A program made the translations under genes and the position numbers. Of a stretch of DNA of 64,000 nucleotides, positions 1 to 64,000 are shown one piece after another. The stretch comes from Paramagnetospirillum marisnigri (GTDB taxonomy: Bacteria > Pseudomonadota > Alphaproteobacteria > Rhodospirillales > Magnetospirillaceae): NCBI RefSeq assembly GCF_001650715.1, contig NZ_LWQT01000077.1, forward strand, positions 62,001-126,000, written 5' to 3'. Positions within the stretch are counted from its first letter, which is position 1, and every line of letters starts with the position of its first letter. Below the pieces are notes generated by a model, which saw only the letters and a program-made list of their open reading frames with translations, was not told where the DNA came from and ran no database searches.

Positions 1-567
1 GAGCTGCCCGGCTCGGTGGCCGCCGCCGACCTGATCATCCCGGCCGGTCTCGATCTCAAGGCCTATGACGGCACCCTCGCGGGCAGCCCGCATCGCTGGT
101 GCGACTACGCCGTGGGCGAGAAGATCGACCATGTGGACGGCATGACCATCGAGGAAGCCGAGCACATGATGGCCACCCGCCTGTGGCAGAACACCGCCAA
201 GGTGCATTTCAACCAGTATACCGAGGGCCAGGGCCGCTTCGGGCGGCGCCTGATCTATGGCGGCCACATCATTTCCCTGGCCCGCGCCCTGTCCTTCAAC
301 GGCTTGGGCAACGCCTTCAAGCTGGTGGCCTTCAATGGCGGCCGCCACGCCAATCCCACCTTCGCGGGCGACACCATCCACGCCTGGTCGGAAGTGCTGG
401 AAAAGATCGAGATCCCCGGCCGCTCCGATGTGGGGGCGCTGCGCCTGCGGCTGGTGGCCACCAAGAACCAGCCCTGCGCTGCCTTCCCCTTCAAGGCGGA
501 GAACGGCAAGGATTTCGACGCCTCGGTGGTCCTCGACCTCGACACCACCGTACTGATGCCCCGCTGA
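1..567 (+). CDS. Mesaconyl-CoA hydratase (MaoC family), 3' end only
   Basis: The reading frame is open from base 1 to the TGA at 565-567, so this is the C-terminal part of a gene that begins outside the window. The segment GEKIDHVDGMTIEEAEH, followed by LIYGGHIISLARALSFNG and GGRHANPTFAGDT, matches the second hotdog/MaoC half of mesaconyl-CoA (2-methylfumaryl-CoA) hydratases. These enzymes interconvert mesaconyl-CoA and beta-methylmalyl-CoA in the ethylmalonyl-CoA pathway of acetate assimilation. About 188 residues are visible out of roughly 340 in the family. The GTG at position 16 is probably internal. A strong GC hairpin follows immediately. Family membership is firm; the exact substrate is inferred from recognised motifs. 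Confidence 0.8.
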   Translation, partial: ELPGSVAAADLIIPAGLDLKAYDGTLAGSPHRWCDYAVGEKIDHVDGMTIEEAEHMMATRLWQNTAKVHFNQYTEGQGRFGRRLIYGGHIISLARALSFNGLGNAFKLVAFNGGRHANPTFAGDTIHAWSEVLEKIEIPGRSDVGALRLRLVATKNQPCAAFPFKAENGKDFDASVVLDLDTTVLMPR

Positions 568-572
568 CGCCT

Positions 573-602
573 CTCCCTCCCCCGCCTCGGCGGGGGAGGG
601 AG
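573..602. terminator. GC-rich hairpin after the hydratase gene
   Basis: A perfect 14-bp inverted repeat with a 2-nt loop starts six bases after the stop codon. It has no U-run, so it may be a transcription terminator or simply one of the extragenic GC-rich hairpins scattered through this genome (similar ones at 6583-6651 and 33056-33084). Confidence 0.5.
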
Positions 603-664
603 CCCGAGGGACCCGACGCTGGAGCGTAGCGACTGGCGCGTTGAGCGCCCGCGAGCCCATGCGA

Positions 665-710
665 GCGAAAGCCAAGGGTTTCGGAGAAACCCGCCCGGCG
701 CCTGAGGGAC
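665..710. repeat. Dispersed extragenic repeat, copy 1
   Basis: This block starts gcgaaagccaaggg, runs through an imperfect hairpin ending acccgcccggc and closes with tgagggac. A second copy with the same start, hairpin and end lies at 11098-11146, also between genes. This suggests a repeat family of the genome; no coding capacity was recognised. Confidence 0.55.
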
Positions 711-799
711 AATGGGCCCTTGCCCACACTCCCGCCATTGGCCGGGGCGATCCGCCGTGCTATGGTCCGCCGCACGCGTGAGCCGCAACGGTCAGGCCC

Positions 800-2587
800 T
801 TGAGCAAGCAGAAGATTTCCCTGGATCACTCCACCCTCGTCCTGGTTCGCCGCCTGATCAAGGAGGGCATGCGCCCCTATCTTGGCAAGGTGGTGATGGC
901 GGTCGTCTGCATGGTGGTGGGCGCGGCGGCCAATGCGGGCTATGCCCTGCTGATGGACCCGGTGGTCAACAAGATCTTCACCGAGCGCCAGTCGGACTTC
1001 CTGTGGCCGCTGGGCCTGGCGGTGCTGGCCACCTTCGCCCTGAAATCCATCGCCAATTACGGCGAGGCGGTGTTCCTGTCCAAGGTGGGCCTGCGGGTCA
1101 TCGCCGACATGCAGTCGCGGCTGTTCGCCCATCTGATGCGGCTCGACGTGGCCTATTTCCACGCCAATTCGACGGGGCGCATCCTGTCGCGGCTGACCAA
1201 CGACATTTCCTCCATGCGCTTCGCGGTGTCCGACGCCCTGACCGGGGCGGGCAAGGACGCCTCGTCGCTGATCTTCCTGATCGGCGCCATGTTCTATCAG
1301 GACTGGCGGCTGTCGGCCTGGACCTTCTTCGTCTTCCCGCTGGCCATCCTGCCCATCGCCAAGCTGGGGCGGCGCATGCGCAAGGTCACCGACAACACCC
1401 AGGAGCAGATGGGCCTGCTGACCACCTATCTGGAACAGGCGGTCCAGGGCATAAGGGTGGTCAAGGCCTATGGCATGGAGGAATACGAGAAGGCCAAGGT
1501 CAAGTCGCTGGTGGAGACCCTGCAGGACCTCACCTACAAGGCCGCCCGGGTGCGGTCGGCGTCCAGCCCCATCATGGAACTGCTGGGCGGCGTCGCCATC
1601 ACCGTGGTGATCCTCTATGGCGGCTCGCGCGTCATCGAGGGCCACACCACGCCGGGCGCCTTCTTCTCCTTCATCACCGCCCTGATGCTGGCCTATCGGC
1701 CGCTGAAGTCGCTGGCCTCGCTCAACACCAATCTCCAGGCCGGCCTGGCGGCGGCGGCGCGCACCTTCTCGGTGCTGGACTCGCCCCCCGCCATCCAGGA
1801 CCGCCCCGACGCCAAGGATCTGGTAGTACTGGAAGGCAATGTCCGCTTCGAGGGCGTGTTCTTCACCTATGACGGCAGCAAGGCGGTGCTGGACGGCATC
1901 GACCTGGCGGTTCCCGGCGGCAAGACCGTGGCGCTGGTGGGACCGTCGGGGGCGGGCAAGTCCACGGTGCTGAACCTGCTGCCCCGCTTCTTCGAGGTCA
2001 CCGATGGCCATGTCATGGTGGACGGCCAGGACGTCCGCAGTGTCACCATGGCCAGCTTGCGGGCCAAGATCGCCCTGGTCAGCCAGGAAATCACCCTGTT
2101 TGACGACACCATCCGGGCCAATATCGCCTATGGCCGCTTCGGCGCCACCGACGAGGAGATCGAGGCCGCCGCCCGCTCCGCCGCCGCCCACGACTTCATC
2201 ACTAGCCTGCCCGAGGGCTATGACACCGTGGTGGGCGAGCGCGGCCTCAACCTGTCGGGCGGCCAGCGCCAGCGTCTCGCCATCGCCCGGGCCATGCTGA
2301 AGAACGCCCCCATCCTGCTGCTGGACGAAGCCACCAGCGCGCTGGACACCGAGTCCGAGCGCCAGGTGCAGACCGCCCTGGAACACCTGATGAAGGGGCG
2401 CACCACCATCGTCATCGCCCATCGCCTGTCCACCGTGGTCAATGCCGACCTGATCCATGTGCTGGACCGGGGCCGGGTGATCGAATCCGGCGACCACGCC
2501 AGTTTGATGGCCAAGGACGGAACCTATGCCCGTCTGTACGCCATGCAGTTTGCCGACGACCCCGCCGCCGTCCCCTCGGGACGCTAG
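800..2587 (+). CDS. msbA: Lipid A export-type ABC transporter (permease-ATPase fusion, MsbA-like)
   Basis: This 595-residue half-transporter has an N-terminal six-helix exporter domain (about residues 25-310) fused to a nucleotide-binding domain. Walker A is GPSGAGKST, the signature is LSGGQRQR and Walker B is ILLLDEATSALD. That is the usual length and layout of MsbA, which flips lipid A core across the inner membrane as a homodimer. The next four LPS-type genes support this role over a drug or lipid exporter in general. The start chosen is TTG at 800; no better ATG lies nearby. The following gene begins 2 bp after the stop, indicating an operon. Confidence 0.85.
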   Translation: MSKQKISLDHSTLVLVRRLIKEGMRPYLGKVVMAVVCMVVGAAANAGYALLMDPVVNKIFTERQSDFLWPLGLAVLATFALKSIANYGEAVFLSKVGLRVIADMQSRLFAHLMRLDVAYFHANSTGRILSRLTNDISSMRFAVSDALTGAGKDASSLIFLIGAMFYQDWRLSAWTFFVFPLAILPIAKLGRRMRKVTDNTQEQMGLLTTYLEQAVQGIRVVKAYGMEEYEKAKVKSLVETLQDLTYKAARVRSASSPIMELLGGVAITVVILYGGSRVIEGHTTPGAFFSFITALMLAYRPLKSLASLNTNLQAGLAAAARTFSVLDSPPAIQDRPDAKDLVVLEGNVRFEGVFFTYDGSKAVLDGIDLAVPGGKTVALVGPSGAGKSTVLNLLPRFFEVTDGHVMVDGQDVRSVTMASLRAKIALVSQEITLFDDTIRANIAYGRFGATDEEIEAAARSAAAHDFITSLPEGYDTVVGERGLNLSGGQRQRLAIARAMLKNAPILLLDEATSALDTESERQVQTALEHLMKGRTTIVIAHRLSTVVNADLIHVLDRGRVIESGDHASLMAKDGTYARLYAMQFADDPAAVPSGR

Positions 2588-2589
2588 CC

Positions 2590-3300
2590 ATGGGGCTGGC
2601 CAAGCGCATCGGCAAGAGCGAATCCCTTCGCGGCCTGCTGTGCTGGCTCGGCTCGCTCTATATCCGCTTCGTCCATCTCAGCGGACGCTGGCAGGTGGTC
2701 AATGACGGCCATGCCCGGGCGCTGTGGGATGCTGGCCAGCCCTTCATCCTGGCCTTCTGGCATGGCCGCATCCTGATGATGCCCAAGAGCTGGCGGCCTT
2801 CGATTCCCATCCACATGCTGATCAGCCAGCACCGCGATGGCCAGTTGATCGCCCGCACCGTCGCCCATTTCGGCATCGAGACCGTGGCGGGCTCCTCCAC
2901 GCGGGGCGGCAGCGCCGCATTGCGCGCCATGCTGAAATTCCTGAAAGGGGGCGAATGCGTCGGCATCACCCCCGATGGCCCCAAGGGGCCGCGCATGCGG
3001 GCGTCGTCGGGTATCGTCAATGTGGCGCGCCTCGCCGGGGTGCCGATCCTGTGCGCGACCTTCGCCACCGAGAAGCGCAAACTGCTCGGCAGTTGGGATC
3101 GTTTCGCCGTGGCGCTGCCGTTCTCGAAGGGCGTTTTCGTCTGGGCGGAGCCCATCCATGTGCCCCGCGATGCCGACGAGGCCGGGCTGGAGGCCAAGCG
3201 GCTGGAGGTCGAGACGGCGCTGAACGCCATCACCCTTGACGCCGACCGCCGCATGGGGGTGGAAAGCCCCGAACCGGCCGAACCGGAGGCGACAGCATGA
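2590..3300 (+). CDS. Lysophospholipid acyltransferase family protein (DUF374)
   Basis: The protein has 236 residues, one N-terminal hydrophobic stretch, and the DUF374 signature blocks FWHGRILMMP (around residue 55) and GITPDGPKGPR (around residue 130). These are typical of PlsC-related acyltransferases found beside waaA and lpxK in alphaproteobacteria. The expected role is acyl transfer to a lipid A or lipid precursor at the inner membrane; the substrate is not known. It starts 2 bp after msbA and its stop overlaps the ATG of waaA, so translational coupling is likely. Confidence 0.8.
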   Translation: MGLAKRIGKSESLRGLLCWLGSLYIRFVHLSGRWQVVNDGHARALWDAGQPFILAFWHGRILMMPKSWRPSIPIHMLISQHRDGQLIARTVAHFGIETVAGSSTRGGSAALRAMLKFLKGGECVGITPDGPKGPRMRASSGIVNVARLAGVPILCATFATEKRKLLGSWDRFAVALPFSKGVFVWAEPIHVPRDADEAGLEAKRLEVETALNAITLDADRRMGVESPEPAEPEATA

Positions 3301-4577
3301 TGCACCGCCTCTACCAGGGCCTGACCACCCTGGGCGGGCCGCTGATCGGCCTGTATCTGGAACGGCGCAAGCGTCGCGGCAAGGAGGATTCCGCCCGCTT
3401 CGCCGAACGCCTCGGCCGCCCCGCCCGGCCGCGTCCGGCCGGTCCGCTGGTCTGGGTCCATGGCGCCTCGGTGGGAGAATCGCTCTCCATGCTGCCGCTG
3501 ATCGAACGGCTGTGCGGCCGGGGGCTGAACGTGCTGGTCACCACCGGCACCGTCACCTCGGCCCGGCTGATGGAACAGCGGCTGCCCAAGGGCGCCCTGC
3601 ACCAATACGTGCCGGTGGACCGCATGGCCTATGTCCGGAGCTTCCTCGACCACTGGCGGCCCGACCTGGCGCTGTGGGCGGAATCTGAGTTCTGGCCCAA
3701 CCTGCTGGCGGAAAGCCGCAGGCGCGGCGTGCGGCTGGTGCTGGTCCAGGGCCGGGTCTCGCCGAAATCCTTCGCCGGGTGGAAGACGGTGCCCGGCTTC
3801 ATCCGCAAGCTGCTGTCGGGTTTCGAACTGTGCCTGGCCCAGACCGAGGGCGACGCCCAACGGCTGGCCGCCCTGGGCGCCCCCGCCGCCCGCTGCCTGG
3901 GCAATCTGAAATACGCGGTGCCACCGCTGCCCTGTGATCCGGGCGAGTTGGAGCGGCTGCGCCATACCATGGCCGGGCGGCCGGTCTGGCTGGCATCCAG
4001 CACCCATCCCGGCGAGGAAGTCCTCTGCGCCCAGGTCCACGCCGCCCTTGCCGCCCGCTTTCCCGGCCTGCTGACCCTGATCGTGCCCCGCCATCCCCCG
4101 CGCGGCGCCGAAGTGGCGGCGGAGTTGCGCCGCCTCGGCCTGACGGTGGCGCTGCGCTCGGCCCATGAGCCGCTGGCCCCTGCCACCGACATCTATGTGG
4201 CCGACACTATCGGCGAGCTGGGGTTGTTCTACCGGCTGGCCGACATCGTCTTCGTCGGCAAGTCCCTGGCGGTGGGCGGCGGCCAGAACCCGTTCGAACC
4301 CGCCCGCATGGGCTGCGCCGTGCTGTTCGGCCCGGCCATGGACAATTTCCCCGACATGGTGGACGCCATGCGGGCGGCGGGAGCCGCCACCGAAGTCGCC
4401 GATGCCGAGGCCTTGACCCTGGCGGTGGGCGGTCTGTTGGCCGATCGTCAGCGCACCCAGTCCCTGAAAGCCGCCGCCCTGGCCTGGACCGAGGCCGAGG
4501 CCGGGGTGCTGGACAAGGTGGAGGCGGCGCTGGCCCCCCTGCTCGGCGGATTGGACAAGCGTCATGCGCGCCCCTGA
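3297..4577 (+). CDS. waaA: 3-deoxy-D-manno-octulosonic acid (Kdo) transferase
   Basis: At 426 residues this is a normal-length WaaA/KdtA glycosyltransferase (GT30). The N-terminal block contains VWVHGASVGES, in which the family's catalytic-site glutamate lies. The C-terminal half carries the nucleotide-sugar fold with GGGQNPFEPA. It transfers Kdo from CMP-Kdo to the lipid A precursor at the cytoplasmic face of the inner membrane. Its ATG overlaps the previous stop (ATGA) and its end overlaps lpxK by 14 bp, so this is a tightly packed lipid A operon. Confidence 0.92.
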   Translation: MMHRLYQGLTTLGGPLIGLYLERRKRRGKEDSARFAERLGRPARPRPAGPLVWVHGASVGESLSMLPLIERLCGRGLNVLVTTGTVTSARLMEQRLPKGALHQYVPVDRMAYVRSFLDHWRPDLALWAESEFWPNLLAESRRRGVRLVLVQGRVSPKSFAGWKTVPGFIRKLLSGFELCLAQTEGDAQRLAALGAPAARCLGNLKYAVPPLPCDPGELERLRHTMAGRPVWLASSTHPGEEVLCAQVHAALAARFPGLLTLIVPRHPPRGAEVAAELRRLGLTVALRSAHEPLAPATDIYVADTIGELGLFYRLADIVFVGKSLAVGGGQNPFEPARMGCAVLFGPAMDNFPDMVDAMRAAGAATEVADAEALTLAVGGLLADRQRTQSLKAAALAWTEAEAGVLDKVEAALAPLLGGLDKRHARP

Positions 4578-5541
4578 CTTCTGGCATCGCGACAACGCCG
4601 TGGCCGCCGCCCTGGCGCCGCTGGGCGCGGTCTATGCCTGGGCGGTGGCCCGCAACCTGGAGCGGGCCGAGGAATACCGCCCCGCCATACCGGTGATCTG
4701 TGTCGGCAATATCGTGGCGGGCGGCGCGGGCAAGACACCGGTGGTGATCGCCCTGGCCCGGCGCCTGCTGGCCGCCGGACGCAAGCCGCACCTGCTGACC
4801 CGGGGCTATGGCGGTTCCGAGGTGGGGCCGCGTGCCGTCGACCTGGACCGCCACGACTTCGTGCGGGTGGGCGACGAGGCGCTGCTGCTGGCCGCCGAGG
4901 CCCCCACCTGGGTGGCCCGCTGGCGCCCCGACGGCGCCGTGGCGGCGGTGGAAATGGGCGCCGACCTCATCATCATGGATGACGGCTTCCAGAACGGCTC
5001 CATCGCCAAGGACCTGTCGCTGGTGGTGGTGGATGGCGCCTATGGCTTCGGCAACGGCCGTCCCATCCCCGCCGGTCCCTGCCGCGAGCCGCCCGAACGC
5101 GGGCTGGCCCGCGCCGATGCCGTGGTGCTGGTGGGCGAGGACCGCACCGGCGTTGCCGCCCGCTCCGAGGCCGCCGGGGTGCCGGTGCTGCGGGCGCGGC
5201 TGGTGCCGGGACCGGAAGGCGCCGAATTGATGGGCCGCAAGCTGGTGGCCTTCGCCGGCATCGGGCGGCCCGAGAAATTCTTCGAGACCTTGAAGTCCTG
5301 CGGCGCCCGGCTGGTGACCACCACCGCCTTTCCCGATCACTACGCCTATGAGCGCGCCGAGATCGAGGACCTGCTGGCCGAGGCCGAGGCCAACGAAGCC
5401 CTGGCCATCACCACCGCCAAGGACCGCGTCCGCCTGCCCGCCGACCTGCGCCAGCGGGTCGCGGTTCTGCCGGTGGCGCTGGACTGGGAGCAGCCGCATC
5501 TGCTAACTCCCCTGCTCGACCGCATTGGAGTGAAAGCTTGA
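4564..5541 (+). CDS. lpxK: Tetraacyldisaccharide 4'-kinase
   Basis: The 325-residue protein starts RAPDFWHRDN and has an unusual P-loop, NIVAGGAGKTPV (about residues 45-56), the hallmark of LpxK, followed by LLTRGYGG. LpxK phosphorylates the 4' position of the lipid A disaccharide using ATP. It overlaps waaA by 14 bp. The gene is followed by an extragenic repeat region before the acyltransferase gene, so the operon may continue across it or restart there. Confidence 0.92.
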   Translation: MRAPDFWHRDNAVAAALAPLGAVYAWAVARNLERAEEYRPAIPVICVGNIVAGGAGKTPVVIALARRLLAAGRKPHLLTRGYGGSEVGPRAVDLDRHDFVRVGDEALLLAAEAPTWVARWRPDGAVAAVEMGADLIIMDDGFQNGSIAKDLSLVVVDGAYGFGNGRPIPAGPCREPPERGLARADAVVLVGEDRTGVAARSEAAGVPVLRARLVPGPEGAELMGRKLVAFAGIGRPEKFFETLKSCGARLVTTTAFPDHYAYERAEIEDLLAEAEANEALAITTAKDRVRLPADLRQRVAVLPVALDWEQPHLLTPLLDRIGVKA

Positions 5542-5555
5542 CCACCAATTACGAC

Positions 5556-5664
5556 GATGTCATCCCGACGACCGAAGGACGGAGGGATCTCATCCTGATC
5601 CGGCGGGTCGGAACCGGCTCGGTCATGCCAAGCGGATATCCCTCGCTGATGCTCGGGAAGACAA
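5556..5664. repeat. Extragenic palindromic repeat pair between lpxK and the acyltransferase gene
   Basis: Two blocks of the common alphaproteobacterial type gtcatcccg...ggagggatct (about 5559-5590) and atccctcgct...ctcggga (about 5637-5656) form complementary ends around a spacer. The block is noncoding and looks like a REP-type element; a role as terminator or mRNA stabiliser is possible. Confidence 0.4.
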
Positions 5665-5680
5665 CTCCGGGACGCTTGAG

Positions 5681-6541
5681 ATGAAGCGCCTGCGCCAACG
5701 CCTGGAAGCCCTGGGAGCCCGCCTGATCTGGGCGCTGTTCGGCCTGCTGCCGCTGGATGCCGCCTCGGCGACCGGGGGATGGCTTGGTCGCACCCTGGGG
5801 CCGTGGCTGCGGGCCACCCGCGTGGCGCGGCGCAATCTTCGCGCCGCCTTTCCCGACAAGACCGAGGCGGAGATCGAGTCCATCATTCATGACATGTGGG
5901 ACAATCTCGGCCGGGTGGCGGGCGAGTTCCCCCATCTCAAGACCATCGCCAGCGAGCGGGTCGAACTGATCGGCACCCAGTATATTGACCTGCTGCGCGA
6001 CGACGGCCAGCCCGGCATCTTCATCTCGGGCCATGTGGGCAACTGGGAGCTGAACGGCGCGGTGGCGGCCGTATACGGCTTGCCGCTGCATCTGGTCTAT
6101 CGCGCCGCCAACAATCCCTGGGTCGAGGATCTCTACCGCAAGGGTCGGGCCGATGCCGCCGATGCCCTGATCCAGAAAGGGCCGGAAGGGGCGCGCCAGG
6201 CGCTGATGGTGCTGAAAAATGGCGGCCATCTCGGCATGCTGGTGGACCAGAAGATGAATGACGGGATTCCCATCCCCTTCTTCGGCCGCGACGCCATGAC
6301 CGCCCCGGCCCAGGCCGCCTTCGCCACCAAGTTCAAGTGTCCGCTGGTGCCCGCCCGGGTGGAGCGGCTGAAGGGCGCCCATTTCCGCCTCACCGTCTAT
6401 CCGCCCCTGGATTTCCCCCATACCGGCGATCCCCACGACGACAACCGGCTGCTGCTGATCCGCATCAACGCCCTGCTGGAACAATGGATTCGCGAGCGTC
6501 CGGCGCAATGGTTGTGGCTGCATCGGCGCTGGCCGGATTGA
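5681..6541 (+). CDS. lpxL: Lauroyl/KDO2-lipid IV(A) acyltransferase (LpxL/HtrB family)
   Basis: The 286-residue protein has an N-terminal membrane segment (about residues 10-30) and the acyltransferase HX4E motif in SGHVGNWEL (around residue 115). A downstream block reads GMLVDQKMNDGIPIPFFG. The family adds secondary acyl chains to Kdo2-lipid IVA at the inner membrane. Position after msbA-DUF374-waaA-lpxK supports a lipid A function. Whether it acts as LpxL or LpxM cannot be told from sequence alone. Confidence 0.82.
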   Translation: MKRLRQRLEALGARLIWALFGLLPLDAASATGGWLGRTLGPWLRATRVARRNLRAAFPDKTEAEIESIIHDMWDNLGRVAGEFPHLKTIASERVELIGTQYIDLLRDDGQPGIFISGHVGNWELNGAVAAVYGLPLHLVYRAANNPWVEDLYRKGRADAADALIQKGPEGARQALMVLKNGGHLGMLVDQKMNDGIPIPFFGRDAMTAPAQAAFATKFKCPLVPARVERLKGAHFRLTVYPPLDFPHTGDPHDDNRLLLIRINALLEQWIRERPAQWLWLHRRWPD

Positions 6542-6582
6542 TGCTGTGAGTACGCCCCCTCCCTCCCGCTTCGCGGGCCCCT

Positions 6583-6651
6583 CCCTCCCCCGGCCAAGCC
6601 GGGGGAGGGTTCCTATCTCTTGCTCCCTCCCCCGGCCAAGCCGGGGGAGGG
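6583..6651. repeat. Two tandem identical GC hairpins
   Basis: Two copies of the same 27-nt hairpin (12-bp arms ccctcccccggc, 3-nt loop) lie at 6583-6609 and 6625-6651, separated by 15 nt. They fill most of the gap before the next gene. They may terminate transcription or belong to the genome's extragenic repeat family. Confidence 0.6.
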
Positions 6652-6670
6652 TCGGGGTGGGGGCCTTGTC

Positions 6671-7579
6671 ATGACATTCACCGCCTATCTGGCCGCACCG
6701 GGTTTCGAGGCCGATCTGCGGGCCGAACTGGGCGAGGTCATGGCCGAGCACGGGCGGCTGCTGCTGGCCGAGGGGCCGCCGCGCCCCGCCGCCTGGGCCG
6801 CCAATATCTGGCTGGAGCCCCAGCGCCTGAACGTGGCCTCCATCGGCGAGGCCGCCAAGGCGCTGAAAGCCATCCAGCGCAACTGGTGGCCCCATGAATT
6901 CCACCTGCACCGCCGCACCGCCCTGCTGGTGGACAAGCTGCCCAAGGTCTCGGCCAAGCCGCTGGAGTTCGGCCAGCCCGCGCCCACGGCGCCGCTGGGC
7001 TCGTTCTGTTGGCTGGACGAGAATACGGTGCTGGCCTCGGCCCGCTGCTCCAGCCCCTTTCCCAATGGCGAGGCCGCCTTTATTGAAGACCGCCACGCCC
7101 CGCCCAACCGGGCCTATCTCAAGCTGTGGGAGGCCCTGACCCTGGCGGGCGAGATGCCCAGGCCCGGCCAGACCTGCCTGGACCTCGGCGCCAGCCCGGG
7201 GGGCTGGACCTGGGTGCTGGCCTCCACCGGCGCAAGGGTGATCAGCGTCGACAAGGCGCCATTGGCGCCCGCCATCGCCGCCATGCCCAATGTGGAGTGC
7301 CGCCAGGAAAGCGCCTTCGGCCTGGAGCCCGGCGGAATCGGCCCGGTGGATTGGCTGTGCTCCGACGTGATCTGCTACCCCGAGCGGTTGTTGCGGCTGG
7401 TGGAACGCTGGCTCGACAGCGGTCTGGCGCGCAATTTCATCTGCACCCTGAAATTCCAGGGTGAGACCGACCATGCCACCGCCCAACGCTTTGCCGCCAT
7501 TCCCGGCTCGCGGCTCTTGCATCTTTCCCACAACAAGCATGAACTGACCTGGATGCGCATCACCCCTGCCCTTGCCTGA
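6671..7579 (+). CDS. RlmM-like SAM-dependent rRNA 2'-O-methyltransferase
   Basis: The 302-residue protein has an N-terminal THUMP-like region. A Rossmann methyltransferase core follows with the SAM-binding motif LDLGASPGGWTWVLA (around residue 175) and VISVDKAPL. The layout resembles RlmM, which methylates C2498 of 23S rRNA, or other FtsJ/RrmJ-fold enzymes. The ATG at 6671 was chosen because upstream in-frame sequence is made of the hairpin repeat. The protein is shorter than enterobacterial RlmM (about 366 residues), so the exact target is not certain. Confidence 0.7.
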   Translation: MTFTAYLAAPGFEADLRAELGEVMAEHGRLLLAEGPPRPAAWAANIWLEPQRLNVASIGEAAKALKAIQRNWWPHEFHLHRRTALLVDKLPKVSAKPLEFGQPAPTAPLGSFCWLDENTVLASARCSSPFPNGEAAFIEDRHAPPNRAYLKLWEALTLAGEMPRPGQTCLDLGASPGGWTWVLASTGARVISVDKAPLAPAIAAMPNVECRQESAFGLEPGGIGPVDWLCSDVICYPERLLRLVERWLDSGLARNFICTLKFQGETDHATAQRFAAIPGSRLLHLSHNKHELTWMRITPALA

Positions 7580-7639
7580 TTATATCCTTGGGAGTAAACC
7601 TGTGGTGGGTTCGGGCAAAATGAATGGTTTGAGGGCTTT

Positions 7640-8743
7640 ATGGCCATAGCAGTTCTTCCCCCTCCGGTCGAGATCGACACCGACACCAAGCGGGCGATCA
7701 TCGACGGCTTGAAGAAAGTCCTGGCCCGCTTCCAGGAAGCGGGCGCCGTCGACGGCGCCATCGTCTATCAACAGATCATTTCCGACCCCCATGTCCTGGA
7801 ATCCTTCATCAAGACATTCCAGGCCAAGCGCGATCTGGTGGACGACATCGTTCGCCCCGCCGCGAGCGACGCCCCCGTGCGCGACGAGGCCACGCCGCTG
7901 GTCTGCGGTGTCAGCCTGGGCCAGATTCAGCAATTGCTGGTCCGCACCTGCGCCAAGAAGATCTTCGAGGCCGACAAGCCCATGGAGACCATCACCGAAA
8001 CCATCACCAAGACCAGCATGTTCGGCCTGATCAAGAAGACCGAGCAGGTGGAGCGTCAGGCGGTGGACCCGGTGGAGGAGCGCAAGGTCCGGGAACTGTC
8101 GCGCTATATCGCCTTCGGCTGGCAACTGCCGCTGCTGGAAGCCTATCGCACCAAGCTGTCCTATCCCCAGATCATCGAGATCGGGGAAGACATCGTCGCC
8201 CTGCCCTCCATCGCCCATATCGAGGCGGTCTCCCATTTCGACGCGGAAAAGCTGAAAAAGGCCAAAGCCGCGGTCGGCGCCGATTTCGCCGCCATCCTGG
8301 CCGACCGGCCCCAGGCCATCCACGGCATCTCGGTGTGGAACAAGGACATGTACCAGTTCTATCGCCAGACCCTGGGCGACAAGGCCTGGGCGTTCTTCGC
8401 CCGCGACACCGCCTTCTTCAATGTCTGCGCCGCGCTGGACAAATCGGTGATCAAGATTTTCGGCGATGTGCTGTGCTATATCGCCGCCGACAATCTGGCC
8501 GAGATTCAGCGCCTGAACATCGACAAGGTCGAGGTGATGATCCACGGGCTGAAGACCGCCTTTGGTCCGCGCCTGCCCCAGCTTCTCTCCATCCCCGCCT
8601 TCGCCAAGGACATCCTGCGCAAGCAGGTGGACAGCCTGATCCATATGAGCCAGGAGAAGGACAAGCTGATGACCTCCTGCGCCCTGACCTGCAAGGCCAT
8701 GACCCCGGCGGTGGACGAATGGCTGGCCTCGGTCAAGCGGTAG
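7640..8743 (+). CDS. Conserved-looking protein of unknown function
   Basis: The 367-residue soluble protein has no signal peptide and no motif I recognise. It is rich in helix-forming residues, with a Thr/Glu-rich stretch TITETITKTS around residue 118 that may be a linker. Codon use matches the neighbouring backbone genes, which supports a real gene. It stands alone between the RlmM-like gene and the convergent GntR gene, so context gives no functional clue. Confidence 0.6.
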   Translation: MAIAVLPPPVEIDTDTKRAIIDGLKKVLARFQEAGAVDGAIVYQQIISDPHVLESFIKTFQAKRDLVDDIVRPAASDAPVRDEATPLVCGVSLGQIQQLLVRTCAKKIFEADKPMETITETITKTSMFGLIKKTEQVERQAVDPVEERKVRELSRYIAFGWQLPLLEAYRTKLSYPQIIEIGEDIVALPSIAHIEAVSHFDAEKLKKAKAAVGADFAAILADRPQAIHGISVWNKDMYQFYRQTLGDKAWAFFARDTAFFNVCAALDKSVIKIFGDVLCYIAADNLAEIQRLNIDKVEVMIHGLKTAFGPRLPQLLSIPAFAKDILRKQVDSLIHMSQEKDKLMTSCALTCKAMTPAVDEWLASVKR

Positions 8744-8780
8744 GGTCTGCTTGAGTTTTGTGGAGGCGTTCTCCTTCATC

Positions 8781-8839
8781 GTCATGGCCGGACTTGATCC
8801 GGCCATCCATGGACCCTCGGGTCGAGCCCGAGGGTGACG
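8781..8839. repeat. Extragenic double-hairpin repeat, copy 1
   Basis: The block reads gtcatggccgg...ccggccatccatggaccctcggg...cccgagggtgacg, two hairpins in a row. A near-identical block is at 12733-12792. Both lie at gene 3' ends, which fits a repeat family and possible bidirectional terminators. Confidence 0.6.
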
Positions 8840-8887
8840 AAAAGGAAAGATCGACTCCACCAGACTTCGACAGACTTTAGCCGACCC

Positions 8888-9532
8888 TCACAGATTATAG
8901 ACCTCGGCGGCGATGCGCCGGATGTGGTGGCGGGTTTCCGCCTCGGCACCATCGCCGTCGTGACGTTCCACCGCATCGACGATGCGGGCGTGCTCGTCCA
9001 CCCGTTCATCCAGGATGGCCCGCTTGGCCTCGGGACGGATGCACATGGCCTGGGTCTGGGCCCATAGCCGCTCGATCATCTCCGCCATGGTGACATTGCC
9101 CGCCAATTGCGCCAGCAGGACATGGAAGCGGGTGGCCTCCTCGGCGTATTCCTTCTGGCAGCCCGGCCGGGTGGCGGCCCGCTGGCGGGTGATGGACTCG
9201 CGCAGCCGCGCCACCGTCTCGGCATCGGCCCGTTCCGCCGCCAGCCGGGCAGCGGCCCCTTCCAGCACCTCGCGCACCGCGAAAATCTCCATCAGCCGGT
9301 CGCGATTGAAGCCGATGAAGAACACGCCCTGGCGGGGGCGAATCTCGACGATGCGCTCCGCCTCCAGCCGCGCCATGGCCGACCATACCGGCGAGCGCGA
9401 GACGCCCAGCTGCCGGGCCAGATCCTCGACGCTGATCTTGTCGCCCGGCTGGGCCACGCCGCCGTCGAGCAGCAGGCGATGGATCACCGCATAGGCCTGT
9501 TCCGCCAGATTGGTCTTTTGCAGGGGCTTCAC
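8888..9532 (-). CDS. GntR-family transcriptional regulator (FCD subfamily)
   Basis: From the GTG at 9532 the product has about 214 residues. An N-terminal winged helix (AYAVIHRLLLDGGVAQPGDKI, then LARQLGVSRSPVWSAM) is followed by an all-helical FCD effector domain (EIFAVREVLEGAAARLAA and later helices). FCD regulators usually repress a neighbouring transport or catabolic gene and release DNA on binding an organic acid. It is divergent from the permease at 9654, with a 16-bp palindrome between them. The frame stays open upstream to 9976, but that sequence antisense to the permease gene is not credible as coding. Confidence 0.8.
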   Translation of the reverse strand: MKPLQKTNLAEQAYAVIHRLLLDGGVAQPGDKISVEDLARQLGVSRSPVWSAMARLEAERIVEIRPRQGVFFIGFNRDRLMEIFAVREVLEGAAARLAAERADAETVARLRESITRQRAATRPGCQKEYAEEATRFHVLLAQLAGNVTMAEMIERLWAQTQAMCIRPEAKRAILDERVDEHARIVDAVERHDGDGAEAETRHHIRRIAAEVYNL

Positions 9533-9581
9533 GACAGGTCGCCATGGCAGGGTTGAGAGGGAAATTTGATTCTGACCGAGC

Positions 9582-9597
9582 TTGCGTCCGGACGCAA
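9582..9597. promoter_or_regulatory. Candidate GntR operator
   Basis: A perfect 16-bp palindrome, TTGCGTCCGGACGCAA, lies midway in the gap between the divergent GntR regulator and permease genes. This is where an autoregulatory operator would be expected. Binding by this regulator is inferred. Confidence 0.5.
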
Positions 9598-9653
9598 ACA
9601 GGAATAACGTATCACGTAACATGAAACACGAATGATCACGAAGGGCGCCCGCC

Positions 9654-11030
9654 ATGCTCCGACATCTCACCCTGCCCCGACTGGTGGCCTGGGCCGCCCT
9701 GATCGGCGGCCTGCTGATCCTGGCGGTCGAGCCGCTGCCCGGCGCCGAGACCCGCGCCCTGGCCCTGGCGGTGGCGGCCATCGGGCTGTGGGCCACCGGG
9801 GTGGTGCCGGAGCCCATCACGGCGGTGTTCTTCTTCACGGCGGCCATGCTGTTGAAGGTGGCGCCCGCCGCGGTGGTGTTCGGCGGCTTCGAATCGGCGG
9901 CGCTGTGGTTGATCTTCGGCGGGCTGGTCATGGGGGTGGCGGTCAAGTCCACCGGCCTGGGCAACCGCATCGCCACGAGGCTGGGACGCGCCTTCGGTTC
10001 CAGCTATTGGGGCATCATCACCGGCGTGACCCTGGTGGGAGTCGCCATGGGGTTCCTGATGCCGTCCTCCATGGGCCGCGCCATCCTGCTGATGCCCATT
10101 GCGCTCAGCCTGGCCGCCCGCTACGGCTTCAAGCCGGGCAGCAACGGCCATCTCGGCCTGGTCCTGGCCGCCGCCTTCGGCTGCCATGTCCCCACCTTCG
10201 CGGTGCTGCCCGCCAATGTCCCCAATCTGGTCATGGTCGGCGCCGCCGAGACCCTGTGGCACTACAGCCCCAGCTATGGCGAGTATCTGCTGCTGCATTT
10301 CCCGGTGCTGGGCTTCCTCAAGACGGCGGTGATGATCCCGCTGATCGTGAAGCTGTGGCCCGACACCCCCCAACTCTCGGGGGAGGCCCCCCAATCCCTG
10401 GGGCCCATGAGCGGCGCCGAACGCCAGTTGTCCCTGTTGCTGGGAGCCGCCCTGCTGCTGTGGGCCACCGACTTTGTCCATCATGTCAGCCCGGCCTGGG
10501 TCAGCATGGCCGCCGCCGCCCTCCTGCTGATGCCGGTGATCGGACTGGTGGACCGCAAGGCCTTTCAGGAACAGATCAATTACGCGTCCCTGTTCTACGT
10601 CGCCGGCATCATGGGACTGGGCGCCGTGGTGGACAAATCCGGCCTGGGAATCCGGCTGGCCGAGGCCATGCTGGCGGTGCTGCCCCTGGCCCCCGACAGC
10701 CCGGCCACCAATTTCGCCAGCCTGGCCACCATGTCCACCGTGGTCAGCATGGTCACCACCCTGCCCGGCGGACCGGCGGTCCTGACGCCGCTGGCGGGCG
10801 AGATGGCCAAGGCCTCGGGCCTGCCCATCGAGGCGGTGGTGATGAGCCAGGTGCTGGGCTTCTCCAATCCCATCCTGCCCTATCAGTCGGCACCGCTGGT
10901 GGTGGCCATGCAGTTGGGTGGCGAGCGGCTGGGTCCCGCCCAGACCCTGTGCCTGTGGCTGGGCGCCATCACCATTTTCGTCCTGCTGCCGCTGGATTTC
11001 CTGTGGTGGCGGCTGCTGGGCTGGCTGTAG
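9654..11030 (+). CDS. SLC13/DASS-family anion permease
   Basis: The protein has 458 residues and roughly 11-12 hydrophobic segments. The DASS-type pattern includes MPSSMGRAILLMPI and a repeated second half with ATMSTVVSMVTTLPGGPAVLTP. This family moves dicarboxylates, sulfate or other anions, usually with sodium. The substrate is unknown. The divergent FCD regulator suggests that an organic acid induces it. The ATG at 9654 is followed directly by the first membrane segment. Confidence 0.75.
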   Translation: MLRHLTLPRLVAWAALIGGLLILAVEPLPGAETRALALAVAAIGLWATGVVPEPITAVFFFTAAMLLKVAPAAVVFGGFESAALWLIFGGLVMGVAVKSTGLGNRIATRLGRAFGSSYWGIITGVTLVGVAMGFLMPSSMGRAILLMPIALSLAARYGFKPGSNGHLGLVLAAAFGCHVPTFAVLPANVPNLVMVGAAETLWHYSPSYGEYLLLHFPVLGFLKTAVMIPLIVKLWPDTPQLSGEAPQSLGPMSGAERQLSLLLGAALLLWATDFVHHVSPAWVSMAAAALLLMPVIGLVDRKAFQEQINYASLFYVAGIMGLGAVVDKSGLGIRLAEAMLAVLPLAPDSPATNFASLATMSTVVSMVTTLPGGPAVLTPLAGEMAKASGLPIEAVVMSQVLGFSNPILPYQSAPLVVAMQLGGERLGPAQTLCLWLGAITIFVLLPLDFLWWRLLGWL

Positions 11031-11097
11031 CCCCGACGAGCCGTCGGCGGCAGGCGGCGGCGAGGAATTGCGGCCAAGGGCCGACGCGGCTCGTGCC

Positions 11098-11146
11098 GCG
11101 AAAGCCAAGGGGATGCGGGACGCATCCCGCCCGGCTATTGAGGGAC
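11098..11146. repeat. Dispersed extragenic repeat, copy 2
   Basis: This is the second copy of the repeat at 665-710: same gcgaaagccaagg start, a hairpin ggatgcggg...cgcatcccgc, and the tgagggac end. It lies in the 239-bp gap between the permease and ccoG. The rest of that gap (11147-11269) is AT-richer towards ccoG and probably holds its promoter. Confidence 0.55.
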
Positions 11147-11269
11147 CGCAAGAAGGCAAGTGACTTACTCACACAAGACCGGGCAGCCCATGCATGCGGG
11201 AAAAACCCGAGACATTCCGGAATGGATTCAATATTGTATGGGTCTAATATAAATTCAGGAACCTGACCC

Positions 11270-12715
11270 ATGGACAGCTCGGCCTCCACGGAAACCCGCC
11301 CCCTGCATAAAGGTGAGGTTCCCGTCTACATGGAAACCGGCAAGGCCTATCCCCGCGCGGTGAAGGGCACCTTCCGCTCGCTGAAGTGGTGGGCCATGAC
11401 CCTGACCCTGGCCTGGTGGCATCTGGCGCCGTTCCTGCGCTGGGACCGGGGGCCGGGGGCGCCCGACCAGGCCATCCTGATTGACATGCCGGGTCGCCGG
11501 GCCTATTTCCTGTTCATCGAGATCTGGCCGCAGGAAGTCTATTACCTGACCGGCATCCTGCTGATCGCCGCCATCTCCCTGTTCCTGATGAGCGCCCTGG
11601 CGGGTCGGGTGTGGTGCGGCTTCCTGTGCTGGCAGACCGTCTATACCGATCTGTTCGTGTGGATGGAAAAGCAGATCGTCGGCGACCGCAACGCCCGCAT
11701 CGCCTTCGACCGCCAGCCGTGGTCGGCGGCCAAGCTGGGCAAGACCGCCCTGGTCATGGCGTCGTGGATCGTCATATCGGCCGCCTGCGGCATCGGCGCC
11801 ACCTTGTGGTTCGGCGACGCCTTCGCGATGCTGCGGGACATCTTCACCGGCCAGGCCTCCACCGCCACCTACGGCACCATCTTCGTCATCGGGGGCTTCT
11901 GCTTCCTGCTGGCCGGCTTCGCCCGCGAGCGGGTCTGCGTCTATCTCTGTCCCTATTCCCGCTTCCAGGCGGCCATGTTCGACGAACATTCGCTGATCGT
12001 CACCTACGAGGCCTGGCGCGGCGGCAAGGGCGAACCCGCCTATAAGGGCCAAAGCTTCGAGGGTCGCGGCCATTGCGTCGATTGCCGCTCCTGCGTCCAG
12101 GCCTGCCCCACCGGCATCGACATCCGCCAGGGCAACCAGTTGGCCTGCATCGGCTGCGCGCTCTGCGTCGACGCCTGCGACAGCGTCATGGACCGCTACG
12201 GCCTGCCGCGCGGCCTGATCGCCTATGATTCCAGCGCCAATATCGAGGCCCGAGGCAAGGGCGGCGCCGGGCGGTATCGCATCATCCGGCCGCGCACCCT
12301 GGTCTATGGCGGCATCCTGGTGCTGGTGGCCTCCATCATGCTGGCGCGGCTGGTGTCGCGCCCCGATGTGGATGTCAACATCCTGCACGAGCGCGCGCCG
12401 CTCTATGTCCAGATGTCGGACGGTTCCATCCGCAACGGCTATGTCTACAAGATCCTGAACATGAAGGCCGAGGACCGCACCTTCCGCCTGACCCTGGCGG
12501 GATTGGAGGGCGCCACCCTCGACGTGGTCGGCGGCGAGACCAACGCCACCAAGGCGGAATTGCAGGTTTCCCGCGACAGTGTCGGTTCGTTCCGTATCTA
12601 TGTCACCGTGCCCGCCGCCCAGGTGACGGCCAAGAGCCTGCCCATCACCTTCGTGCTGGAAGGCTCCAGCCGCACCGTCAAGAGCGAAAGCCTGTTCGCC
12701 GGGCCGGAGAAGTAA
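11270..12715 (+). CDS. ccoG: Cytochrome c oxidase accessory protein CcoG (RdxA/FixG family)
   Basis: The 481-residue membrane protein has about five transmembrane segments. Its N-terminal block WCGFLCWQTVYTD is followed by a double 4Fe-4S ferredoxin domain (CVDCRSCVQACPTGID, then CIGCALCVDACD, about residues 265-305). A C-terminal periplasmic Ig-like domain follows a membrane anchor at about 345-365. CcoG is a copper reductase-type factor for assembly of cbb3 oxidases, normally beside ccoNOQP or ccoHIS. Here neither operon is in view, so it stands apart. The ATG at 11270 follows agGAAcctgacc, a weak ribosome site. Confidence 0.9.
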   Translation: MDSSASTETRPLHKGEVPVYMETGKAYPRAVKGTFRSLKWWAMTLTLAWWHLAPFLRWDRGPGAPDQAILIDMPGRRAYFLFIEIWPQEVYYLTGILLIAAISLFLMSALAGRVWCGFLCWQTVYTDLFVWMEKQIVGDRNARIAFDRQPWSAAKLGKTALVMASWIVISAACGIGATLWFGDAFAMLRDIFTGQASTATYGTIFVIGGFCFLLAGFARERVCVYLCPYSRFQAAMFDEHSLIVTYEAWRGGKGEPAYKGQSFEGRGHCVDCRSCVQACPTGIDIRQGNQLACIGCALCVDACDSVMDRYGLPRGLIAYDSSANIEARGKGGAGRYRIIRPRTLVYGGILVLVASIMLARLVSRPDVDVNILHERAPLYVQMSDGSIRNGYVYKILNMKAEDRTFRLTLAGLEGATLDVVGGETNATKAELQVSRDSVGSFRIYVTVPAAQVTAKSLPITFVLEGSSRTVKSESLFAGPEK

Positions 12716-12732
12716 GGGAGCCCCCCTTATCC

Positions 12733-12792
12733 GTCATGGCCGGGCGTCGTCCCGGCCATCCATGGACCCTCGGGTCAGGCCCGAGGGTGACG
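12733..12792. repeat. Extragenic double-hairpin repeat, copy 2
   Basis: This is the counterpart of 8781-8839, with hairpins ggccggg/cccggcc and ccctcggg/cccgaggg. It lies between the convergent ccoG and ychF genes and could terminate both. Confidence 0.6.
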
Positions 12793-12811
12793 GTGACAGA
12801 GGTGGCGCCCC

Positions 12812-13915
12812 CTACACATTGAACAGGAAGTGGAAGATGTCGCCGTCCTGGACGACGTATTCCTTGCCTTCCAGCCGCATCTTGCCCGCTTCCTTGGCCC
12901 CGGCCTCGCCGTTGCAGGCGATGAAATCGGCATAGGCGATGGTTTCGGCGCGGATGAAGCCGCGTTCGAAATCGGTATGGATGACACCGGCGGCCTGGGG
13001 CGCCTTGCAGCCCTTCTGCAGGGTCCAGGCGCGCGCCTCCTTCGGCCCAACGGTGAAGAAGGTGATCAGGTGCAGCAACTCGTATCCGGCGCGGATGACG
13101 CGGGCCAGGCCGGTCTCCTCCAGCCCCAGGGTCTCGAGGAACTCCTTGCGCTCCTCCTCCGAGGCCAGTTGCGCCACCTCGGATTCGATGGCGGCCGAGA
13201 TCACCACCGAGCTGTTGCCCTCGGCGGCGGCGAACTTGGCCACCCGCTCGGAGAATTCGTTGCCGGTGGCGGCCGAGGCCTCGTCGACATTGCAGGCATA
13301 GACCACCGGCTTGACCGTCATCAGGCCCAGGGTCTTGGCGATGCGGCGCTCTTCCTCGGAATCGAAGGTCACGCTGCGGGCGGGCTTGCCCTCGCGCAGG
13401 ACCGCCAGCAGCGGCGCCATGACGTCGACCTGGGCCTTGGCCTCCTTGTCGCCGTTCTTGGCCTTCTTCTCCAGCGGCACGATGCGGCGCTCGAGCGAAT
13501 CCAGGTCGGCCAGCATCAGCTCGGTCTCGATGGTCTCGGCATCGCGCACCGGATCGACGCTGCCTTCCACATGAGTGATGTCGCCGTCCTCGAAACAGCG
13601 CAGCACATGGACGATGGCGTCCACCTCGCGGATATTGGCCAGGAACTGGTTGCCCAGCCCCTCGCCCTTGGAGGCGCCGCGCACCAGACCGGCGATATCG
13701 ACGAATTCCAGCTGGGTGGGGATTTCCTTCTGGCTCTTGCCGATCACCACCAGCTTGTCCAGCCGGGGATCGGGCACCGCGACCCGGCCCACATTGGGCT
13801 CGATGGTGCAGAAGGGATAGTTCGCCGCCTGGGCCGCCGCCGTCGAGGTCAGGGCGTTGAACAGGGTGCTCTTGCCCACATTGGGCAGGCCGACGATGCC
13901 GCAGTTGAAACCCAT
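12812..13915 (-). CDS. ychF: Redox-regulated ribosome-binding ATPase YchF (OLA1 family)
   Basis: At 367 residues it starts [21 protein letters not shown] (G1 loop). It has the YchF-specific ACNVDEA in place of the NKxD guanine motif, which explains ATP preference, and a C-terminal TGS domain ending [14 protein letters not shown]. It is a translation/stress-associated P-loop ATPase that binds ribosomes. It lies just downstream of pth and rplY in the same direction (4 bp after pth), the classic translation-linked order. Confidence 0.95.
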
Positions 13916-13919
13916 GGGA

Positions 13920-14627
13920 CTAGTCCTTCCTGGTGAATCGGGTCATGGCCGCCTTCAGGGCTTCGGCCAGGGAGCCGCCCGATGGGGACGGCGGATTTTC
14001 TGAAGCGGCCGCCGGTTGGGTCGTGGCTTCCGGCGCCTTCTCCTTCTTCGGTTTGGGCGGCGCGGTCAGATGGGCGACACGGGTCATGAACCCGGTATCG
14101 TCGCCACCGACCAGCAGCGGGAAACTCTCGGCCACCGCGTCCAGCAGTGGGGTGATCCAGGCCTCGTCGGCCTTGGCGAAATCGTGCAGCACGAAACCGG
14201 ACACCAGCGCCTTGTCGCCGGGATGGCCGATGCCGAGCCGCACCCGGCGATAGTCGGCGCCCAGATGGGCGTCGATGCTTTTGAGGCCGTTATGCCCCCC
14301 GGCGCCGCCGCCGCGCTTGACCTTCAGACGCCCGGGCGCGATGTCCAGCTCGTCATGCAGCACGATGATGTCACTGGTGGCGATCTTGAGGAAGCGGGCC
14401 GCCGCCGCCACGGATTGCCCCGACAGGTTCATGAAGGTCTGGGGCTTGAGCGCCAGCACCTTCTCGCCCCCGATAGAGCCTTCCGCCACCTCGCCCTGGA
14501 ACTTGGAGCGCCAGGGAGAAAAGGAATGGCGGCGGACGAGTTCGTCCGCCGCCATGAAGCCGATATTATGCCGGTTCCTGGCGTATTGGGGCCCGGGATT
14601 GCCCAGTCCCACCACCAGCAGCGGCAT
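13920..14627 (-). CDS. pth: Peptidyl-tRNA hydrolase
   Basis: The product has 235 residues and contains [18 protein letters not shown] (catalytic His in RHNIG), [10 protein letters not shown] and LHDELDI with the catalytic Asp. It recycles peptidyl-tRNA by cleaving the ester bond. The core ends near residue 190; the last 45 residues are a low-complexity Pro/Ala/Ser tail seen in alphaproteobacterial homologues. It begins 1 bp after rplY, so the two are co-transcribed. Confidence 0.95.
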
Positions 14628-14628
14628 G

Positions 14629-15237
14629 TTAGCCGGCGGCCTCGGTCTCGGCGGTCTCGGCGCGGGCCACGGTGGGGGCCGCGATGGACAGCACGGTGGC
14701 CTCGGCCGACAGGTGATAGGGCTTCACCCCGGCGGGCAGGGCCAGATCCTTCAGGTGGACCGAATGCCCGATCTCGAAACCGGTCAGGTCGACAACGATC
14801 TCGTGGGGGATGTTGTCGGGGCTGCAGGTCACCTCGATTTCGTGCAGTTCCAGATTGACCACGCCGCCCTTCTTGATGCCCGGCGACTTGATCTCGTTGG
14901 TGAAATGCACCGGCACCTTCACATGGATGGCGTGATCGGCCGAGACGCGCATGAAGTCCACATGGATCGGCTGGTCGGTGACGGGGTGCATCTGCACGTC
15001 ACGGGCGAGGCAGCGATGCTTGCCGTTGGCGCCCAGATCGACGTCGAACAGCTGGGTGAAGAAGCCCGACTTGGTGATCTGCGCCCACAGGACGCGGGGA
15101 TCGAGCTGAATGCAGACGGGGGCCTGCTTTTCGCCATAGATGACACCGGGAACCAGACCAGCACGACGAGTGGCACGGGCGGCCCCCTTTCCGCTCCGAT
15201 CGCGCAGCTCGGCGGCGATGGTGATAGCTTCGGACAT
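14629..15237 (-). CDS. rplY: 50S ribosomal protein L25 (Ctc form)
   Basis: The 202-residue protein has an N-terminal L25 5S-rRNA-binding domain ([27 protein letters not shown]) and a C-terminal Ctc/TL5 beta domain. Its Ala/Glu-rich end is typical of the long form. It binds 5S rRNA in the large subunit. It is first in the rplY-pth-ychF operon; its promoter should lie in 15238-15366, shared divergently with the HD gene. Confidence 0.93.
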
Positions 15238-15366
15238 GGTATTCTCCTGACAAACACGTAGGAGCGCGGCCTCCAGGGGTGCCGCGCGGAAGGGCGTCGT
15301 TTACACCGGTTGCGGGGGCTTGGCAAGCAAGACTAGACTCCTTTCGTTCCAAGGAGGCGCCATCCC

Positions 15367-15969
15367 GTGATTCCCTGCCCCGATTCCCGCCTTGCCGCCC
15401 AGATCGCCTTCATTGTCGAGATCGACGCGCTGAAGTCGGTGCTGCGCCAGACCTTGCTGACCGACGGCTCGCGCCGCGAGAACGACGCCGAGCATTCCTG
15501 GCATATCGCCACCATGGCCTTCGTGCTGGCGGAATATGCCGACGCCCCGGTGGATGCGGGACGGGTGGCCCGCATGCTGCTGATCCACGACATCGTCGAG
15601 ATCGACGCGGGCGACACCTTCATCCACGACACCAAGGGCCACGAGGACAAGGACGCCCGCGAGCAGGCGGCGGCGAAGCGGCTCTATGGCATCCTGCCCG
15701 CCGACCAAGCCGGGGAGTTCACCGCCCTGTGGGGCGAGTTCGAGGCCCGCGAGACCGCCGACGCCCGCTTCGCCCATTCCCTCGACCGGCTGCAGCCGCT
15801 CTTGCATAATTTCGAGACCCGGGGCGGCACCTGGACGCCCAACCACGTCACCGCCGACAAGGTCCGCGCCCTGCTGCCCCGCATCGAGGGCGGATCGAAG
15901 CGGCTGGCCGACTATGCCCGCGCCCTGATCGATGAATCCGTGCGCCTGGGCTACCTGCCAGAGGCATAA
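15367..15969 (+). CDS. HD-domain phosphohydrolase (YfbR/HDDC2-like)
   Basis: The 200-residue protein begins at GTG 15367 behind an aaggagg ribosome site. The HD motif is complete: RRENDAEHSWHIA (first His), LLIHDIVEIDAGD (His-Asp pair) and a later Asp in HSLDRLQPLL. Homologues of this size are 5'-deoxynucleotidases or similar nucleotide phosphohydrolases. The substrate here is inferred by family only. Confidence 0.75.
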   Translation: MIPCPDSRLAAQIAFIVEIDALKSVLRQTLLTDGSRRENDAEHSWHIATMAFVLAEYADAPVDAGRVARMLLIHDIVEIDAGDTFIHDTKGHEDKDAREQAAAKRLYGILPADQAGEFTALWGEFEARETADARFAHSLDRLQPLLHNFETRGGTWTPNHVTADKVRALLPRIEGGSKRLADYARALIDESVRLGYLPEA

Positions 15970-16050
15970 CTAGCAACAGACCCCTTGGCGACGGGCCAAT
16001 TAACCCCCATGATCAATGATAGAAATAAAAATGATCGGCGGGGGTGAGGC

Positions 16051-16425
16051 GTGGCACGTTCCGTATTGATCGTCGACGACGAGCCAAACATCGTCATCTC
16101 ATTGGAATTCCTGGTCCGGCAGGCGGGATTCGAGCCGCGCATCGCCCGCGACGGCGACGCCGCCCTGGCCGCCGTGGCGGAAAAGCTGCCCGACCTGATC
16201 CTGCTCGACGTGATGATGCCCAAGCGCGACGGTTACGACGTCTGCCAGACCATCCGGGCCAACCCGGCCTGGGCGTCGGTGCGCATCATCATGCTGACCG
16301 CCCGTGGTCGCGAGATCGACCGCGAGAAGGGCTTCGCCATGGGTGTGGACGATTACGTCACCAAGCCGTTTTCCACCCGCGACGTGGTCGAACTGATCAA
16401 GCATTACCTGGACCCCGCCCCTTAA
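16051..16425 (+). CDS. Single-domain response regulator
   Basis: The 124-residue receiver domain has the acidic pair DDE near residue 10, the phosphoacceptor Asp in LILLDVMMPK (about residue 54), and Thr/Lys switch residues in MLTARG and TKPF. There is no output domain, so it should act by protein contact. It starts at GTG 16051 and is followed 21 bp later by a degenerate kinase and then by a symporter-kinase fusion. It is probably the phosphate acceptor of that kinase. Confidence 0.85.
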   Translation: MARSVLIVDDEPNIVISLEFLVRQAGFEPRIARDGDAALAAVAEKLPDLILLDVMMPKRDGYDVCQTIRANPAWASVRIIMLTARGREIDREKGFAMGVDDYVTKPFSTRDVVELIKHYLDPAP

Positions 16426-16446
16426 CCCCAAACCACGGGGGGATCA

Positions 16447-18519
16447 TTGCGCGACAGAAGCTGGATCGCCCTTACCTTCGCCGGTCTCGGCCTCGCCAGC
16501 CTGCTGGCGCCCGCCGCCGCCGCTTGGTGGCTGGGCCAGCCCCTGGGCGCCGCCCAGGCCATGGCCGGGGTGTTGTGCGCCACCTTCCTGGCGGTGGCCT
16601 GGAACTGGGTCGACCGGCTGTTGCTGCGCCCCGGTGATCGGCTGGCCCGCGAGGTGGAAGCCTGGCTCGCCGAGGGCGGCGACGACCGGCCCTTGAGCGG
16701 GATCGGCGTCCATGGCCTGGACAGCCTGCCCGAATCGGTGGCGCGGCTGTGCGACGCGCTGCGCCAGCAGCGCCAGGGACTGCGGCAGGCGGCCCGGCTG
16801 GCAGGCGACCGCGCCGAGGAGCAGCGGGCTTGGCTGGACGTGGCGCTGCGTGACTTGTCCGAGGCGGTGGTGGTCTGTGATTCAGACCACCGGGTCCTGT
16901 TCCACAATACCGAGGCCGAGCGGCTGTTGAGCGGCATCGCCAGTGGCTTCGGCCTGGGGGCCATGTTGCCCCGCGCCGCCCTCGACCATGCTCTGGACGG
17001 GCTGAAGGCCCGCGTTTCCGCCTTTGGCAAAGGTTTGGAAGGCCAGATCGGCACCACGGAATTCGCCTGCCGCTCGCGCGATGGCAACCGGGTGCTGTCC
17101 GGCCGCATGTCCCTGGTGCTGGGGCCGTCGCAGAACCATCGGGGCCAGCAGCCGGGCGGTTATGTGGCGGTCCTGCGCCAACACGGCAATCCGGATACCA
17201 GCGCTTCCGCCCTGCGCCAGACCCTGGCCCGCGAGTTGCGCGGCCCCTTGGGCTCGCTGCACGCCGCCGCCCAGATGCTGCAGGACTTCCCCGCCATGTC
17301 GGCGTCCGAGCGCGCCGGATTCGTCCAGATCGTCACCGAGGAGGGCGACCGCATGGCCCGACGCCTGGAACGGTTGGCGGCCACGGAAGCCGACGACACC
17401 CAGGTCATCCCCTGGCCCATGGCCGACATCCATTTCAGCGAGGTCTTCGCCTGTGTCGCCGCCACCTTGGAACAACGCCTGGACATCCACCTGACCATGG
17501 TGGGGGTGCCGCTGTGGCTGCACGGCGACAGCCACAGCCTGATGGAAGCCTTCCTGGCCCTGTTCGCCGCCCTGCACGCCCATACCGGCGCCACCACCTT
17601 CGACATGGAATGCATGCTGGGTGACAGTCGGGTCTATGTGGATGTCAACTGGACCGGCGCTCCGGTGCCCGATGGTCGGCTGACCCACTGGCTGGGGGCC
17701 GAGATCAATACCACCCTGGGGCCGCAAACCGTGGGCGAGGTGCTGGACCGCCACGACAGCCAGCCCTGGAGCCTTGCCAAGCGCGGCGGCTTCTCCGCCC
17801 TGCGGGTGCCGCTGCCGCTGGCACGTCGCCCGCAATTCTCGCCCGAGGAATGGACCGGGCTGGGCCAGCCGCCCTCGCTGTCCGAGGCGGAGAACCGGGC
17901 GGAACAGATGATCCGCACCCATGCGGGAGAGTTCGGCGGCCGGGCGCTGGAGCGCATGCCCTTCGTGGCGGTGGCGGTGCAAGCGCCGCCCGGCGCGGTG
18001 CGGGCGGGCGACATGCGGCGAATATCGGCCATTGGCGCCGTCCGGATCGAGGACGGTCGCCTGCTGACGGCCCGCAGCTTCGACCGGCGGGTGTCCCTGG
18101 GCGGCAGTGGCGAGGGCACGGACAGGGATGACGGGGGCAAGCCGCCGCTGGCCGTGGTGCTGCCGCAATTCTGGGGCTTTGTCGGCCAGGGCGTGATCGT
18201 CGCCCATGGCATCGGCCAATGCCTGGGCCTGTTGGAGGAATGCGAGGCGGCGGGCGGGCATCCGCCGGTGATCGACACCATGCTGCTGTCGCGACTGCTG
18301 GATCCCGAGGCCCATGACCATGGGTTGGAGGCCTGCGCCCGGCGGCTGGGTCTGCGCATGGGCGAGCATCGCACCGAGATCGGGCGCGCCCTGCTGACCG
18401 GCGAGGTGCTGCTGGGCCAGATCGACCGTCTACACTCCCTTCGTATCGTCAATTTCGACCAGTTGGTCGCCGCCCTGCGCGGCAACCTCGCTCGCGCCGA
18501 TTCCCTGATGGACGCCTGA
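16447..18519 (+). CDS. Membrane PAS protein with degenerate kinase and degenerate DnaQ-like exonuclease domains
   Basis: The 690-residue protein starts at TTG 16447 behind a ggggggatca ribosome site. Two membrane segments (about 8-29 and 38-57) are followed by a PAS-like region (DLSEAVVVCDSDHRVLFHNTEAERLL). A HisKA-like helix pair follows where the usual H is Arg (LARELRGPLG, residue 262). The C-terminal part resembles the DnaQ exonuclease fold (VIDTMLLSRLLDPEAHDHGLEACARRLGL), but the acidic DxE of motif I and the final Asp are absent. It is therefore likely a regulatory scaffold, not an enzyme. It is co-oriented with the symporter-kinase operon. Confidence 0.65.
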   Translation: MRDRSWIALTFAGLGLASLLAPAAAAWWLGQPLGAAQAMAGVLCATFLAVAWNWVDRLLLRPGDRLAREVEAWLAEGGDDRPLSGIGVHGLDSLPESVARLCDALRQQRQGLRQAARLAGDRAEEQRAWLDVALRDLSEAVVVCDSDHRVLFHNTEAERLLSGIASGFGLGAMLPRAALDHALDGLKARVSAFGKGLEGQIGTTEFACRSRDGNRVLSGRMSLVLGPSQNHRGQQPGGYVAVLRQHGNPDTSASALRQTLARELRGPLGSLHAAAQMLQDFPAMSASERAGFVQIVTEEGDRMARRLERLAATEADDTQVIPWPMADIHFSEVFACVAATLEQRLDIHLTMVGVPLWLHGDSHSLMEAFLALFAALHAHTGATTFDMECMLGDSRVYVDVNWTGAPVPDGRLTHWLGAEINTTLGPQTVGEVLDRHDSQPWSLAKRGGFSALRVPLPLARRPQFSPEEWTGLGQPPSLSEAENRAEQMIRTHAGEFGGRALERMPFVAVAVQAPPGAVRAGDMRRISAIGAVRIEDGRLLTARSFDRRVSLGGSGEGTDRDDGGKPPLAVVLPQFWGFVGQGVIVAHGIGQCLGLLEECEAAGGHPPVIDTMLLSRLLDPEAHDHGLEACARRLGLRMGEHRTEIGRALLTGEVLLGQIDRLHSLRIVNFDQLVAALRGNLARADSLMDA

Positions 18520-18520
18520 C

Positions 18521-18748
18521 ATGCCCCATCGCCGCGCCTTCCGCCTGAGGAAGACCAAGGCCACCCGCGATAAGCTGATCGCCGCCTTCCTGTTGGGGAC
18601 GGGGCTGTTCACGCCCCCCCTGCTGACCCTGTTCATGTCCGGCAGCCGGGTGATGGGCGTGCCGCTTTTCTATCTCTATGTCTTCGTCGCCTGGATCAGC
18701 CTGACCGCGCTGCTGGGGCTGATCGCGGAGCGCGACAGCGGGGAATAA
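18521..18748 (+). CDS. Small two-helix membrane protein of the symporter-kinase operon
   Basis: The product is a 75-residue protein with a basic N-terminus and two hydrophobic helices (about 19-40 and 46-66). It lies 1 bp after the preceding stop and 3 bp before the symporter-kinase gene. Small two-helix proteins commonly accompany SSS-type transporters as accessory subunits (compare DUF485 beside ActP); that role is inferred from position and topology. Confidence 0.65.
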   Translation: MPHRRAFRLRKTKATRDKLIAAFLLGTGLFTPPLLTLFMSGSRVMGVPLFYLYVFVAWISLTALLGLIAERDSGE

Positions 18749-18751
18749 CGG

Positions 18752-21484
18752 ATGTCCGCGGGATTGCTGGCCATCGTGTCGCTGCTTTACCTGCTGGTGC
18801 TGTTCGCCATCGCCTATGGCGGCGACCGGCGAACCGGCGCCATGCGGGGAGGACCGTGGGTCTATTCCCTGTCCCTGGCGGTCTATTGCACCTCGTGGAC
18901 CTTTTTCGGCAGCGTCGGGCTGGCGTCCCAGCGCGGGTTGATGTTCCTGCCCATCTATCTGGGGCCGACCCTGATGGCGGCGCTGTGGCCCATGGTGGTG
19001 GGCCGCATGATCCGCATCGGCCGGGCCGAGCGCATCACCTCCATCGCCGATTTCATCTCGTCGCGCTATGGCAAGAGCCACGCGGTCGGCGCCCTGGTCA
19101 CCGTGATCGCCGTCATCGGCATCGTTCCCTATATCTCGCTGCAACTGAAAGCGGTGTCTGACACCTTCCTACTGCTGGTCAGCCATGGCCTGCCCCAGCC
19201 ATCGACCCGGTCGCTGCCGGTGCTGCTGGACACCGCCTTCCACGTCACCCTGATCCTGGCGGTCTTTTCCATCCTGTTCGGAGCACGCCACATCGACGCC
19301 TCGGAGCACCATCGCGGCATGGTCGACGCCATCGCCTTCGAATCGGTAGTCAAGCTGGTGGCCTTCCTGCTGGTGGGCGGCCTGGTGACCTTCGGCTTCC
19401 ATGACGGTTTCGCCGACCTGTTCGAGCGCGCCGCCGCGCGTCCCGACCTGGCCCGGCTGTTCACCTTTTCCGGCGCGGGCGATTACGGCACCTGGATCTC
19501 GCTGACCCTGCTGTCCATGATGGCCATCATCTGCCTGCCCCGGCAGTTCCAGGTGGCGGTGGTGGAAAATGTCGACGAAAGCCACGCGCGGCGCGCCGCC
19601 TGGCTGTTCCCGCTTTACCTGATCCTGATCAATCTGTTCGTGCTGCCCATCGCCCTGGCGGGGCGGCTCGCCTTCGAGGGCCAGGGGGTCGACCCCGATA
19701 CCTATGTGCTGGCGCTGCCGCTGGCCCAGGATGCCCCGATCTTCGCCGCCATCGCCTTCCTGGGCGGTCTGTCGGCGGCCACCGGCATGGTCATCGTCGA
19801 GACCGTGGCCCTGGCCACCATGTTTTCCAACTCCATCGCCATGCCGCTGCTGGTGCGCGGCAGCATGACGCTTTATCGCGGCCGGGAATCCTTAAGCGGC
19901 GTGGTGCTGGCCATCCGCCGCCTGGCCATCGCCGGGTTCCTGCTGCTGGGCTATGTCTATGCCCGCCTGACCGGCGAGAATTTCACCCTGGTGGGCATCG
20001 GGCTGATGTCGTTCACCGCCGTGGCCCAGTTCGCCCCGGTGCTGCTGGGCGGCCTGTTCTGGCGCGGCGGCAGCCGGGCGGGCGCCCTGGCCGGGCTGTC
20101 GGCGGGGTTCCTGGTCTGGGTCTATACCCTGTTCCTGCCCTCGCTGGCGCGCTCGGGCGTGCTGGCCTCGGACTTCGTCGAGCTGGGGCCGTTCGGCCTG
20201 GCGCTGTTGAAGCCCGGCGCCCTGTTCGGCCTGACCGGGCTGGAGGCGGTGCCCCATGCCCTGATGTGGAGCATGATGGCCAATATCGGCGCCTATGTGC
20301 TGGTGTCGCTAGTCACCGAGCAGAGCGCCATCGAGCGCATCCAGGCCTCGGTCTTCACCGACCGCTTCACCAATGTTCCGGGCGGCGCCTCGCAGTTCTG
20401 GCGCGGCCAAGCCACGGTAGCCGACCTGCAGGCGCTGGCCGCCCGCTTCGTCGGCGCCGAGCATGCCGAATCCGCCTTCTCCGCCTTCTTGAACGGCGGT
20501 CGCCGCGAAGCCGCCCGCGACGAGGCCGACCCCGAACTGGTGGAGTTCACCGAGCGGCTGCTGGCGGGAGCCATCGGCACCGCCACCGCCCGGGTGGTGG
20601 TGGCTTCGGTGACCAAGGGCGAGATCGTCAGCCTGAACGAGGTGATGGAGATCCTGGACGAGAATTCCCAGGTGATCGCCTACAGCCACAAGCTGGAGCA
20701 GAAATCGCGCGAGTTGGAAACCACCACCGCCGAACTGCGCTCCGCCTATGAGAAGCTCTCCGACCTGTCGCGCCTGAAGGACGAGTTCATCGCCACCGTC
20801 ACCCATGAATTGCGCACGCCGCTGACCTCGATCCGCTCGTTCACCGAGATACTGCACGACAATCCCGACGTGGACCTGGCCCAGCGCCAGGAATTCCTCG
20901 GCATCGTCATCAAGGAAAGCGAGCGCCTGACCCGACTGATCAATCAGGTGCTGGACCTGGCCAAGCTGGAAGCCGGAACCGGCGACTGGGAGATGGTGGA
21001 AACCGATCTCGCCACCCTGATCCATGAAGCGGCGGCGGGAGTCGGCCAACTCTACAAGGACAAACGCGTCACCCTGGAACTGGCGCTGCCCCCGGAACCG
21101 GTACGTCTGGCCACCGACCGCGACCGTTTTTCCCAGGTGGTGATCAATCTTCTGTCCAACGCCGTCAAGTTCTGCGAGGCCGACAGCGGCGAGGTCCGGG
21201 TCCGCCTTGCCGACGAGGGCGATTCCGTCACCGTCTCGGTGAGCGACAACGGGCCGGGCATTCCCGACTGGGCCCTGGAAAAGGTGTTCGACAAGTTCCA
21301 GCAGGTGGGAGACACCATGACCTCCAAACCATCGGGTACCGGCCTCGGCCTGACCATCAGCCGCAACATCATCGAGCATCTGGGCGGACGCATCTGGGTG
21401 GACAGCCAACCCGGCCGGGGGGCCTGCTTCGCCTTCCGCCTGCCCCGGCCGAACGGATCGGTTGGACCCGGCACCACCAGCTGA
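18752..21484 (+). CDS. Sodium/solute symporter-histidine kinase fusion (CbrA/CrbS type)
   Basis: The 910-residue protein joins an N-terminal SSS-family transporter of about 13 helices (residues 1-520) to a coiled linker (KLEQKSRELETTTAELRSAYEKL). A complete kinase follows: H-box FIATVTHELRTPLT with His at about 685, N-box NLLSNAVKF, G1 VSDNGPGIP and G2 GTGLGLT. Such fusions (CbrA, CrbS) link uptake or sensing of a nutrient such as histidine or acetate to phosphorelay. The single receiver protein upstream is the likely partner. Both halves look intact. Confidence 0.88.
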   Translation: MSAGLLAIVSLLYLLVLFAIAYGGDRRTGAMRGGPWVYSLSLAVYCTSWTFFGSVGLASQRGLMFLPIYLGPTLMAALWPMVVGRMIRIGRAERITSIADFISSRYGKSHAVGALVTVIAVIGIVPYISLQLKAVSDTFLLLVSHGLPQPSTRSLPVLLDTAFHVTLILAVFSILFGARHIDASEHHRGMVDAIAFESVVKLVAFLLVGGLVTFGFHDGFADLFERAAARPDLARLFTFSGAGDYGTWISLTLLSMMAIICLPRQFQVAVVENVDESHARRAAWLFPLYLILINLFVLPIALAGRLAFEGQGVDPDTYVLALPLAQDAPIFAAIAFLGGLSAATGMVIVETVALATMFSNSIAMPLLVRGSMTLYRGRESLSGVVLAIRRLAIAGFLLLGYVYARLTGENFTLVGIGLMSFTAVAQFAPVLLGGLFWRGGSRAGALAGLSAGFLVWVYTLFLPSLARSGVLASDFVELGPFGLALLKPGALFGLTGLEAVPHALMWSMMANIGAYVLVSLVTEQSAIERIQASVFTDRFTNVPGGASQFWRGQATVADLQALAARFVGAEHAESAFSAFLNGGRREAARDEADPELVEFTERLLAGAIGTATARVVVASVTKGEIVSLNEVMEILDENSQVIAYSHKLEQKSRELETTTAELRSAYEKLSDLSRLKDEFIATVTHELRTPLTSIRSFTEILHDNPDVDLAQRQEFLGIVIKESERLTRLINQVLDLAKLEAGTGDWEMVETDLATLIHEAAAGVGQLYKDKRVTLELALPPEPVRLATDRDRFSQVVINLLSNAVKFCEADSGEVRVRLADEGDSVTVSVSDNGPGIPDWALEKVFDKFQQVGDTMTSKPSGTGLGLTISRNIIEHLGGRIWVDSQPGRGACFAFRLPRPNGSVGPGTTS

Positions 21485-21523
21485 GCTAGACTCCCCAAGG
21501 AGGGAAGATTCGAGGGGTGAAAG

Positions 21524-23248
21524 GTGTCGAACGGTTTGGCGTCCAGACATCAAGATGGCGACGACGACCCGGCCTTGGAGGCGTCGGAATCCGTATCGGC
21601 CCCGGCGGGCGGCTGGGCGGCGGCGGTCGCCTCCTCCGACCCGGGCAAGGGGCGGCGGGAGGACACCGCGAAGGCACCGGAGCCGCCTCGCTGGACGCGG
21701 CGGCTGGCGGATCTGGCGGGGCGCATGGGCCGCACCGCCCAGGACGCATCGCAGCGCCTGCTGGCCGCCGTCTGGGACGCCCTGCCCGGCCAAACCCCCG
21801 AACCGGCGGCTCCCCTGGCGACCGGCGGGCCTGCCCTGCCTCCGCCGATGGAGGTTCCGACTACTCCCAGCCTGGAGCCCGACGAGGCCCGTCGCCGCGT
21901 CGAGGACATCCTGTCCCGGCTTCCGCCCAAGGGCGATCCCTCGATCCCCGCCCATGTGGTCGCCGCCGCCCTGCTGCTGGCCGACGAAGTGCCGCTGCAG
22001 GATTTCCAGGCGGTGGACCTGTTGCAGGACGCCTTTCCCCGCGGCACCCGGCAGTCGGACAGCCGCGTTCTGATGGCGATCGCCCGCGCCCTGACCCGTG
22101 ATTTCGGCCGTCCCGGCCGCCTGCCCATCGCCTCGGCCAAGGCCTGGGCCATGCTGGACCCCATCCTGTTCAGCGATGAACTGGCGGCGCAACTGTCCGC
22201 CATCTGCTCCTTCGTCCAGGGCTGGCAGGCGCGGGAAAGCAGCTTCCTGATCCTGGAATTTTCCGAGATCGAACTGATCGAATACCTGTTCGAAAACCTC
22301 CATCCCGGCCGTCATCGCCAGCTCCTGGTCCAGGTGATGGACTTCAAGGTGCTGTCCGCCCGCCGGGTCGGCCTGCTGCGGCGCATTCCCTCGCGAATCC
22401 GCCGGGTGATCGAGCTGTCGGGGCCGCGCCAGGCCGCCCTGGCCCGCGACTATCACGAAGCGTCCCTGGCCCTGCTGGCCCAACTGAGCCGCCCCGAGAA
22501 TTTTTCCGCCGTGGCCATGGCGGCCCGCATTGCCCTGGCCGAGGCGGAAAAGATCAGCCTGCCGACGTCATCGCCTCCGCCGCCTTCGCCGCCCCCAAGC
22601 CTGCACCCGGTGATGCGCGGTCTCAGCGCTCCCGAACCACCCCCTCCGCCAGCGCCTCCAACGGCATCCGCGCCGCCCCCGGCCGCCCCCATGGTCACGA
22701 CCCCGCTCAACCCGATTCCGGTCAGCGTGGTCGCCACCCCGCGCCTGTCCACCCTTTCGGTGTCGGTGGCCGCCAGTCCGCCCCATTCCTTGCCATCACC
22801 GCCCCCGTCCTTGCCATCACCGCCCTCCATCTCCCCCCTCCCGGCCAAGCGGCGGCGCTTCACCAAGGTCCAGAAAACCGAGGCGGTGCTGCGCCTGTTG
22901 CAAGGCGAAGCGGCCGAAACGCTGGCCCAGTCCCTGGGGATCGATATCCCGGTCCTGGAAGGCTGGCGCGACACCTTCCTGGGGGGCGGCACCTCCGCCC
23001 TGGTCCAGCCCAAGCCGGCCGAGCCGACACCTCCGCCGGACACGGGCGTCAACGACCTCAAGGATCAACTGAAGGCGCTGATCCACAGCGTGGCGCAGAT
23101 CAGCGCCCAGATGGAGCAGTTGCCGCCGGACCCCGGCGAGCAGCCGACCACGCCCCGTCAGGCCGACCTGCCGCTTGCCTTGCCCAGCATTCCCGACAAA
23201 CCCCCGAAGCGGCGCAAACGGAAGACCACTCCGCCGGCGCCTTTGTGA
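21524..23248 (+). CDS. Unknown protein with helical N-terminal domain, Pro-rich linker and C-terminal HTH
   Basis: The 574-residue product starts at GTG 21524 (gaggggtgaaagGTG). Residues about 120-345 form a helical domain containing RVEDILSRLPPKGD and LEFSEIELIEYLFENLHPGRH. A long Pro/Ser/Ala linker (about 350-440) follows, then a basic helix-turn-helix RRRFTKVQKTEAVLRLLQGEAAETLAQSLGI, which resembles the transposase-type HTH found in IS3 OrfA. The tail is acidic then basic. The linker and HTH suggest a DNA-binding or scaffold protein. It sits between two signalling operons; the function is unknown. Confidence 0.6.
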   Translation: MSNGLASRHQDGDDDPALEASESVSAPAGGWAAAVASSDPGKGRREDTAKAPEPPRWTRRLADLAGRMGRTAQDASQRLLAAVWDALPGQTPEPAAPLATGGPALPPPMEVPTTPSLEPDEARRRVEDILSRLPPKGDPSIPAHVVAAALLLADEVPLQDFQAVDLLQDAFPRGTRQSDSRVLMAIARALTRDFGRPGRLPIASAKAWAMLDPILFSDELAAQLSAICSFVQGWQARESSFLILEFSEIELIEYLFENLHPGRHRQLLVQVMDFKVLSARRVGLLRRIPSRIRRVIELSGPRQAALARDYHEASLALLAQLSRPENFSAVAMAARIALAEAEKISLPTSSPPPPSPPPSLHPVMRGLSAPEPPPPPAPPTASAPPPAAPMVTTPLNPIPVSVVATPRLSTLSVSVAASPPHSLPSPPPSLPSPPSISPLPAKRRRFTKVQKTEAVLRLLQGEAAETLAQSLGIDIPVLEGWRDTFLGGGTSALVQPKPAEPTPPPDTGVNDLKDQLKALIHSVAQISAQMEQLPPDPGEQPTTPRQADLPLALPSIPDKPPKRRKRKTTPPAPL

Positions 23249-23425
23249 CGAAACATGACAAGTCGAACCCGTAGGCCCGCCGGGGACGGGAGCCGCCCCT
23301 TTTACGCGGCTTCCAATATTTCGCACATTCTCCATTACATCTCGTCACGTAGTGACATTACTTGTTATTGTACGTAACGAATCCCGTGTGGTTCATCTGT
23401 ACTGAGTGCAAGGAGGTGGGGTGCC

Positions 23426-24169
23426 ATGGCTCGGATCGCGGTGGTGGAGGACGAAGCTCCGCTTCGAACGGACTTGGTTGAGTATCTCTCGGCCTGTGGC
23501 CACGAGGTGGGGGGATGCGCCGATGGCAAGGAGCTGGAACAGCTTCTGGACCAGCGCCCCATCGACATCATCATCCTCGACGTCAATCTTCCGGGCGAGG
23601 GCGGCTTTTCCATCGCCGGTCGCCTGCGGTCCCATTCCGAAGTGGGGATCATCATGCTGACGGCCCGCGGCCTGAATGTCGACCGGGTGGTCGGGCTGGA
23701 GGTCGGGGCCGACGTCTACATGGTCAAGCCGGTGGAGCTGCGCGAACTGGAAGCCCAGGTCCGCACCCTGGCCAGGCGCATGCGGGCCGGGGCCTCGGCC
23801 CCCCAGCCCATCGACAGCGATGCCGACAGCCACCACTCGGCGCCTCCGGTGACCAGCACCGCCGCCACCGAGTGGATTTATGACCAACTGACCTGGACCC
23901 TCATCGCTCCCGATGGCAAATCCGTCAAACTGACCGGTAACGAGCGGGTCTTCGTCTCCCTGCTGGTGTCGCGTCCCGGCGAGCCGGTCTCGCGCGACGA
24001 AATCTTCCGCGCGCTCGGCAAGCGGGGATGGGACCCGGCCGACCGCTCGGTGGATTCCATGGTCCGCCGCTTGCGGGCCAAGGGATTGACCGCATTGGAG
24101 CAGGAACTCCCCATCGAATCGGTTCACAGCGTCGGCTACGCCTTCGCCGCGCCGGTCGGGCTGCGTTAG
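23426..24169 (+). CDS. OmpR-family response regulator
   Basis: The 247-residue protein has a receiver domain (VVEDEAPLR; phosphoacceptor in IIILDVNLPG, around residue 51; MLTARG; VKPVEL) and a C-terminal winged helix (about 150-240, with VSRDEIFRALGKRGWDPADRSVDSMVRRLRAK). The DNA-binding half is well formed. The kinase gene starts 5 bp after its stop, so the pair should form a two-component system. The 177 bp upstream holds no gene and probably its promoter. Confidence 0.88.
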   Translation: MARIAVVEDEAPLRTDLVEYLSACGHEVGGCADGKELEQLLDQRPIDIIILDVNLPGEGGFSIAGRLRSHSEVGIIMLTARGLNVDRVVGLEVGADVYMVKPVELRELEAQVRTLARRMRAGASAPQPIDSDADSHHSAPPVTSTAATEWIYDQLTWTLIAPDGKSVKLTGNERVFVSLLVSRPGEPVSRDEIFRALGKRGWDPADRSVDSMVRRLRAKGLTALEQELPIESVHSVGYAFAAPVGLR

Positions 24170-24174
24170 AGATC

Positions 24175-25494
24175 ATGACCGCCCCGAAGAAACTGGTCTT
24201 CAGAGACCGGGACAAACGGGGCCGTGGCGCAAGCGTCGATCCGTGGCCGCTGCTGGTGGTCGACGACGACGAACAGGTCCACGAGATGACCCGGGTGGTG
24301 CTGCGCGACCTGGAGTTCGAGGGGCGCCCGTTCAAATGCATCAGCGCCACCTCGGCGGCCGAGGCCGCCGCCATTCTGGATCTTGCCCCGGAAATTCCGG
24401 TGGTCCTATTGGACGTGGTGATGGAAACCCCGGACGCGGGCCTGCGTCTGGTTCACCACATCCGCGAGGACCTGGGCAACCGTTCCATCCGCATCATCCT
24501 GCGCACCGGCCAGCCCGGCGACGCCCCCGAACGCGACGTTGTTCTGGCCTATGACATCAACGACTACAAGAGCAAGGCGGAACTGACCGCCCAGCGCATG
24601 TTCACCGCCGTGGTCGGCGCGCTGCGAGCCTGGCGCGACATCACCACCATCGGCGCCCTGAACAAGGAACTGGCCGAACTCAACGCCTCGCTGGAACAAC
24701 GGGTGATCGAACGCACCCGCCAGTTGGAGGACAGCAACGCCGCCCTGGAGCGCTCGAAGGATCGGGCGGAAACCGCGCTGACCCGCGAGACCGAGGCCAA
24801 GACCCAGTTGCGCCAGTTCCTGTCCATGGTCAGCCACGAATTCCGCACCCCGCTGGCCATCATCGATTCCTCGGCCCAGATGCTGCGCCTGCGCGCCGAA
24901 CAGCACGACCCCCACAGCGTCACCCGCATCGACACCATCCGGGGCGGTGTCCAGCGCCTGCTGGGGCTGATCGACACCTGTCTCGCCGACGAACAGTTGG
25001 ACAGCGGCCGCATCGTCTTGCACGAAAAGTCCTTCGACCTCGCCCCCATGATCGAGGTCACCTTGTCCCATCACCGGGTCGCCACCCCCAGCCACGGCTA
25101 TGAGGCGAGGGTCGAGGGCTCCCTGGATGTCTGGGGCGATCCAGGGCTGGTGGCCCTGGCCATCAACAATCTGGTGGGCAATGCCGCCAAGTATTCGCCA
25201 TCGGGCAGCACGGTGTCGGTGATGGCCCGCATGGACGGCGGCGATGTGGCCATCGAGGTCCGCGATCAGGGCATCGGCATCCCGGCCGAAGACCTGGGCG
25301 AAGTGTTCGAACGCTTCCACCGGGCCTCAAACGCCCGGGGAATCCCCGGATCTGGCATCGGGCTGCATATGGTGCGCCAGATCGTCGAGATGCATGGCGG
25401 ATCCATCACGGTGGAAAGCGAACTCCATAAGGGGTCGTGCTTCACCATGCGGCTGCGTCCGCCGCCGCGCAATACCCGGGAGAAGACGGCTTGA
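24175..25494 (+). CDS. Receiver-histidine kinase hybrid
   Basis: Starting at ATG 24175, the 439-residue protein has an N-terminal receiver (WPLLVVDDDEQ, phosphoacceptor Asp80 in VVLLDVVMETPDAGL). A coiled stretch, a HisKA domain (FLSMVSHEFRTPLA, His221) and an ATPase domain (NNLVGNAAKYSPSG, DQGIGIP, GSGIGLHMV) follow. There is no membrane segment, so it is cytosolic. Its receiver closely resembles that of the diguanylate cyclase at 27649, suggesting a shared input. It probably phosphorylates the OmpR-type regulator just upstream. Confidence 0.87.
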   Translation: MTAPKKLVFRDRDKRGRGASVDPWPLLVVDDDEQVHEMTRVVLRDLEFEGRPFKCISATSAAEAAAILDLAPEIPVVLLDVVMETPDAGLRLVHHIREDLGNRSIRIILRTGQPGDAPERDVVLAYDINDYKSKAELTAQRMFTAVVGALRAWRDITTIGALNKELAELNASLEQRVIERTRQLEDSNAALERSKDRAETALTRETEAKTQLRQFLSMVSHEFRTPLAIIDSSAQMLRLRAEQHDPHSVTRIDTIRGGVQRLLGLIDTCLADEQLDSGRIVLHEKSFDLAPMIEVTLSHHRVATPSHGYEARVEGSLDVWGDPGLVALAINNLVGNAAKYSPSGSTVSVMARMDGGDVAIEVRDQGIGIPAEDLGEVFERFHRASNARGIPGSGIGLHMVRQIVEMHGGSITVESELHKGSCFTMRLRPPPRNTREKTA

Positions 25495-25563
25495 GGCGCC
25501 TTCGCGCGGGTGCTACGGTCGTTGGCCGGTTTTTTCAGCTGTGTCGCCAGACAGGGGCATGAC

Positions 25564-26112
25564 ATGCTTGCGAAATACTACCGCTCCTTCAAGCACGACC
25601 TGGATCAACGGGGAATCATCTTCTCGTTTTCCGGGTATATGTCGGAAGGCATCCTGTATTCCCTGGGCGACGCGCTGCGCCAGAAGATGGCCCTGGAAGA
25701 CACCGATGTCGGGACCGTCAAGAAGGTGTTCTCGGTCTTTGTCGAACAGGCGCAGAACATCATTCGCTATTCCGCCGAGAAGGTGGGCGATGCCGCGCGT
25801 ACCGCCGAACTGTCATCGGGCATGGTGACCATCGGCACCGAGAACAACCGCTTCTTCATCGTCTGCGCCAATACCGTATTGGCCACCGACGAGCCCAAGC
25901 TGCGCGACCGGCTGGAGCGGCTGCAGAAGATGGACAAGGACGCCATCAAGGCCTACTACAAGGAAAAATTGCGAGAGGCGCCGGAAGAGCAGAGCAAGGG
26001 GGCCACCATCGGATTGATCGAGATCGCCCGCCGGGCCAGTGAGCCCATCGAGTTCGATTTCGACCGCATCGACGGCGACACCTTTTTCTTCTGCATGAAG
26101 GTCTGCATCTGA
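25564..26112 (+). CDS. siaB: SiaB-type protein kinase
   Basis: The 182-residue protein begins at ATG 25564. It contains IIFSFSGYMSEGILYSLGDALRQK and SVFVEQAQNIIRYS, characteristic of the SiaB family (GHKL-related kinases). In Pseudomonas, SiaB phosphorylates SiaC and so controls the SiaD diguanylate cyclase. SiaC follows 7 bp later, and a diguanylate cyclase lies two genes on, which supports the assignment. The SiaA phosphatase is not next to it. Confidence 0.8.
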   Translation: MLAKYYRSFKHDLDQRGIIFSFSGYMSEGILYSLGDALRQKMALEDTDVGTVKKVFSVFVEQAQNIIRYSAEKVGDAARTAELSSGMVTIGTENNRFFIVCANTVLATDEPKLRDRLERLQKMDKDAIKAYYKEKLREAPEEQSKGATIGLIEIARRASEPIEFDFDRIDGDTFFFCMKVCI

Positions 26113-26119
26113 GGTAGCC

Positions 26120-26512
26120 ATGGATACTTTGAAAATCGCCGCCACCGAACGCTCCCCCGAGGTGGAATTCAACTTCAAGCAGGGCCTGTTGAGCCTGCGC
26201 GGGGAATCCTATCCCGAAGACGCCTCGGCGGTATTCGGCCCCATCTTCGAGGCGCTGGAAAAGTTCCTGGCCACCTTGGACGGGCGCGAGATCCGGGTGG
26301 ATTTCGACCTGACCTATTTCAACAGCTCCAGCGCCAAGGCGCTGATGAACATGTTCCAGATGCTCGACCGCGCCGGTGGGGCCGGGGCCAGGATCGCCGT
26401 ATCCTGGTTCTACTCGCCCGACGACGACACCATGAAGGAGTTCGGCGAGGACTTCAGCGAGGATCTGGAACACGTGTCCTTCAGTCTGGTGGCCGTCGAG
26501 ACGGCGAGCTGA
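26120..26512 (+). CDS. siaC: SiaC-family regulatory phosphoprotein (DUF1987)
   Basis: The 130-residue protein has the family core VDFDLTYFNSSSAKALMNMFQ. The phosphorylated Thr of Pseudomonas SiaC falls in this YFNSSS stretch, where a Ser is found here. Unphosphorylated SiaC activates its diguanylate cyclase partner; SiaB phosphorylates it. It lies between siaB and a histidine kinase in an apparent operon. Confidence 0.82.
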   Translation: MDTLKIAATERSPEVEFNFKQGLLSLRGESYPEDASAVFGPIFEALEKFLATLDGREIRVDFDLTYFNSSSAKALMNMFQMLDRAGGAGARIAVSWFYSPDDDTMKEFGEDFSEDLEHVSFSLVAVETAS

Positions 26513-26525
26513 GGACAGCCCTGCC

Positions 26526-27545
26526 ATGGCCCGTTTCAACCTCTTCGATGCCGAGGAAAAGCTCCTCGAGCAGGCCGGGGAGTTGCGTACCCAGATGGCC
26601 GAGGCCTCCCCGGAGGTTCGCGACGGCCTGGACCGTCTGATCGATGCCTATGGCCGCGGCGTGCGCGAGCAGCGCCGTCTGGTCAAGGTCAGCGACCGCC
26701 TGCAGGCCCAACTGGCCACGGTCAACCAGGAACTGGGCAAGCGCAAGGCCGAGGCGGAAGAGGCGCTGGACCACCTGAAGGCCGCCCAGGAATCCCTGGT
26801 CCAGGCCGAGAAGCTGGCTTCGCTCGGCGCCCTGGTCGGCGGCGTCGCCCACGAGATCAACACCCCCGTCGGCATCGCCCTGTCCTGCGCCTCGCATCTG
26901 GCCGATGCCACGGCACGGATGCGCAAGCTGTTCGAGGCCGATGATATCGGCGTCGATGATTTCGAGCGCTTCATGGCCACGGTGACCGATACCACCGGCC
27001 TGATCCTCAGCAATTGCGAACGCGCCGCCGACCTGATCCGCAGCTTCAAGCAGGTGGCGGTGGACCGGACCACCTCGGAACGGCGCCGCTTCGACCTGGG
27101 CGCCTATATCCGCGAGACCCTGGCCAGCCTGGCGCCGCATCTGCGTCAGGCCGGGCACGCGGTGACGGTGGATTGCCCCGAGGCGGTGGAAATGAACAGC
27201 TATCCCGGCGCCCTGTCCCAGGTGCTGAGCAATTTCGTCATGAACTCGCTGATCCACGGCTTCGATCCCGGCCAGGTGGGGAGTATCGGCATTCAGGTTG
27301 AACGCCCCGATCCCGGCTCCGTGCGCATCCTCTATTGCGACAACGGCAAGGGGATCGCCGACGAGCATCGCGGCCGGGTGTTCGATCCCTTCTTCACCAC
27401 CCGTCGGGGCGCCGGTGGCTCGGGCCTGGGATTGAACATCGTCTATAATCTGGTGGTCGGGCCTTTGGGCGGCAGTGTCCAGGTCGAACCCAGGGACGGC
27501 GGCGGCACCTGTTTCGTCGTCACCATTCCGCTCTCGGCGGAGTGA
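26526..27545 (+). CDS. Cytosolic histidine kinase of the Sia-type operon
   Basis: The 339-residue protein has an N-terminal coiled coil (about 10-100), a HisKA motif GALVGGVAHEINTPVG (His109) and an ATPase domain with NFVMNSLIHGF, DNGKGI and GSGLGLNIV. No membrane helix is present. It starts 13 bp after siaC. A kinase of this sort is not part of the Pseudomonas SiaABCD set; it may feed the receiver domain of the diguanylate cyclase downstream. Confidence 0.82.
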   Translation: MARFNLFDAEEKLLEQAGELRTQMAEASPEVRDGLDRLIDAYGRGVREQRRLVKVSDRLQAQLATVNQELGKRKAEAEEALDHLKAAQESLVQAEKLASLGALVGGVAHEINTPVGIALSCASHLADATARMRKLFEADDIGVDDFERFMATVTDTTGLILSNCERAADLIRSFKQVAVDRTTSERRRFDLGAYIRETLASLAPHLRQAGHAVTVDCPEAVEMNSYPGALSQVLSNFVMNSLIHGFDPGQVGSIGIQVERPDPGSVRILYCDNGKGIADEHRGRVFDPFFTTRRGAGGSGLGLNIVYNLVVGPLGGSVQVEPRDGGGTCFVVTIPLSAE

Positions 27546-27576
27546 TCTGGGACGATTCGTCACGATTCCCCCCAAA

Positions 27577-27592
27577 ACGGCGTTGGCGCCGT
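27577..27592. terminator. Small hairpin between kinase and diguanylate cyclase genes
   Basis: A 6-bp perfect hairpin (acggcg ttgg cgccgt) lies in the 103-bp gap. It has no U-run. It could attenuate read-through into the cyclase gene, or be irrelevant. Confidence 0.25.
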
Positions 27593-27648
27593 CCAGGGGG
27601 CGGTGCCACCCTTAATTCTGGTGGGGGAATAGAACCAAGGGATTAGTC

Positions 27649-29079
27649 ATGCCCGATACGCCGCCACACCTTGCCGATGGGCAATCGCCTTCCGGCGGCC
27701 CGCAGAAGCTGCGCGACCGGCTGCGGCGCGCCTTCAGGCCGACCACTCCCCATCCCCGATCCGAGCCCTGGCCTGTTCTGGTGGTGGACGACGAACCCGA
27801 CATCCACGAGATGACCCGGCTGTTGCTGCGCGACCTCAGCTTCAAGGACCGCCCCTTCGAGGTCATCAGCGCCCATTCCGCCACCGAGGCGCGCACCATC
27901 CTGGCCCGCCATCCCGATATTCCGGTCATTCTGCTGGATGTGGTCATGGAGACGCCGGATGCCGGCCTCGCCCTGGTCCGCCACATCCGCGAGGAGTTGG
28001 GCAACCGCCGCATCGCCATCGTGCTGCGGACCGGCCAACCCGCCGAGGCCCCCGAGCGCGAGGTCATGCTGGCCTATGACATCAATGACTACCGGGCCAA
28101 GACCGAGCTGACGGCACAGAAGCTGTTCACCTCCCTGGTGGGTGGCCTGCGGTCCTGGGCCAACCAGACCACCATCGAGACCCTGAACGCGTCGTTGGAG
28201 CACCGGGTGGCGGAACGGACGGGCGAGCTCGACCGGGCGCGCCGCTTTGCCGAAACCCTGGTGGACATGCTGCCGCATCCGCTCTGGTACAAGGATGGCG
28301 ACGGCCGCATGCGCATCGTCAACCGGGCCTTTCGCGAGATGTTCGGGCTGGCCCCCGGCGAGGACGCCATGCCGCCGCAACTGGCGGAACTGGACAGCCA
28401 GGGCGACGGCCTGGCCCCCGGCGGCGACATGCAGTTCGAGGCATCGCTCAGCCTGCCCGGTGGCCCCCGCACCCTGATGATCGCCACCGGCCGCCTGACC
28501 GAGGATGGCGATGCCCGGCCCGGCACCATCGGCATGATCACCGACATCTCCGAGCGCAAATGCATGGAGCAGCAGTTACGCCGCATGGCCACGGTGGATG
28601 ACCTGACCTGTACCTTGAACCGCCGCGCCTTCTTCGCGGCCGCCACCTTGGAGATGGAGCGCTCCGACCGCTATGGCAGTCCGGTATCGGTGCTGATGTT
28701 CGACCTGGACCATTTCAAGCAGGTCAATGATCGCCATGGCCACGCCGTGGGCGATGCCGCGCTGCGGGCGGCGGCGGCGGCGCTGCGGGCCAATCTGCGC
28801 GAGATCGACATCCTGGGCCGCTTGGGGGGCGAGGAATTCGCCGTCCTGTTGCCAGAGACCACTCAGGCAGGCGCCGCCGAAGTGGCCGAGCGCCTGCGTC
28901 AGGCCATGGCCCAGGCGGCCATCGCCCTGCCGGACGGCCAGCCGCCGCTATTCCTGACCGCCAGCCTGGGCGTCGCCGAGCGGGCGGCGGATGAAATGTC
29001 GGTGGATCAGGTCCTGGCCCGCGCCGATGCCGCCCTATACCGGGCCAAGGATGCCGGCCGCAACCGCATCAGCGCCTAA
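27649..29079 (+). CDS. Response regulator-PAS-diguanylate cyclase
   Basis: The 476-residue protein has a receiver domain (about 40-165, phosphoacceptor Asp97 in ILLDVVMETPDAGL), a PAS domain (about 205-310, YKDGDGRMRIVNRAFREMFGL) and a GGDEF domain with GGEEF at about 393-397. An RxxD product-inhibition site (REID) lies five residues before it. It should make c-di-GMP under phosphorylation control and be feedback inhibited. By context it could be the effector of SiaB/SiaC, with the upstream kinase acting on its receiver. Its 3' end overlaps modC by 11 bp, tail to tail. Confidence 0.9.
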   Translation: MPDTPPHLADGQSPSGGPQKLRDRLRRAFRPTTPHPRSEPWPVLVVDDEPDIHEMTRLLLRDLSFKDRPFEVISAHSATEARTILARHPDIPVILLDVVMETPDAGLALVRHIREELGNRRIAIVLRTGQPAEAPEREVMLAYDINDYRAKTELTAQKLFTSLVGGLRSWANQTTIETLNASLEHRVAERTGELDRARRFAETLVDMLPHPLWYKDGDGRMRIVNRAFREMFGLAPGEDAMPPQLAELDSQGDGLAPGGDMQFEASLSLPGGPRTLMIATGRLTEDGDARPGTIGMITDISERKCMEQQLRRMATVDDLTCTLNRRAFFAAATLEMERSDRYGSPVSVLMFDLDHFKQVNDRHGHAVGDAALRAAAAALRANLREIDILGRLGGEEFAVLLPETTQAGAAEVAERLRQAMAQAAIALPDGQPPLFLTASLGVAERAADEMSVDQVLARADAALYRAKDAGRNRISA

Positions 29080-30163
29080 CCCCCGCCACGTCGCCGCGGG
29101 CCATGGTCAGGGCCTTGATCAGGGCATGGACCCGCATGCCGGATTTCAGGCTCAACTGGGCTTGGGCCAGGGCGGTGATCTGGACCCACAGCGGCGTTCC
29201 GCCCACCGACAACACCACATCCACCAGGAAAGACCCCGCCGGTGTCACCGACGTCACCATGGCGGGCAGCACGTTGCGCACGCTGATGCGCTCGGGCGGT
29301 TCGATGCTGATGGCCACATCACGGGCATGGATGCGCACGCGGACCTTGGCGCCCACCGGCTGGTCGGTCTGGCTGACCAGCAGGGTCCCGCCGGGAAAGG
29401 TCAGGCGGCTGACGCCATAGGCGGTGTCGTGCCCGGCCACCACCGCCGACACCACCGCGCCCGCCTCGTAGCGCCCGGTCAGAGGCCTGAGGCCGGGATC
29501 GGACATCAGTTGCTCCAGCGGTCCCGCCGCCGCCACCCGCCCCTGGTCCATCAGCACCAATGTATCGGCGAGGCGCAGCACCTCGTCCATGGCGTGGCTG
29601 ACATAGAGAATGGGTATGGCGAACTCGCCCGCCAGCGCCGAGATAAAGGGCAGCAGCTCCGCCTTGCGCGCCGAATCCAGCGAGGCCAGCGGCTCGTCCA
29701 TCAGCAGGATGCGCGGACTGGCCAGCAGGGCGCGGCCGATGGCGACGCGCTGCTTCTCGCCACCCGACAGCAAGGACGGCCGACGGTCCAGCAAATGACC
29801 GACCCCCAGCACCTCGACCACCTGATGGAAATCCACCGTCCGCTCCGCCACGGGGACCCGGTTGCGGCCGAATTCCAGATTGCCCCGCACGGAGAGATGG
29901 GGAAACAGGCGATGATCCTGGAAGACATAGCCCAGGCGGCGTTGTTCGGGCGCCAGATCGATCCCGCTCTCGGAGTCGAACAGCACCCTTCCATCCACGC
30001 TGATCCGGCCGCTATCGGGACGGGCGAGGCCCGCCACCATGTTGATCACCGAGGTCTTGCCCGAGCCCGAACGGCCATACAGCGCGGTGACGCCGGGACC
30101 GGCGGCGAGTTTCACATCCATCTGGAAGTCGCCCTGGCGGCGGCGGACCGAGAGTTCCAGCAT
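29069..30163 (-). CDS. modC: Molybdate ABC transporter ATP-binding protein
   Basis: The 364-residue protein has Walker A YGRSGSGKTSVIN, signature LLSGGEKQRVAIGRAL and Walker B ILLMDEPLASLD. A C-terminal MOP domain (SVRNVLPAMVTSVTPAGS) is the mark of ModC. It powers molybdate uptake with ModB. The ATG at 30163 (MLELSVRRR) was chosen because upstream in-frame residues lie inside modB and look noncoding. It starts 3 bp after modB. Confidence 0.9.
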   Translation of the reverse strand: MLELSVRRRQGDFQMDVKLAAGPGVTALYGRSGSGKTSVINMVAGLARPDSGRISVDGRVLFDSESGIDLAPEQRRLGYVFQDHRLFPHLSVRGNLEFGRNRVPVAERTVDFHQVVEVLGVGHLLDRRPSLLSGGEKQRVAIGRALLASPRILLMDEPLASLDSARKAELLPFISALAGEFAIPILYVSHAMDEVLRLADTLVLMDQGRVAAAGPLEQLMSDPGLRPLTGRYEAGAVVSAVVAGHDTAYGVSRLTFPGGTLLVSQTDQPVGAKVRVRIHARDVAISIEPPERISVRNVLPAMVTSVTPAGSFLVDVVLSVGGTPLWVQITALAQAQLSLKSGMRVHALIKALTMARGDVAGVRR

Positions 30164-30165
30164 GC

Positions 30166-30858
30166 TCAGGCCCTCAGCCGGGCCTGGACCCGACGCGACA
30201 GGAGTTCCGAAACCGTCAGGGCGGCAAAGGCCACCACCACCGAGATGACGCATAGTCGCAACGCCGCCTCGTCGCCACCGGGGACCTGGGTCAGGGCGTA
30301 TAGGGCGATGGGCAGGGTCTGGGTCTCGCCGGGGATGTTGGAGACGAAGGTGATAGTGGCGCCGAATTCCGACAGCGAGCGGGCGAAGGCCAGGATCACC
30401 CCGGTGATCACGCCGGGCATCACCAGCGGCAGGGTGACGGTGAAGAAGGTCCGCACCGGGCCGCAGCCCAGGGTGCGGGCGGCCTGTTCCAGCCCCCGGT
30501 CGACCCCTTCCAGCGACAGGCGGATGGCGCGCACCAGCAACGGGAAGGCGATCACCGCCGAGGCGATGGCGGCCCCCTTCCAGGTGAAGGCAACGGTGAT
30601 GCCGAACCAGTCATACAGCCAGCCGCCGATCACGCCGCGCCGCCCGAAGGTCACCAGCAGGGCATAGCCCACCACCACCGGCGGCAGCACCAGCGGCAGA
30701 TGGATCAGCCCATCCACCACCGTCTTGCCGGGAAAATCGCGGCGCGCCAGCAGCCAGGCGCAGGCCAGCCCCAGGGGCAGCGACCCGGCCACCGCCCAGC
30801 CCGACACCAGCAGGGACAGGCGCAGCGCCTCGGTCTCCAGCGGGGTCAGGCCGAACAT
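30166..30858 (-). CDS. modB: Molybdate ABC transporter permease
   Basis: The 230-residue protein has about five membrane helices and the permease EAA-type loop EQAARTLGCGPVRTFFTVTLPL. It matches ModB in size and in SLSEFGATITFVSNIPGETQTLPIALY. No modA gene for the periplasmic binding protein is adjacent; the gene upstream encodes a SYLF protein. The molybdopterin enzyme beginning at 63379 would be one consumer of molybdate. Confidence 0.9.
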   Translation of the reverse strand: MFGLTPLETEALRLSLLVSGWAVAGSLPLGLACAWLLARRDFPGKTVVDGLIHLPLVLPPVVVGYALLVTFGRRGVIGGWLYDWFGITVAFTWKGAAIASAVIAFPLLVRAIRLSLEGVDRGLEQAARTLGCGPVRTFFTVTLPLVMPGVITGVILAFARSLSEFGATITFVSNIPGETQTLPIALYALTQVPGGDEAALRLCVISVVVAFAALTVSELLSRRVQARLRA

Positions 30859-30866
30859 GGCGCGGC

Positions 30867-31535
30867 CTATCGCGACAGCATGTCGCGCAGCCGGTCGGCC
30901 TGACGCGAATCGACGCTGCGCTGGAACAAGATATCCTCGGGCGTCGGATTGCCGCCGTAATAGGCGGCGTTCCAGGAATGGCGCGGCAGGATGCCCGCCC
31001 CGTCCAGCACGGCGCCGCCATACAGGCCGACGGCGCGGGAGAAGGCATAGATGTCGGCACCCACATTGGTGGTGGTATTGGCCTCGGCCCCGGCGCCCAT
31101 GGTGGCCACCGCCACCCCCGCCCCGGCCCCGGCCTTGAACTTGTTTTCCACCACTGCCGACAAGCCGCCGTCATTCATGATGACATAGACGCATTCGGCG
31201 TCCTGGACCCCGATCTGCAGCCCCAGGCTGCCCGCCGCCACCGAATAGAAGGCGGGGCCGCTCCAGCGCCCGCCCTTGTCCTTGGCCAGCAGGACGCCGG
31301 TGCCGTATTGGGCGCCCAGGATGAAGCCGCCCTTGACCAGATCGGGAATCACCAGCACGGCGCGCGCCCGGTTCAGCAGGTCGGCCATGGTGGCGCCGAA
31401 ATTGGGGTCGGCGCGCAGGCGCTCCACCGTGGTCACCGCCTTGCCCACCATCAGGGTCTGGTCGGTGACCTGCTCGGCCCGCGCCGTGCCGAGGCCTGCC
31501 AGCAACACTCCCAGGGCCAGGATCAGTTTCCGCAT
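30867..31535 (-). CDS. Secreted SYLF-domain (Ysc84-type) lipid-binding protein
   Basis: The 222-residue protein starts at ATG 31535 with a clear Sec signal peptide, cleavage probably after GTARA. The SYLF fold follows: AVLVIPDLVKGGFILGAQYGTGVLL, WSGPAFYSVAAGSLGLQIG, then a Gly/Ala-rich stretch. Bacterial members bind lipids in the periplasm or outer membrane; the role here is not known. It lies 8 bp upstream of modB in the same direction. Confidence 0.8.
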   Translation of the reverse strand: MRKLILALGVLLAGLGTARAEQVTDQTLMVGKAVTTVERLRADPNFGATMADLLNRARAVLVIPDLVKGGFILGAQYGTGVLLAKDKGGRWSGPAFYSVAAGSLGLQIGVQDAECVYVIMNDGGLSAVVENKFKAGAGAGVAVATMGAGAEANTTTNVGADIYAFSRAVGLYGGAVLDGAGILPRHSWNAAYYGGNPTPEDILFQRSVDSRQADRLRDMLSR

Positions 31536-31537
31536 GC

Positions 31538-33043
31538 TCACTCTCCGGTTGCCGTCTTCCTCACATAGCGGTTTTCGCCATCCCCGGCCAGGGCGTCGAA
31601 TAGCCGCACCCCGTAGCCGGTGGCGGATTCGGGGCACAGGGGATCCTCCTCGTCGGCGAATTCCAAGCCCGCCATGTCGATATGGGCCCAGGCCACGCCA
31701 TCCGGCACGAAGCGCGACAGGAAGCGGGCGGCATCGTCGTTATCGGGCACATCGCCCCAGGCGCAATTGCGCAGATCGGCGATGGCCGACTTGATGTCCT
31801 CGTCGCAGGACTCGGTGAGCGGCAGCCGCCACAGCGGCTCTGCCTCGGCCTTGGCATGCTTCAGCAGGCGCTTGGCCAGGATGTCGTCATTGGCGTAAAG
31901 CCCGGCATGCTCGGCCTCCAGCAATTCCTCGGTGCTGCCGGTCAGGGTGGCAATATCCACCATGGCGGCGGGCTTCAGGGTCGCCGCCGCCCAGGCCAGG
32001 GCATCGGCCAGCACCAGGCGGCCTTCGGCGTCGGTATCCACCACCTCCACCGTCTGGCCGGAAAACGAGGTCACCACGTCGCCGGGGCGTTGCGCCCGGC
32101 CGGACGGCATGTTCTCGGCCAGGGCGAGGACGCCGCAGACATGGGCGGGGGCCTTACGCCCGGCCACCGCCCGGATGGCGCCGATCACGGCCGCCGCCCC
32201 GGCCATGTCGGCCTTCATGGCGTCCATGTCCTCGTCGTCGAACTTGATGGAGATGCCCCCCGAATCGAAGGTGATGCCCTTGCCCACCAGCACCAGCGGC
32301 CGGGTCTCGGCGCCTTTCCAGCGCAGCAGCACCAGCCGGGGTGGGCGATGGCTGCCCATGCCGACGGCGGCCAGCAGGTTCAGCCGGGCTTGTGCGATGG
32401 CGGCCTCGTCCAGCACCGTGACCTCGACCCCCAGCGCTTCCAGCAGGCGGGCGCGGGCGGCGAACTCCTCCGGCCCCAGCGCATTGCCGGGCTCGTCTGT
32501 CAGGTCGCGGGCCAGGAACACCCCCTGGGCCACCTGCTCGCGGGCGGCATACAGGGCCTCGGCGGCGGCGGGGTCGGTGGTGGTCACCACCACCTCTTCG
32601 AGCACCGGCGGCAGATCATCCTCGTCGTCGGGGTCGACTTTGGTGCGGTATTTGCGCAAGGGACGATAGCCCTTGAGCCGCATTCCATAGGCCAGTTCCG
32701 CCGCCTGATCGGGGGGAAGGTCGAGCGCCACCGTGGCCGAGGCTGCGCGGCTGTCGTCCAACTCGTCGATGATGGCGCCGCCGATGCGACGCAATTTGGC
32801 CGGGGTCAGCTTGCTTTGCTTGCCCAGCCCCACCGCCACCAGCACCGTCAGTGGCGCGGGCGGCAGCAGGAACAGCTCGGTCTCCTCGGACTCGCCGTCG
32901 AAGCCCAGGCGCTTCAGGGCCTTTTTCAGACGGCCGTCACCATCCAGGGCGGCGAAGGCGGTGCTGGGCTTGCGCCCCCGCCACAGCCCCAGGGCGACGG
33001 CGCCCAGGAGCGGGAATTGAGGAGAAGAAAAGAAGATACGCAT
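31538..33043 (-). CDS. Leucyl aminopeptidase family protein (M17), second paralogue
   Basis: The 501-residue protein has the M17 metal motifs VGKGITFDSGGISIK and VDTDAEGRLVLADAL, so both metal sites look complete. The usual Asn of NTDAEGR is Asp here. The N-terminal domain diverges from that of the neighbouring PepA. It is probably a dinuclear-metal aminopeptidase of altered specificity. It lies downstream of pepA in the same direction, separated by a 128-bp hairpin repeat, and ends 2 bp before the SYLF gene start. Confidence 0.85.
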   Translation of the reverse strand: MRIFFSSPQFPLLGAVALGLWRGRKPSTAFAALDGDGRLKKALKRLGFDGESEETELFLLPPAPLTVLVAVGLGKQSKLTPAKLRRIGGAIIDELDDSRAASATVALDLPPDQAAELAYGMRLKGYRPLRKYRTKVDPDDEDDLPPVLEEVVVTTTDPAAAEALYAAREQVAQGVFLARDLTDEPGNALGPEEFAARARLLEALGVEVTVLDEAAIAQARLNLLAAVGMGSHRPPRLVLLRWKGAETRPLVLVGKGITFDSGGISIKFDDEDMDAMKADMAGAAAVIGAIRAVAGRKAPAHVCGVLALAENMPSGRAQRPGDVVTSFSGQTVEVVDTDAEGRLVLADALAWAAATLKPAAMVDIATLTGSTEELLEAEHAGLYANDDILAKRLLKHAKAEAEPLWRLPLTESCDEDIKSAIADLRNCAWGDVPDNDDAARFLSRFVPDGVAWAHIDMAGLEFADEEDPLCPESATGYGVRLFDALAGDGENRYVRKTATGE

Positions 33044-33055
33044 TCAAGCTCTCCC

Positions 33056-33170
33056 CCCTCTCCCCCCATTTCGGGGGGAGAGGGTCGGGGTGAGGGGGGA
33101 TGGCGTCCGTCAGACGAGCCCTCACCCGGCTCGCTGGCGCTCGCCACCCTCTCCCGCAAGCGGGCGAGGG
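33056..33170. repeat. GC hairpin repeats between the two aminopeptidase genes
   Basis: A perfect 12-bp hairpin (33056-33084, arms ccctctcccccc) is followed by a second, imperfect one near 33148-33170. Both belong to the type seen at 573-602 and 6583-6651. They are noncoding and may limit read-through. Confidence 0.55.
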
Positions 33171-33171
33171 A

Positions 33172-34677
33172 TTACTTCCCGGCCTTGTCCTCGTAGTAGT
33201 CGGCCACCAACCGGTCGAGCAGGCGCACGCCGAAGGCGGTGGCGCCCTTGGGGCAGGTAGCGGTGTCCTTCTTGCCCCAGGCCATGCCCGCGATGTCGAG
33301 ATGAGCCCAGGCGACATCATTGGTGAAGCGCTTGAGGAACTGGGCGGCGGTGATGGAGCCGCCTTCGCGCCCGCCCACATTCTTCATGTCGGCGATGTCG
33401 GACTTGATCTGCTTGTCATAGGCCTCGCCCATGGGCAACTGCCACAGCTGCTCGCCCACCGCCTTGCCCGCCGCCGTGAGGCGATCGGCCAGCTTGTCGT
33501 CGCTGGCGAACAGCCCGGCATATTCATGGCCCAGGGTGATGACGATGGCGCCGGTCAGGGTGGCGAGATCCACCATGAATTTGGGCTTTAAGCGGTCCTG
33601 GGTGTACCACAGGGCATCGGCCAGGACGAGACGGCCCTCGGCGTCGGTATTGATGACCTCGATGGTCTGGCCCGACATGGAGGTGACCACGTCGCCGGGA
33701 CGCTGGGCGGTGCCGGACGGCATGTTCTCCACCAACCCGACCACGCCGACGGCGTTGACCTTGGCCTTGCGGCCCGCCAGCGCCGCCATGGCGCCGATCA
33801 CCGCCCCGGCCCCGGCCATGTCCCATTTCATGTCTTCCATGCCGCCGGCCGGCTTGATGGAAATGCCGCCGGAATCGAAGGTGACGCCCTTGCCGACGAA
33901 GGCCACCGGGGCCTCGTCCTTCTTGTCGGCGTTCTTCCAGGTCATGACCACCAGCTTGGATTCGCGCTCCGAGCCCTGGCCGACGCCCAGCAGCGAGCCC
34001 ATGCCCAGCTTCTTCATCTGCTTCTCGCCCAGGACCTCGACCTCGATACCCAGCTCCTTCAGCGCCTCGGCCTTCTCTGCCAGGGATTCCGGATGGATGA
34101 TGTTGGCGGGTTCCGACACCACGTCGCGGGTCAGGAAGACACCGTCGGCCACCTTGTCCAGGCGGGCGAAGGCGGACTTGGCCTCGGCGGCGGCCTCGGA
34201 CATCACCGTCAGCTTCTTCAGCGACGGCTTGTCCTCCTTCTTCTGCTTGGTCATGTACTTGTCGAAGCGGTACGAGCGCAGCCGCGCGCCCAGCCCGGCA
34301 TTGGCGGCGAATTCCGCCGCCGACAGGGTCGAGCCCGGATAGGCGTCGATGCCGATGAAGGCCTCGCTCTCGCCGCTGGACAGCAGCGAGCCCACGGCGG
34401 TGCCGCCGAAGGCCTGGGCACCCAGGGCATCCAGATCCTTGGCCTTGCCAAGCCCGACCAGCAGGATGCGCGATACCGACAGGCCCGACGGCGCCAGGAT
34501 CAGCAGGGTCTGGCCCTTCTTGCCCTCGAAGCGGCTGGTGGCGATGGCACGGGCCAGACCGCCCTTGGTCTCGGAGTCCAGGGACTGGGCGGTGGCGCCC
34601 AACAGCTTGCCTTCAAGCACACCGGCGACGATGGCGCCCTCGGTGGGGAGGGCCGACTTCGAAAACGCAATCTTCAT
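33172..34677 (-). CDS. pepA: Leucyl aminopeptidase
   Basis: The 501-residue protein has the canonical M17 motifs VGKGVTFDSGGISIK and NTDAEGRLVLADAL, which supply the Lys and Asp/Glu metal ligands and the catalytic Arg. An N-terminal macro-like domain fits a hexameric cytosolic aminopeptidase. The ATG at 34677 is preceded by gaggatttcc, a reasonable ribosome site. The paralogue at 31538-33043 probably arose by tandem duplication and divergence. Confidence 0.93.
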   Translation of the reverse strand: MKIAFSKSALPTEGAIVAGVLEGKLLGATAQSLDSETKGGLARAIATSRFEGKKGQTLLILAPSGLSVSRILLVGLGKAKDLDALGAQAFGGTAVGSLLSSGESEAFIGIDAYPGSTLSAAEFAANAGLGARLRSYRFDKYMTKQKKEDKPSLKKLTVMSEAAAEAKSAFARLDKVADGVFLTRDVVSEPANIIHPESLAEKAEALKELGIEVEVLGEKQMKKLGMGSLLGVGQGSERESKLVVMTWKNADKKDEAPVAFVGKGVTFDSGGISIKPAGGMEDMKWDMAGAGAVIGAMAALAGRKAKVNAVGVVGLVENMPSGTAQRPGDVVTSMSGQTIEVINTDAEGRLVLADALWYTQDRLKPKFMVDLATLTGAIVITLGHEYAGLFASDDKLADRLTAAGKAVGEQLWQLPMGEAYDKQIKSDIADMKNVGGREGGSITAAQFLKRFTNDVAWAHLDIAGMAWGKKDTATCPKGATAFGVRLLDRLVADYYEDKAGK

Positions 34678-34751
34678 GGAAATCCTCGCGGGGAAGACAG
34701 GACAGGGGCTTGGCTACAAATGTAGCGAACCCTGCGAGGAAAGAAAGGGGG

Positions 34752-35753
34752 CTAAGTCTTTTCCGACGCCGCTTCCGGCTGATCGTCGAAGCCGTCCTCG
34801 GCCGCATGCTCCATCCGCTCGATCTCGTCGGGGCGGGGATGCTCGGCCGACAGCAGCCAGATCAGGCCGCCCGGCAGGGCCGAGGCGATATTGGTGAAGC
34901 CGAACAGCAGCGACAGCACCAGGGCGGAATGGCTTTCCACCCCCACATAGCCGAAGGCGGTGACCATGGCGGTCTCGCGCAGGCCCAGACCGGCGATGGA
35001 AATGGGCAGGGTCATCAGCAGGATCACCGGCGGCACCAGCACCAGACAGTCCAGCAGATCCACATTAAGCCCCAACCCCCGGGCCAGGGCATAGGCTTCC
35101 AGCGACAGATTGGCGTGGCCGATCACCGCCACGGCCAGGGTGCCGCCGCTCCAGCCCGGATGACGGAACAGCCGCCTGGTGTCGCCCGCCAGATGGGCCA
35201 GGCCGCGCACGATGCGCCAGCGGTGCAGAGACTGGGGCAGGCGGTCCAGTTGGCTGATGAAGACGATGCCCGCGATGCCCACCAGCGACAGCAGCGGGAA
35301 CACCCACGACCCCGGGATGTTGGGGGCGCGGGCCAGCAGCAAAGGCTGGGTCGCCGCCACCAGCAGCACCAAGCCCAGGATGGTGATGATGCGTTCCAGC
35401 ATCACCGAATTGACGCTGGTGGCCAGCGACAGGCCGGAGCGGCGCGTCTTCCACATGCGGATGGCGTCACCCGCCACCGGGGTGATGATGGAAAAACAGA
35501 TACCGATATAGAAGACCACGAAGGCCTGGACCGGCGAGAAGGCCGCCTTTAGCGCCTTGAGCACCAGCCACCAGCGCCCGGCGCCCAGCAGCACCTGGAT
35601 CACGCCCAGGCCCAGGGCAACGGCAAGCATCAACGGATCAAGGGTTTTCGCCTGGTCCCAGGCCGAATTGATGTCGACCTTATTGAAGACGAACCAGATG
35701 AGTCCGACCGAAAGCACCCCCTTGAGCACCCAAGGCAGCCAGCGCTTCACCAT
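34752..35753 (-). CDS. Flippase-like membrane protein (UPF0104/AglD, LPG-synthase TM region)
   Basis: From ATG 35753 (preceded by ttgaggtca) the product has 333 residues and about 7-8 membrane helices. It contains the family stretch FYIGICFSIITPVAGDAIRMWKTRR and, later, ISIAGLGLRETAMVTAFGYVG. Relatives include the membrane half of MprF and putative lipid flippases. The C-terminus is acidic and cytosolic. Upstream in-frame sequence to 35798 is possible but starts at GTG without a ribosome site. Confidence 0.75.
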   Translation of the reverse strand: MVKRWLPWVLKGVLSVGLIWFVFNKVDINSAWDQAKTLDPLMLAVALGLGVIQVLLGAGRWWLVLKALKAAFSPVQAFVVFYIGICFSIITPVAGDAIRMWKTRRSGLSLATSVNSVMLERIITILGLVLLVAATQPLLLARAPNIPGSWVFPLLSLVGIAGIVFISQLDRLPQSLHRWRIVRGLAHLAGDTRRLFRHPGWSGGTLAVAVIGHANLSLEAYALARGLGLNVDLLDCLVLVPPVILLMTLPISIAGLGLRETAMVTAFGYVGVESHSALVLSLLFGFTNIASALPGGLIWLLSAEHPRPDEIERMEHAAEDGFDDQPEAASEKT

Positions 35754-35822
35754 TGACCTCAACTTCTCGTGGCGACTGAAGGCGGCAAGCTTTAGCACGA
35801 ATCCGCGATCTGTGAATACCGC

Positions 35823-37070
35823 TCAACGCTGAAAGCGTATCGGCTGGCGCTTGCGGCCCCAGGTTCCGGGGCGCGGCTCAAACACTCCGGCCAATCTGGT
35901 GCCGCAGGCGGTGCAACAGCCCGTGGCGTCCAAGGCCCAGGTGGACAGCTCGTACCAGTCGCGACCGATCAGCAGGCCGCCGCAGCCCGAGCAATAGGTG
36001 GAGCCCCCCGCCGGATCGTGGACATTGCCGGTATAGACATGAAACAGGCCGTTGGCCTTGGCGATGTCCCTCGCCCGGGTCAGGGTGGCGGGCGGGGTAT
36101 TGTCCTTGTCGGTCATCTTCCAGTCGGGATGGAAGGCGGAGAAATGCACCGGCACGTCCGGCCCCAGGGCATCGGCGACCCAGCCCGACAGGGCGTCGAT
36201 CTCGGCCGGCGAATCGTTCTCGCCCGGGATCAGCAAGGTAGTGATCTCGAACCAGACCTTGGTCTCGTGCCGCAGATAGACCAGGGTCTCCTTCACCGCC
36301 TCGAGATGGCCGCCGCAGGTCTTGTGGTAGAAATCCTCGGTGAAGGCCTTCAGGTCCACATTGGCGGCATCCATATGGGCATAGAACTCGGCCCGGGCCT
36401 CGGGCTTGATATAGCCCGCCGTCACCGCCACCGTCCCGATGCCCAGGGCGTGGCAGGCCTGGGCCACGTCCACGGCGTATTCCAGGAACACCACCGGGTC
36501 GTTATAGGTGAAGGCCACCGAGCGGCAGCCGAAATGCTGGGCCGCCTGGGCGATCAGCTCGGGCTCGGCGGCGTCGTTCAGCTTGTCCAGTTCGCGCGCT
36601 TTGGAGATATCCCAGTTCTGGCTATCCTTACATATTGCATCTATTTGATTTTGTGTGATATTTTCGTTCAATAACTGTGTGTAAACTGTGTGTGAATTTT
36701 GAGATTCTTGAACAAGCGTTTTCAATAATTTATCCTGCTCTTTTGAAATGCTCCAATTTTGGCAAAATTTGCAGGTTAGATTGCAGCCGATGCTTCCTAA
36801 AGACAGGATCGGTGTTCCCGGTAGAAAATGATTTAAAGGCTTCTTTTCAATGGGATCGATGCAAAACCCACTGCTGCGTCCGTATGTCGTCAGAACAATT
36901 TCGTCGTGTATTGCAGCTCGGTTGAAGCAGAGGCCAAGCTGCCCATTATGGAGCTTGCACTCTCGGGGACACACATCACACTGAATGCGACCGTCACCCA
37001 GCCTCGTCCAGTACTTGGTTCTGCGAAACACTTGGAGACAATCTCCCGCTCGGAAAAGAGGCTTCGCCAC
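35823..37070 (-). CDS. amrS: Chimeric AmmeMemoRadiSam radical SAM enzyme (element-derived 5' half, host 3' half)
   Basis: This 415-residue radical SAM protein has the cluster motif CNLTCKFC (CX3CX2C) in the part encoded by the element, downstream of 36616. Residues from NWDISKARELD onwards are host sequence. The element half is about 80% identical (68 of 85 residues by eye) to the stranded host fragment at 60961-61278. Right after the cluster motif, 47 extra residues separate two copies of NWxISK; they are translated attachment-arm DNA. The frame is unbroken, so a complete but enlarged enzyme could be made. The GTG start at 37070 is uncertain; a later GTG (VFRRTKYW) is possible. AmrS acts with AmrA/AmrB, encoded at 62012. 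Confidence 0.8.
   Translation of the reverse strand: MAKPLFRAGDCLQVFRRTKYWTRLGDGRIQCDVCPRECKLHNGQLGLCFNRAAIHDEIVLTTYGRSSGFCIDPIEKKPLNHFLPGTPILSLGSIGCNLTCKFCQNWSISKEQDKLLKTLVQESQNSHTVYTQLLNENITQNQIDAICKDSQNWDISKARELDKLNDAAEPELIAQAAQHFGCRSVAFTYNDPVVFLEYAVDVAQACHALGIGTVAVTAGYIKPEARAEFYAHMDAANVDLKAFTEDFYHKTCGGHLEAVKETLVYLRHETKVWFEITTLLIPGENDSPAEIDALSGWVADALGPDVPVHFSAFHPDWKMTDKDNTPPATLTRARDIAKANGLFHVYTGNVHDPAGGSTYCSGCGGLLIGRDWYELSTWALDATGCCTACGTRLAGVFEPRPGTWGRKRQPIRFQR
36616..36622. other. attL core
   Basis: ttctggc is shared with 60983-60989. The inferred empty site reads AGTTCTGGCAGAACT, a 7-bp inverted repeat around one base, typical of a tyrosine-recombinase core. Here the left part AGTTCTGGC is followed by element sequence tatcc. 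Confidence 0.8.
36673..36693. other. Left arm-type integrase binding repeats
   Basis: Two direct copies of AACTGTGTGT start 11 bp apart (36673 and 36684), 51 bp inside the left core. They match the repeats at the right end (60815-60902), as expected for integrase arm sites. On the other strand they are translated as HTVYTQLL within the amrS chimera. Confidence 0.65.
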
Positions 37071-37140
37071 CGCAAAAGCTTACCACATTCTGATGCCGCC
37101 CTGACCTTGAATCCGCGCTTGAATGCCCGCGCTCAAATCC

Positions 37141-37171
37141 CCCAATTTTGATATCCTGCTCAAAATTTGGG
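37141..37171. promoter_or_regulatory. Inverted repeat upstream of the Dam-like gene
   Basis: cccaattttga and tcaaaatttggg form an almost perfect inverted repeat around an 8-nt loop, ending 8 nt before the ATG at 37180. It lies in the divergent amrS/methylase gap and covers the methylase ribosome site, so it could be an operator or translational hairpin. Confidence 0.45.
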
Positions 37172-37179
37172 AAATCACG

Positions 37180-38091
37180 ATGCCGGGATTGCCAAGCAAG
37201 CCTCCCATTACGCCACTTCAATGGTACGGCAGCAAACGCCGTTCATTAGATGTGATTGATCGCTGGCTGCCACCCCATGTGATGGAATATCGGGAACCGT
37301 TTGTTGGTGGCGGCGCATCGTTCTTGCTAGCTCGCTTCAAATATCCGGACGTGCCGTTCTGGATCAACGACAAGGATCAGCGGGTGACATGCTTCTGGAC
37401 AATCGTGCGCGATATGCCGGACGCCCTAGAAGCCAATATCACAGGGCTTGTAAAGCAAGCTCGGATGGATGAGGCCGCAGCTGTATCCCTATACACCGAG
37501 CAATTCGCCGCACAGCAAAGCGACAATGTGCTGGAAGCGGCTACAGCCTTCCTCATCATCAACATGTGGTCTTTCAATGCACACATGGGTGCGAAGGACT
37601 TTCGGTGGGACTATGTCCAAAAGCCGCGCGATTACCTGTTCCCCCGCATCCGAAAAGCCCATGCCTTGCTGCAAGGCGTGACCATAACCAATGGCGATTA
37701 CGCGCCCTTGCTGTCCGAGCCTGCAAAAGGCCGAAGCGATGCAGGTGTCGTCGTCTTCATGGACCCGCCCTATGACGGAACGGAAACCATCTACAAGGAA
37801 GGTGCTGGATTCAATTTTGATGCCTTCTATGAGGCGGTGCTCGCCAGCAAGCATAACTGGATCATCACCCACTCTTTGCGCCGCTTTTGGCCCCGAGCCT
37901 TCAAGCTGTTCTACTTTGGTGCAAGCCGGACCTGGAAGGTGGACGCCTTCCTGGATGGCGCCGGATCAAACAAGCGCGACGAGCGCCTCATCGCAAATTT
38001 CGATCCATCATCAGACCTTTGGAGATTGTATGGCGCTCGCATAAACTCGGACGGCACCATCGCCGTGCCGCATCGGGCTGGGGGAGAATGA
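37180..38091 (+). CDS. DNA adenine methyltransferase (Dam/D12 class)
   Basis: The 303-residue protein has the D12-class order: a QWYGSKRR start, the SAM motif EPFVGGGASFLL (about residue 42) and the catalytic DPPY in VVFMDPPYDGTETIY (about residue 195). It should methylate adenine N6 in a short target; specificity is unknown. The ATG at 37180 was preferred over 37123 because an inverted repeat lies between them. The next gene begins 3 bp after its stop, so it heads the operon that carries the 7-deazaguanine genes. A solitary phage- or island-type methylase is the simplest reading. Confidence 0.85.
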   Translation: MPGLPSKPPITPLQWYGSKRRSLDVIDRWLPPHVMEYREPFVGGGASFLLARFKYPDVPFWINDKDQRVTCFWTIVRDMPDALEANITGLVKQARMDEAAAVSLYTEQFAAQQSDNVLEAATAFLIINMWSFNAHMGAKDFRWDYVQKPRDYLFPRIRKAHALLQGVTITNGDYAPLLSEPAKGRSDAGVVVFMDPPYDGTETIYKEGAGFNFDAFYEAVLASKHNWIITHSLRRFWPRAFKLFYFGASRTWKVDAFLDGAGSNKRDERLIANFDPSSDLWRLYGARINSDGTIAVPHRAGGE

Positions 38092-38094
38092 CAC

Positions 38095-39522
38095 ATGGGA
38101 TTGAGCGCAAATCAGACCAAGCTGAAGACTGCGGCCAACGGATCTTACGTAAAAAGCGTTGAGCTGGAGGCCGACGCAGAGAAGTGCTTGAACCAGGCAT
38201 TAACTGAGGCATTTGCCTTCGGCTATACCTTCGCGCTCGACCAAAGCGAATTGTTCAAGCTGGTTCAGGATATGGGGGCAAAGCCTTCTCGCAACGACAC
38301 CAGTTGGTGGACTGATGTGGTGAAGGCCTGCTTTGGAACAACGAGCACGACCCAAAAGAACACCTACGAGTTCCCCAGCGCTGCCGCCATTTCCAAATAC
38401 CAGACCATTCTCGCCTATGCCCACTACAAGCAGTGGAACGAAAGTGCGTTAGGGGATGAACTGGCATCACGCTCTGCGACGGAGATTTACCGTGAGGCCG
38501 GGCAATGCCAAGAGTTTGTCCAGTCACAAGGACGCGGCAAGGCCCGGTCCAGCGACAAGGGATTGCTCAAGCGACTAGACAATGCTTGCACACACTCCTT
38601 TGACGAGAATGCCATCACCTTGTCGGCAGCGGACCTTGATGCCCTTTTGAACCCCAATGATGATGGATTGGGAGCTCTCCTGATCAAGCGAGAGAATGGC
38701 AAGGTGAAGCTTTGGCGAGCACCGCTCGATGCCACTTATATCCGCAAGGCCATCAACGAATATGCTGTCGTTGAAAAAATTCGCAAACCGCTAACAGATG
38801 CATTGCGGATGCGCTCCCTGCTTCCAAAAGGAGCCCAGCGCCACATGCAGTTTGAGCACGACGGAGATGCCACCAAAGTAACCCTGTTTGGGGCTTTGAA
38901 AGGCTGTGGTGCTATCCACTTCGTCACCCAAAAGCTGGATGTGCCTGATGGCGTAACCTTTGACGAAAAGGGTATCGATCGACTGCTTGGGTTGTCCCTC
39001 GGCGTCGGTGATGAGCGGTTTGTTTGGGAGGTGCAGGAAAGCGCCGTTAAAGTTTACGCCAAAGATCAAGAAGCTTTGCCAGACCCGGAAGCTATCTACA
39101 AAGTGCTCCAGTACGAAGGTGTGAATTGGAGCGCCCCGGATGGCACAGAGCAGATTGACGGTTGGCGTGTCGAAGCTGTGCCCGCCCCGCCGACCGCCCC
39201 AAACTTTGTGTGCGAGAGCACGGTGGCCATTAACGACGACACCGCTAGAAAGCTAACGGTGGAAGTGGGCTGGAAGGGAAAATTCACGACGATCAGCTCT
39301 TCTGAAGGCTCCCTGCACGTTAAGTGCGCGAAGAATCAATTGAAGCTGCCGCTGGATGGATTACCTGATCAGCCTTCGGTGAAGCTGGTTCAAGGACAAG
39401 TTGGGAGGGCGGTCAAACAGATTGATGGTATTCCATCTTTCGGCATATGTGACGGGGGTGTTTTCATCAGCGGCCCCCACAAGGAAGTCGCGGTTACATT
39501 CACGATTCCAAGCATGGGGTGA
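38095..39522 (+). CDS. Unknown 475-aa protein between the methylase and the DpdA-like gene
   Basis: It resembles no family I recognise. It has no signal peptide or membrane segment. The N-terminal 180 residues are helical (AEKCLNQALTEAFAFGYTFALDQSELFKLV), the middle has mixed strands (RHMQFEHDGDATKVTLFGALKGCGAIHFVTQ), and the C-terminal 150 residues look beta-rich (FTTISSSEGSLHVKCAKNQLKLPLDG). Spacing of 3 bp on each side places it firmly in the operon. A role as partner or target-recognition subunit of the base-exchange enzyme is only a guess. Confidence 0.7.
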   Translation: MGLSANQTKLKTAANGSYVKSVELEADAEKCLNQALTEAFAFGYTFALDQSELFKLVQDMGAKPSRNDTSWWTDVVKACFGTTSTTQKNTYEFPSAAAISKYQTILAYAHYKQWNESALGDELASRSATEIYREAGQCQEFVQSQGRGKARSSDKGLLKRLDNACTHSFDENAITLSAADLDALLNPNDDGLGALLIKRENGKVKLWRAPLDATYIRKAINEYAVVEKIRKPLTDALRMRSLLPKGAQRHMQFEHDGDATKVTLFGALKGCGAIHFVTQKLDVPDGVTFDEKGIDRLLGLSLGVGDERFVWEVQESAVKVYAKDQEALPDPEAIYKVLQYEGVNWSAPDGTEQIDGWRVEAVPAPPTAPNFVCESTVAINDDTARKLTVEVGWKGKFTTISSSEGSLHVKCAKNQLKLPLDGLPDQPSVKLVQGQVGRAVKQIDGIPSFGICDGGVFISGPHKEVAVTFTIPSMG

Positions 39523-39525
39523 GCC

Positions 39526-41028
39526 GTGGCCTATTTCGAGGACATGCCCAACCTGCCGCAGCGTTCCATATTCACCCCCAGCGTTTCGACAACCTATTTC
39601 GATAAGGTCAGCCGGAAGCGCACGGAGATACGGCAGGAAAACATCCCGCCGCGACTGAAATCGATGGAGCAGCTTTGGTGGTGGAACAAGGGGGGTGAAA
39701 CGCGCCCATTCTTCCACTACCCCTATTTCATGTACAGCGCGGGCCATGCCGAACTGGACCTGACGAAGGCGGCAACCAAGGAAGCAGCCCTGTTCAAAAG
39801 AGATCGCTCATCTAGCGTTCTCATTACAGATAGCGGCGGCTATCAGGTGGCAAAGATTCCTGATTTCTTTGATTGGGACTCCCCGGAGAAAATCGACAAG
39901 AAGCGCGAGCGGCTTTTTACTTGGATCGATGCCGTTGCCGATTATTCGTTGTCGCTTGATGCCCCTACCTTTGGCGCTTCAGCCGATCACAAGGCGCTCA
40001 AAACCCCTGCTGACTGCTTGGCGTTCACCCTTGAAAATCTGGCGTTCTACGAAAGCCGTCCCAACAAAAATGAAAACGTTCGCTTCCTGCATGCCATTCA
40101 TGGCTCCACCATTGATGACCAGACGAAGTGGTATGAAGCCGTAAAGAGGTATCGCCATTACGGCTGGGCCTTTGGAGCCTCAACCGAGGAAACACCGTTT
40201 CGGAACCTGAAGAACCTTCTTCGGATGTTGATGTTTTTGAAGCAGGAAGGGGCTTTAGAACACAGCCCTCATGTCCATGTCCTGGGCATTGGAGTCAGCG
40301 CCGCTGCGGTCATGTACTCCTATATCCAGATTATGATACGCCGAAGCGGCATCCCGAAGTTTCAAATCACCTTCGATGTATCCACCGCCTTTCGGAAGGC
40401 CGGGGAATCTGGGCTTCTGTTCACCGATTTTGAGCGGTCTATTTTGGGGCCAAATCTGGAGACAACGCGAAAAGCCGTTGTTCCCAAAACGGGCTGGGAA
40501 GACTGGGACCTTCCAATGGGGCATGACGATTTGCCGAAGCAGCTGGACTTCGAGAGCCCTGTGTTTGGTTATGCTGAAGACAAAGACCGCATCATGCCGA
40601 AGCATCTTCAGCCTTGGAGCGACGGGATATCGCTATCCTTGATGATGGCCCAGAACCTGTGGCTCCAAACCGAGATGTACAAGGATGCCCACGACCGATT
40701 TTTTGTCGCGCTGGAGCGCCTGCCTGTTGAACGGAGCCTCTCCGATCAAATGCTGAACAGGCTTCTCATGCGTGTGGCCAATCACTTTGACCAGCACAAA
40801 GAGCTTCAAAGCATTCAAGAAGATGTCTGGACGATGATGTATCTGATCCATGCAGAAGGCATCATGCCACCGGGCTGGCGGCGGGGTGATCGGGGCATGT
40901 CGTTGGAATACTTCATGGCCATCAAGTCGATGATTGATGAGGTTTTCGACGCCAAAAATCCATTCGCTGTTTTGGACAAATATGAGGCCGAGTTGAGCTC
41001 CTATCTGGGCGGCATGCTGGTTTCGTAA
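39526..41028 (+). CDS. DpdA-like tRNA-guanine transglycosylase paralogue (DNA 7-deazaguanine insertion)
   Basis: This 500-residue TGT-fold protein starts at GTG 39526. Visible TGT landmarks are VLITDSGGYQVAK (the active-site Asp, residue 102), YSLSLDAPTFG, WAFGAS and ITFDVSTAF, where the nucleophilic Asp would lie. I see no CxCxxC zinc motif of ordinary TGT. Divergent TGTs beside queD, queE and folE are DpdA enzymes, which swap guanine for preQ0-type bases in DNA. The operon supports this strongly. Substrate and product base are inferred. Confidence 0.78.
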   Translation: MAYFEDMPNLPQRSIFTPSVSTTYFDKVSRKRTEIRQENIPPRLKSMEQLWWWNKGGETRPFFHYPYFMYSAGHAELDLTKAATKEAALFKRDRSSSVLITDSGGYQVAKIPDFFDWDSPEKIDKKRERLFTWIDAVADYSLSLDAPTFGASADHKALKTPADCLAFTLENLAFYESRPNKNENVRFLHAIHGSTIDDQTKWYEAVKRYRHYGWAFGASTEETPFRNLKNLLRMLMFLKQEGALEHSPHVHVLGIGVSAAAVMYSYIQIMIRRSGIPKFQITFDVSTAFRKAGESGLLFTDFERSILGPNLETTRKAVVPKTGWEDWDLPMGHDDLPKQLDFESPVFGYAEDKDRIMPKHLQPWSDGISLSLMMAQNLWLQTEMYKDAHDRFFVALERLPVERSLSDQMLNRLLMRVANHFDQHKELQSIQEDVWTMMYLIHAEGIMPPGWRRGDRGMSLEYFMAIKSMIDEVFDAKNPFAVLDKYEAELSSYLGGMLVS

Positions 41029-41041
41029 ATCGCGGGATTTT

Positions 41042-41061
41042 TCTTCGCATGAGAAGATAAT
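41042..41061. promoter_or_regulatory. Candidate shared operator, copy 1
   Basis: The pattern TCTTC-N6-GAAGATAAT sits between the DpdA-like gene and queD. The same pattern with the same 6-nt spacing is found at 58001-58020 before another element gene. This suggests one element-encoded regulator for both. Confidence 0.45.
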
Positions 41062-41129
41062 TTGATGCGAGGTGATTTTGCCGCCGTTCCGTGGCACCAT
41101 GCTCCATATGCCAAATTGCCGGGGGGCGC

Positions 41130-41741
41130 ATGTCACGATCACCAACTCTCATTCATCGTGAGATCGGCATTGATTGCGGACACCGCGTCCCCGATCACGG
41201 ATCGAAGTGCCGTTCTCCGCATGGTCACAGGTATCGCGTAATCGCCACCTGTGCAGGCCACCTTGTTCAGGACTTTGGCCATCCTGAACACGGCATGGTC
41301 ATCGATTTCGGCAATGTCAAAGCCTACATGATGGATATTTTTGACGCCATCTTTGACCATGCGTTCATCGTCAGCGTTGCCGATGCGGTAATGATGGAGA
41401 TGTTCTATCCAGGTGAAGACCCTAAAGCCATTTTAGATCTTTACCAGGAATCAATCGCAGAGCAGTTGGACGTGTACTGCTCCACGGCGGATAAGAAGCC
41501 AATCCGGCTTCCTCGCACCTGCTACAGCGAACAAGACCCGGACGGCATGAAGGTCGTGCCCGTTCAGTATTCCCCGACCGCTGAGAACCTTGCAGCCCAT
41601 ATGTTCGAAATGCTGGACCAGCCTTTGAAGGCGCACTTCGAGAAGACACCAATTCGACTCGTCAACATCCGCCTCTTTGAAACGCCTAACGGCTGGGTCG
41701 ATCACACGGCTGACGGCTTCAATCCGGGGATTATGGGATGA
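41130..41741 (+). CDS. queD: 6-carboxytetrahydropterin synthase (QueD), extended form
   Basis: The 203-residue protein starts at ATG 41130 behind ggggggc. It belongs to the PTPS/QueD family: zinc histidines in CGHR and SPHGHRYRV, then VIDFGNVKAYM, DHAFIV and SPTAENLA with the catalytic Glu. It is longer than the usual 120-140 residues through insertions in the middle and the C-terminus. It converts dihydroneopterin triphosphate to CPH4, the second step to preQ0. It overlaps queE (ATGA). Confidence 0.85.
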   Translation: MSRSPTLIHREIGIDCGHRVPDHGSKCRSPHGHRYRVIATCAGHLVQDFGHPEHGMVIDFGNVKAYMMDIFDAIFDHAFIVSVADAVMMEMFYPGEDPKAILDLYQESIAEQLDVYCSTADKKPIRLPRTCYSEQDPDGMKVVPVQYSPTAENLAAHMFEMLDQPLKAHFEKTPIRLVNIRLFETPNGWVDHTADGFNPGIMG

Positions 41742-42352
41742 GCTACCAAGTCAAAGAAATCTTCTACAGCTTGCAGGGTGAAGGGGCGCACAGCGGACGG
41801 CCTGCAATCTTTTGTCGCTTTTCAAACTGCAATCTGTGGAGCGGCAAGGACGAGGATCGGGCCAGCGCCATCTGCAAGTTCTGTGACACGGATTTCGTTG
41901 GCGGCGATGAATACACCTTGGATTGCTTGGTTCAGGCAATTGCAGCGAAATGGCCGGGCGGCGGGAAACCCTATGTCATTTGCACAGGCGGCGAACCGCT
42001 TCTCCAAGTTGATATCCCGCTCGTTGATGCCCTGCATAACGCTGGATTTGAAGTCGCTGTGGAAACCAATGGTACAGTCGGCAAGCATGACGTTGCAGCC
42101 AAGCTGGACTGGGTGTGTGTGAGTCCCAAGGCCGATGCTCGTGTGAAGTTAGATCAAGGGCACGAGTTGAAGCTTGTCTACCCCCAGGCTGAAAACCATC
42201 CGTCCGATTTTGAACGAATGGGTTTCAAGCACTTCTTCCTTCAGCCCTGCGACGGTGTTGAAGGCAGCATGAAAATGGCAATCGACTACTGCTTGGCTCA
42301 CCCGCATTGGAGCCTCAGCCTACAGACCCATAAGATTGGAGGCTTCGAATAG
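41738..42352 (+). CDS. queE: 7-carboxy-7-deazaguanine synthase
   Basis: The 204-residue radical SAM enzyme begins YQVKEIFYSLQGEG. It has the QueE-type cluster motif CX14CX2C, from CNLWSGKDED to ICKFC (about residues 31-49), then ICTGGEPLLQ and VETNGT. It makes CDG from CPH4 for preQ0 synthesis. It overlaps queD by 4 bp and lies 1 bp before folE, so the pathway genes are translationally coupled. Confidence 0.92.
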   Translation: MSYQVKEIFYSLQGEGAHSGRPAIFCRFSNCNLWSGKDEDRASAICKFCDTDFVGGDEYTLDCLVQAIAAKWPGGGKPYVICTGGEPLLQVDIPLVDALHNAGFEVAVETNGTVGKHDVAAKLDWVCVSPKADARVKLDQGHELKLVYPQAENHPSDFERMGFKHFFLQPCDGVEGSMKMAIDYCLAHPHWSLSLQTHKIGGFE

Positions 42353-42353
42353 C

Positions 42354-43223
42354 ATGGCCGAAAATGATGCCGCCGATCAGCTTTCTGAACCCGTGAAAAA
42401 GTCCCGAAAGAAGCCTGCACCGCCAAAGGAGGCTGGCGGCATTCCGATCATCTATCGCGGCCCGGAAGGCTTTGTCGGCCTGAACAAGAATGACCGCACT
42501 GGTTCGTGGGAGGCCATGTGCAAGCCCGAAGGCACGACCCGTCATGTGACGATTACGCTCGCGGCCAAGTCGGAGGAAGATGCCAAAAGCGAAGCCATCT
42601 TTGCCCTGAAGTACGATTCACAGCACCGCATTCATCGACGCCCAACACGTGAAGAGGCCATGGAGGCCATCAAAACGCTCATTGCCTATACGGGGGACAA
42701 TCCATACCGCGAGGGGCTGCGCGGAACGCCTGACCGCGTAATTCGAGCTTACGATGAGTTCTTCGCAGGTTACCACTCCACCGCAGCCGAGGTCTTGAAG
42801 ACCACCTTCGCGGAAACGGGCTCCTACGATGAGATGGTGACGCTTACGGACATCGAGTTCGACAGCCATTGCGAACACCACATGGTGCCGTTCACCGGGG
42901 TGGTGCACATCGCCTACATTCCCGACAAGACAGTTGTCGGGATCAGCAAGTTGGCCCGGCTTGTGGAGATTTACGCACGGCGGCTGCAAATTCAGGAAAA
43001 GATGACGACGCAAATCGCCGATAAGCTTCACATGGTTTTGAAGCCCAAAGGCGTTGCCGTAGTTATCGCAGGCCAGCACATGTGCATGACCACGCGAGGC
43101 GTCAAAAAGAAACGGGTCAAGATGATAACCAGCACCATGACCGGCGTGTTCCGAGAGGACCCAAAGGTTCGTTCGGAATTTATGAATTTGATCGGGAATC
43201 CGAAAAGCGGGATGGAAAAATGA
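42354..43223 (+). CDS. folE: GTP cyclohydrolase I with an N-terminal extension
   Basis: The 289-residue product has a normal type I cyclohydrolase core from about residue 95 ([21 protein letters not shown]; zinc ligands in [10 protein letters not shown] and [10 protein letters not shown]). It supplies dihydroneopterin triphosphate to QueD. The first 94 residues are extra: a Lys/Pro/Ala-rich lead and then a small domain ([20 protein letters not shown]) of unknown role. It overlaps the queC remnant by 4 bp (ATGA). Confidence 0.9.
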
Positions 43224-43590
43224 CTGGAGCACTCGTTCTTTTCAGCGGCGGCCAAGACAGCGCCACCTGCCTTGCCTGGGCGAAGCGCAAATTCGAAAAG
43301 GTTGTCACAGTTGGTTTCGACTACGGACAAGCCCAGGATTGAACTGGAATGCCGAAAGGTTGTTCTGGGCAAGCTCAACCCTGGCGGTGAAGACCACCTG
43401 CTCAATCTGGACATCATTAATCAGCTTGCGGATTCGGCGCTGAGGAGCTTATCGACATCATCCGGCTTGACACCCATACCTGCTACAAAGGCGACCATAC
43501 CCACATGCATGATTGGGGTTATGGAATGTGGGGAATGTCCGAATTGTAAATTGCGGGCTGAGGGCTGGAAGATGTGGAGGTCAAAGGGCT
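43220..43590 (+). pseudogene. queC: Decayed 7-cyano-7-deazaguanine synthase
   Basis: The start is intact ([17 protein letters not shown], the PPi loop), but the frame stops after GQAQD near 43340. [14 protein letters not shown] continues in another frame to NQLADSAL. It then jumps to EELIDIIRLDTHTCYKGDHTH (from about 43443), skipping the roughly 100 residues that normally lie between. Zinc-ligand residues CGECPNCKLRAEGW appear in a further frame. At least two frameshifts and one internal deletion mean no active QueC. A chromosomal queC elsewhere would be needed for preQ0. Confidence 0.85.
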
Positions 43591-43604
43591 GACGCCTAAA
43601 ATCC

Positions 43605-44012
43605 CTATAACCTCAGCGTTTTGGGCGGAGCTGTGTAATCCACGTTGAGGGAAACGGATGGTGGCATCAGCTTGTCGCCGAGCGCGAGTTCGAGAGCCCC
43701 CCACTGCTCAACCATCTTCAACCGAGCATCAGGGACCAACTTGATTTCTGAAAACTGAGACGACAGCGTTACGTCGAGGAATTCACCTGTGCCAACGTTG
43801 AATACAACGCTGTGGAGCATGGCGGTTTCTCCGTCATGTAAGACCCAGCCCGAGACCACATTCCAGCCCTTATTTGTTTCACAATAGAGTTTCGCATTGG
43901 CATGGCATGAACGGGGCTCTCCAAAATGGACACAGGGCACGACCATGTGCTTTTGGCTGAGAATATACTGCTGCACATCGCGCATCTCTCGGTGGGTCAT
44001 GTGCTGATACAT
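43605..44012 (-). CDS. Hypothetical protein of the element
   Basis: The 135-residue protein begins MYQHMTHREMRDV behind a good ribosome site (gggagcgagacggATG). No signal peptide, membrane segment or known motif was seen; the protein is mixed alpha/beta with several Cys and His (VPCVHFGEPRSCHANAKLYCE). It is convergent with the queC remnant. The function is unknown. Confidence 0.55.
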   Translation of the reverse strand: MYQHMTHREMRDVQQYILSQKHMVVPCVHFGEPRSCHANAKLYCETNKGWNVVSGWVLHDGETAMLHSVVFNVGTGEFLDVTLSSQFSEIKLVPDARLKMVEQWGALELALGDKLMPPSVSLNVDYTAPPKTLRL

Positions 44013-44097
44013 CCGTCTCGCTCCCCATTTTGCGTTGGTCGGGCACAGCGTATCTTATGGCCATGATTTGGCGAACGTCATATCGATTTACAACATT

Positions 44098-44676
44098 TCA
44101 GGCCAACTCAGCCGCCTTCACCATCATCTCTTCGTTGACCGTGACATAACGCTGGGTGGTTTGGATGCTTTGATGTCCAGCAAGCTGTTGAAGCACGAAC
44201 ACGGAGACACCCTTGTTTGCCAGCGTCGTCAAATAAGAACGACGCCCACTATGCGAGCGTGCATCCGCCAATCCCGCTTCGTCGTAAATGCGGCGGAACA
44301 GCATTACCATCGTGGTCGGCGTGAAGTGTCCACCCTTTTGACTGCGGATCAGCGGCTTGCGTTCGTCCGTCCATTCCCGCTGTTCAAGATAACGAGCGAT
44401 CTCGCGCTGGAGCTTGGTGTTGATGAACACCGTGCGACCACGGTTGCCCTTGGTTTGTGACGCGGACAGGTGGATGCGATCACGAACCGCACAGCCTTCA
44501 TTAACAACGTCCATAATTTTCAAGGCCGCGATTTCACCGGCCCGCATGCCTGCCCAGTGCGACAGCAACACAGCAAGGCGATTACGGGTGGAAAGGATGC
44601 CGTGCTGGGCGACCACAGCCAGGACGCGCTTCATCTCGGCTTCGGACAGGACTTTGGCTTGCGACATGACGAACAC
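44098..44676 (-). CDS. Short tyrosine recombinase (catalytic domain only)
   Basis: The 192-residue protein has the catalytic set R (MRAGEIAALK), HSGRRS (HxxR), AGHQSIQTTQRYV (His and Tyr nucleophile) and a likely Lys in TKGNRGRTV. It lacks the usual N-terminal core-binding domain, like solo integrases that are chromosomal or cassette-linked. It lies 118 bp from one of two 43-bp direct repeats that flank the next two genes and may have moved that cassette. It is distinct from the main integrase at 59212. Confidence 0.8.
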   Translation of the reverse strand: MFVMSQAKVLSEAEMKRVLAVVAQHGILSTRNRLAVLLSHWAGMRAGEIAALKIMDVVNEGCAVRDRIHLSASQTKGNRGRTVFINTKLQREIARYLEQREWTDERKPLIRSQKGGHFTPTTMVMLFRRIYDEAGLADARSHSGRRSYLTTLANKGVSVFVLQQLAGHQSIQTTQRYVTVNEEMMVKAAELA

Positions 44677-44793
44677 CCATAATGTTATGTTTTCATCCTA
44701 TGGGTAGTGTCACATCACCTTTTGCCTTGGTCTCCCCGATATCGGGCTTTGAAAATGGCGGAAATCCGCGCTTGGTTATGGTTTTGCTATTCT

Positions 44794-44836
44794 ATAACTT
44801 TCCGGAACGCGGGTGCTTCAGCTTGGAGATGAGGCG
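44794..44836. repeat. 43-bp direct repeat, left copy
   Basis: It shares the 20-mer ATAACTTTCCGGAACGCGGG with 47277-47296, then GCTT-GAGATGA-GCG at the same spacing. The two copies bracket a 2.5-kb segment holding two genes. The 44677-44957 gap contains nothing else recognised. Confidence 0.75.
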
Positions 44837-44957
44837 TTCCGAAAAACGATGGGCTCGCTGCTGCTGTCCTAATGTACGCTTCGCGCGCATCATGGTCGTG
44901 GAAAGTTATCAGAATCCGGCCATTCGCGGCCCACTCCGACCCGCAACATTAACACTG

Positions 44958-45941
44958 TCAGTCTTGCGGAAAATCTACCCCGACGAGCAACAATGCGGCA
45001 CGCTCGACATGTGGCAGTACTGCCTTGACGGCCTCCGCACCGTCCGGGAAGCTCTCAAAGATCATATCCTTCTCCCCAGCATGAACGATGGCACAGCGAA
45101 TCTGATAGACCAGAGCCGCGCCCGTTTTCCACTTCTCTCCGCCAACTTTCTTCTTCGTGACCCTGCGAAATAGGGCGGTCGCGAACTGGTTTACGTTGTT
45201 GAGTTGGTCGAGTGCCGTCCAGCAGGCTTCGAAAGCATCTTTTTGGGTTTCCGCCAAGCCGATGATTTGGTTCATCTCGGATTTGAGAGCTTCGGCTGCA
45301 TCGTCCAATGCAGCGTTGGGCTCGGCATCGAAACTTGCGATCAATTTAATCTTTATCTCCGCGAGAAATCTCGCCTCCATCACGCGATAGAGCTCGAGAA
45401 ACCGGAACTTCAGCGGCGATGTGCGGAAAGAGTTGGCCAAGCAGTTCAGCGCAACCTTATTCAGAAGGGAGCTGACGTTCGCGTCAATAATCGCAAGCGT
45501 GGCACCGTTGAAGAGGATGCTGTCGCCAGCCATAGGTTGGTCCACAACACGGATTATTTTGCGGAAATCGTTTGACGCAACAGCTGGGCCGATGGCGATT
45601 TCCACACCTCCCGCAAGGACGATGGCGTGCCGATCCGGCTTTGAAGCTGCTACTGCACGAACGAGCGCTATTTCGATTGCTGTGGGCAGCCCATGATCTG
45701 TGCCAGGAGGGAAGCCAAAAATCTCGGCCTCCCCCTCCGTCTTATGGGCTACGGTCCAATAAAACGGCCTCGTGAGATCCCGGGGATCAATACTTACATC
45801 GCGCGGGAAATCTCCACCTGCGAGAATACGGGCAGCTTCAGAAGCCGCCTCCACTCCCAGCTCCAGCGTCCCTAATTGCAAAGGACGTGTCGGATCCACC
45901 TCCTCGGCGGACGCGATTGCAAGTGCCTCAAGAAGATACAT
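44958..45941 (-). CDS. Unknown protein with HEPN-like C-terminal motif
   Basis: The 327-residue protein has no signal peptide or membrane span. Near the C-terminus, YQIRCAIVHAGEKD (residues 279-292) has the Rx4H spacing and setting of HEPN ribonuclease or nucleotidyl-transfer toxins, preceded by helical segments. The N-terminal half is unassigned. It starts 3 bp after the ParB/DGQHR-like gene ends, so the two form a pair, and the pair is flanked by direct repeats. A toxin or defence effector role is plausible but unproven. Confidence 0.6.
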   Translation of the reverse strand: MYLLEALAIASAEEVDPTRPLQLGTLELGVEAASEAARILAGGDFPRDVSIDPRDLTRPFYWTVAHKTEGEAEIFGFPPGTDHGLPTAIEIALVRAVAASKPDRHAIVLAGGVEIAIGPAVASNDFRKIIRVVDQPMAGDSILFNGATLAIIDANVSSLLNKVALNCLANSFRTSPLKFRFLELYRVMEARFLAEIKIKLIASFDAEPNAALDDAAEALKSEMNQIIGLAETQKDAFEACWTALDQLNNVNQFATALFRRVTKKKVGGEKWKTGAALVYQIRCAIVHAGEKDMIFESFPDGAEAVKAVLPHVERAALLLVGVDFPQD

Positions 45942-45944
45942 GAT

Positions 45945-47102
45945 TTACATCATGCTTGCCGACTGCGTCCAGCATTCTATCATTGGACTGGTCCCATCCT
46001 GCATGATGTATTCACGCACTGCCCTGAAAACTAATGCACGAGTTGCCTCGCCGACATTGCTACGCTTCGCATCAATGCTCTTGCGGATTTGCTCGAAGGT
46101 AAACACCCCAAGAGGGTTTTCCTTGTCCATCTCTGCATCATGGATCATCTTCGTCATCGCGTTGGAAAGGCGGTCCTGTAGCGTCTCATTCTTGTGCGCA
46201 AAGCCGATAGCTGCGGCAAATCCAAGCACTACAGTATCGTTTCCGAAGAAGCGGTTTTGCTCTTCTCCAAGAGATCTGTCGAGCCGCAGAAGCCAATCTA
46301 CGAATTGACGAAACCCGTCACGCTGATTGCCGTTGTTGTCGGTCAAGTCGATACCTAGCGATTCCAGTGCTTCATCTACTACCATCGTCTCGACCACGAG
46401 GTTGGTTCGATCAACGTTGGGGCTCCTTTGCATCCAGGCCTGAAAGGCCTGTGCCAACGTCGAGAGGTGAAATTGCCCTGGACGGACTCGGCGTTTGTGG
46501 TCCTTGAGGCGTATAATTTCGATACCAGGAAGATCCTGAAGGTCTTCAGCTAAGCCTCCCGATAGAATGTCAATCTGGTGCTTCATCGACATCGGACGCT
46601 GGCCGGCGTTCAATAGCAACATGCGGTACGCGAGTGGGAAGAAGGCAATGTTTACCCAGATTTCAAGGCGCAGGGACCGCAGAAGGAAGACAGAACGTTC
46701 ATCGTCATTTAATTCCGCAAGAGTCTGGCGAAGGGCGTTGGTCCGTTGCAGACCATCGACGATATCGACGTCGACGGGTGTAGTCTTCGCGATTGCATTC
46801 TGCAATGAATCCAGGTCAGCTCTCGTCGCAGATATGAATCCATCATTTACATTGTAATTACCCGTGACCGACGCATCGATATTTCGAACGGCGAGAACTA
46901 TCGTGGGCAATATGCAGCCCATCTTGAGGTCGGCTCTGAGATTTTTGTATGGCTTGGAGCCTCTAATGATGTCGCGCTGGATGGCGAGGTTTTCCTCAGA
47001 TCCCTGCGTCTTTTCTAGATACCATTCGTAATCCGCTCTGGCACTTATCATAAAGTTATCAATGCGATTGTCATAATCTATTCCGACAACTTCAAACTTC
47101 AT
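45945..47102 (-). CDS. DGQHR/ParB-like domain protein
   Basis: The 385-residue protein contains VDIVDGLQRTNAL (about residues 112-124) followed by VNIAFFPLAYRMLLLNAGQRPMSMKHQ. This is the pattern of the DGQHR/ParB-nuclease-like fold (DndB and DUF262 relatives). Those proteins act in DNA sulfur modification, defence, and as the DpdB partner of DpdA. It is coupled to the HEPN-like gene. Whether it serves the DpdA-like enzyme in this island or a separate two-gene system cannot be told. Confidence 0.55.
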   Translation of the reverse strand: MKFEVVGIDYDNRIDNFMISARADYEWYLEKTQGSEENLAIQRDIIRGSKPYKNLRADLKMGCILPTIVLAVRNIDASVTGNYNVNDGFISATRADLDSLQNAIAKTTPVDVDIVDGLQRTNALRQTLAELNDDERSVFLLRSLRLEIWVNIAFFPLAYRMLLLNAGQRPMSMKHQIDILSGGLAEDLQDLPGIEIIRLKDHKRRVRPGQFHLSTLAQAFQAWMQRSPNVDRTNLVVETMVVDEALESLGIDLTDNNGNQRDGFRQFVDWLLRLDRSLGEEQNRFFGNDTVVLGFAAAIGFAHKNETLQDRLSNAMTKMIHDAEMDKENPLGVFTFEQIRKSIDAKRSNVGEATRALVFRAVREYIMQDGTSPMIECWTQSASMM

Positions 47103-47276
47103 AAAGCACCTATGCTAGAAATCACGCTATTTATGGTGAATGCGTGTGACAATGACGATCCTCAGGTACATTAGCCGCTAGAGAGGACCGCGTCATCTTC
47201 TATGAAGCGGATGGCATCACGCTGTACTACAAGTGCAGACGCGGCGACGGTTAGGCTCACGCTTACCTTAATACGG

Positions 47277-47319
47277 ATAACTTTCCGGAACGCGGGCAAT
47301 TTGGCTTCGAGATGAAGCG
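47277..47319. repeat. 43-bp direct repeat, right copy
   Basis: The partner of 44794-44836. Its end lies 4 bp from the stop codon (47324-47326) of the HEPN/TOPRIM gene, so the cassette sits exactly at the 3' end of the restriction-like operon. The gap 47103-47276 has no recognised gene. Confidence 0.75.
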
Positions 47320-47323
47320 CAGG

Positions 47324-48628
47324 TTATAGATAAGAGATCTGGGAAACCTGCTGGTCGACCGCAATCGCCGTACATTCCGCAATAAGCAGATCAAGGACAG
47401 CTTCAATCTTGCGAACGTCATACGCGCCATTAGCCAACGTCTCTGCTGTCTGCTTCAAGAACTCCTTGCTGTAGGATTCCTTGTATTCCAGTGCCCCTTG
47501 ATAGGCGCCGAGGCTCTTCTTGTAGTTCGTCCAGAGCACCTTCGCCGGTGGATAACCGCCTACATTGAGGTCGAGATAGCATTCAATCGCCGCCGCACGC
47601 CGGTTGATGTCCGAGTTGTGGAGGCCATCAGGACCCTGAGCGGGAAACGAACGGAAGTCATCAAGCTCAGGCAACATAATCCCCCGCATGTTCACAGGCA
47701 AGGTAAGTGCTGACAGACGCTGATGAGCCTCAAGTCCCTCGGCGTCATTGTCGAACACAAAAAGGACTTGGTTCTGTACGTCAATCTTCGCGAGCCCTTC
47801 TGCGAATTTGACTAAGTTGCCAGTGCCAGAGAAAGGGTGGCTCTCGCTAACATCGACGAAGCGAAAGAAGTCCACAATTCCTGGCCGCAAGATCTCAAGC
47901 GCCCGCTTCAAGATGTGGATGTCCGAGCTGCCCTCGGTCGCAATCAGGAACGTCTCTGTTCGCCGAGCATTCGGCACAAACTCTCGCTCCGTCGCCCATC
48001 CGGCCTGCACCAACGGTCCATATTGCCAGACGACAGGAGCATCCTCGTTCGTCTCCGCCAAGAGCCGAAGGACCGAATATGGGTGAAGGATATTCACCAA
48101 CTCGCCGAAGAAGCTTCGCTCCGAATAGGCTTGGATATCATAGGGCCGGTAGGTGGGGAGCCGCTCGAGCTGGACGCTGTCGAAGCGCCCTACCATTTTC
48201 GCTTCGCTCGCATCGTCCGTGCCCGCGATAAAGGTATTGTCTAGGCCGTCGAGCGGATGTGCAGCGGCAAATGCTCGGAACTCCTCAAAACTCATTAGCT
48301 CAGGAATCGTCTTATCGTCTTCGTCCAGAAGAGACAGCCTCTCCTCCTGCCAATTCTGGGCAACGACGTCATATTCACGCCGTATGTGCTCTAAATTGAA
48401 GCCAAGGAGCTCAAGGCGTGGAACGACGTGCTTTAGCGGTCGCGTGAAAGCCATCTCGTCGAGTGCACGATATTCTCTATCCTTCTCGTAGCAATCGTAG
48501 TCGATTTGAGCGCTTTTGACTGGCTTTCGATCCGGCTCCTGAAAAATCGATCCGTGATCAATCCCACGATAGTTCTTGCTGTACGTGACCGACACTCCAG
48601 CCACATCGAGTGTAATTTCTGTTCCCAC
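47324..48628 (-). CDS. HEPN/TOPRIM-type protein, last gene of the restriction-like operon
   Basis: The 434-residue protein has an N-terminal region rich in aromatic and charged residues, of the HEPN/Toprim-associated type. A TOPRIM domain follows with Glu232 in FLIATEGSSDIHIL and the DxD pair in LFVFDNDAEGLEA (Asp293/Asp295). TOPRIM domains of this sort (OLD-like) cut or nick nucleic acid in defence systems. It starts 8 bp after the GIY-YIG gene, same strand, so it belongs to that operon. The substrate is unknown. Confidence 0.7.
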   Translation of the reverse strand: MGTEITLDVAGVSVTYSKNYRGIDHGSIFQEPDRKPVKSAQIDYDCYEKDREYRALDEMAFTRPLKHVVPRLELLGFNLEHIRREYDVVAQNWQEERLSLLDEDDKTIPELMSFEEFRAFAAAHPLDGLDNTFIAGTDDASEAKMVGRFDSVQLERLPTYRPYDIQAYSERSFFGELVNILHPYSVLRLLAETNEDAPVVWQYGPLVQAGWATEREFVPNARRTETFLIATEGSSDIHILKRALEILRPGIVDFFRFVDVSESHPFSGTGNLVKFAEGLAKIDVQNQVLFVFDNDAEGLEAHQRLSALTLPVNMRGIMLPELDDFRSFPAQGPDGLHNSDINRRAAAIECYLDLNVGGYPPAKVLWTNYKKSLGAYQGALEYKESYSKEFLKQTAETLANGAYDVRKIEAVLDLLIAECTAIAVDQQVSQISYL

Positions 48629-48636
48629 ATTTCCCC

Positions 48637-49845
48637 CTAACGCCCCTCCACACCCACCAACTTGGCGCTGCCAGGGTCATAGGTGAAATTGGCAATCGAG
48701 CCGTCCCGTATCCGATCAACCGCTTCATCAATGGCAAAGCGGGGAACCAGAAACCATTCCTTGGGCGACACCGGGTTGCCGAAGCGGTCCATGATTTCGA
48801 TCTTCAACCGGGCAGGCTCGAAGAAGCGATGGATCAGGTGTTCCAGCTTGGACCGATTGATGTTGCACAGCTTGTAGGTGGCAACTACCTCGACCTCGGC
48901 CATCAAGTAGGTAGGGTCAAGCTTGGCATTGGCGATCCGCTGCTCAACGCTGCCGCCGGTCACGCCGATCTTGTGCAGCACCTCCCGATGAGCGGTGACA
49001 ACGGGATGGTCGGACTTGCTGCGCAGGACATAGATCGTGCCGCTTTCCGTATCGCCATCGGCCTGCACGTTGTCAAACAGCGGGCCAGCGGAAGGATCAG
49101 TGATCCTTCGGGCCGCGTCGTCTCGATGCAACGCCCGCTGAAAGGACCGTGACAAAACCTCCGCCTCGGTCCCGTTGTCATATATAACCCGCAACCGTCG
49201 ATCTCGGCGATCATACTCAGTGACGAATTCCTCGCCCATTTCCGCGATATACGCTTTCTGACCGCCGACGATGAAATACGCAGCAAGCGCAATTTCCTCC
49301 AGCCGAACCTCGCCACCGATTTTGAGTGGTCGGGTCTGCCGAATGCCCGCATCCAGTTCCTTTTGGACTTGAACGAACAGCGGCTTGAATTTGTCGAAAT
49401 CCTCGCATTTGGTGCGATTGGCGATTTCTTCGGCGGCGCGTTTCTCGGCCACCGAGCGGACGTGACGCAGGTTGCTTAAGTCGTCCACGCCACCACCGGC
49501 CTCAACGCCAAGTGCCGCCAACAATGCGTCGTCGTCCATGGTTTCGCCGACCGCTGCATCGGCAGTGCAGTCGCCGCTCAGCAAGCCTTGCCGGTCCATC
49601 GGCAACAGTAAGGCGCGGCAATCTTCCAGTTCCCGCAGACGGTCCAGGCGCACGGCATAAAGGCGCTCGAAAATATCGCGGTCTTCACCGTGACGGGGCG
49701 CACGGCCATGGCTGTCATAGAAGCGCTGGATTTCCTCGAAACCCGCAATAATGCGTTCTTCGCGGGCTGTGCGCGTTCCCTTGCGCTCCGGCTCCACCTC
49801 AACCCCAAGGGCATCAAGAAGCTCAAGATCAGATTGATCAATCAT
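48637..49845 (-). CDS. GIY-YIG nuclease-family protein
   Basis: From ATG 49845 (MIDQSDLE) the product has 402 residues. The C-terminal 150 residues carry a GIY-YIG/T5orf172-type fold: GTIYVLRSKSDHP, then HKIGVTGGSVEQRIANAK, YKLCNINRSKLEHLIHRFF and NPVSPKEWFLVP. The N-terminal part is helical with an HTH-like stretch. The chosen start overlaps the helicase stop by 8 bp; an upstream in-frame start at 49911 would overlap more. It is probably the nuclease of the methylase-helicase system. Confidence 0.78.
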   Translation of the reverse strand: MIDQSDLELLDALGVEVEPERKGTRTAREERIIAGFEEIQRFYDSHGRAPRHGEDRDIFERLYAVRLDRLRELEDCRALLLPMDRQGLLSGDCTADAAVGETMDDDALLAALGVEAGGGVDDLSNLRHVRSVAEKRAAEEIANRTKCEDFDKFKPLFVQVQKELDAGIRQTRPLKIGGEVRLEEIALAAYFIVGGQKAYIAEMGEEFVTEYDRRDRRLRVIYDNGTEAEVLSRSFQRALHRDDAARRITDPSAGPLFDNVQADGDTESGTIYVLRSKSDHPVVTAHREVLHKIGVTGGSVEQRIANAKLDPTYLMAEVEVVATYKLCNINRSKLEHLIHRFFEPARLKIEIMDRFGNPVSPKEWFLVPRFAIDEAVDRIRDGSIANFTYDPGSAKLVGVEGR

Positions 49846-51898
49846 TCTTGGCCTCGGCAGCCTTGCGCTGAAGGAAGGCAACACCTTCGGCCATGCGTCT
49901 TTCCCATGCATCGGCCGAGGTGATGGACGGCAGACGGCCTCGTTCCTGTTTGAACTTCAGGGCGCGTTGGGCCAATTCACGGGCCTCTTCCAGCGTCAAA
50001 TTCACGCGCTTGGCGTTGATAATGGCCTGGACCTGCTTCAGGCTCTCTTCACTCATGGTCTTTGCCAGAATGGCGTAGGCCTCGCCGAACGGATTGATCC
50101 GGTCGATCAGGTCGATGTCCAGTTCGCGCACGTCCATGGCATATTGCCGTACACCGTCAATCAATGCCGTGTTGCCCTTGGCCATGCCGTCATCGCTGTT
50201 CAGGGTGATGGCCTTGGCCTGCTGGGTCATGTTGAGCGCGGCGACAGCATGTTGCCGCACTGCTTCCTGATCCTCGGCATCCAATTCGGGATAGCGGTCC
50301 TTGATGATCTTGCCCATGCGCACATTGGTCAGTTCTTCGGGGACCAGTTCCGGGTCGAACAGTCCGCGTTCCAATGCGGTCTTATCCTGAACAAAGGCAG
50401 TGATCACCTCGTTCAGGTCTTCCTTGCAAATGCGGGTGGCTTCCTTGCTCTTGGGTTCGGCCAGCCCCTTGATCTCGATCTGGAACGCCCCGGCCTCCTC
50501 GCTGAAGCCCACATTGCAGCGGTTAGGATCATATCCGCCTTCGCCGTAATCAAAGCCTTCCTGCGGGCCGCTTTGAGCCGTCTTGGGAACGAAATTGAAG
50601 CGAGGGGCCAGCACCTGTTCCATCAACAGGCTGGCGGCAATGGCCTTCAGGGTGTCATTGACCGCCTCGTTCACCGCTTCGTCGGCTGCGTCTGGCTGGG
50701 CGATCAGATTGGTGAAACGGGCGCGGGTCTTGCCCTTCGCGTCACGGGTGGCGCGTCCGATGATCTGGACGATTTCGGTCAGGCTGGAGCGATAGCCCAC
50801 GGTCAGCGCGTGTTCGCACCAAATCCAGTCAAAGCCTTCTTTCGCCATCCCCAACGCGATGATGATGTCCACATGGTCGCGGTTGTTCTTGTGTGCAGGG
50901 TCTTTCAGGGCGGCAACCACCTTGTCGCGCCTGGCCGCGTCATCATCAACCAAGTCGGCTACCTTCAGCTTTCGGCCATCCGGCGTGGTGATCAACTGAA
51001 AGCCGGTGGCCGGATCAGCGCCCTGCCAATCGCCAAGGGCGCTCAGGATGTGTTCCACCTCGCGGATTTTATCCTTCAGGCTTTCCCGCGAATTGACGCT
51101 GGGAATATGGACGATGGTCTTTTCCGTCGGGTCCAGTACCCGCATGATGTGGTCGGTATAGGCATCGGTGTAGAAGAAATAGCCAATGTCCAAGGCCTTC
51201 AGATACTCATACCCGTTCAACTGCTCGTAATAGGTATAAGTCACCGTCTCGAACTTGGCTTCATCCAGCGGGGCCAGCACCGGCACGGCATCACCCCGGA
51301 AATACGATCCGGTCATGGCGACCAGATGCACCTTGTCGCGGGCGATGAACTGGCCCAGATGTGCGCCAAGCTTGTTGTCCTGACTGGCGCTGACATGGTG
51401 GAATTCATCCACGGCGATCAGCCGGTTATCGAAAACCTCGATCCCGAAGCGGTCAACGGCGAAGCGAAAGGTGGCATGGGTGCAGATTAGCACCTTGTCG
51501 CCGCTTTCCAGGAACGTCTTGACCGAATTGACCTTGCCGCCATCATCGCCAGGGGCGTTGCACAAATTCCATTTGGGCACCACCACCCAATCGGCCCAAA
51601 AGCCGAACTTGGACAGCGGCTCGTCATTGAAGCTGGACCCGATGGACCGTTCCGGCACAACGATGATGGCCTGTTGCAGGCCCTGCTTTTGCAGCTTGTC
51701 CAAGGCGACGAACATCAGCGCCCGGCTTTTGCCCGATGCGGGCGGCGACTTGATCAGCAGGTATTGTTCGCCCCGCTTTTCATAAACGCGTTCCTGCATG
51801 GGCCGCATGCCCAGCTCGTTGGCCTTGGCCGATTTGCCGGTCTGGGCATAGGTGACGGAAACCGAGGGGATCGCGCCCTTATCGGCGAAACGGGTCAT
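49838..51898 (-). CDS. DEAD/DEAH-box helicase (restriction subunit type)
   Basis: The 686-residue SF2 helicase has Walker A LIKSPPASGKSRAL (about residue 55), DEFHH for the DExH box (about residue 168), MTGSYFRGD for motif III and QIIGRATRDAKGKTR for motif VI. It resembles R subunits of Type I/III-like systems but ends without a recognisable nuclease domain; the next gene supplies a GIY-YIG nuclease. Its ATG overlaps the end of a frameshifted small gene and its stop overlaps the nuclease gene. Confidence 0.85.
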   Translation of the reverse strand: MTRFADKGAIPSVSVTYAQTGKSAKANELGMRPMQERVYEKRGEQYLLIKSPPASGKSRALMFVALDKLQKQGLQQAIIVVPERSIGSSFNDEPLSKFGFWADWVVVPKWNLCNAPGDDGGKVNSVKTFLESGDKVLICTHATFRFAVDRFGIEVFDNRLIAVDEFHHVSASQDNKLGAHLGQFIARDKVHLVAMTGSYFRGDAVPVLAPLDEAKFETVTYTYYEQLNGYEYLKALDIGYFFYTDAYTDHIMRVLDPTEKTIVHIPSVNSRESLKDKIREVEHILSALGDWQGADPATGFQLITTPDGRKLKVADLVDDDAARRDKVVAALKDPAHKNNRDHVDIIIALGMAKEGFDWIWCEHALTVGYRSSLTEIVQIIGRATRDAKGKTRARFTNLIAQPDAADEAVNEAVNDTLKAIAASLLMEQVLAPRFNFVPKTAQSGPQEGFDYGEGGYDPNRCNVGFSEEAGAFQIEIKGLAEPKSKEATRICKEDLNEVITAFVQDKTALERGLFDPELVPEELTNVRMGKIIKDRYPELDAEDQEAVRQHAVAALNMTQQAKAITLNSDDGMAKGNTALIDGVRQYAMDVRELDIDLIDRINPFGEAYAILAKTMSEESLKQVQAIINAKRVNLTLEEARELAQRALKFKQERGRLPSITSADAWERRMAEGVAFLQRKAAEAKND

Positions 51899-52088
51899 CG
51901 CTCATCATCCTTCGCCAATTCATGCTCGATTTGTTCAATGCTGGGCAGACTGGTTTCAAGTTCGGCAGGCAGCGATCGGGCCAACTGATATTTGGCGCCC
52001 CCTTCATGTCCGGGATGGCCGCACCTAGGGCCGTCGCCAGCTGGTCGATGGCATAACCCGCAGGCGGTGAAGTCAGGCTATCGCTCAT
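51895..52088 (-). pseudogene. Small operon gene with an apparent frameshift
   Basis: Starting at ATG 52088 the frame reads SDSLTSPPAGYAIDQLATAL up to DMKGA. A run of five G near 52001-52005 then breaks it. One base added there would give KYQLARSLPAELETSLPSIE and a stop overlapping the helicase ATG (ATGA), about 64 residues in total. The perfect coupling on both sides argues that the intact form is the ancestral gene. A sequencing error or programmed slippage are alternatives to true decay. Confidence 0.6.
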
Positions 52089-53139
52089 GCGCCCCTTCCT
52101 CTGCCATCGTATTGGCTTTATATGCAGAATACTCAACATGTGTTTTCTTTATAGCATTTTTCCTGTCGCTCATGTTTAGCGGGTATATTTTAAGAATTTC
52201 ATCCCGAGCGTTTTCTGTGAATTTGTGGAACATAGACTTTCCATGACTTTGTTTAAAATGATATGCCTTATTGTCAGATAAGCCCAATTTCCATAAAATG
52301 GCATCTATATAATTAGACCCAATTCCTACTGCTTTTATGAGAGCCGTTTTCGTTAATGGGTGCGTTATTGCTGGATCGGTGGGGATGGGCTTCTCAATTT
52401 CGACCCCATGCTTAATCTCAACCTCTCTAACAACATAGAATGCTTTTTCGGCTTCGTTTTCGGTCTCGGAGAAACGACCCTTGCGTATCCAGTTCATATT
52501 TTTAGCAGTTTCTGTCGTTATATAGACGGTTGCAGTTTTATCGTCCCCACTCAGCCCAGCAGCATCAACAATAGCTACTCGATCATGCCCGACTTTATTG
52601 ATCAGCGTGATATTATCAACAAGTGAATGGAAAACCCTCTGCACTCTTTCATCCAATATCTTCCTTAACTCAGGATGCTTTATCTCGCCATTTGACGATG
52701 AATATCGATAGTACACGGCCCCTTCACGCAATAGCTCCTGATCTGCCTTGCCCTTTTCCCTGAATTGCTGAACCTTCTTTTTCTTGCAAATTACCGGCTT
52801 ATCTCCGGATGGGCTAACGAGAATGTACAGAACCTTTCTATCGTGCAGCACTTTACTTCCAATAATAAATTGTATTTCTGGCTCAAAATATTCCTTAAGA
52901 AAATTTGCCACCACTAAATCTTCCGGTTCAGCCCCCGACACGCCAACAAGCTCTTTAGGTGAATTCTTGATTCCAAAGAAAATTACACCTCCATCCCTAT
53001 TTGCAAACGCCGCAATCGTTTGGGCGTATTTCCAAATTTTATCCATGTCAAAAGATAGCTTGAACTCCCTGTGCTCACTTTCTCTGTTCGTGACACGAAG
53101 GGTGTCGTGGTCAATATTCAGCTCAAGAAGCTCGCTCAT
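52078..53139 (-). CDS. AlbA_2/Schlafen-like ATP-binding protein
   Basis: The 353-residue protein begins with a divergent AAA-4/AlbA_2 domain: ESEHREFKLSF, then IAAFANRDGGVIFFGIKNSPKELVG (about residues 20-66). The remainder is winged-helix-like, with a C-terminal part of higher AT content. AlbA_2 proteins appear in many defence and regulatory settings as nucleic-acid or nucleotide binders. It overlaps the methylase stop by 4 bp and the small gene start by 11 bp. The lower GC of this gene and the end of the methylase suggests mixed origin of the operon. Confidence 0.75.
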   Translation of the reverse strand: MSELLELNIDHDTLRVTNRESEHREFKLSFDMDKIWKYAQTIAAFANRDGGVIFFGIKNSPKELVGVSGAEPEDLVVANFLKEYFEPEIQFIIGSKVLHDRKVLYILVSPSGDKPVICKKKKVQQFREKGKADQELLREGAVYYRYSSSNGEIKHPELRKILDERVQRVFHSLVDNITLINKVGHDRVAIVDAAGLSGDDKTATVYITTETAKNMNWIRKGRFSETENEAEKAFYVVREVEIKHGVEIEKPIPTDPAITHPLTKTALIKAVGIGSNYIDAILWKLGLSDNKAYHFKQSHGKSMFHKFTENARDEILKIYPLNMSDRKNAIKKTHVEYSAYKANTMAEEGAHER

Positions 53140-55925
53140 CGCGTTGATGCCTTAGCGCTACTTGGTGTTGATTTTTTCAATCCGTCAACCATCTGGCTAT
53201 ACATCTCGAACAGCTTTTCCAGCCGCTCCGTGTCATTCCTGAACCGGCGACCGATATAGATGCGCTCCAACACCTCGTCATTGCGTTCATGGGCGGCCCG
53301 TAGGTTGTCGGGCATGGTTTCCGGGTCGTAGAGGTCGGCAATGGTGGCCGGGAAATGCGCTTCACGCGCCAACAGGATGTCTTCGGCGCAACGGGTCAGG
53401 TCGGCCTTGTTCTTCTCTGTGAGCGGAGGAATGGGAAAGGTATTCCAGCCAAGGGTGTTGGAGTAAGAAAAATCTGTACGCATTCTCGCGCAAACAGTCC
53501 CCATCCATACCCAGTGCAATCTGGAAACTAAGAGGGAAAAGAGGAACACTTCCTTATTATAGAAACCGAATAGCTGGCTGCTGATGATCGTCCCCGCAGG
53601 CAGCAAGCTGGCGGGCATGTAGTCGCGATTTTCTGACGTGATGCGGGGCAATGCGATGATGTTCTCATTTCCAACTTGCCGCCTCTCCTCGAATTTATGA
53701 GGTTGATTTGCACCCGCACGAGTGGGGGCCTTCTTGCTTTCCGACCTCATCCTCCGGACTGCATCCAGTCGAATTGAAATTGGCTCTATATTGGCAGCTT
53801 CTTCAACATCACTGTCCTGAATCCAAAGACAATACCGCTCGATGCCTCGCACAAGCTCAGTAGCACCAAAAACACGACGAACATATTTTGCTGCAATCGG
53901 ATATTGGTGCTCAAGCTCCTCTTTTTCGTCGCGAGTTAGATATAAATATCCCCCATCGACAGCTTTATTCCCAAAATCCATCTCGCCGATATTGTCCCTG
54001 CGACCGCCCCTCTTCTCTACAATAATGCTTCTGGATGGAACAAGATAGGCGTTAATATCGGAGACAAGCCGAACGACTGACGCACCGTCGCGAGTAGTTT
54101 CGATCAACTTCTTTTGGCGTGCGATTTCATTCGACGATAGCCCAATGATGACAACTGTCACGCCAGCATTGTGGCTCGCAAGGTTGGACCATTTAAATGA
54201 ATTGTATGCGAACAGAATCTGCCGATTTTGTTTAAAAACATACGGCCAAAGTGTCGGAACCTGAACGCCTTGGCATATTGAATTTGTGCAAACGAATGCG
54301 CTGATGCATTCGACTTTACCCCCGTACAGCGCTGCCTTCATTATCCAGCCCGCCACATAATCCAAGAGCTTCCAGCCATCCGTAACTTCATCAAAAACGG
54401 CCTCAAGGTCCCCCCTCTGTGCAGGCGTCTGGTACTTGCTTCCTTTGTATGGTGGGTTCCCGCAAATGTATGTCTCACCACCTTCATTTTCGAAATCGAT
54501 CTGCGCCTGATTGTGCGGCGTGTGGAACAGATCTTCGGCATGGAGCTTCACGCCCGTTCCGGTGGGCGGGCAGATGCTCAGCCAATCCAACCGCAACGCA
54601 TTGCCGCAGGTGATCCAGTTCTGGGAATCCAGCGGCAGAAATTCGGCCAAGGCCAGCTTCTGCCCGCGATATAGAATATCGCATTGGAACTCGGCGATGA
54701 TCAGGGCAAGGCGGGCGATTTCCGCCGGAAATTCGCGCAGTTCAATGCCGCGAAAATTGGTCAGGGGAATTTCGCTGCTGCGGTCAGCCTCGCACCGCCG
54801 AATGTTGATTTCCGCCTCAATGGCCCGCATCTGCTTGTAGGCGATGACCAGGAAATTGCCCGACCCGCAAGCCGGATCGAAGACACGGATTTTCGACAGG
54901 CGCTTGCGTAGGTTCAGCAGCGAACGCGGATTATCGCCCGCCTCTTCCAACTTTGCCCGCAAATCATCCAGGAACAGCGGGTTCAGCACCTTCAAGATGT
55001 TGGGAACGCTGGTGTAGTGCATTCCCAGCGCACCACGTTCCTCGTCATCGGCCACGGCCTGGATCATGGACCCGAAAATATCCGGGTTGATCTGCCGCCA
55101 ATCCAGATTGCCGATGGTCAGCAGGTAGGACCGGGCAATCTTGCTGAAGCGCGGCACATCGGTGCTGCCGGAAAACAGGCCACCATTGACATAGGGGAAC
55201 ACCCCTGCCCAACGCGGCAGTTCGGCCCGTTCCGGGGTCGAGAACTTGGTGTTCATGGCGCGGAAGATGGCGCTGATCACCTCGTGGGTGTTGCTGCTGT
55301 CCTTGGCGCTCATCTGATCGACGGTGGCGGTGAACAGGCCGGAACCGTTGAAGATGTCGGTGTCTTCGGCAAAGAAGCAGAAGATCAGGCGGGCCATGAA
55401 ATGGTTCATGTCGCTGCGCCGATCCGCCGCCGCCCAATCGGGATTGTCCTTCAGCAGTTCCACATACAGCCGGTTCAGGCGGCTGGTCGCCCGGATGTCG
55501 AAGGCGTTTTCGCGGATTTGCTTGACCGTGGTGATCCCGGCCAGCGGCAGGAAAAAACCGAAATGATTGGGGAAGTCGGGATAGGTGCAGGCCACCACCT
55601 CACCCGACGCCATATCCTCGGCCTGAAATTCGTCGCCATCGGTAGCGAGGATGAATTTCACCTTGTTCTTGGTGGTGGCCGGGCTGTCCTTCAGTTTGGT
55701 CAGCGTCGCCGAAACGGTTCCGGCGGCGCAGGTGGCGAGGTGGATGTTGCTGCGCTGGCATACGCCGCCTGCCACGTCAGAGCCGTTGGTCGCGCCTGTG
55801 CGCAGACGCTTTAGCGTCGCGTCCTTGTTGCCGAACGCTTCCAGGAAGGCGAAAGGAAATTCCGCAGGGTCGAAAGGCTGCTCGGCCAGTTCGGAGATGG
55901 CTTGTTCGATCTCAACGGCGTTCAC
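53136..55925 (-). CDS. MmeI-like class I DNA methyltransferase with target-recognition domain
   Basis: From GTG 55925 (MNAVEIEQAIS; ggGAG 10 nt upstream) the product has about 929 residues. An N-terminal MmeI-type region (FAFLEAFGNKDATLKRL) lacks a recognisable DxExK nuclease. A helical spacer, an N6-adenine methylase core (VFDPACGSGNFLVIAYKQM at about 350; NPPY at about 490) and a TRD/C-terminal region (LPRITSENRDYMPASLL) follow. It should methylate adenine in a specific site and choose the target for the helicase and nuclease encoded downstream. The middle of the TRD (53470-54450) is clearly AT-richer, consistent with swapping of specificity sequence. Confidence 0.85.
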   Translation of the reverse strand: MNAVEIEQAISELAEQPFDPAEFPFAFLEAFGNKDATLKRLRTGATNGSDVAGGVCQRSNIHLATCAAGTVSATLTKLKDSPATTKNKVKFILATDGDEFQAEDMASGEVVACTYPDFPNHFGFFLPLAGITTVKQIRENAFDIRATSRLNRLYVELLKDNPDWAAADRRSDMNHFMARLIFCFFAEDTDIFNGSGLFTATVDQMSAKDSSNTHEVISAIFRAMNTKFSTPERAELPRWAGVFPYVNGGLFSGSTDVPRFSKIARSYLLTIGNLDWRQINPDIFGSMIQAVADDEERGALGMHYTSVPNILKVLNPLFLDDLRAKLEEAGDNPRSLLNLRKRLSKIRVFDPACGSGNFLVIAYKQMRAIEAEINIRRCEADRSSEIPLTNFRGIELREFPAEIARLALIIAEFQCDILYRGQKLALAEFLPLDSQNWITCGNALRLDWLSICPPTGTGVKLHAEDLFHTPHNQAQIDFENEGGETYICGNPPYKGSKYQTPAQRGDLEAVFDEVTDGWKLLDYVAGWIMKAALYGGKVECISAFVCTNSICQGVQVPTLWPYVFKQNRQILFAYNSFKWSNLASHNAGVTVVIIGLSSNEIARQKKLIETTRDGASVVRLVSDINAYLVPSRSIIVEKRGGRRDNIGEMDFGNKAVDGGYLYLTRDEKEELEHQYPIAAKYVRRVFGATELVRGIERYCLWIQDSDVEEAANIEPISIRLDAVRRMRSESKKAPTRAGANQPHKFEERRQVGNENIIALPRITSENRDYMPASLLPAGTIISSQLFGFYNKEVFLFSLLVSRLHWVWMGTVCARMRTDFSYSNTLGWNTFPIPPLTEKNKADLTRCAEDILLAREAHFPATIADLYDPETMPDNLRAAHERNDEVLERIYIGRRFRNDTERLEKLFEMYSQMVDGLKKSTPSSAKASTR

Positions 55926-56118
55926 AGGCGACGGCTCCCAATCCAACGGCTCTCAGGGCGCACGAAAGGCTTCAAGTGCGCTTATTGTTTGTACAAGAGC
56001 CGGGGAATTCCGTCATCAACCGGATTTGCGGTGAGCGAAGAATGGACGGGGGGCTGTGGGATATGTCTGAACGCACACAATTACTATTGCGAGTATCGTC
56101 TACTAATGAATTCGATAA

Positions 56119-56139
56119 ATACCCTTACACCGAGGGTAT
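56119..56139 (+). promoter_or_regulatory. Hairpin covering the ribosome site of the 56144 gene
   Basis: ataccct and agggtat form a 7-bp hairpin with a 7-nt loop, ending 4 nt before the ATG. The likely Shine-Dalgarno gaggg is in the stem, so translation may be held down unless the hairpin opens. Confidence 0.5.
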
Positions 56140-56143
56140 CAAC

Positions 56144-56509
56144 ATGCGTCTTTACGAAATCATCCAAACACCATTATCAGCCGATCTGTCCTACGACGTG
56201 AAATTCAACAGGCTGAAAGTGCGTAAGAAGCCGAGCCGGTCTGTCGATCACGAAAATGGACGTGTCGTGGCCATAGCCAACCAGCCACCAAAGCTGACAT
56301 TGAAGCACGTCCACAGAATGAAGCTGTTGCGTCGTCGCTACCTGGAAGCGCAGCAAAAGCTGACTGCATTTCGTGGATTGATGTATGGGGGACATGCACA
56401 AGCCGAGCAACTTGAACTTGGTGACATGCAATCCCGCATATCTCGACGTGAAAAACTACAGGCCAAGCTGGACGACATGGCTATGCGTTATGTGAAAAGG
56501 ACGGTTTGA
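56144..56509 (+). CDS. Hypothetical protein of the element (121 aa)
   Basis: The 121-residue basic protein begins MRLYEIIQTPLSADLSYDVKF and is largely helical in the C-terminal half (LLRRRYLEAQQKLTAFRGLM, then RREKLQAKLDDMAMRYV), possibly coiled coil. The ATG at 56144 was preferred because of the hairpin-embedded ribosome site just upstream. Its stop lies in the loop of a terminator. No family was recognised; it could be phage-derived. Confidence 0.55.
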   Translation: MRLYEIIQTPLSADLSYDVKFNRLKVRKKPSRSVDHENGRVVAIANQPPKLTLKHVHRMKLLRRRYLEAQQKLTAFRGLMYGGHAQAEQLELGDMQSRISRREKLQAKLDDMAMRYVKRTV

Positions 56510-56521
56510 GGCCGTCCTTTT
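56495..56521. terminator. Rho-independent terminator, probably bidirectional
   Basis: aaaaggacgg and ccgtcctttt form a perfect 10-bp stem with a 7-nt loop. The A and T tracts serve both strands; the convergent genes at 56144 and 56531 end here. Confidence 0.85.
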
Positions 56522-56530
56522 CGTTGCATG

Positions 56531-56806
56531 TCAAACCGTCACGTCCACTCGCCAAATCCGCTTGATGCCCAAATGGCGCATTTTGAGGAGCAGGATGTTT
56601 TTCTCGGGCAAATGGCCCAGGTAATAGCTGCTGTTGGCATATTGGTCGGGATCAACCTCATGACCGAACATCCCCATTAGCTCTCGCTTATAAATTGGAC
56701 ACCACGTTTTCTTGTATCCGCGAGGAACCACTTCATCCATGAACTCCTTGTGGGAGCGTACTGGGGTAAATTCAATAAGATAACCGTAACTTTCCCTGGA
56801 TTTCAT
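56531..56806 (-). CDS. Hypothetical protein (91 aa)
   Basis: The 91-residue protein starts MKSRESYGYLIEFTPVRSHKEF; no family was recognised. Its ATG overlaps the stop of the larger gene upstream (ATGA), so the two are co-translated. Aromatic-rich and soluble. It may be phage-like. Confidence 0.55.
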   Translation of the reverse strand: MKSRESYGYLIEFTPVRSHKEFMDEVVPRGYKKTWCPIYKRELMGMFGHEVDPDQYANSSYYLGHLPEKNILLLKMRHLGIKRIWRVDVTV

Positions 56807-57348
56807 AGTGGCACCCTCCCATATGGTGCAGCTTGGGAGCCACGTTCAGCTTGAAATTTATTGGATACAATCCCACCAACCTGCGCTGCCTGCTGCTTGC
56901 GAACACCGCTGATTCCCAAAGCGTTGTAATCATCCTGCCATACATGTGTGTGCCGACGATTGCCGCTCTTGTTTAACTCCTTGTGCATAAACCATGATAT
57001 TCGCCAGTCATCATCTTCCCAGTGGATGAAAATCAGTTCCGGGCAGCTCCTTGCTGGATCGAGCAAGCAAGTCCAAGGTGGAGCCTCCATGCCATACAGC
57101 TTGGGTTTGAAATCAGCTATCACCATGTGATCGCTGCTTCGCTCCTTATTGATGCTTGGCATGCAGGCCATCAGCTCCGCTGTGATGTGGGCGGGCGCAT
57201 AGGTTTGTAGATACCAATGATCCGGCGTGTGGAAGTTTAGATAAAAAGCTTCAACGCTATCAACCTCAACGGATATGCTGTAGCCCTTGTGGAATTTTGA
57301 ACCCTTCTTGGGGTTCGTGTTGTACCAAAGTTTGAATATTTGTTTCAT
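56803..57348 (-). CDS. Hypothetical protein (181 aa)
   Basis: Starting at ATG 57348 behind a textbook aaggagg, the 181-residue product begins MKQIFKLWYNTNPKKGSKF. It is rich in Trp, Tyr and His (FHTPDHWYLQTYAP, FIHWEDDDWRISWFMHKEL). No family was recognised. It is paired with the 91-residue gene. A terminator hairpin lies just upstream at 57381-57407, so its promoter is either very short or the hairpin is a leader structure. Confidence 0.6.
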   Translation of the reverse strand: MKQIFKLWYNTNPKKGSKFHKGYSISVEVDSVEAFYLNFHTPDHWYLQTYAPAHITAELMACMPSINKERSSDHMVIADFKPKLYGMEAPPWTCLLDPARSCPELIFIHWEDDDWRISWFMHKELNKSGNRRHTHVWQDDYNALGISGVRKQQAAQVGGIVSNKFQAERGSQAAPYGRVPL

Positions 57349-57380
57349 TGAAATTGCCTCCTTGTAATTCAAACGTGGAA

Positions 57381-57407
57381 AAGGGCGACGCTGGAAACGT
57401 CGCCCTT
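57381..57407. terminator. Strong hairpin upstream of the 57348 gene
   Basis: aagggcgacg and cgtcgccctt form a perfect 10-bp stem with a 7-nt loop; gtttt follows on the + strand. Because it lies 33 nt ahead of the minus-strand gene start, it may be a leader attenuator for that gene rather than a plain terminator. Confidence 0.65.
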
Positions 57408-57540
57408 GTTTTGATTAACTGGCAGGCAATGAAACTGGCCTTGCTGGCACTTGTATTTATCTGTGGATGCAATTCCGCATGCATGAAATCTGCGGGTTGA
57501 GCTGAAATTTTATCAACACCTATTTCCCCTACACATTCAC

Positions 57541-57734
57541 GTCCTGTGTTCCCGTCGCGTGTTCCTGTCATGTGTTCCGAAGGAACATCCCGTAGGGAAG
57601 CGTCATGTGTTTGTCGTCGTGTGTTTATCCATGAGGCCCAGGCCTGCACCAAGGCAGAGTGGTGGGCTCCAAACACCCGACTTTGGGCTTCCGCCCTGTT
57701 CAACACATGACGAACACGCGACTGAACACCTGAC
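57541..57734. repeat. Inverted clusters of iteron-like repeats
   Basis: On the + strand GTCctGTGTTC, GTCgcGTGTTC and GTCatGTGTTC follow at 13-bp steps (57541-57579), with two degenerate units at 57602-57626. About 75 bp on, the minus strand carries GTCagGTGTTC, GTCgcGTGTTC and GTCatGTGTTg (57700-57734). Unit and order are alike in both clusters. Such arrays bind replication initiators, partition proteins or regulators. Confidence 0.65.
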
Positions 57735-57937
57735 ATAAATTGCTCTTTGAAATAAATTAAATTCATTTCCTTATCCAGTTAATCAAGCAGGTCAATGCGC
57801 GATATTCAACACTAGACATCCCTTAAAGGCACGTCGACTGAACCGCATTGACCTACATTTATATTTAGCTTTCGATACGTGAATCAGGCCAATTGAATTC
57901 GCCATGGTCAGCATTTTTTTGGGATTTCGGGAAAATG

Positions 57938-57955
57938 GTGGCCAATTGGCCACCT
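57938..57955. promoter_or_regulatory. 18-bp perfect palindrome
   Basis: GGTGGCCAATTGGCCACC lies 139 bp ahead of the 58094 gene and could be an operator for an element regulator. Confidence 0.45.
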
Positions 57956-58000
57956 TTGAACCCATGTATGAAGCCAGTTAGGCTGATATCTCTAAAATTA

Positions 58001-58020
58001 TCTTCACGCATGAAGATAAT
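58001..58020. promoter_or_regulatory. Candidate shared operator, copy 2
   Basis: TCTTC-N6-GAAGATAAT, as at 41042-41061. Here it extends to a 10-bp inverted repeat (attatcttca cgca tgaagataat, 57997-58020) about 75 bp before the 58094 gene. Confidence 0.5.
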
Positions 58021-58093
58021 TCCCTTTCAGGGGAGACCCATGAATCCAATTGGGTGACGTTAGCTCCAGTGCAATCACGCCCTGGAGGCAATC

Positions 58094-58549
58094 ATGTCCA
58101 TCAAGAACCTCGAATTTTCCACCATTGCTCCGCCCAAGGTTTCGCGGAATGCGATGAATACCAAGACCCGTGCCCGCTCCAAGTTCATCGCCGCCGTGGT
58201 CAATCAGATCGGTGCCGTTGAGGCGGCGATTTCGGGTAAGAGCTTCGTCGTCACCAAGATGCGGCGCACTACCGATGAAGATGGATCGCACCGTCAGGTG
58301 AGCCATGATGTGCAGGTGCGTCCCTGGTGGTTCCTCCAGGGTGATGTTTTCTATCTGGCTCCCAAGTACGCCAATCAGCCGCTGACGCTCGGTGCGAACA
58401 AGTCCAAGCCCACAGTGGTGTGCGGCAAGAGCCTGTCCGATGTGGCCGCCACGCTAAACACCGTCAAGGCCGCCGCTGAAGCAGGTGAGCTGGATGATGT
58501 GCTCGAAGCTCAGGCAATCACCGCTCGTAAGCGAATGACTAAGAAGTAG
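58094..58549 (+). CDS. DUF6641-like protein
   Basis: The 151-residue basic protein starts MSIKNLEFSTIAPPKVSR after a good ggagg site. The order of RARSKFIAAVVNQIGAVEAA, VRPWWFLQGDVFYLAPKYANQPLTL and ATLNTVKAAAEAGELDDVLEAQA fits the DUF6641 family, seen on plasmids and islands of alphaproteobacteria. The function is unknown. It has its own promoter region with a candidate operator and a clean terminator, so it is a single-gene unit. Confidence 0.65.
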   Translation: MSIKNLEFSTIAPPKVSRNAMNTKTRARSKFIAAVVNQIGAVEAAISGKSFVVTKMRRTTDEDGSHRQVSHDVQVRPWWFLQGDVFYLAPKYANQPLTLGANKSKPTVVCGKSLSDVAATLNTVKAAAEAGELDDVLEAQAITARKRMTKK

Positions 58550-58558
58550 AGGAACCAT

Positions 58559-58576
58559 AGGGGGCTTCGGCCCCCT
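58559..58576 (+). terminator. Rho-independent terminator after the DUF6641-like gene
   Basis: gggggc-ttcg-gccccc stem followed by ttttcttttt. Confidence 0.85.
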
Positions 58577-58596
58577 TTTCTTTTTGGAGCCATCGC

Positions 58597-58923
58597 ATGC
58601 AACGCATCCGAATCATCCGCGAATTGAATGATCAGCTCCGACAGTATGGCATCGGCGGCAAGGTCTACATCACATCCGGCATACAGGCCCTTGATGAGTG
58701 GCTAGGCCGCGCCATTATCACCACCGTCCGTGAGTTCGATCAATTCGATCAAAGCAACGATCCATATGGCGAGCATGACATGGGTGCGGTGGATGTAGCA
58801 GGTACAAAGGCCATGTGGAAAATCGACTACTACGATCCGTCGATTACCTACGCCAGCGATGATCCTGCTGATCTGCAAAAAACCGTTCGCGTGCTCACGA
58901 TCATGCTCGCCGATGAATATTGA
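58597..58923 (+). CDS. DUF3768 protein
   Basis: The 108-residue protein matches the DUF3768 pattern: IRELNDQLRQ, GGKVYITSGIQAL, VREFDQFDQSNDPYGEHDMGAVDV, WKIDYYDPSITYASDDPADL and RVLTIMLADEY. The family is common on alphaproteobacterial plasmids and islands near replication or transfer genes; its role is not known. It lies between two terminators. Confidence 0.85.
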   Translation: MQRIRIIRELNDQLRQYGIGGKVYITSGIQALDEWLGRAIITTVREFDQFDQSNDPYGEHDMGAVDVAGTKAMWKIDYYDPSITYASDDPADLQKTVRVLTIMLADEY

Positions 58924-58974
58924 ATAGTGCCAAAAGAGCAGATCAGAAAATTTTAATACTTAAAATTCATGAAG

Positions 58975-58994
58975 CGCCGCTGTTGCGGCGTTTT
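58975..58994 (+). terminator. Rho-independent terminator after the DUF3768 gene
   Basis: cgccgc-tgtt-gcggcg stem followed by ttttgtgtttt. Confidence 0.8.
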
Positions 58995-59041
58995 GTGTTT
59001 TCACCGGACAGGGCATCCCTGCCGCACAGCCTCGCTCAAAA

Positions 59042-59135
59042 GCGCGTTTTAACGCTCATACAACGCGATTTGCGGAGGGCCCGCTGCCAATCCATCTTCG
59101 ATAGCCGATGTCGCTGTATGAGCGTTAAAACGCGC
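59042..59135. repeat. Long perfect inverted repeat
   Basis: Two perfectly complementary 21-nt arms (59042-59062 and 59115-59135, starting gcgcgttttaacgc) enclose a 52-nt GC-rich loop. It lies in the 288-bp gap between the DUF3768 gene and the end of the integrase gene. No gene was recognised there. It could be an RNA hairpin, a recombination site or a strong two-way transcription block. Confidence 0.8.
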
Positions 59136-59211
59136 GAACTCGAAATCTGCGGGGCGCCAGCTAGCGATGAGGCATCAAGGCAAATGCCAGGCACTTGCAA
59201 AGCTGCTGCAC

Positions 59212-60801
59212 TTATTTTCGGGTCCGGACATCTGGAACGTCATTTTCGATTCGAATGAAGTACTCGCCATCCCTCGGTGAACCTCCAGCCTTCTTGTCCA
59301 CCTTTTGCAGCCTGACTAGCACCGGTGCAGTTTTCTCTTTATTGACCCGTGTGATCATGCGTGCCTGGAAGCTATCCAAGCCTTCCGGGATATTCTTCCT
59401 TACGGAAGTGAGCACAGTGGCTTTTTGCATATTAGAGACATGACCATAGTGCTTCTCGATCATCTCCACGCTGGTTCCCATGTTTTTTGCCAGCGTGTAA
59501 GCATCCACATTATCCCCATACAATAGGCGGAAGGTCGCGTAGGTGTGCCTGAAGGAATAGGCTGAAAATTTCCTGCCGAATCTGTCATGGGTTATTTTCG
59601 AAAACTCAAAAGCTTTTTCGACAGGCCTCTCTATTGCGCCTAACTGCGTTCCGTTAAAATTGCAAAACACCCATGAATCTGGCTCACAAGGCAATTGATG
59701 TTTCTTTTGAAATCGGATCAATTCCTCAACCACACTCCAGCACACAGGCATTGGGACGGTATCCCTCTCACCGGTCTTTCTCGCGGGATTGACGTGTATG
59801 ACAAGTTGATTTTGGCCGCTTTCGTCCTTAAATGCGGAAAAGTCCCTCCACCGCAAGGTCTTGGCCTCTAGCGGACGAAGCCCGCTATGCACTAGCAACT
59901 CACAAAAAAGGCGAGCCATCGTGCGGGGGACAAAGTGCTGTGGGCGAGGCGATTCCCGCTCCCATTCTTTGGCTTTCTTTAGAAATTTGACCCACTGCTG
60001 GTGTTCCAGAGCTGGGCGGCGATTTCTTTCCAGCTTTACCGGGACCTCAAGCTGTGGCTTGCGGGCAATAAACTTATTGCGCTCCGCCCACTTGAAAAAT
60101 TGGGAAAGCGCATCTTTTTCGGCATACAGCAATGCCGAGGATGGCTCGACCGCAACCTTACCTGAAAGACGCTGAAGTTCGTCCGAATGACTGCGCCAGT
60201 AATTAATCCTCCAGCTCCAATATTTTTCCACATACAGGTCATCAATGAGATCGAATGCCCTTTCATCGAAATACTCGAAGAAATACCTCCGAGCAAATCC
60301 CTCGAATGTTTTAATCCTATTTTGCGTATAGTACACACCTCGCTCATCCAGCCATTTCTTCCAGATTCGGCTGAATTTGTGCCTCCCGTAAGGGATGCCG
60401 TGTCTCTCTTTGACCTCCACTTCTCGCTTTAAGTCCCTTGCCGCACTTAAAGCCTCAGCCAGATCATTGTGGCGCGTACTTTTTACAAGCCAATCCCCTT
60501 TGGGAGTTTTAATCCGAGCTTGCCACGGCCCGTTCACCGTATCGGTGCGCCGGTAGAGCAGTATGTCGCCATTTTCGAATGAATGTTTTTCCGGGGATAC
60601 GACTTGGTGCTCAGCCAGAACTTCAAAACTGTAAAGCTCAAGAGCGAATGCCTTGGCGACATCAATGTCACTAGACTTAGTGGAGCGCCGCAATGAGACC
60701 CCACCCTTTAAGCGAAGCTTGCACTGCCATACGCCGCGCTTACTAGCATCCGGACGCCTGTAAAGCGTTATCTCACCATCGCTTAGAACGACCTGCTCCA
60801 T
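59212..60801 (-). CDS. Tyrosine-type site-specific integrase of the element
   Basis: From ATG 60801 (MEQVVLSDGEIT) the product has 529 residues. N-terminal DUF6538-like repeats (ITLYRRPDASKRGVWQCKL, ILLYRRTDTVNGPWQARI) are followed by a SAM-like core-binding domain and a catalytic domain with SGLRPLEAKTLRW (Arg), YSFRHTYAT (HxxR) and MIEKHYGHVS (Tyr). A TTG at 60924 would add 41 residues, but that stretch holds the arm repeats and abuts a tataaaat -10-like box, so it is more likely leader DNA. It should catalyse insertion into, and excision from, amrS. Confidence 0.88.
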   Translation of the reverse strand: MEQVVLSDGEITLYRRPDASKRGVWQCKLRLKGGVSLRRSTKSSDIDVAKAFALELYSFEVLAEHQVVSPEKHSFENGDILLYRRTDTVNGPWQARIKTPKGDWLVKSTRHNDLAEALSAARDLKREVEVKERHGIPYGRHKFSRIWKKWLDERGVYYTQNRIKTFEGFARRYFFEYFDERAFDLIDDLYVEKYWSWRINYWRSHSDELQRLSGKVAVEPSSALLYAEKDALSQFFKWAERNKFIARKPQLEVPVKLERNRRPALEHQQWVKFLKKAKEWERESPRPQHFVPRTMARLFCELLVHSGLRPLEAKTLRWRDFSAFKDESGQNQLVIHVNPARKTGERDTVPMPVCWSVVEELIRFQKKHQLPCEPDSWVFCNFNGTQLGAIERPVEKAFEFSKITHDRFGRKFSAYSFRHTYATFRLLYGDNVDAYTLAKNMGTSVEMIEKHYGHVSNMQKATVLTSVRKNIPEGLDSFQARMITRVNKEKTAPVLVRLQKVDKKAGGSPRDGEYFIRIENDVPDVRTRK

Positions 60802-60814
60802 CCCCGTCCCGCAC

Positions 60815-60902
60815 ACCTGTGTCAAAAACTGTGTTGGCGCAAAACGAGCATATTGGATCTGACTGAATTTGCAAAGATAAATCTGTGCGTAAAACTGTGC
60901 GT
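60815..60902. other. Right arm-type integrase binding repeats
   Basis: Four related 10-mers occur as two pairs with 12-bp steps: ACCTGTGTCA/AACTGTGTTG (60815, 60827) and ATCTGTGCGT/AACTGTGCGT (60881, 60893). They match the AACTGTGTGT pair at the left end. They lie between the integrase ATG and the right core, so integrase could also repress its own promoter. Confidence 0.6.
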
Positions 60903-60960
60903 TGAAATTTTCATCCACACACAAATTTTATAACACGCTGATATTAATGGATTTTATATG

Positions 60961-61278
60961 TCAGTAATCATCTGCCAGGATTTTCTGGCAGAACTTGCAG
61001 GTCAGGTTGCAGCCCGCCGTGCCGAAGGACAGGACGGGGGTGCCGGGCAGGAAATGGTTGAGCGGCTTCTTCTCGATAGGGTCGATGCAGAACCCCGACG
61101 AGCGGCCATAGGTGGTCAGCACCATGGCCCCGTCCCAGGCGGCGCGCACGAAGCACAGGCCGCGCTGGCCGTCATGCAGCCTGCATTCGCGCGGGCAGAC
61201 ATCGCATTGCACCCGGCCGTCGTCCAGCCGATGCCAATGGCGTCCGGGAAAATGCGAGCCTTCGAGGGTCGTGGTCAT
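60961..61278 (-). pseudogene. amrS: Stranded 5' fragment of host amrS
   Basis: The 105-codon frame from ATG 61278 encodes VQCDVCPRECRLHDGQRGLC through CNLTCKFCQ and then leaves amrS at the right core, ending KILADDY. It keeps host-like GC and codon use. It has the iron-sulfur CX3CX2C motif but lacks the rest of the barrel, so it is not an enzyme. The original promoter probably still drives it. Confidence 0.9.
60983..60989. other. attR core
   Basis: ttctggc, partner of 36616-36622. Here it continues rightwards into host sequence agaactt, and it is part of an 8-bp inverted repeat (tctgccag-gatttt-ctggcaga, 60971-60992). Confidence 0.8.
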
Positions 61279-61316
61279 GGCGGAATTCTAGCACGAAACC
61301 CCGTCCCCATGATACG

Positions 61317-61335
61317 CTTGACCAAGTTGGTCAAG
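61317..61335. promoter_or_regulatory. Candidate toxin-antitoxin operator
   Basis: cttgacca-agt-tggtcaag is a perfect 8-bp inverted repeat overlapping the ribosome site of the antitoxin gene, as expected for autorepression by a Phd-type antitoxin. Confidence 0.6.
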
Positions 61336-61349
61336 GAGAAGCCCCCCCC

Positions 61350-61595
61350 ATGAGCCGGGCGATCAATCTTTACGAGGCCAAGACCCATCTGTCGCAGCTG
61401 GTGGAGCGCGCCGCCGCGGGCGAGGAGATTATCATCGCCAAGGCGGGCCGTCCCGTCGCCCGCCTGATGCCCTTGGCTCCGGCGGCGGCGTCACGACGGC
61501 CGGGCGGCCTCAAGGGACGCATCCGCATCGCCGAGGATTTCGACGCCCCGTTGCCCGAGGACATGGCCGCCGCCTTCCGGGGCGAGGCCCCATGA
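61350..61595 (+). CDS. Phd/YefM-family antitoxin
   Basis: The 81-residue protein has the Phd/YefM DNA-binding start INLYEAKTHLSQLVERAAAGEEIIIAKAGRPVARLMPL and a toxin-neutralising tail. Its stop overlaps the toxin ATG (ATGA). Backbone-like GC, so it is not part of the inserted element; it lies between amrS and amrBA. Confidence 0.9.
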   Translation: MSRAINLYEAKTHLSQLVERAAAGEEIIIAKAGRPVARLMPLAPAAASRRPGGLKGRIRIAEDFDAPLPEDMAAAFRGEAP

Positions 61596-61966
61596 GGCTG
61601 CTGCTCGATACCCATGTGCTGCTGTGGTGGCTGGCCGACGACCCGGCGCTGCCGCCGATCATCAGGGCCGCCATCGCCGATCCGGGAACCGAGGCCTTCG
61701 TCAGCGCCGCCACCGCCTGGGAGATCGCCATCAAGCAGGCCCTGGGCAAGCTCGACTTTCCGGTGGACGAACTGACGGCGGTGCTGGCCGATGGCGGTTT
61801 CTCGGAACTGCCCATCACCATTGAGCACGCCCGCCGGGCAGGCGCCCTGCCCCGGCATCACTCCGACCCGTTCGACCGCATGCTGGTGGCCCAGGCCCAG
61901 CACGAAGGACTGACCATCGCCACGGTGGACCAGACCATTGGTCTTTACGCGGTAGCGTCGATTTAG
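61592..61966 (+). CDS. PIN-domain toxin (VapC-like)
   Basis: The 124-residue protein has the acidic PIN residues in LLLDTHVLLWWLAD, AATAWEIAIK, DPFDRMLVAQA and TVDQTIGLY, giving a complete four-acid site. It should be a ribonuclease held in check by the preceding antitoxin. Confidence 0.9.
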   Translation: MRLLLDTHVLLWWLADDPALPPIIRAAIADPGTEAFVSAATAWEIAIKQALGKLDFPVDELTAVLADGGFSELPITIEHARRAGALPRHHSDPFDRMLVAQAQHEGLTIATVDQTIGLYAVASI

Positions 61967-62011
61967 CGCGGCCGCTTTGCTATCCTGGAGTCCCTGTTCG
62001 GAGATGCAGCC

Positions 62012-63382
62012 ATGACCGCGATCCGTCCCGCCGCCGTCGCAGGCATGTTCTATCCCGCCGATTTCGCCGAGGCCAACCGGCAGCTCACCGCCTTTCTCGA
62101 AGAGGCCAAATCCCGACCTGGTGATTCCAGAACGCCCAAGGCGCTGATCGCGCCCCATGCCGGTTGGGTCTATTCCGGCGCGGTGGCGGCCAGCGCCTAT
62201 GTGCTTCTGCTGCCGCTCAGGGGCACTATCCGGCGGGTGGTGCTGCTAGGTCCCAGCCACCGGGTGGCCTTTCGCGGCCTCGCTTTGTCCGACGCCGACC
62301 AATGGGCCTCGCCCCTGGGGCCGGTGAGCCTGGACCGCGAGGGTGCCGAGGCACTGAAAGCCCTGCCCGGCGTCGGCGTGCTGGACCAGGCCCATGCCCA
62401 GGAGCATTCGCTGGAGGTGCATGTCCCCTTCCTGCAGGCGGTGCTGGGCGAGTTCAAGCTGCTGCCCATCGTGGTGGGCGACGCCCCCGCCGATCTGGTG
62501 GCGGGCGTGATCGACGCCGCCTGGGGCGGGCCGGAAACCCTGATCGTGGTGTCCACCGACCTGTCCCACTATCTGGGCTATGACGAGTGCCGCCGCCTGG
62601 ACCAGACCACCGTCGCCGCCATCGAGGGACTGGACCCGGCGGGAATCGGCCGCGAGGGCGCCTGCGGCCGGGTGCCGGTGGGCGGCCTGCTGCTCTGCGC
62701 CAAGCAGCGGGGCCTGGAGATCGTCACCCTGGACGTGCGCAATTCCGGCGACACCGCCGGACCCAAGGACCGGGTGGTGGGCTATGGCTCGTGGGCGCTG
62801 TACGAATCGGATGGGGGCGAGGCCGCCATCCGCGCCGTCGGCCCCGCCCTGGTGGATGCCGCCTGGGCCTCCATCCGCCACGGCCTCGACAACGGCTTCG
62901 CCCCCCATGCCCGCATCGAGGCCGACGCACCCAAGGTGTTCGGCAAGCCGGGCGCGGTCTTCGTCACCCTGAACCGCCACGGTCGCCTGCGGGGCTGCAT
63001 CGGCTCGCCGGTGGCGTGGCGGGGACTGGCCGAGGACGTGCTGGACAACGCCTTCAAGGCCGCCTTCAAGGACCCGCGCTTCCCGCCGCTCACCCGGGAC
63101 GAGTTGGACGGGCTGGAACTGTCGCTGTCGGTGCTGACGCCGCCGGTGCCCATGCGCTTCAAGGACGAGGCCGACCTGCTGGCCCAATTGCGGGTGCGCA
63201 TCGACGGCCTGATCATCGAGGATCAGGGCAAACGCGCCCTGTTCCTGCCCTCGGTCTGGGAGCAGTTGCCCGACAAGGCCCAGTTCATCGCCCATCTCAA
63301 GGCCAAGGCGGGCATGGCGCAAAACCACTGGTCGCCCAGCTTCAAGGCCTCCACCTTCCAGGCGGTGGAGATCGGCAAGTGA
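62012..63382 (+). CDS. AmmeMemoRadiSam system fusion, AmrB (MEMO) plus AmrA (AMMECR1)
   Basis: The 456-residue protein joins a MEMO domain (about 1-265: RPAAVAGMFYPAD, APHAGWVYSGAVAASAY, LGPSHRVAF, VSTDLSHYLGYDE) to an AMMECR1 domain (about 275-450: AVFVTLNRHGRLRGCIGS, KDPRFPPLTRDEL). These are partners of the radical SAM enzyme AmrS, whose gene is divergent but split by the island. The biochemical role of the set is not settled. Its stop overlaps the next gene start (GTGA). Confidence 0.92.
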   Translation: MTAIRPAAVAGMFYPADFAEANRQLTAFLEEAKSRPGDSRTPKALIAPHAGWVYSGAVAASAYVLLLPLRGTIRRVVLLGPSHRVAFRGLALSDADQWASPLGPVSLDREGAEALKALPGVGVLDQAHAQEHSLEVHVPFLQAVLGEFKLLPIVVGDAPADLVAGVIDAAWGGPETLIVVSTDLSHYLGYDECRRLDQTTVAAIEGLDPAGIGREGACGRVPVGGLLLCAKQRGLEIVTLDVRNSGDTAGPKDRVVGYGSWALYESDGGEAAIRAVGPALVDAAWASIRHGLDNGFAPHARIEADAPKVFGKPGAVFVTLNRHGRLRGCIGSPVAWRGLAEDVLDNAFKAAFKDPRFPPLTRDELDGLELSLSVLTPPVPMRFKDEADLLAQLRVRIDGLIIEDQGKRALFLPSVWEQLPDKAQFIAHLKAKAGMAQNHWSPSFKASTFQAVEIGK

Positions 63383-64000
63383 AGCGTTTCGGCTTCGGCC
63401 AGTCGGTGAAGCGGGTGGAAGACCAACGCTTCCTGACCGGTGCCGGAATCTATACCGACGATCTCAACCATCCCGGCCAGGCCTTCGGCTGGGTGGTGCG
63501 CTCGCTGCATCCCCATGCCGATGTAGTGGTGAACACCGAGGCGGCGCGGAGCATGCCCGGCGTGCTGCTGATCCTCACCGCCGGGGATCTGGCGGCCGAT
63601 GGCATCGGCCCCATGCGCTGCGGCTACTGGCCCAAGGGCCAGCCCGATCCCCTGCCCCGGCCGGTGCTGGCCGGTCCCCGCACCCGCCACGCGGGCGAGC
63701 CCCTGGCCTTCGTGGTGGCCGAGACCGCCGAACAGGCCCGCGACGCCGCCGAGGCGGTGTGGGTGGACTACACCCCGCTACCCGCCGCCGGGACCATCAA
63801 AGCCGCCACCGAGACGGCGCTGGACTGGGAGATGGGCGACAAGGCCGAGGTCGAGGCCGCCTTCGCCCGCGCCGCGCGCGTGGTCGAGCTTGACCTGATC
63901 AACAACCGCCTCGCCCCCACCGCGCTGGAACCGCGCGCCTGCCTCGCCCGCCCCTTGGCCGATGGGTGGCTGGAACTGATGGCGGGCAGCCAGGGTGTCC
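63379..64000 (+). CDS. Molybdopterin-binding hydroxylase large subunit (CoxL/XdhB-like), 5' part
   Basis: The frame opens at GTG 63379, overlapping the amrBA stop, and runs off the window. The start FGFGQSVKRVEDQRFLTGAGIYTDDL with HPHADVVVNTEAARSMPGVLLILTAGDL is the N-terminal a/b hammerhead domain of aldehyde oxidase/xanthine dehydrogenase/CO-dehydrogenase large subunits. It would need molybdopterin and hence molybdate. The catalytic part is outside the window, so the substrate cannot be inferred. Confidence 0.85.
   Translation, partial: MKRFGFGQSVKRVEDQRFLTGAGIYTDDLNHPGQAFGWVVRSLHPHADVVVNTEAARSMPGVLLILTAGDLAADGIGPMRCGYWPKGQPDPLPRPVLAGPRTRHAGEPLAFVVAETAEQARDAAEAVWVDYTPLPAAGTIKAATETALDWEMGDKAEVEAAFARAARVVELDLINNRLAPTALEPRACLARPLADGWLELMAGSQGV

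Follow-up and report, generated by a model that had tools for sequence, protein, structure and literature searches.

The window, meaning the whole stretch of 64,000 nucleotides analysed from Paramagnetospirillum marisnigri, contains an amrS gene split by a 24.4-kb island (36616–60989) at a 7-bp core, TTCTGGC. The island is very probably a site-specific integrative element that brings a replacement for the front of amrS, and in which DNA of an attachment-site arm is translated as a linker. The core, the split, the in-frame chimera, the linker and the same arrangement in three species (here and in G039 and G042, which are further species of the genus) can be read directly from the sequences; the element would still be able to move and the chimera would work as AmrS.

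The core occurs as identical copies at the two ends of the island. One (36616–36622, minus strand; GCCAGAA on the gene strand) lies at the junction of the element with the host amrS 3' part, its position being the same to the base in G039 and G042, and the other (60983–60989, minus strand) at the junction with the host 5' remnant. When 35823–36622 is joined to 60990–61278, an unbroken AmrS frame of 362 codons results, reading CKFCQNWDISK, and the perfect rejoining of the flanks claimed in the first-pass annotation is thereby borne out. The host 3' part (35823–36622, minus strand) shows a 98% match to residues 91–362 of the joined AmrS, and the displaced 5' remnant (60983–61278, minus strand) comprises 98 codons followed by an element-encoded KILADDY and a stop. 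The annotation had extended this fragment over 60961–61278; 60983–61278 is host sequence, but 60961–60982 is element DNA. As it anticipated, empty amrS sites exist in relatives without the island: 55 genomes of the family were searched, and in 48 of the 52 that bear amrS the gene is uninterrupted and of full or nearly full length across the junction, the others being three with the island and one with a fragment at a contig edge. Both the matching cores at the ends and the vacant site in related genomes are marks of target-reconstituting elements. At 7 bp, the core is short. A tRNA scan gave no matches, nor did an Rfam scan of 35500–62500.

The amrS 5' part carried by the element (36756–37031, minus strand) has 92 codons up to FCQN, including the CNLTCKFC radical-SAM cysteine motif. 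It shares 78% protein identity and 69% DNA identity with the host's own, close to the 80% estimated at protein level beforehand, and the difference in codon use reported at the same time is reflected in a GC3 of 0.53 against 0.86–0.87 in the host pieces. The exchange includes the Fe-S motif, but the idea that the whole front half is replaced goes too far, as only residues 1–98 of 362, about a quarter, are affected. Likewise, the element part is joined in frame to the host 3' end but not flush with it, 47 extra residues having been overlooked. These correspond to an in-frame linker of 44 codons (36624–36755, minus strand) between FCQN and SQNWDISK, which with a second SQN gives the net gain of 47. 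The linker is absent from 43 of 44 amrS genes of the family, order and class, the remaining one not being caught by the pattern. The chimera matches TIGR04337 (AmmeMemoSam_rS, E 2.7e-189); no full amrS besides it was found in any of the three island genomes, and the window genome yielded no second amrS. The likely start is the (A/G)TG at 37031, common to the relatives, giving 402 aa, while GTG 37070 was set aside, a 1-base indel separating it from the relatives. As in elements of the dusA/prfC kind, 5' coding sequence is supplied by the element in frame with the host gene. A PDB sequence search with the chimera gave no matches at E 0.01, and a single-sequence AlphaFold2 fold of it was discarded (pLDDT 36).

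In the proposed mechanism, a tyrosine integrase would recombine the core GCCAGAA in the FCQN codons, directly after the amrS Fe-S cysteine motif. Insertion would sever the first 98 codons plus everything upstream, and the element's own 5' part would take their place, read through one attP arm into the host 3' part. Because this arm lies in the read-through path, its DNA, with probable integrase binding repeats, would be translated as the 44-residue linker. A pattern scan found one such paired repeat, CTGTGTGTAAACTGTGTGT, inside the linker (36675–36693, plus strand) and another, CTGTGCGTAAAACTGTGCGT, on the integrase-side arm (60883–60902, plus strand). The pattern CTGTGNGTAAAN{0,1}CTGTGNGT has two matches in the 64 kb and none in 100 shuffles; the single repeat ACTGTGTGT, with one mismatch allowed, has five matches vs 4.8 expected and is uninformative alone, the paired form being the informative one. 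The pairs on both arms are kept in G039 and G042, and are probably integrase arm sites. The integrase itself (59212–60801, minus strand; Pfam Phage_integrase 3e-8, phrog_1 1e-29) is of the tyrosine type and adjoins the attachment junction, again as in the dusA/prfC kind. It is probably the 529-aa protein starting at ATG 60801, and not the listed 570-aa ORF from TTG 60924, since in G039 a stop interrupts the additional stretch of the longer frame; the right core lies 58 bp from TTG 60924 and 181 bp from ATG 60801. No break occurs in the integrase frame of any of the three island genomes, and its dN/dS is 0.09–0.20.

In G039 and G042 the same type of island sits at the same amrS base, in frame, with integrases 98% identical to that of the window and with different cargo in the island middles. 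Between islands, the dS of the element 5' part is 0.07–0.15, far below the 0.53–0.58 of the host 3' part, which indicates that the islands moved between hosts after host divergence and clearly points to recent horizontal spread. Over 88 codons this part has 4–8 synonymous and 0–1 non-synonymous changes (dN/dS 0–0.03), and is evidently under purifying selection; the linker, at 0.24–0.52, is under moderate constraint. A 2-kb relative lacking an integrase occupies the amrS site of G171, a member of another family, where remnant, mini-element, chimera and a different linker are all present and GCCAAAACTGG is repeated at both joints. Similar but less regular counterparts of the paired repeats occur in its linker and element. 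The internal core copy is recoded from GCCAGAA to GCCAAAA or GTCAAAA in the window genome, G039 and G042, but recoding as a form of protection is not claimed because the internal copy of G171 keeps its GCCAAAA.

The suggestion that a family of elements is specialised for amrS agrees with the 98% identical integrases at the same base, and the two checks proposed beforehand to overturn it, on intact amrS in relatives and on integrase homologues at unrelated sites, left it standing. Distant integrase relatives (~25–34% identical over long stretches) lie at other places, so that the specialisation is that of a small integrase clade. Within the flanks fetched (~1.5 kb only at 9 loci), amrS was found beside none of 91 loci of these distant relatives. 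Close integrase relatives were absent from named genomes among 80 of 143 matches (best segment 25–32% identical; near-source records possibly left out), and there was none among 8 plasmid records, 1 phage record and 2 viral contigs.

Two further genomes, G154 and G160, possess a linker-bearing amrS without an island. In each, an element-type 5' half and linker are joined to the 3' half of its own family, this is the only amrS copy, and no remnant was found in the stretches read around it. The 5' halves of the window genome, G039, G042, G154 and G160 form one clade (100/100), whereas their 3' halves group with their own hosts and a single clade is rejected (p 9e-28). The 5' tree comprises only 97 columns, with G171 on a very long branch, and for the 5' halves of G160 and G154 the AU test gives moderate rejections (p 0.029 each). 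Both linkers are homologous to that of the window (0 of 2000 shuffles as good); the paired repeats were not found in them. The two genes are probable domesticated fossils of older insertions, possibly of one shared older event; the 3' half is compatible with a clade of G154 and G160 (p 0.35). In G289 and G290 an unrelated linker stands at the same amrS point, with the frame open. On balance, we lean towards the view that attachment-site arms can repeatedly give rise to new protein segments. A number of element lineages would target the same amrS base, each with its own replacement catalytic front and with integrase arm DNA translated as an insert of ~45 residues in a radical SAM enzyme; with the element lost and the chimera kept, the insert would drift free of its recombination role, so that lineage-specific inserts remain in a core enzyme (type A in G154 and G160, a third type in G289 and G290). 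Among other genomes with a match, a linker-spanning one was seen in none of 53 (class sample) and none of 100 (phylum sample). G098, G126 and G135, each with a single weak match, were left out of examination. Decayed amrS pieces upstream of an intact linkerless amrS in G086 and G262 were not counted as fossils because in G086 the homology seems to extend beyond the core.

It is unlikely that the long AmrS of G154 and G160 is instead ancestral, these lineages being donors of the captured half. No relative of the window integrase and no remnant occur in the stretches read around their amrS, and the 5' tree alone does not separate donor from fossil. However, their 3' halves go with their own families (f22 and f23) and their 5' halves with the element, making them chimeras themselves; in addition, the ...SGDWD... 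of G160 resembles an eroded second SQNWD core, and the readable relatives of f22 and f23 have no linker. An assembly artefact or misjoin might be suspected in a draft of 131 contigs, but this is refuted by G039, where the same arrangement lies on a single contig of 4,967,148 bases, and by contig C1 of G042 (4,825,187 bases), where it recurs.

Alternatively, the 5' part could be a dead relic of accidental capture, its frame open by chance, and the island would knock out amrS. The linker would then break the enzyme directly after the Fe-S motif, and a scan of 36900–37300 for the sigma-70 consensus, suited to E. coli-type sigma-70 only, yields no promoter-like match upstream of the chimera. This reading is quite improbable given that the element half changes almost solely at synonymous sites, that the frame is open in three islands and likewise in G171, G289 and G290, whose linkers differ, and that the linker-bearing gene is the sole copy in G154 and G160. 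A functional chimera altered on purpose, through whose linker the island would control AmrS regulation or activity for its own benefit, appears improbable as well: the position of the repeats accounts for the linker, and the replaced half itself barely changes, even though the island supplies a new upstream region and the linker is kept open under its moderate constraint. The integrative element with a replacement front and a translated arm is the preferred reading.

Islands that restore gene ends are known; e14, for example, inserts in icd and restores the end of that gene. Rickettsial palindromic elements are mobile DNA inserted in frame in proteins, and like the amrS island they leave an in-frame peptide in an enzyme, but they are small repeats, whereas the amrS linker would be the attachment-site arm of an integrative element. 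The closest known systems appear to be the dusA and prfC islands. In dusA islands and prophages a tyrosine integrase inserts inside the enzyme gene near its 5' end and a 5' remnant is left (Farrugia 2015, PMC4482086; IMEVchUSA3, PMC8409611), all features shared with the amrS island. There, 35 residues are exchanged for 35 of equal length at 61% identity, and no residue known to bind cofactor or tRNA lies in the replaced part (PMC4482086, PMC8409611). The amrS island, in contrast, swaps 98 residues including the Fe-S cysteine motif and adds 44 codons of probable attP-arm DNA plus the second SQN (+47). The dusA-associated integrase family (DAI) has dusA as target, and the target here is amrS (TIGR04337). 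SXT/R391 elements in prfC likewise use an attB site close to the 5' end of a gene that is conserved (PMC2654960, PMC8409611); they are conjugative and have another target, and the available excerpts mention no arm-encoded linker. Thaumarchaeal elements are described as site-specific islands in the 3' parts of protein genes (PMC6563490); in these, as with e14, the 3' end is affected, in contrast to the front with its catalytic motif in amrS. Among the open-literature matches listed, no title or abstract opening names amrS or AmmeMemoRadiSam as an integration site. In the amrS case host and mobile element swap the very core of a radical SAM enzyme, and one stretch of DNA appears to be maintained in two roles, for recombination and for coding. 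This amounts to a concrete and testable way for mobile DNA to give conserved enzymes extra segments before disappearing itself, and it singles out amrS as a gene whose function elements seem obliged to preserve.

The rest of the island gives no match to capsid, tail or terminase, which would mark a prophage (Pfam, 25 element ORFs; PHROGs, 10 ORFs), or to relaxase or type IV secretion, which would mark an integrative and conjugative element (Pfam, the same 25 ORFs), and the family matches include no recognisable excisionase. Cargo at 37123–43223 (plus strand), also present in G039, comprises a Dam-like methyltransferase, two ORFs that match no family, and QueD-, QueE- and FolE-like genes. Defence-type cargo follows at 44958–55946 (minus strand), with DzbB/DzbA-like, HEPN_Toprim, T5orf172, helicase, AlbA_2 and MmeI-like type IIG genes. 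The integrase-end module (56115–60982) is common to the three islands at 94% nucleotide identity. All three also contain a 192-aa ORF (44098–44676, minus strand) consisting of a tyrosine-recombinase catalytic domain alone, with a dN/dS of 0.04–0.07.

The gene amrS, encoding the AmmeMemoRadiSam radical SAM enzyme and identified by TIGR04337, lies on the minus strand of the window and is split by the island (36616..60989). The host 3' part is at 35823-36622 (-) and the displaced host 5' piece, the remnant, at 60983-61278 (-), a core-to-core distance of 24,367 bp. The 7-bp core TTCTGGC claimed in the first-pass annotation is indeed present at each joint, and joining the flanks restores AmrS, as had been proposed; the uninterrupted frame has 362 codons. 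The GC content of the island is 0.53, against 0.67 in the left flank and 0.69 in the right, and it is neighboured by a lysylphosphatidylglycerol-synthase-like gene (34752-35798) and a Memo-AMMECR1 fusion (62012-63382).

The element supplies a second amrS 5' part, which together with a linker and the host 3' part forms a chimera of 402 aa (start (A/G)TG at 37031). The two halves had been thought to join flush, but the chimera reads ...CNLTCKFCQN-[44 residues]-SQNWDISK..., compared with ...CKFCQNWDISK... at an empty site, a net gain of 47 residues. The replaced part holds the Fe-S motif of AmrS; the Pfam Radical_SAM match begins at residue 95 of a 415-aa ORF. Within the chimera frame, the linker DNA (36624-36755) contains a paired repeat, CTGTGTGTAAACTGTGTGT (36675-36693), and its counterpart on the integrase side is CTGTGCGTAAAACTGTGCGT (60883-60902). 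The window has two occurrences of this pattern; 100 shuffles gave none. Arm sites of tyrosine integrases typically look like paired repeats on both sides of the core, and since the repeats here flank the core in this way, the linker peptide HTVYTQ would most simply be putative arm-site DNA that merely happens to be translated. Between islands the linker has a dN/dS of 0.24-0.52, a weaker constraint than that on the element's amrS half.

Other elements with the same integrase adjoining amrS, as a family specialised for this gene would entail, were sought and found in two other species of the genus, G039 and G042, where islands of 27,297 bp and 17,025 bp (on contigs of 4,967,148 bp and 4,825,187 bp, respectively) occupy the same base, with linker and chimera as in the window. 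Each matches the window's integrase end (56115-60982) at 94% identity, and the left end is also common to all three; the middle varies apart from two shared stretches, the cargo block 37123-43223, present in G039 too, and 44102-44798 or more, common to all three islands. Across 88 codons, 4-8 synonymous and 0-1 non-synonymous changes separate the element 5' halves (dS 0.07-0.15), and the integrases have a dS of 0.03-0.05. Since these values are far below the dS of the host amrS 3' parts from the same genomes (0.53-0.58), the islands must have moved from host to host long after the hosts themselves had separated. The substitution pattern indicates strong purifying selection on the element's amrS half, and an unused chimera would hardly account for it. 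The arrangement, its recurrence and this selection are shown by the sequences.

Among 55 family genomes searched, 52 have an amrS match. The predicted empty sites are common: 48 carry an uninterrupted (near) full-length copy, the gene is split in the three island-bearing genomes, and in G005 it is a fragment at a contig edge. From family, order and class, 44 amrS genes were fetched; in the 43 whose site was read (G152 was missed by the site pattern), the residue right after FCQN is W, Y or H, native sequence continues from there, and the linker is absent from all. G257 has a second near full-length AmrS paralogue (L055, G257:C53:2275-3303), 63% identical to that of the window, with the site FCQNHETSK. 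In G086 and G262, decayed amrS 5' pieces (L044:659-817, L045:140-241) lie upstream of an intact linkerless amrS.

Queries spanning the linker matched 239 of 317 genomes of the order, and among the matches listed by E-value the best ones, from eight genomes, span the linker: the window's genome (G000), G039, G042, G154, G160, G171, G289 and G290. Outside these eight, G098, G126 and G135 gave a single weak match each, and G094 a partial linker-spanning match at a contig edge (L168:1-300), where a linker-bearing amrS shows a repeated ...NKDLAACKF and ...NKDLLACKF, perhaps two tandem insertions. Matches were obtained in 54 of 385 genomes for the class and 101 of 398 for the phylum, the window's own included in each; a few genomes occur in both samples, and a few also in the order set. 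Only the window's genome has a linker-spanning match in the class (0 of 53 others) and, among matches listed, in the phylum (0 of 100 others); the others show at least two separate matches, before and after the linker, among the matches listed.

In G171, which belongs to another family, the host 5' remnant and the chimera are separated by 2,021 bp (core to core) that hold no integrase. Both joints carry a copy of GCCAAAACTGG, and within the linker is GACACACAGTACATACACA, which resembles the repeats without a regular pair; this linker is only weakly similar to the window's, 26 of 2000 shuffles scoring as well. The sole sizeable ORFs between remnant and chimera are two of 167 and 248 aa (L042:7006-8248), and neither has a match in Pfam or PADLOC. 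In G289 and G290 the linker sits at that same position of amrS but is a different one, and no remnant was found in them.

The linkers of G154 and G160 are homologous to the window's (identities in 13/35 and 18/38 aligned residues; none of 2000 shuffles scored as well). No remnant was found in either genome, and the window's integrase had no match in the 35 and 20 kb read around their amrS. Downstream, both resemble the window in having LPG-synthase-like and M17 peptidase genes. In 5'-half trees, limited by few columns (97), the element halves, G154 and G160 form one clade, with support of 97/90, or 100/100 when rows G257 and G257b are left out (G152 was out of both); in the latter tree G171 groups with G289 and G290 (96/84) on a very long branch, its placement uncertain. 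The 3'-half tree places every gene with its own hosts. AU tests reject grouping the element halves with the host genus (p 0.0075), and give p 0.029 both for the G160 5' half with its own family and for the G154 5' half with G153. A single clade of the five 3' halves (window, G039, G042, G154, G160) is rejected (p 9e-28); a 3' clade of G154 and G160 is not (p 0.35). The reading suggested is that the G154 and G160 genes are chimeras whose element has gone. The paired repeats were not found in their linkers, as would be expected if recombination ceased to matter after element loss.

Outside the genus, integrase relatives are distant. Within the family, long stretches reach at most 34% identity and short pieces up to 60%; identity is 25-32% at 80 loci of named genomes and 26-35% in G171, G154, G289 and G290, and no integrase relative was found in G160 or G094. 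In 91 loci with distant relatives, amrS was not seen within the flanks fetched.

Most likely, attP in the circular element would run from the integrase side through the core and the linker arm to the element's amrS half. If GCCAGAA recombines with the FCQN codons of amrS, the element's start, amrS half and arm would come to lie ahead of the host 3' part, and the 98 host codons, with the DNA upstream of them, would end up on the integrase side. Excision would restore native amrS. Movement of the element is proposed, as are expression and activity of the chimera. The remnant frame meets a stop a few codons past the junction in the window and G042, and is open for at least the stretch read in G039. 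According to PMC8409611, dusA islands swap 35 N-terminal residues for 35 others and supply a promoter, and SXT in prfC acts likewise. The amrS island appears to work in a similar way, but differs in that the replaced part includes the Fe-S motif and that translated, probable arm DNA lies within the joint. Among the best literature matches, no title or abstract opening describes an amrS integration site.

The island is of a defence type. Its cargo comprises a Dam-like methyltransferase, two no-family ORFs, QueD-, QueE-, FolE- and DzbA/DzbB-like proteins, HEPN_Toprim, T5orf172, a helicase, AlbA_2 and an MmeI-like type IIG enzyme; of the 25 element ORFs compared with Pfam, none matched phage structural or conjugation genes. 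At 37123-43223 (+), the QueD-, QueE- and FolE-like genes adjoin the methyltransferase and the two ORFs without family match (475 and 500 aa). This block, with a dN/dS of 0.05-0.12 between the window and G039, may be a 7-deazaguanine modification system. DzbB- and DzbA-like genes (PADLOC; 44958-47102, -) adjoin it, and the last part of an ORF at 43272-43592 (+) matches the C-terminal end of QueC only. A 192-aa ORF (44098-44676, -), kept in all three islands, is a lone tyrosine-recombinase catalytic domain under strong constraint (dN/dS 0.04-0.07); its dS is about tenfold above that of the integrase, and its history therefore differs from the integrase's.
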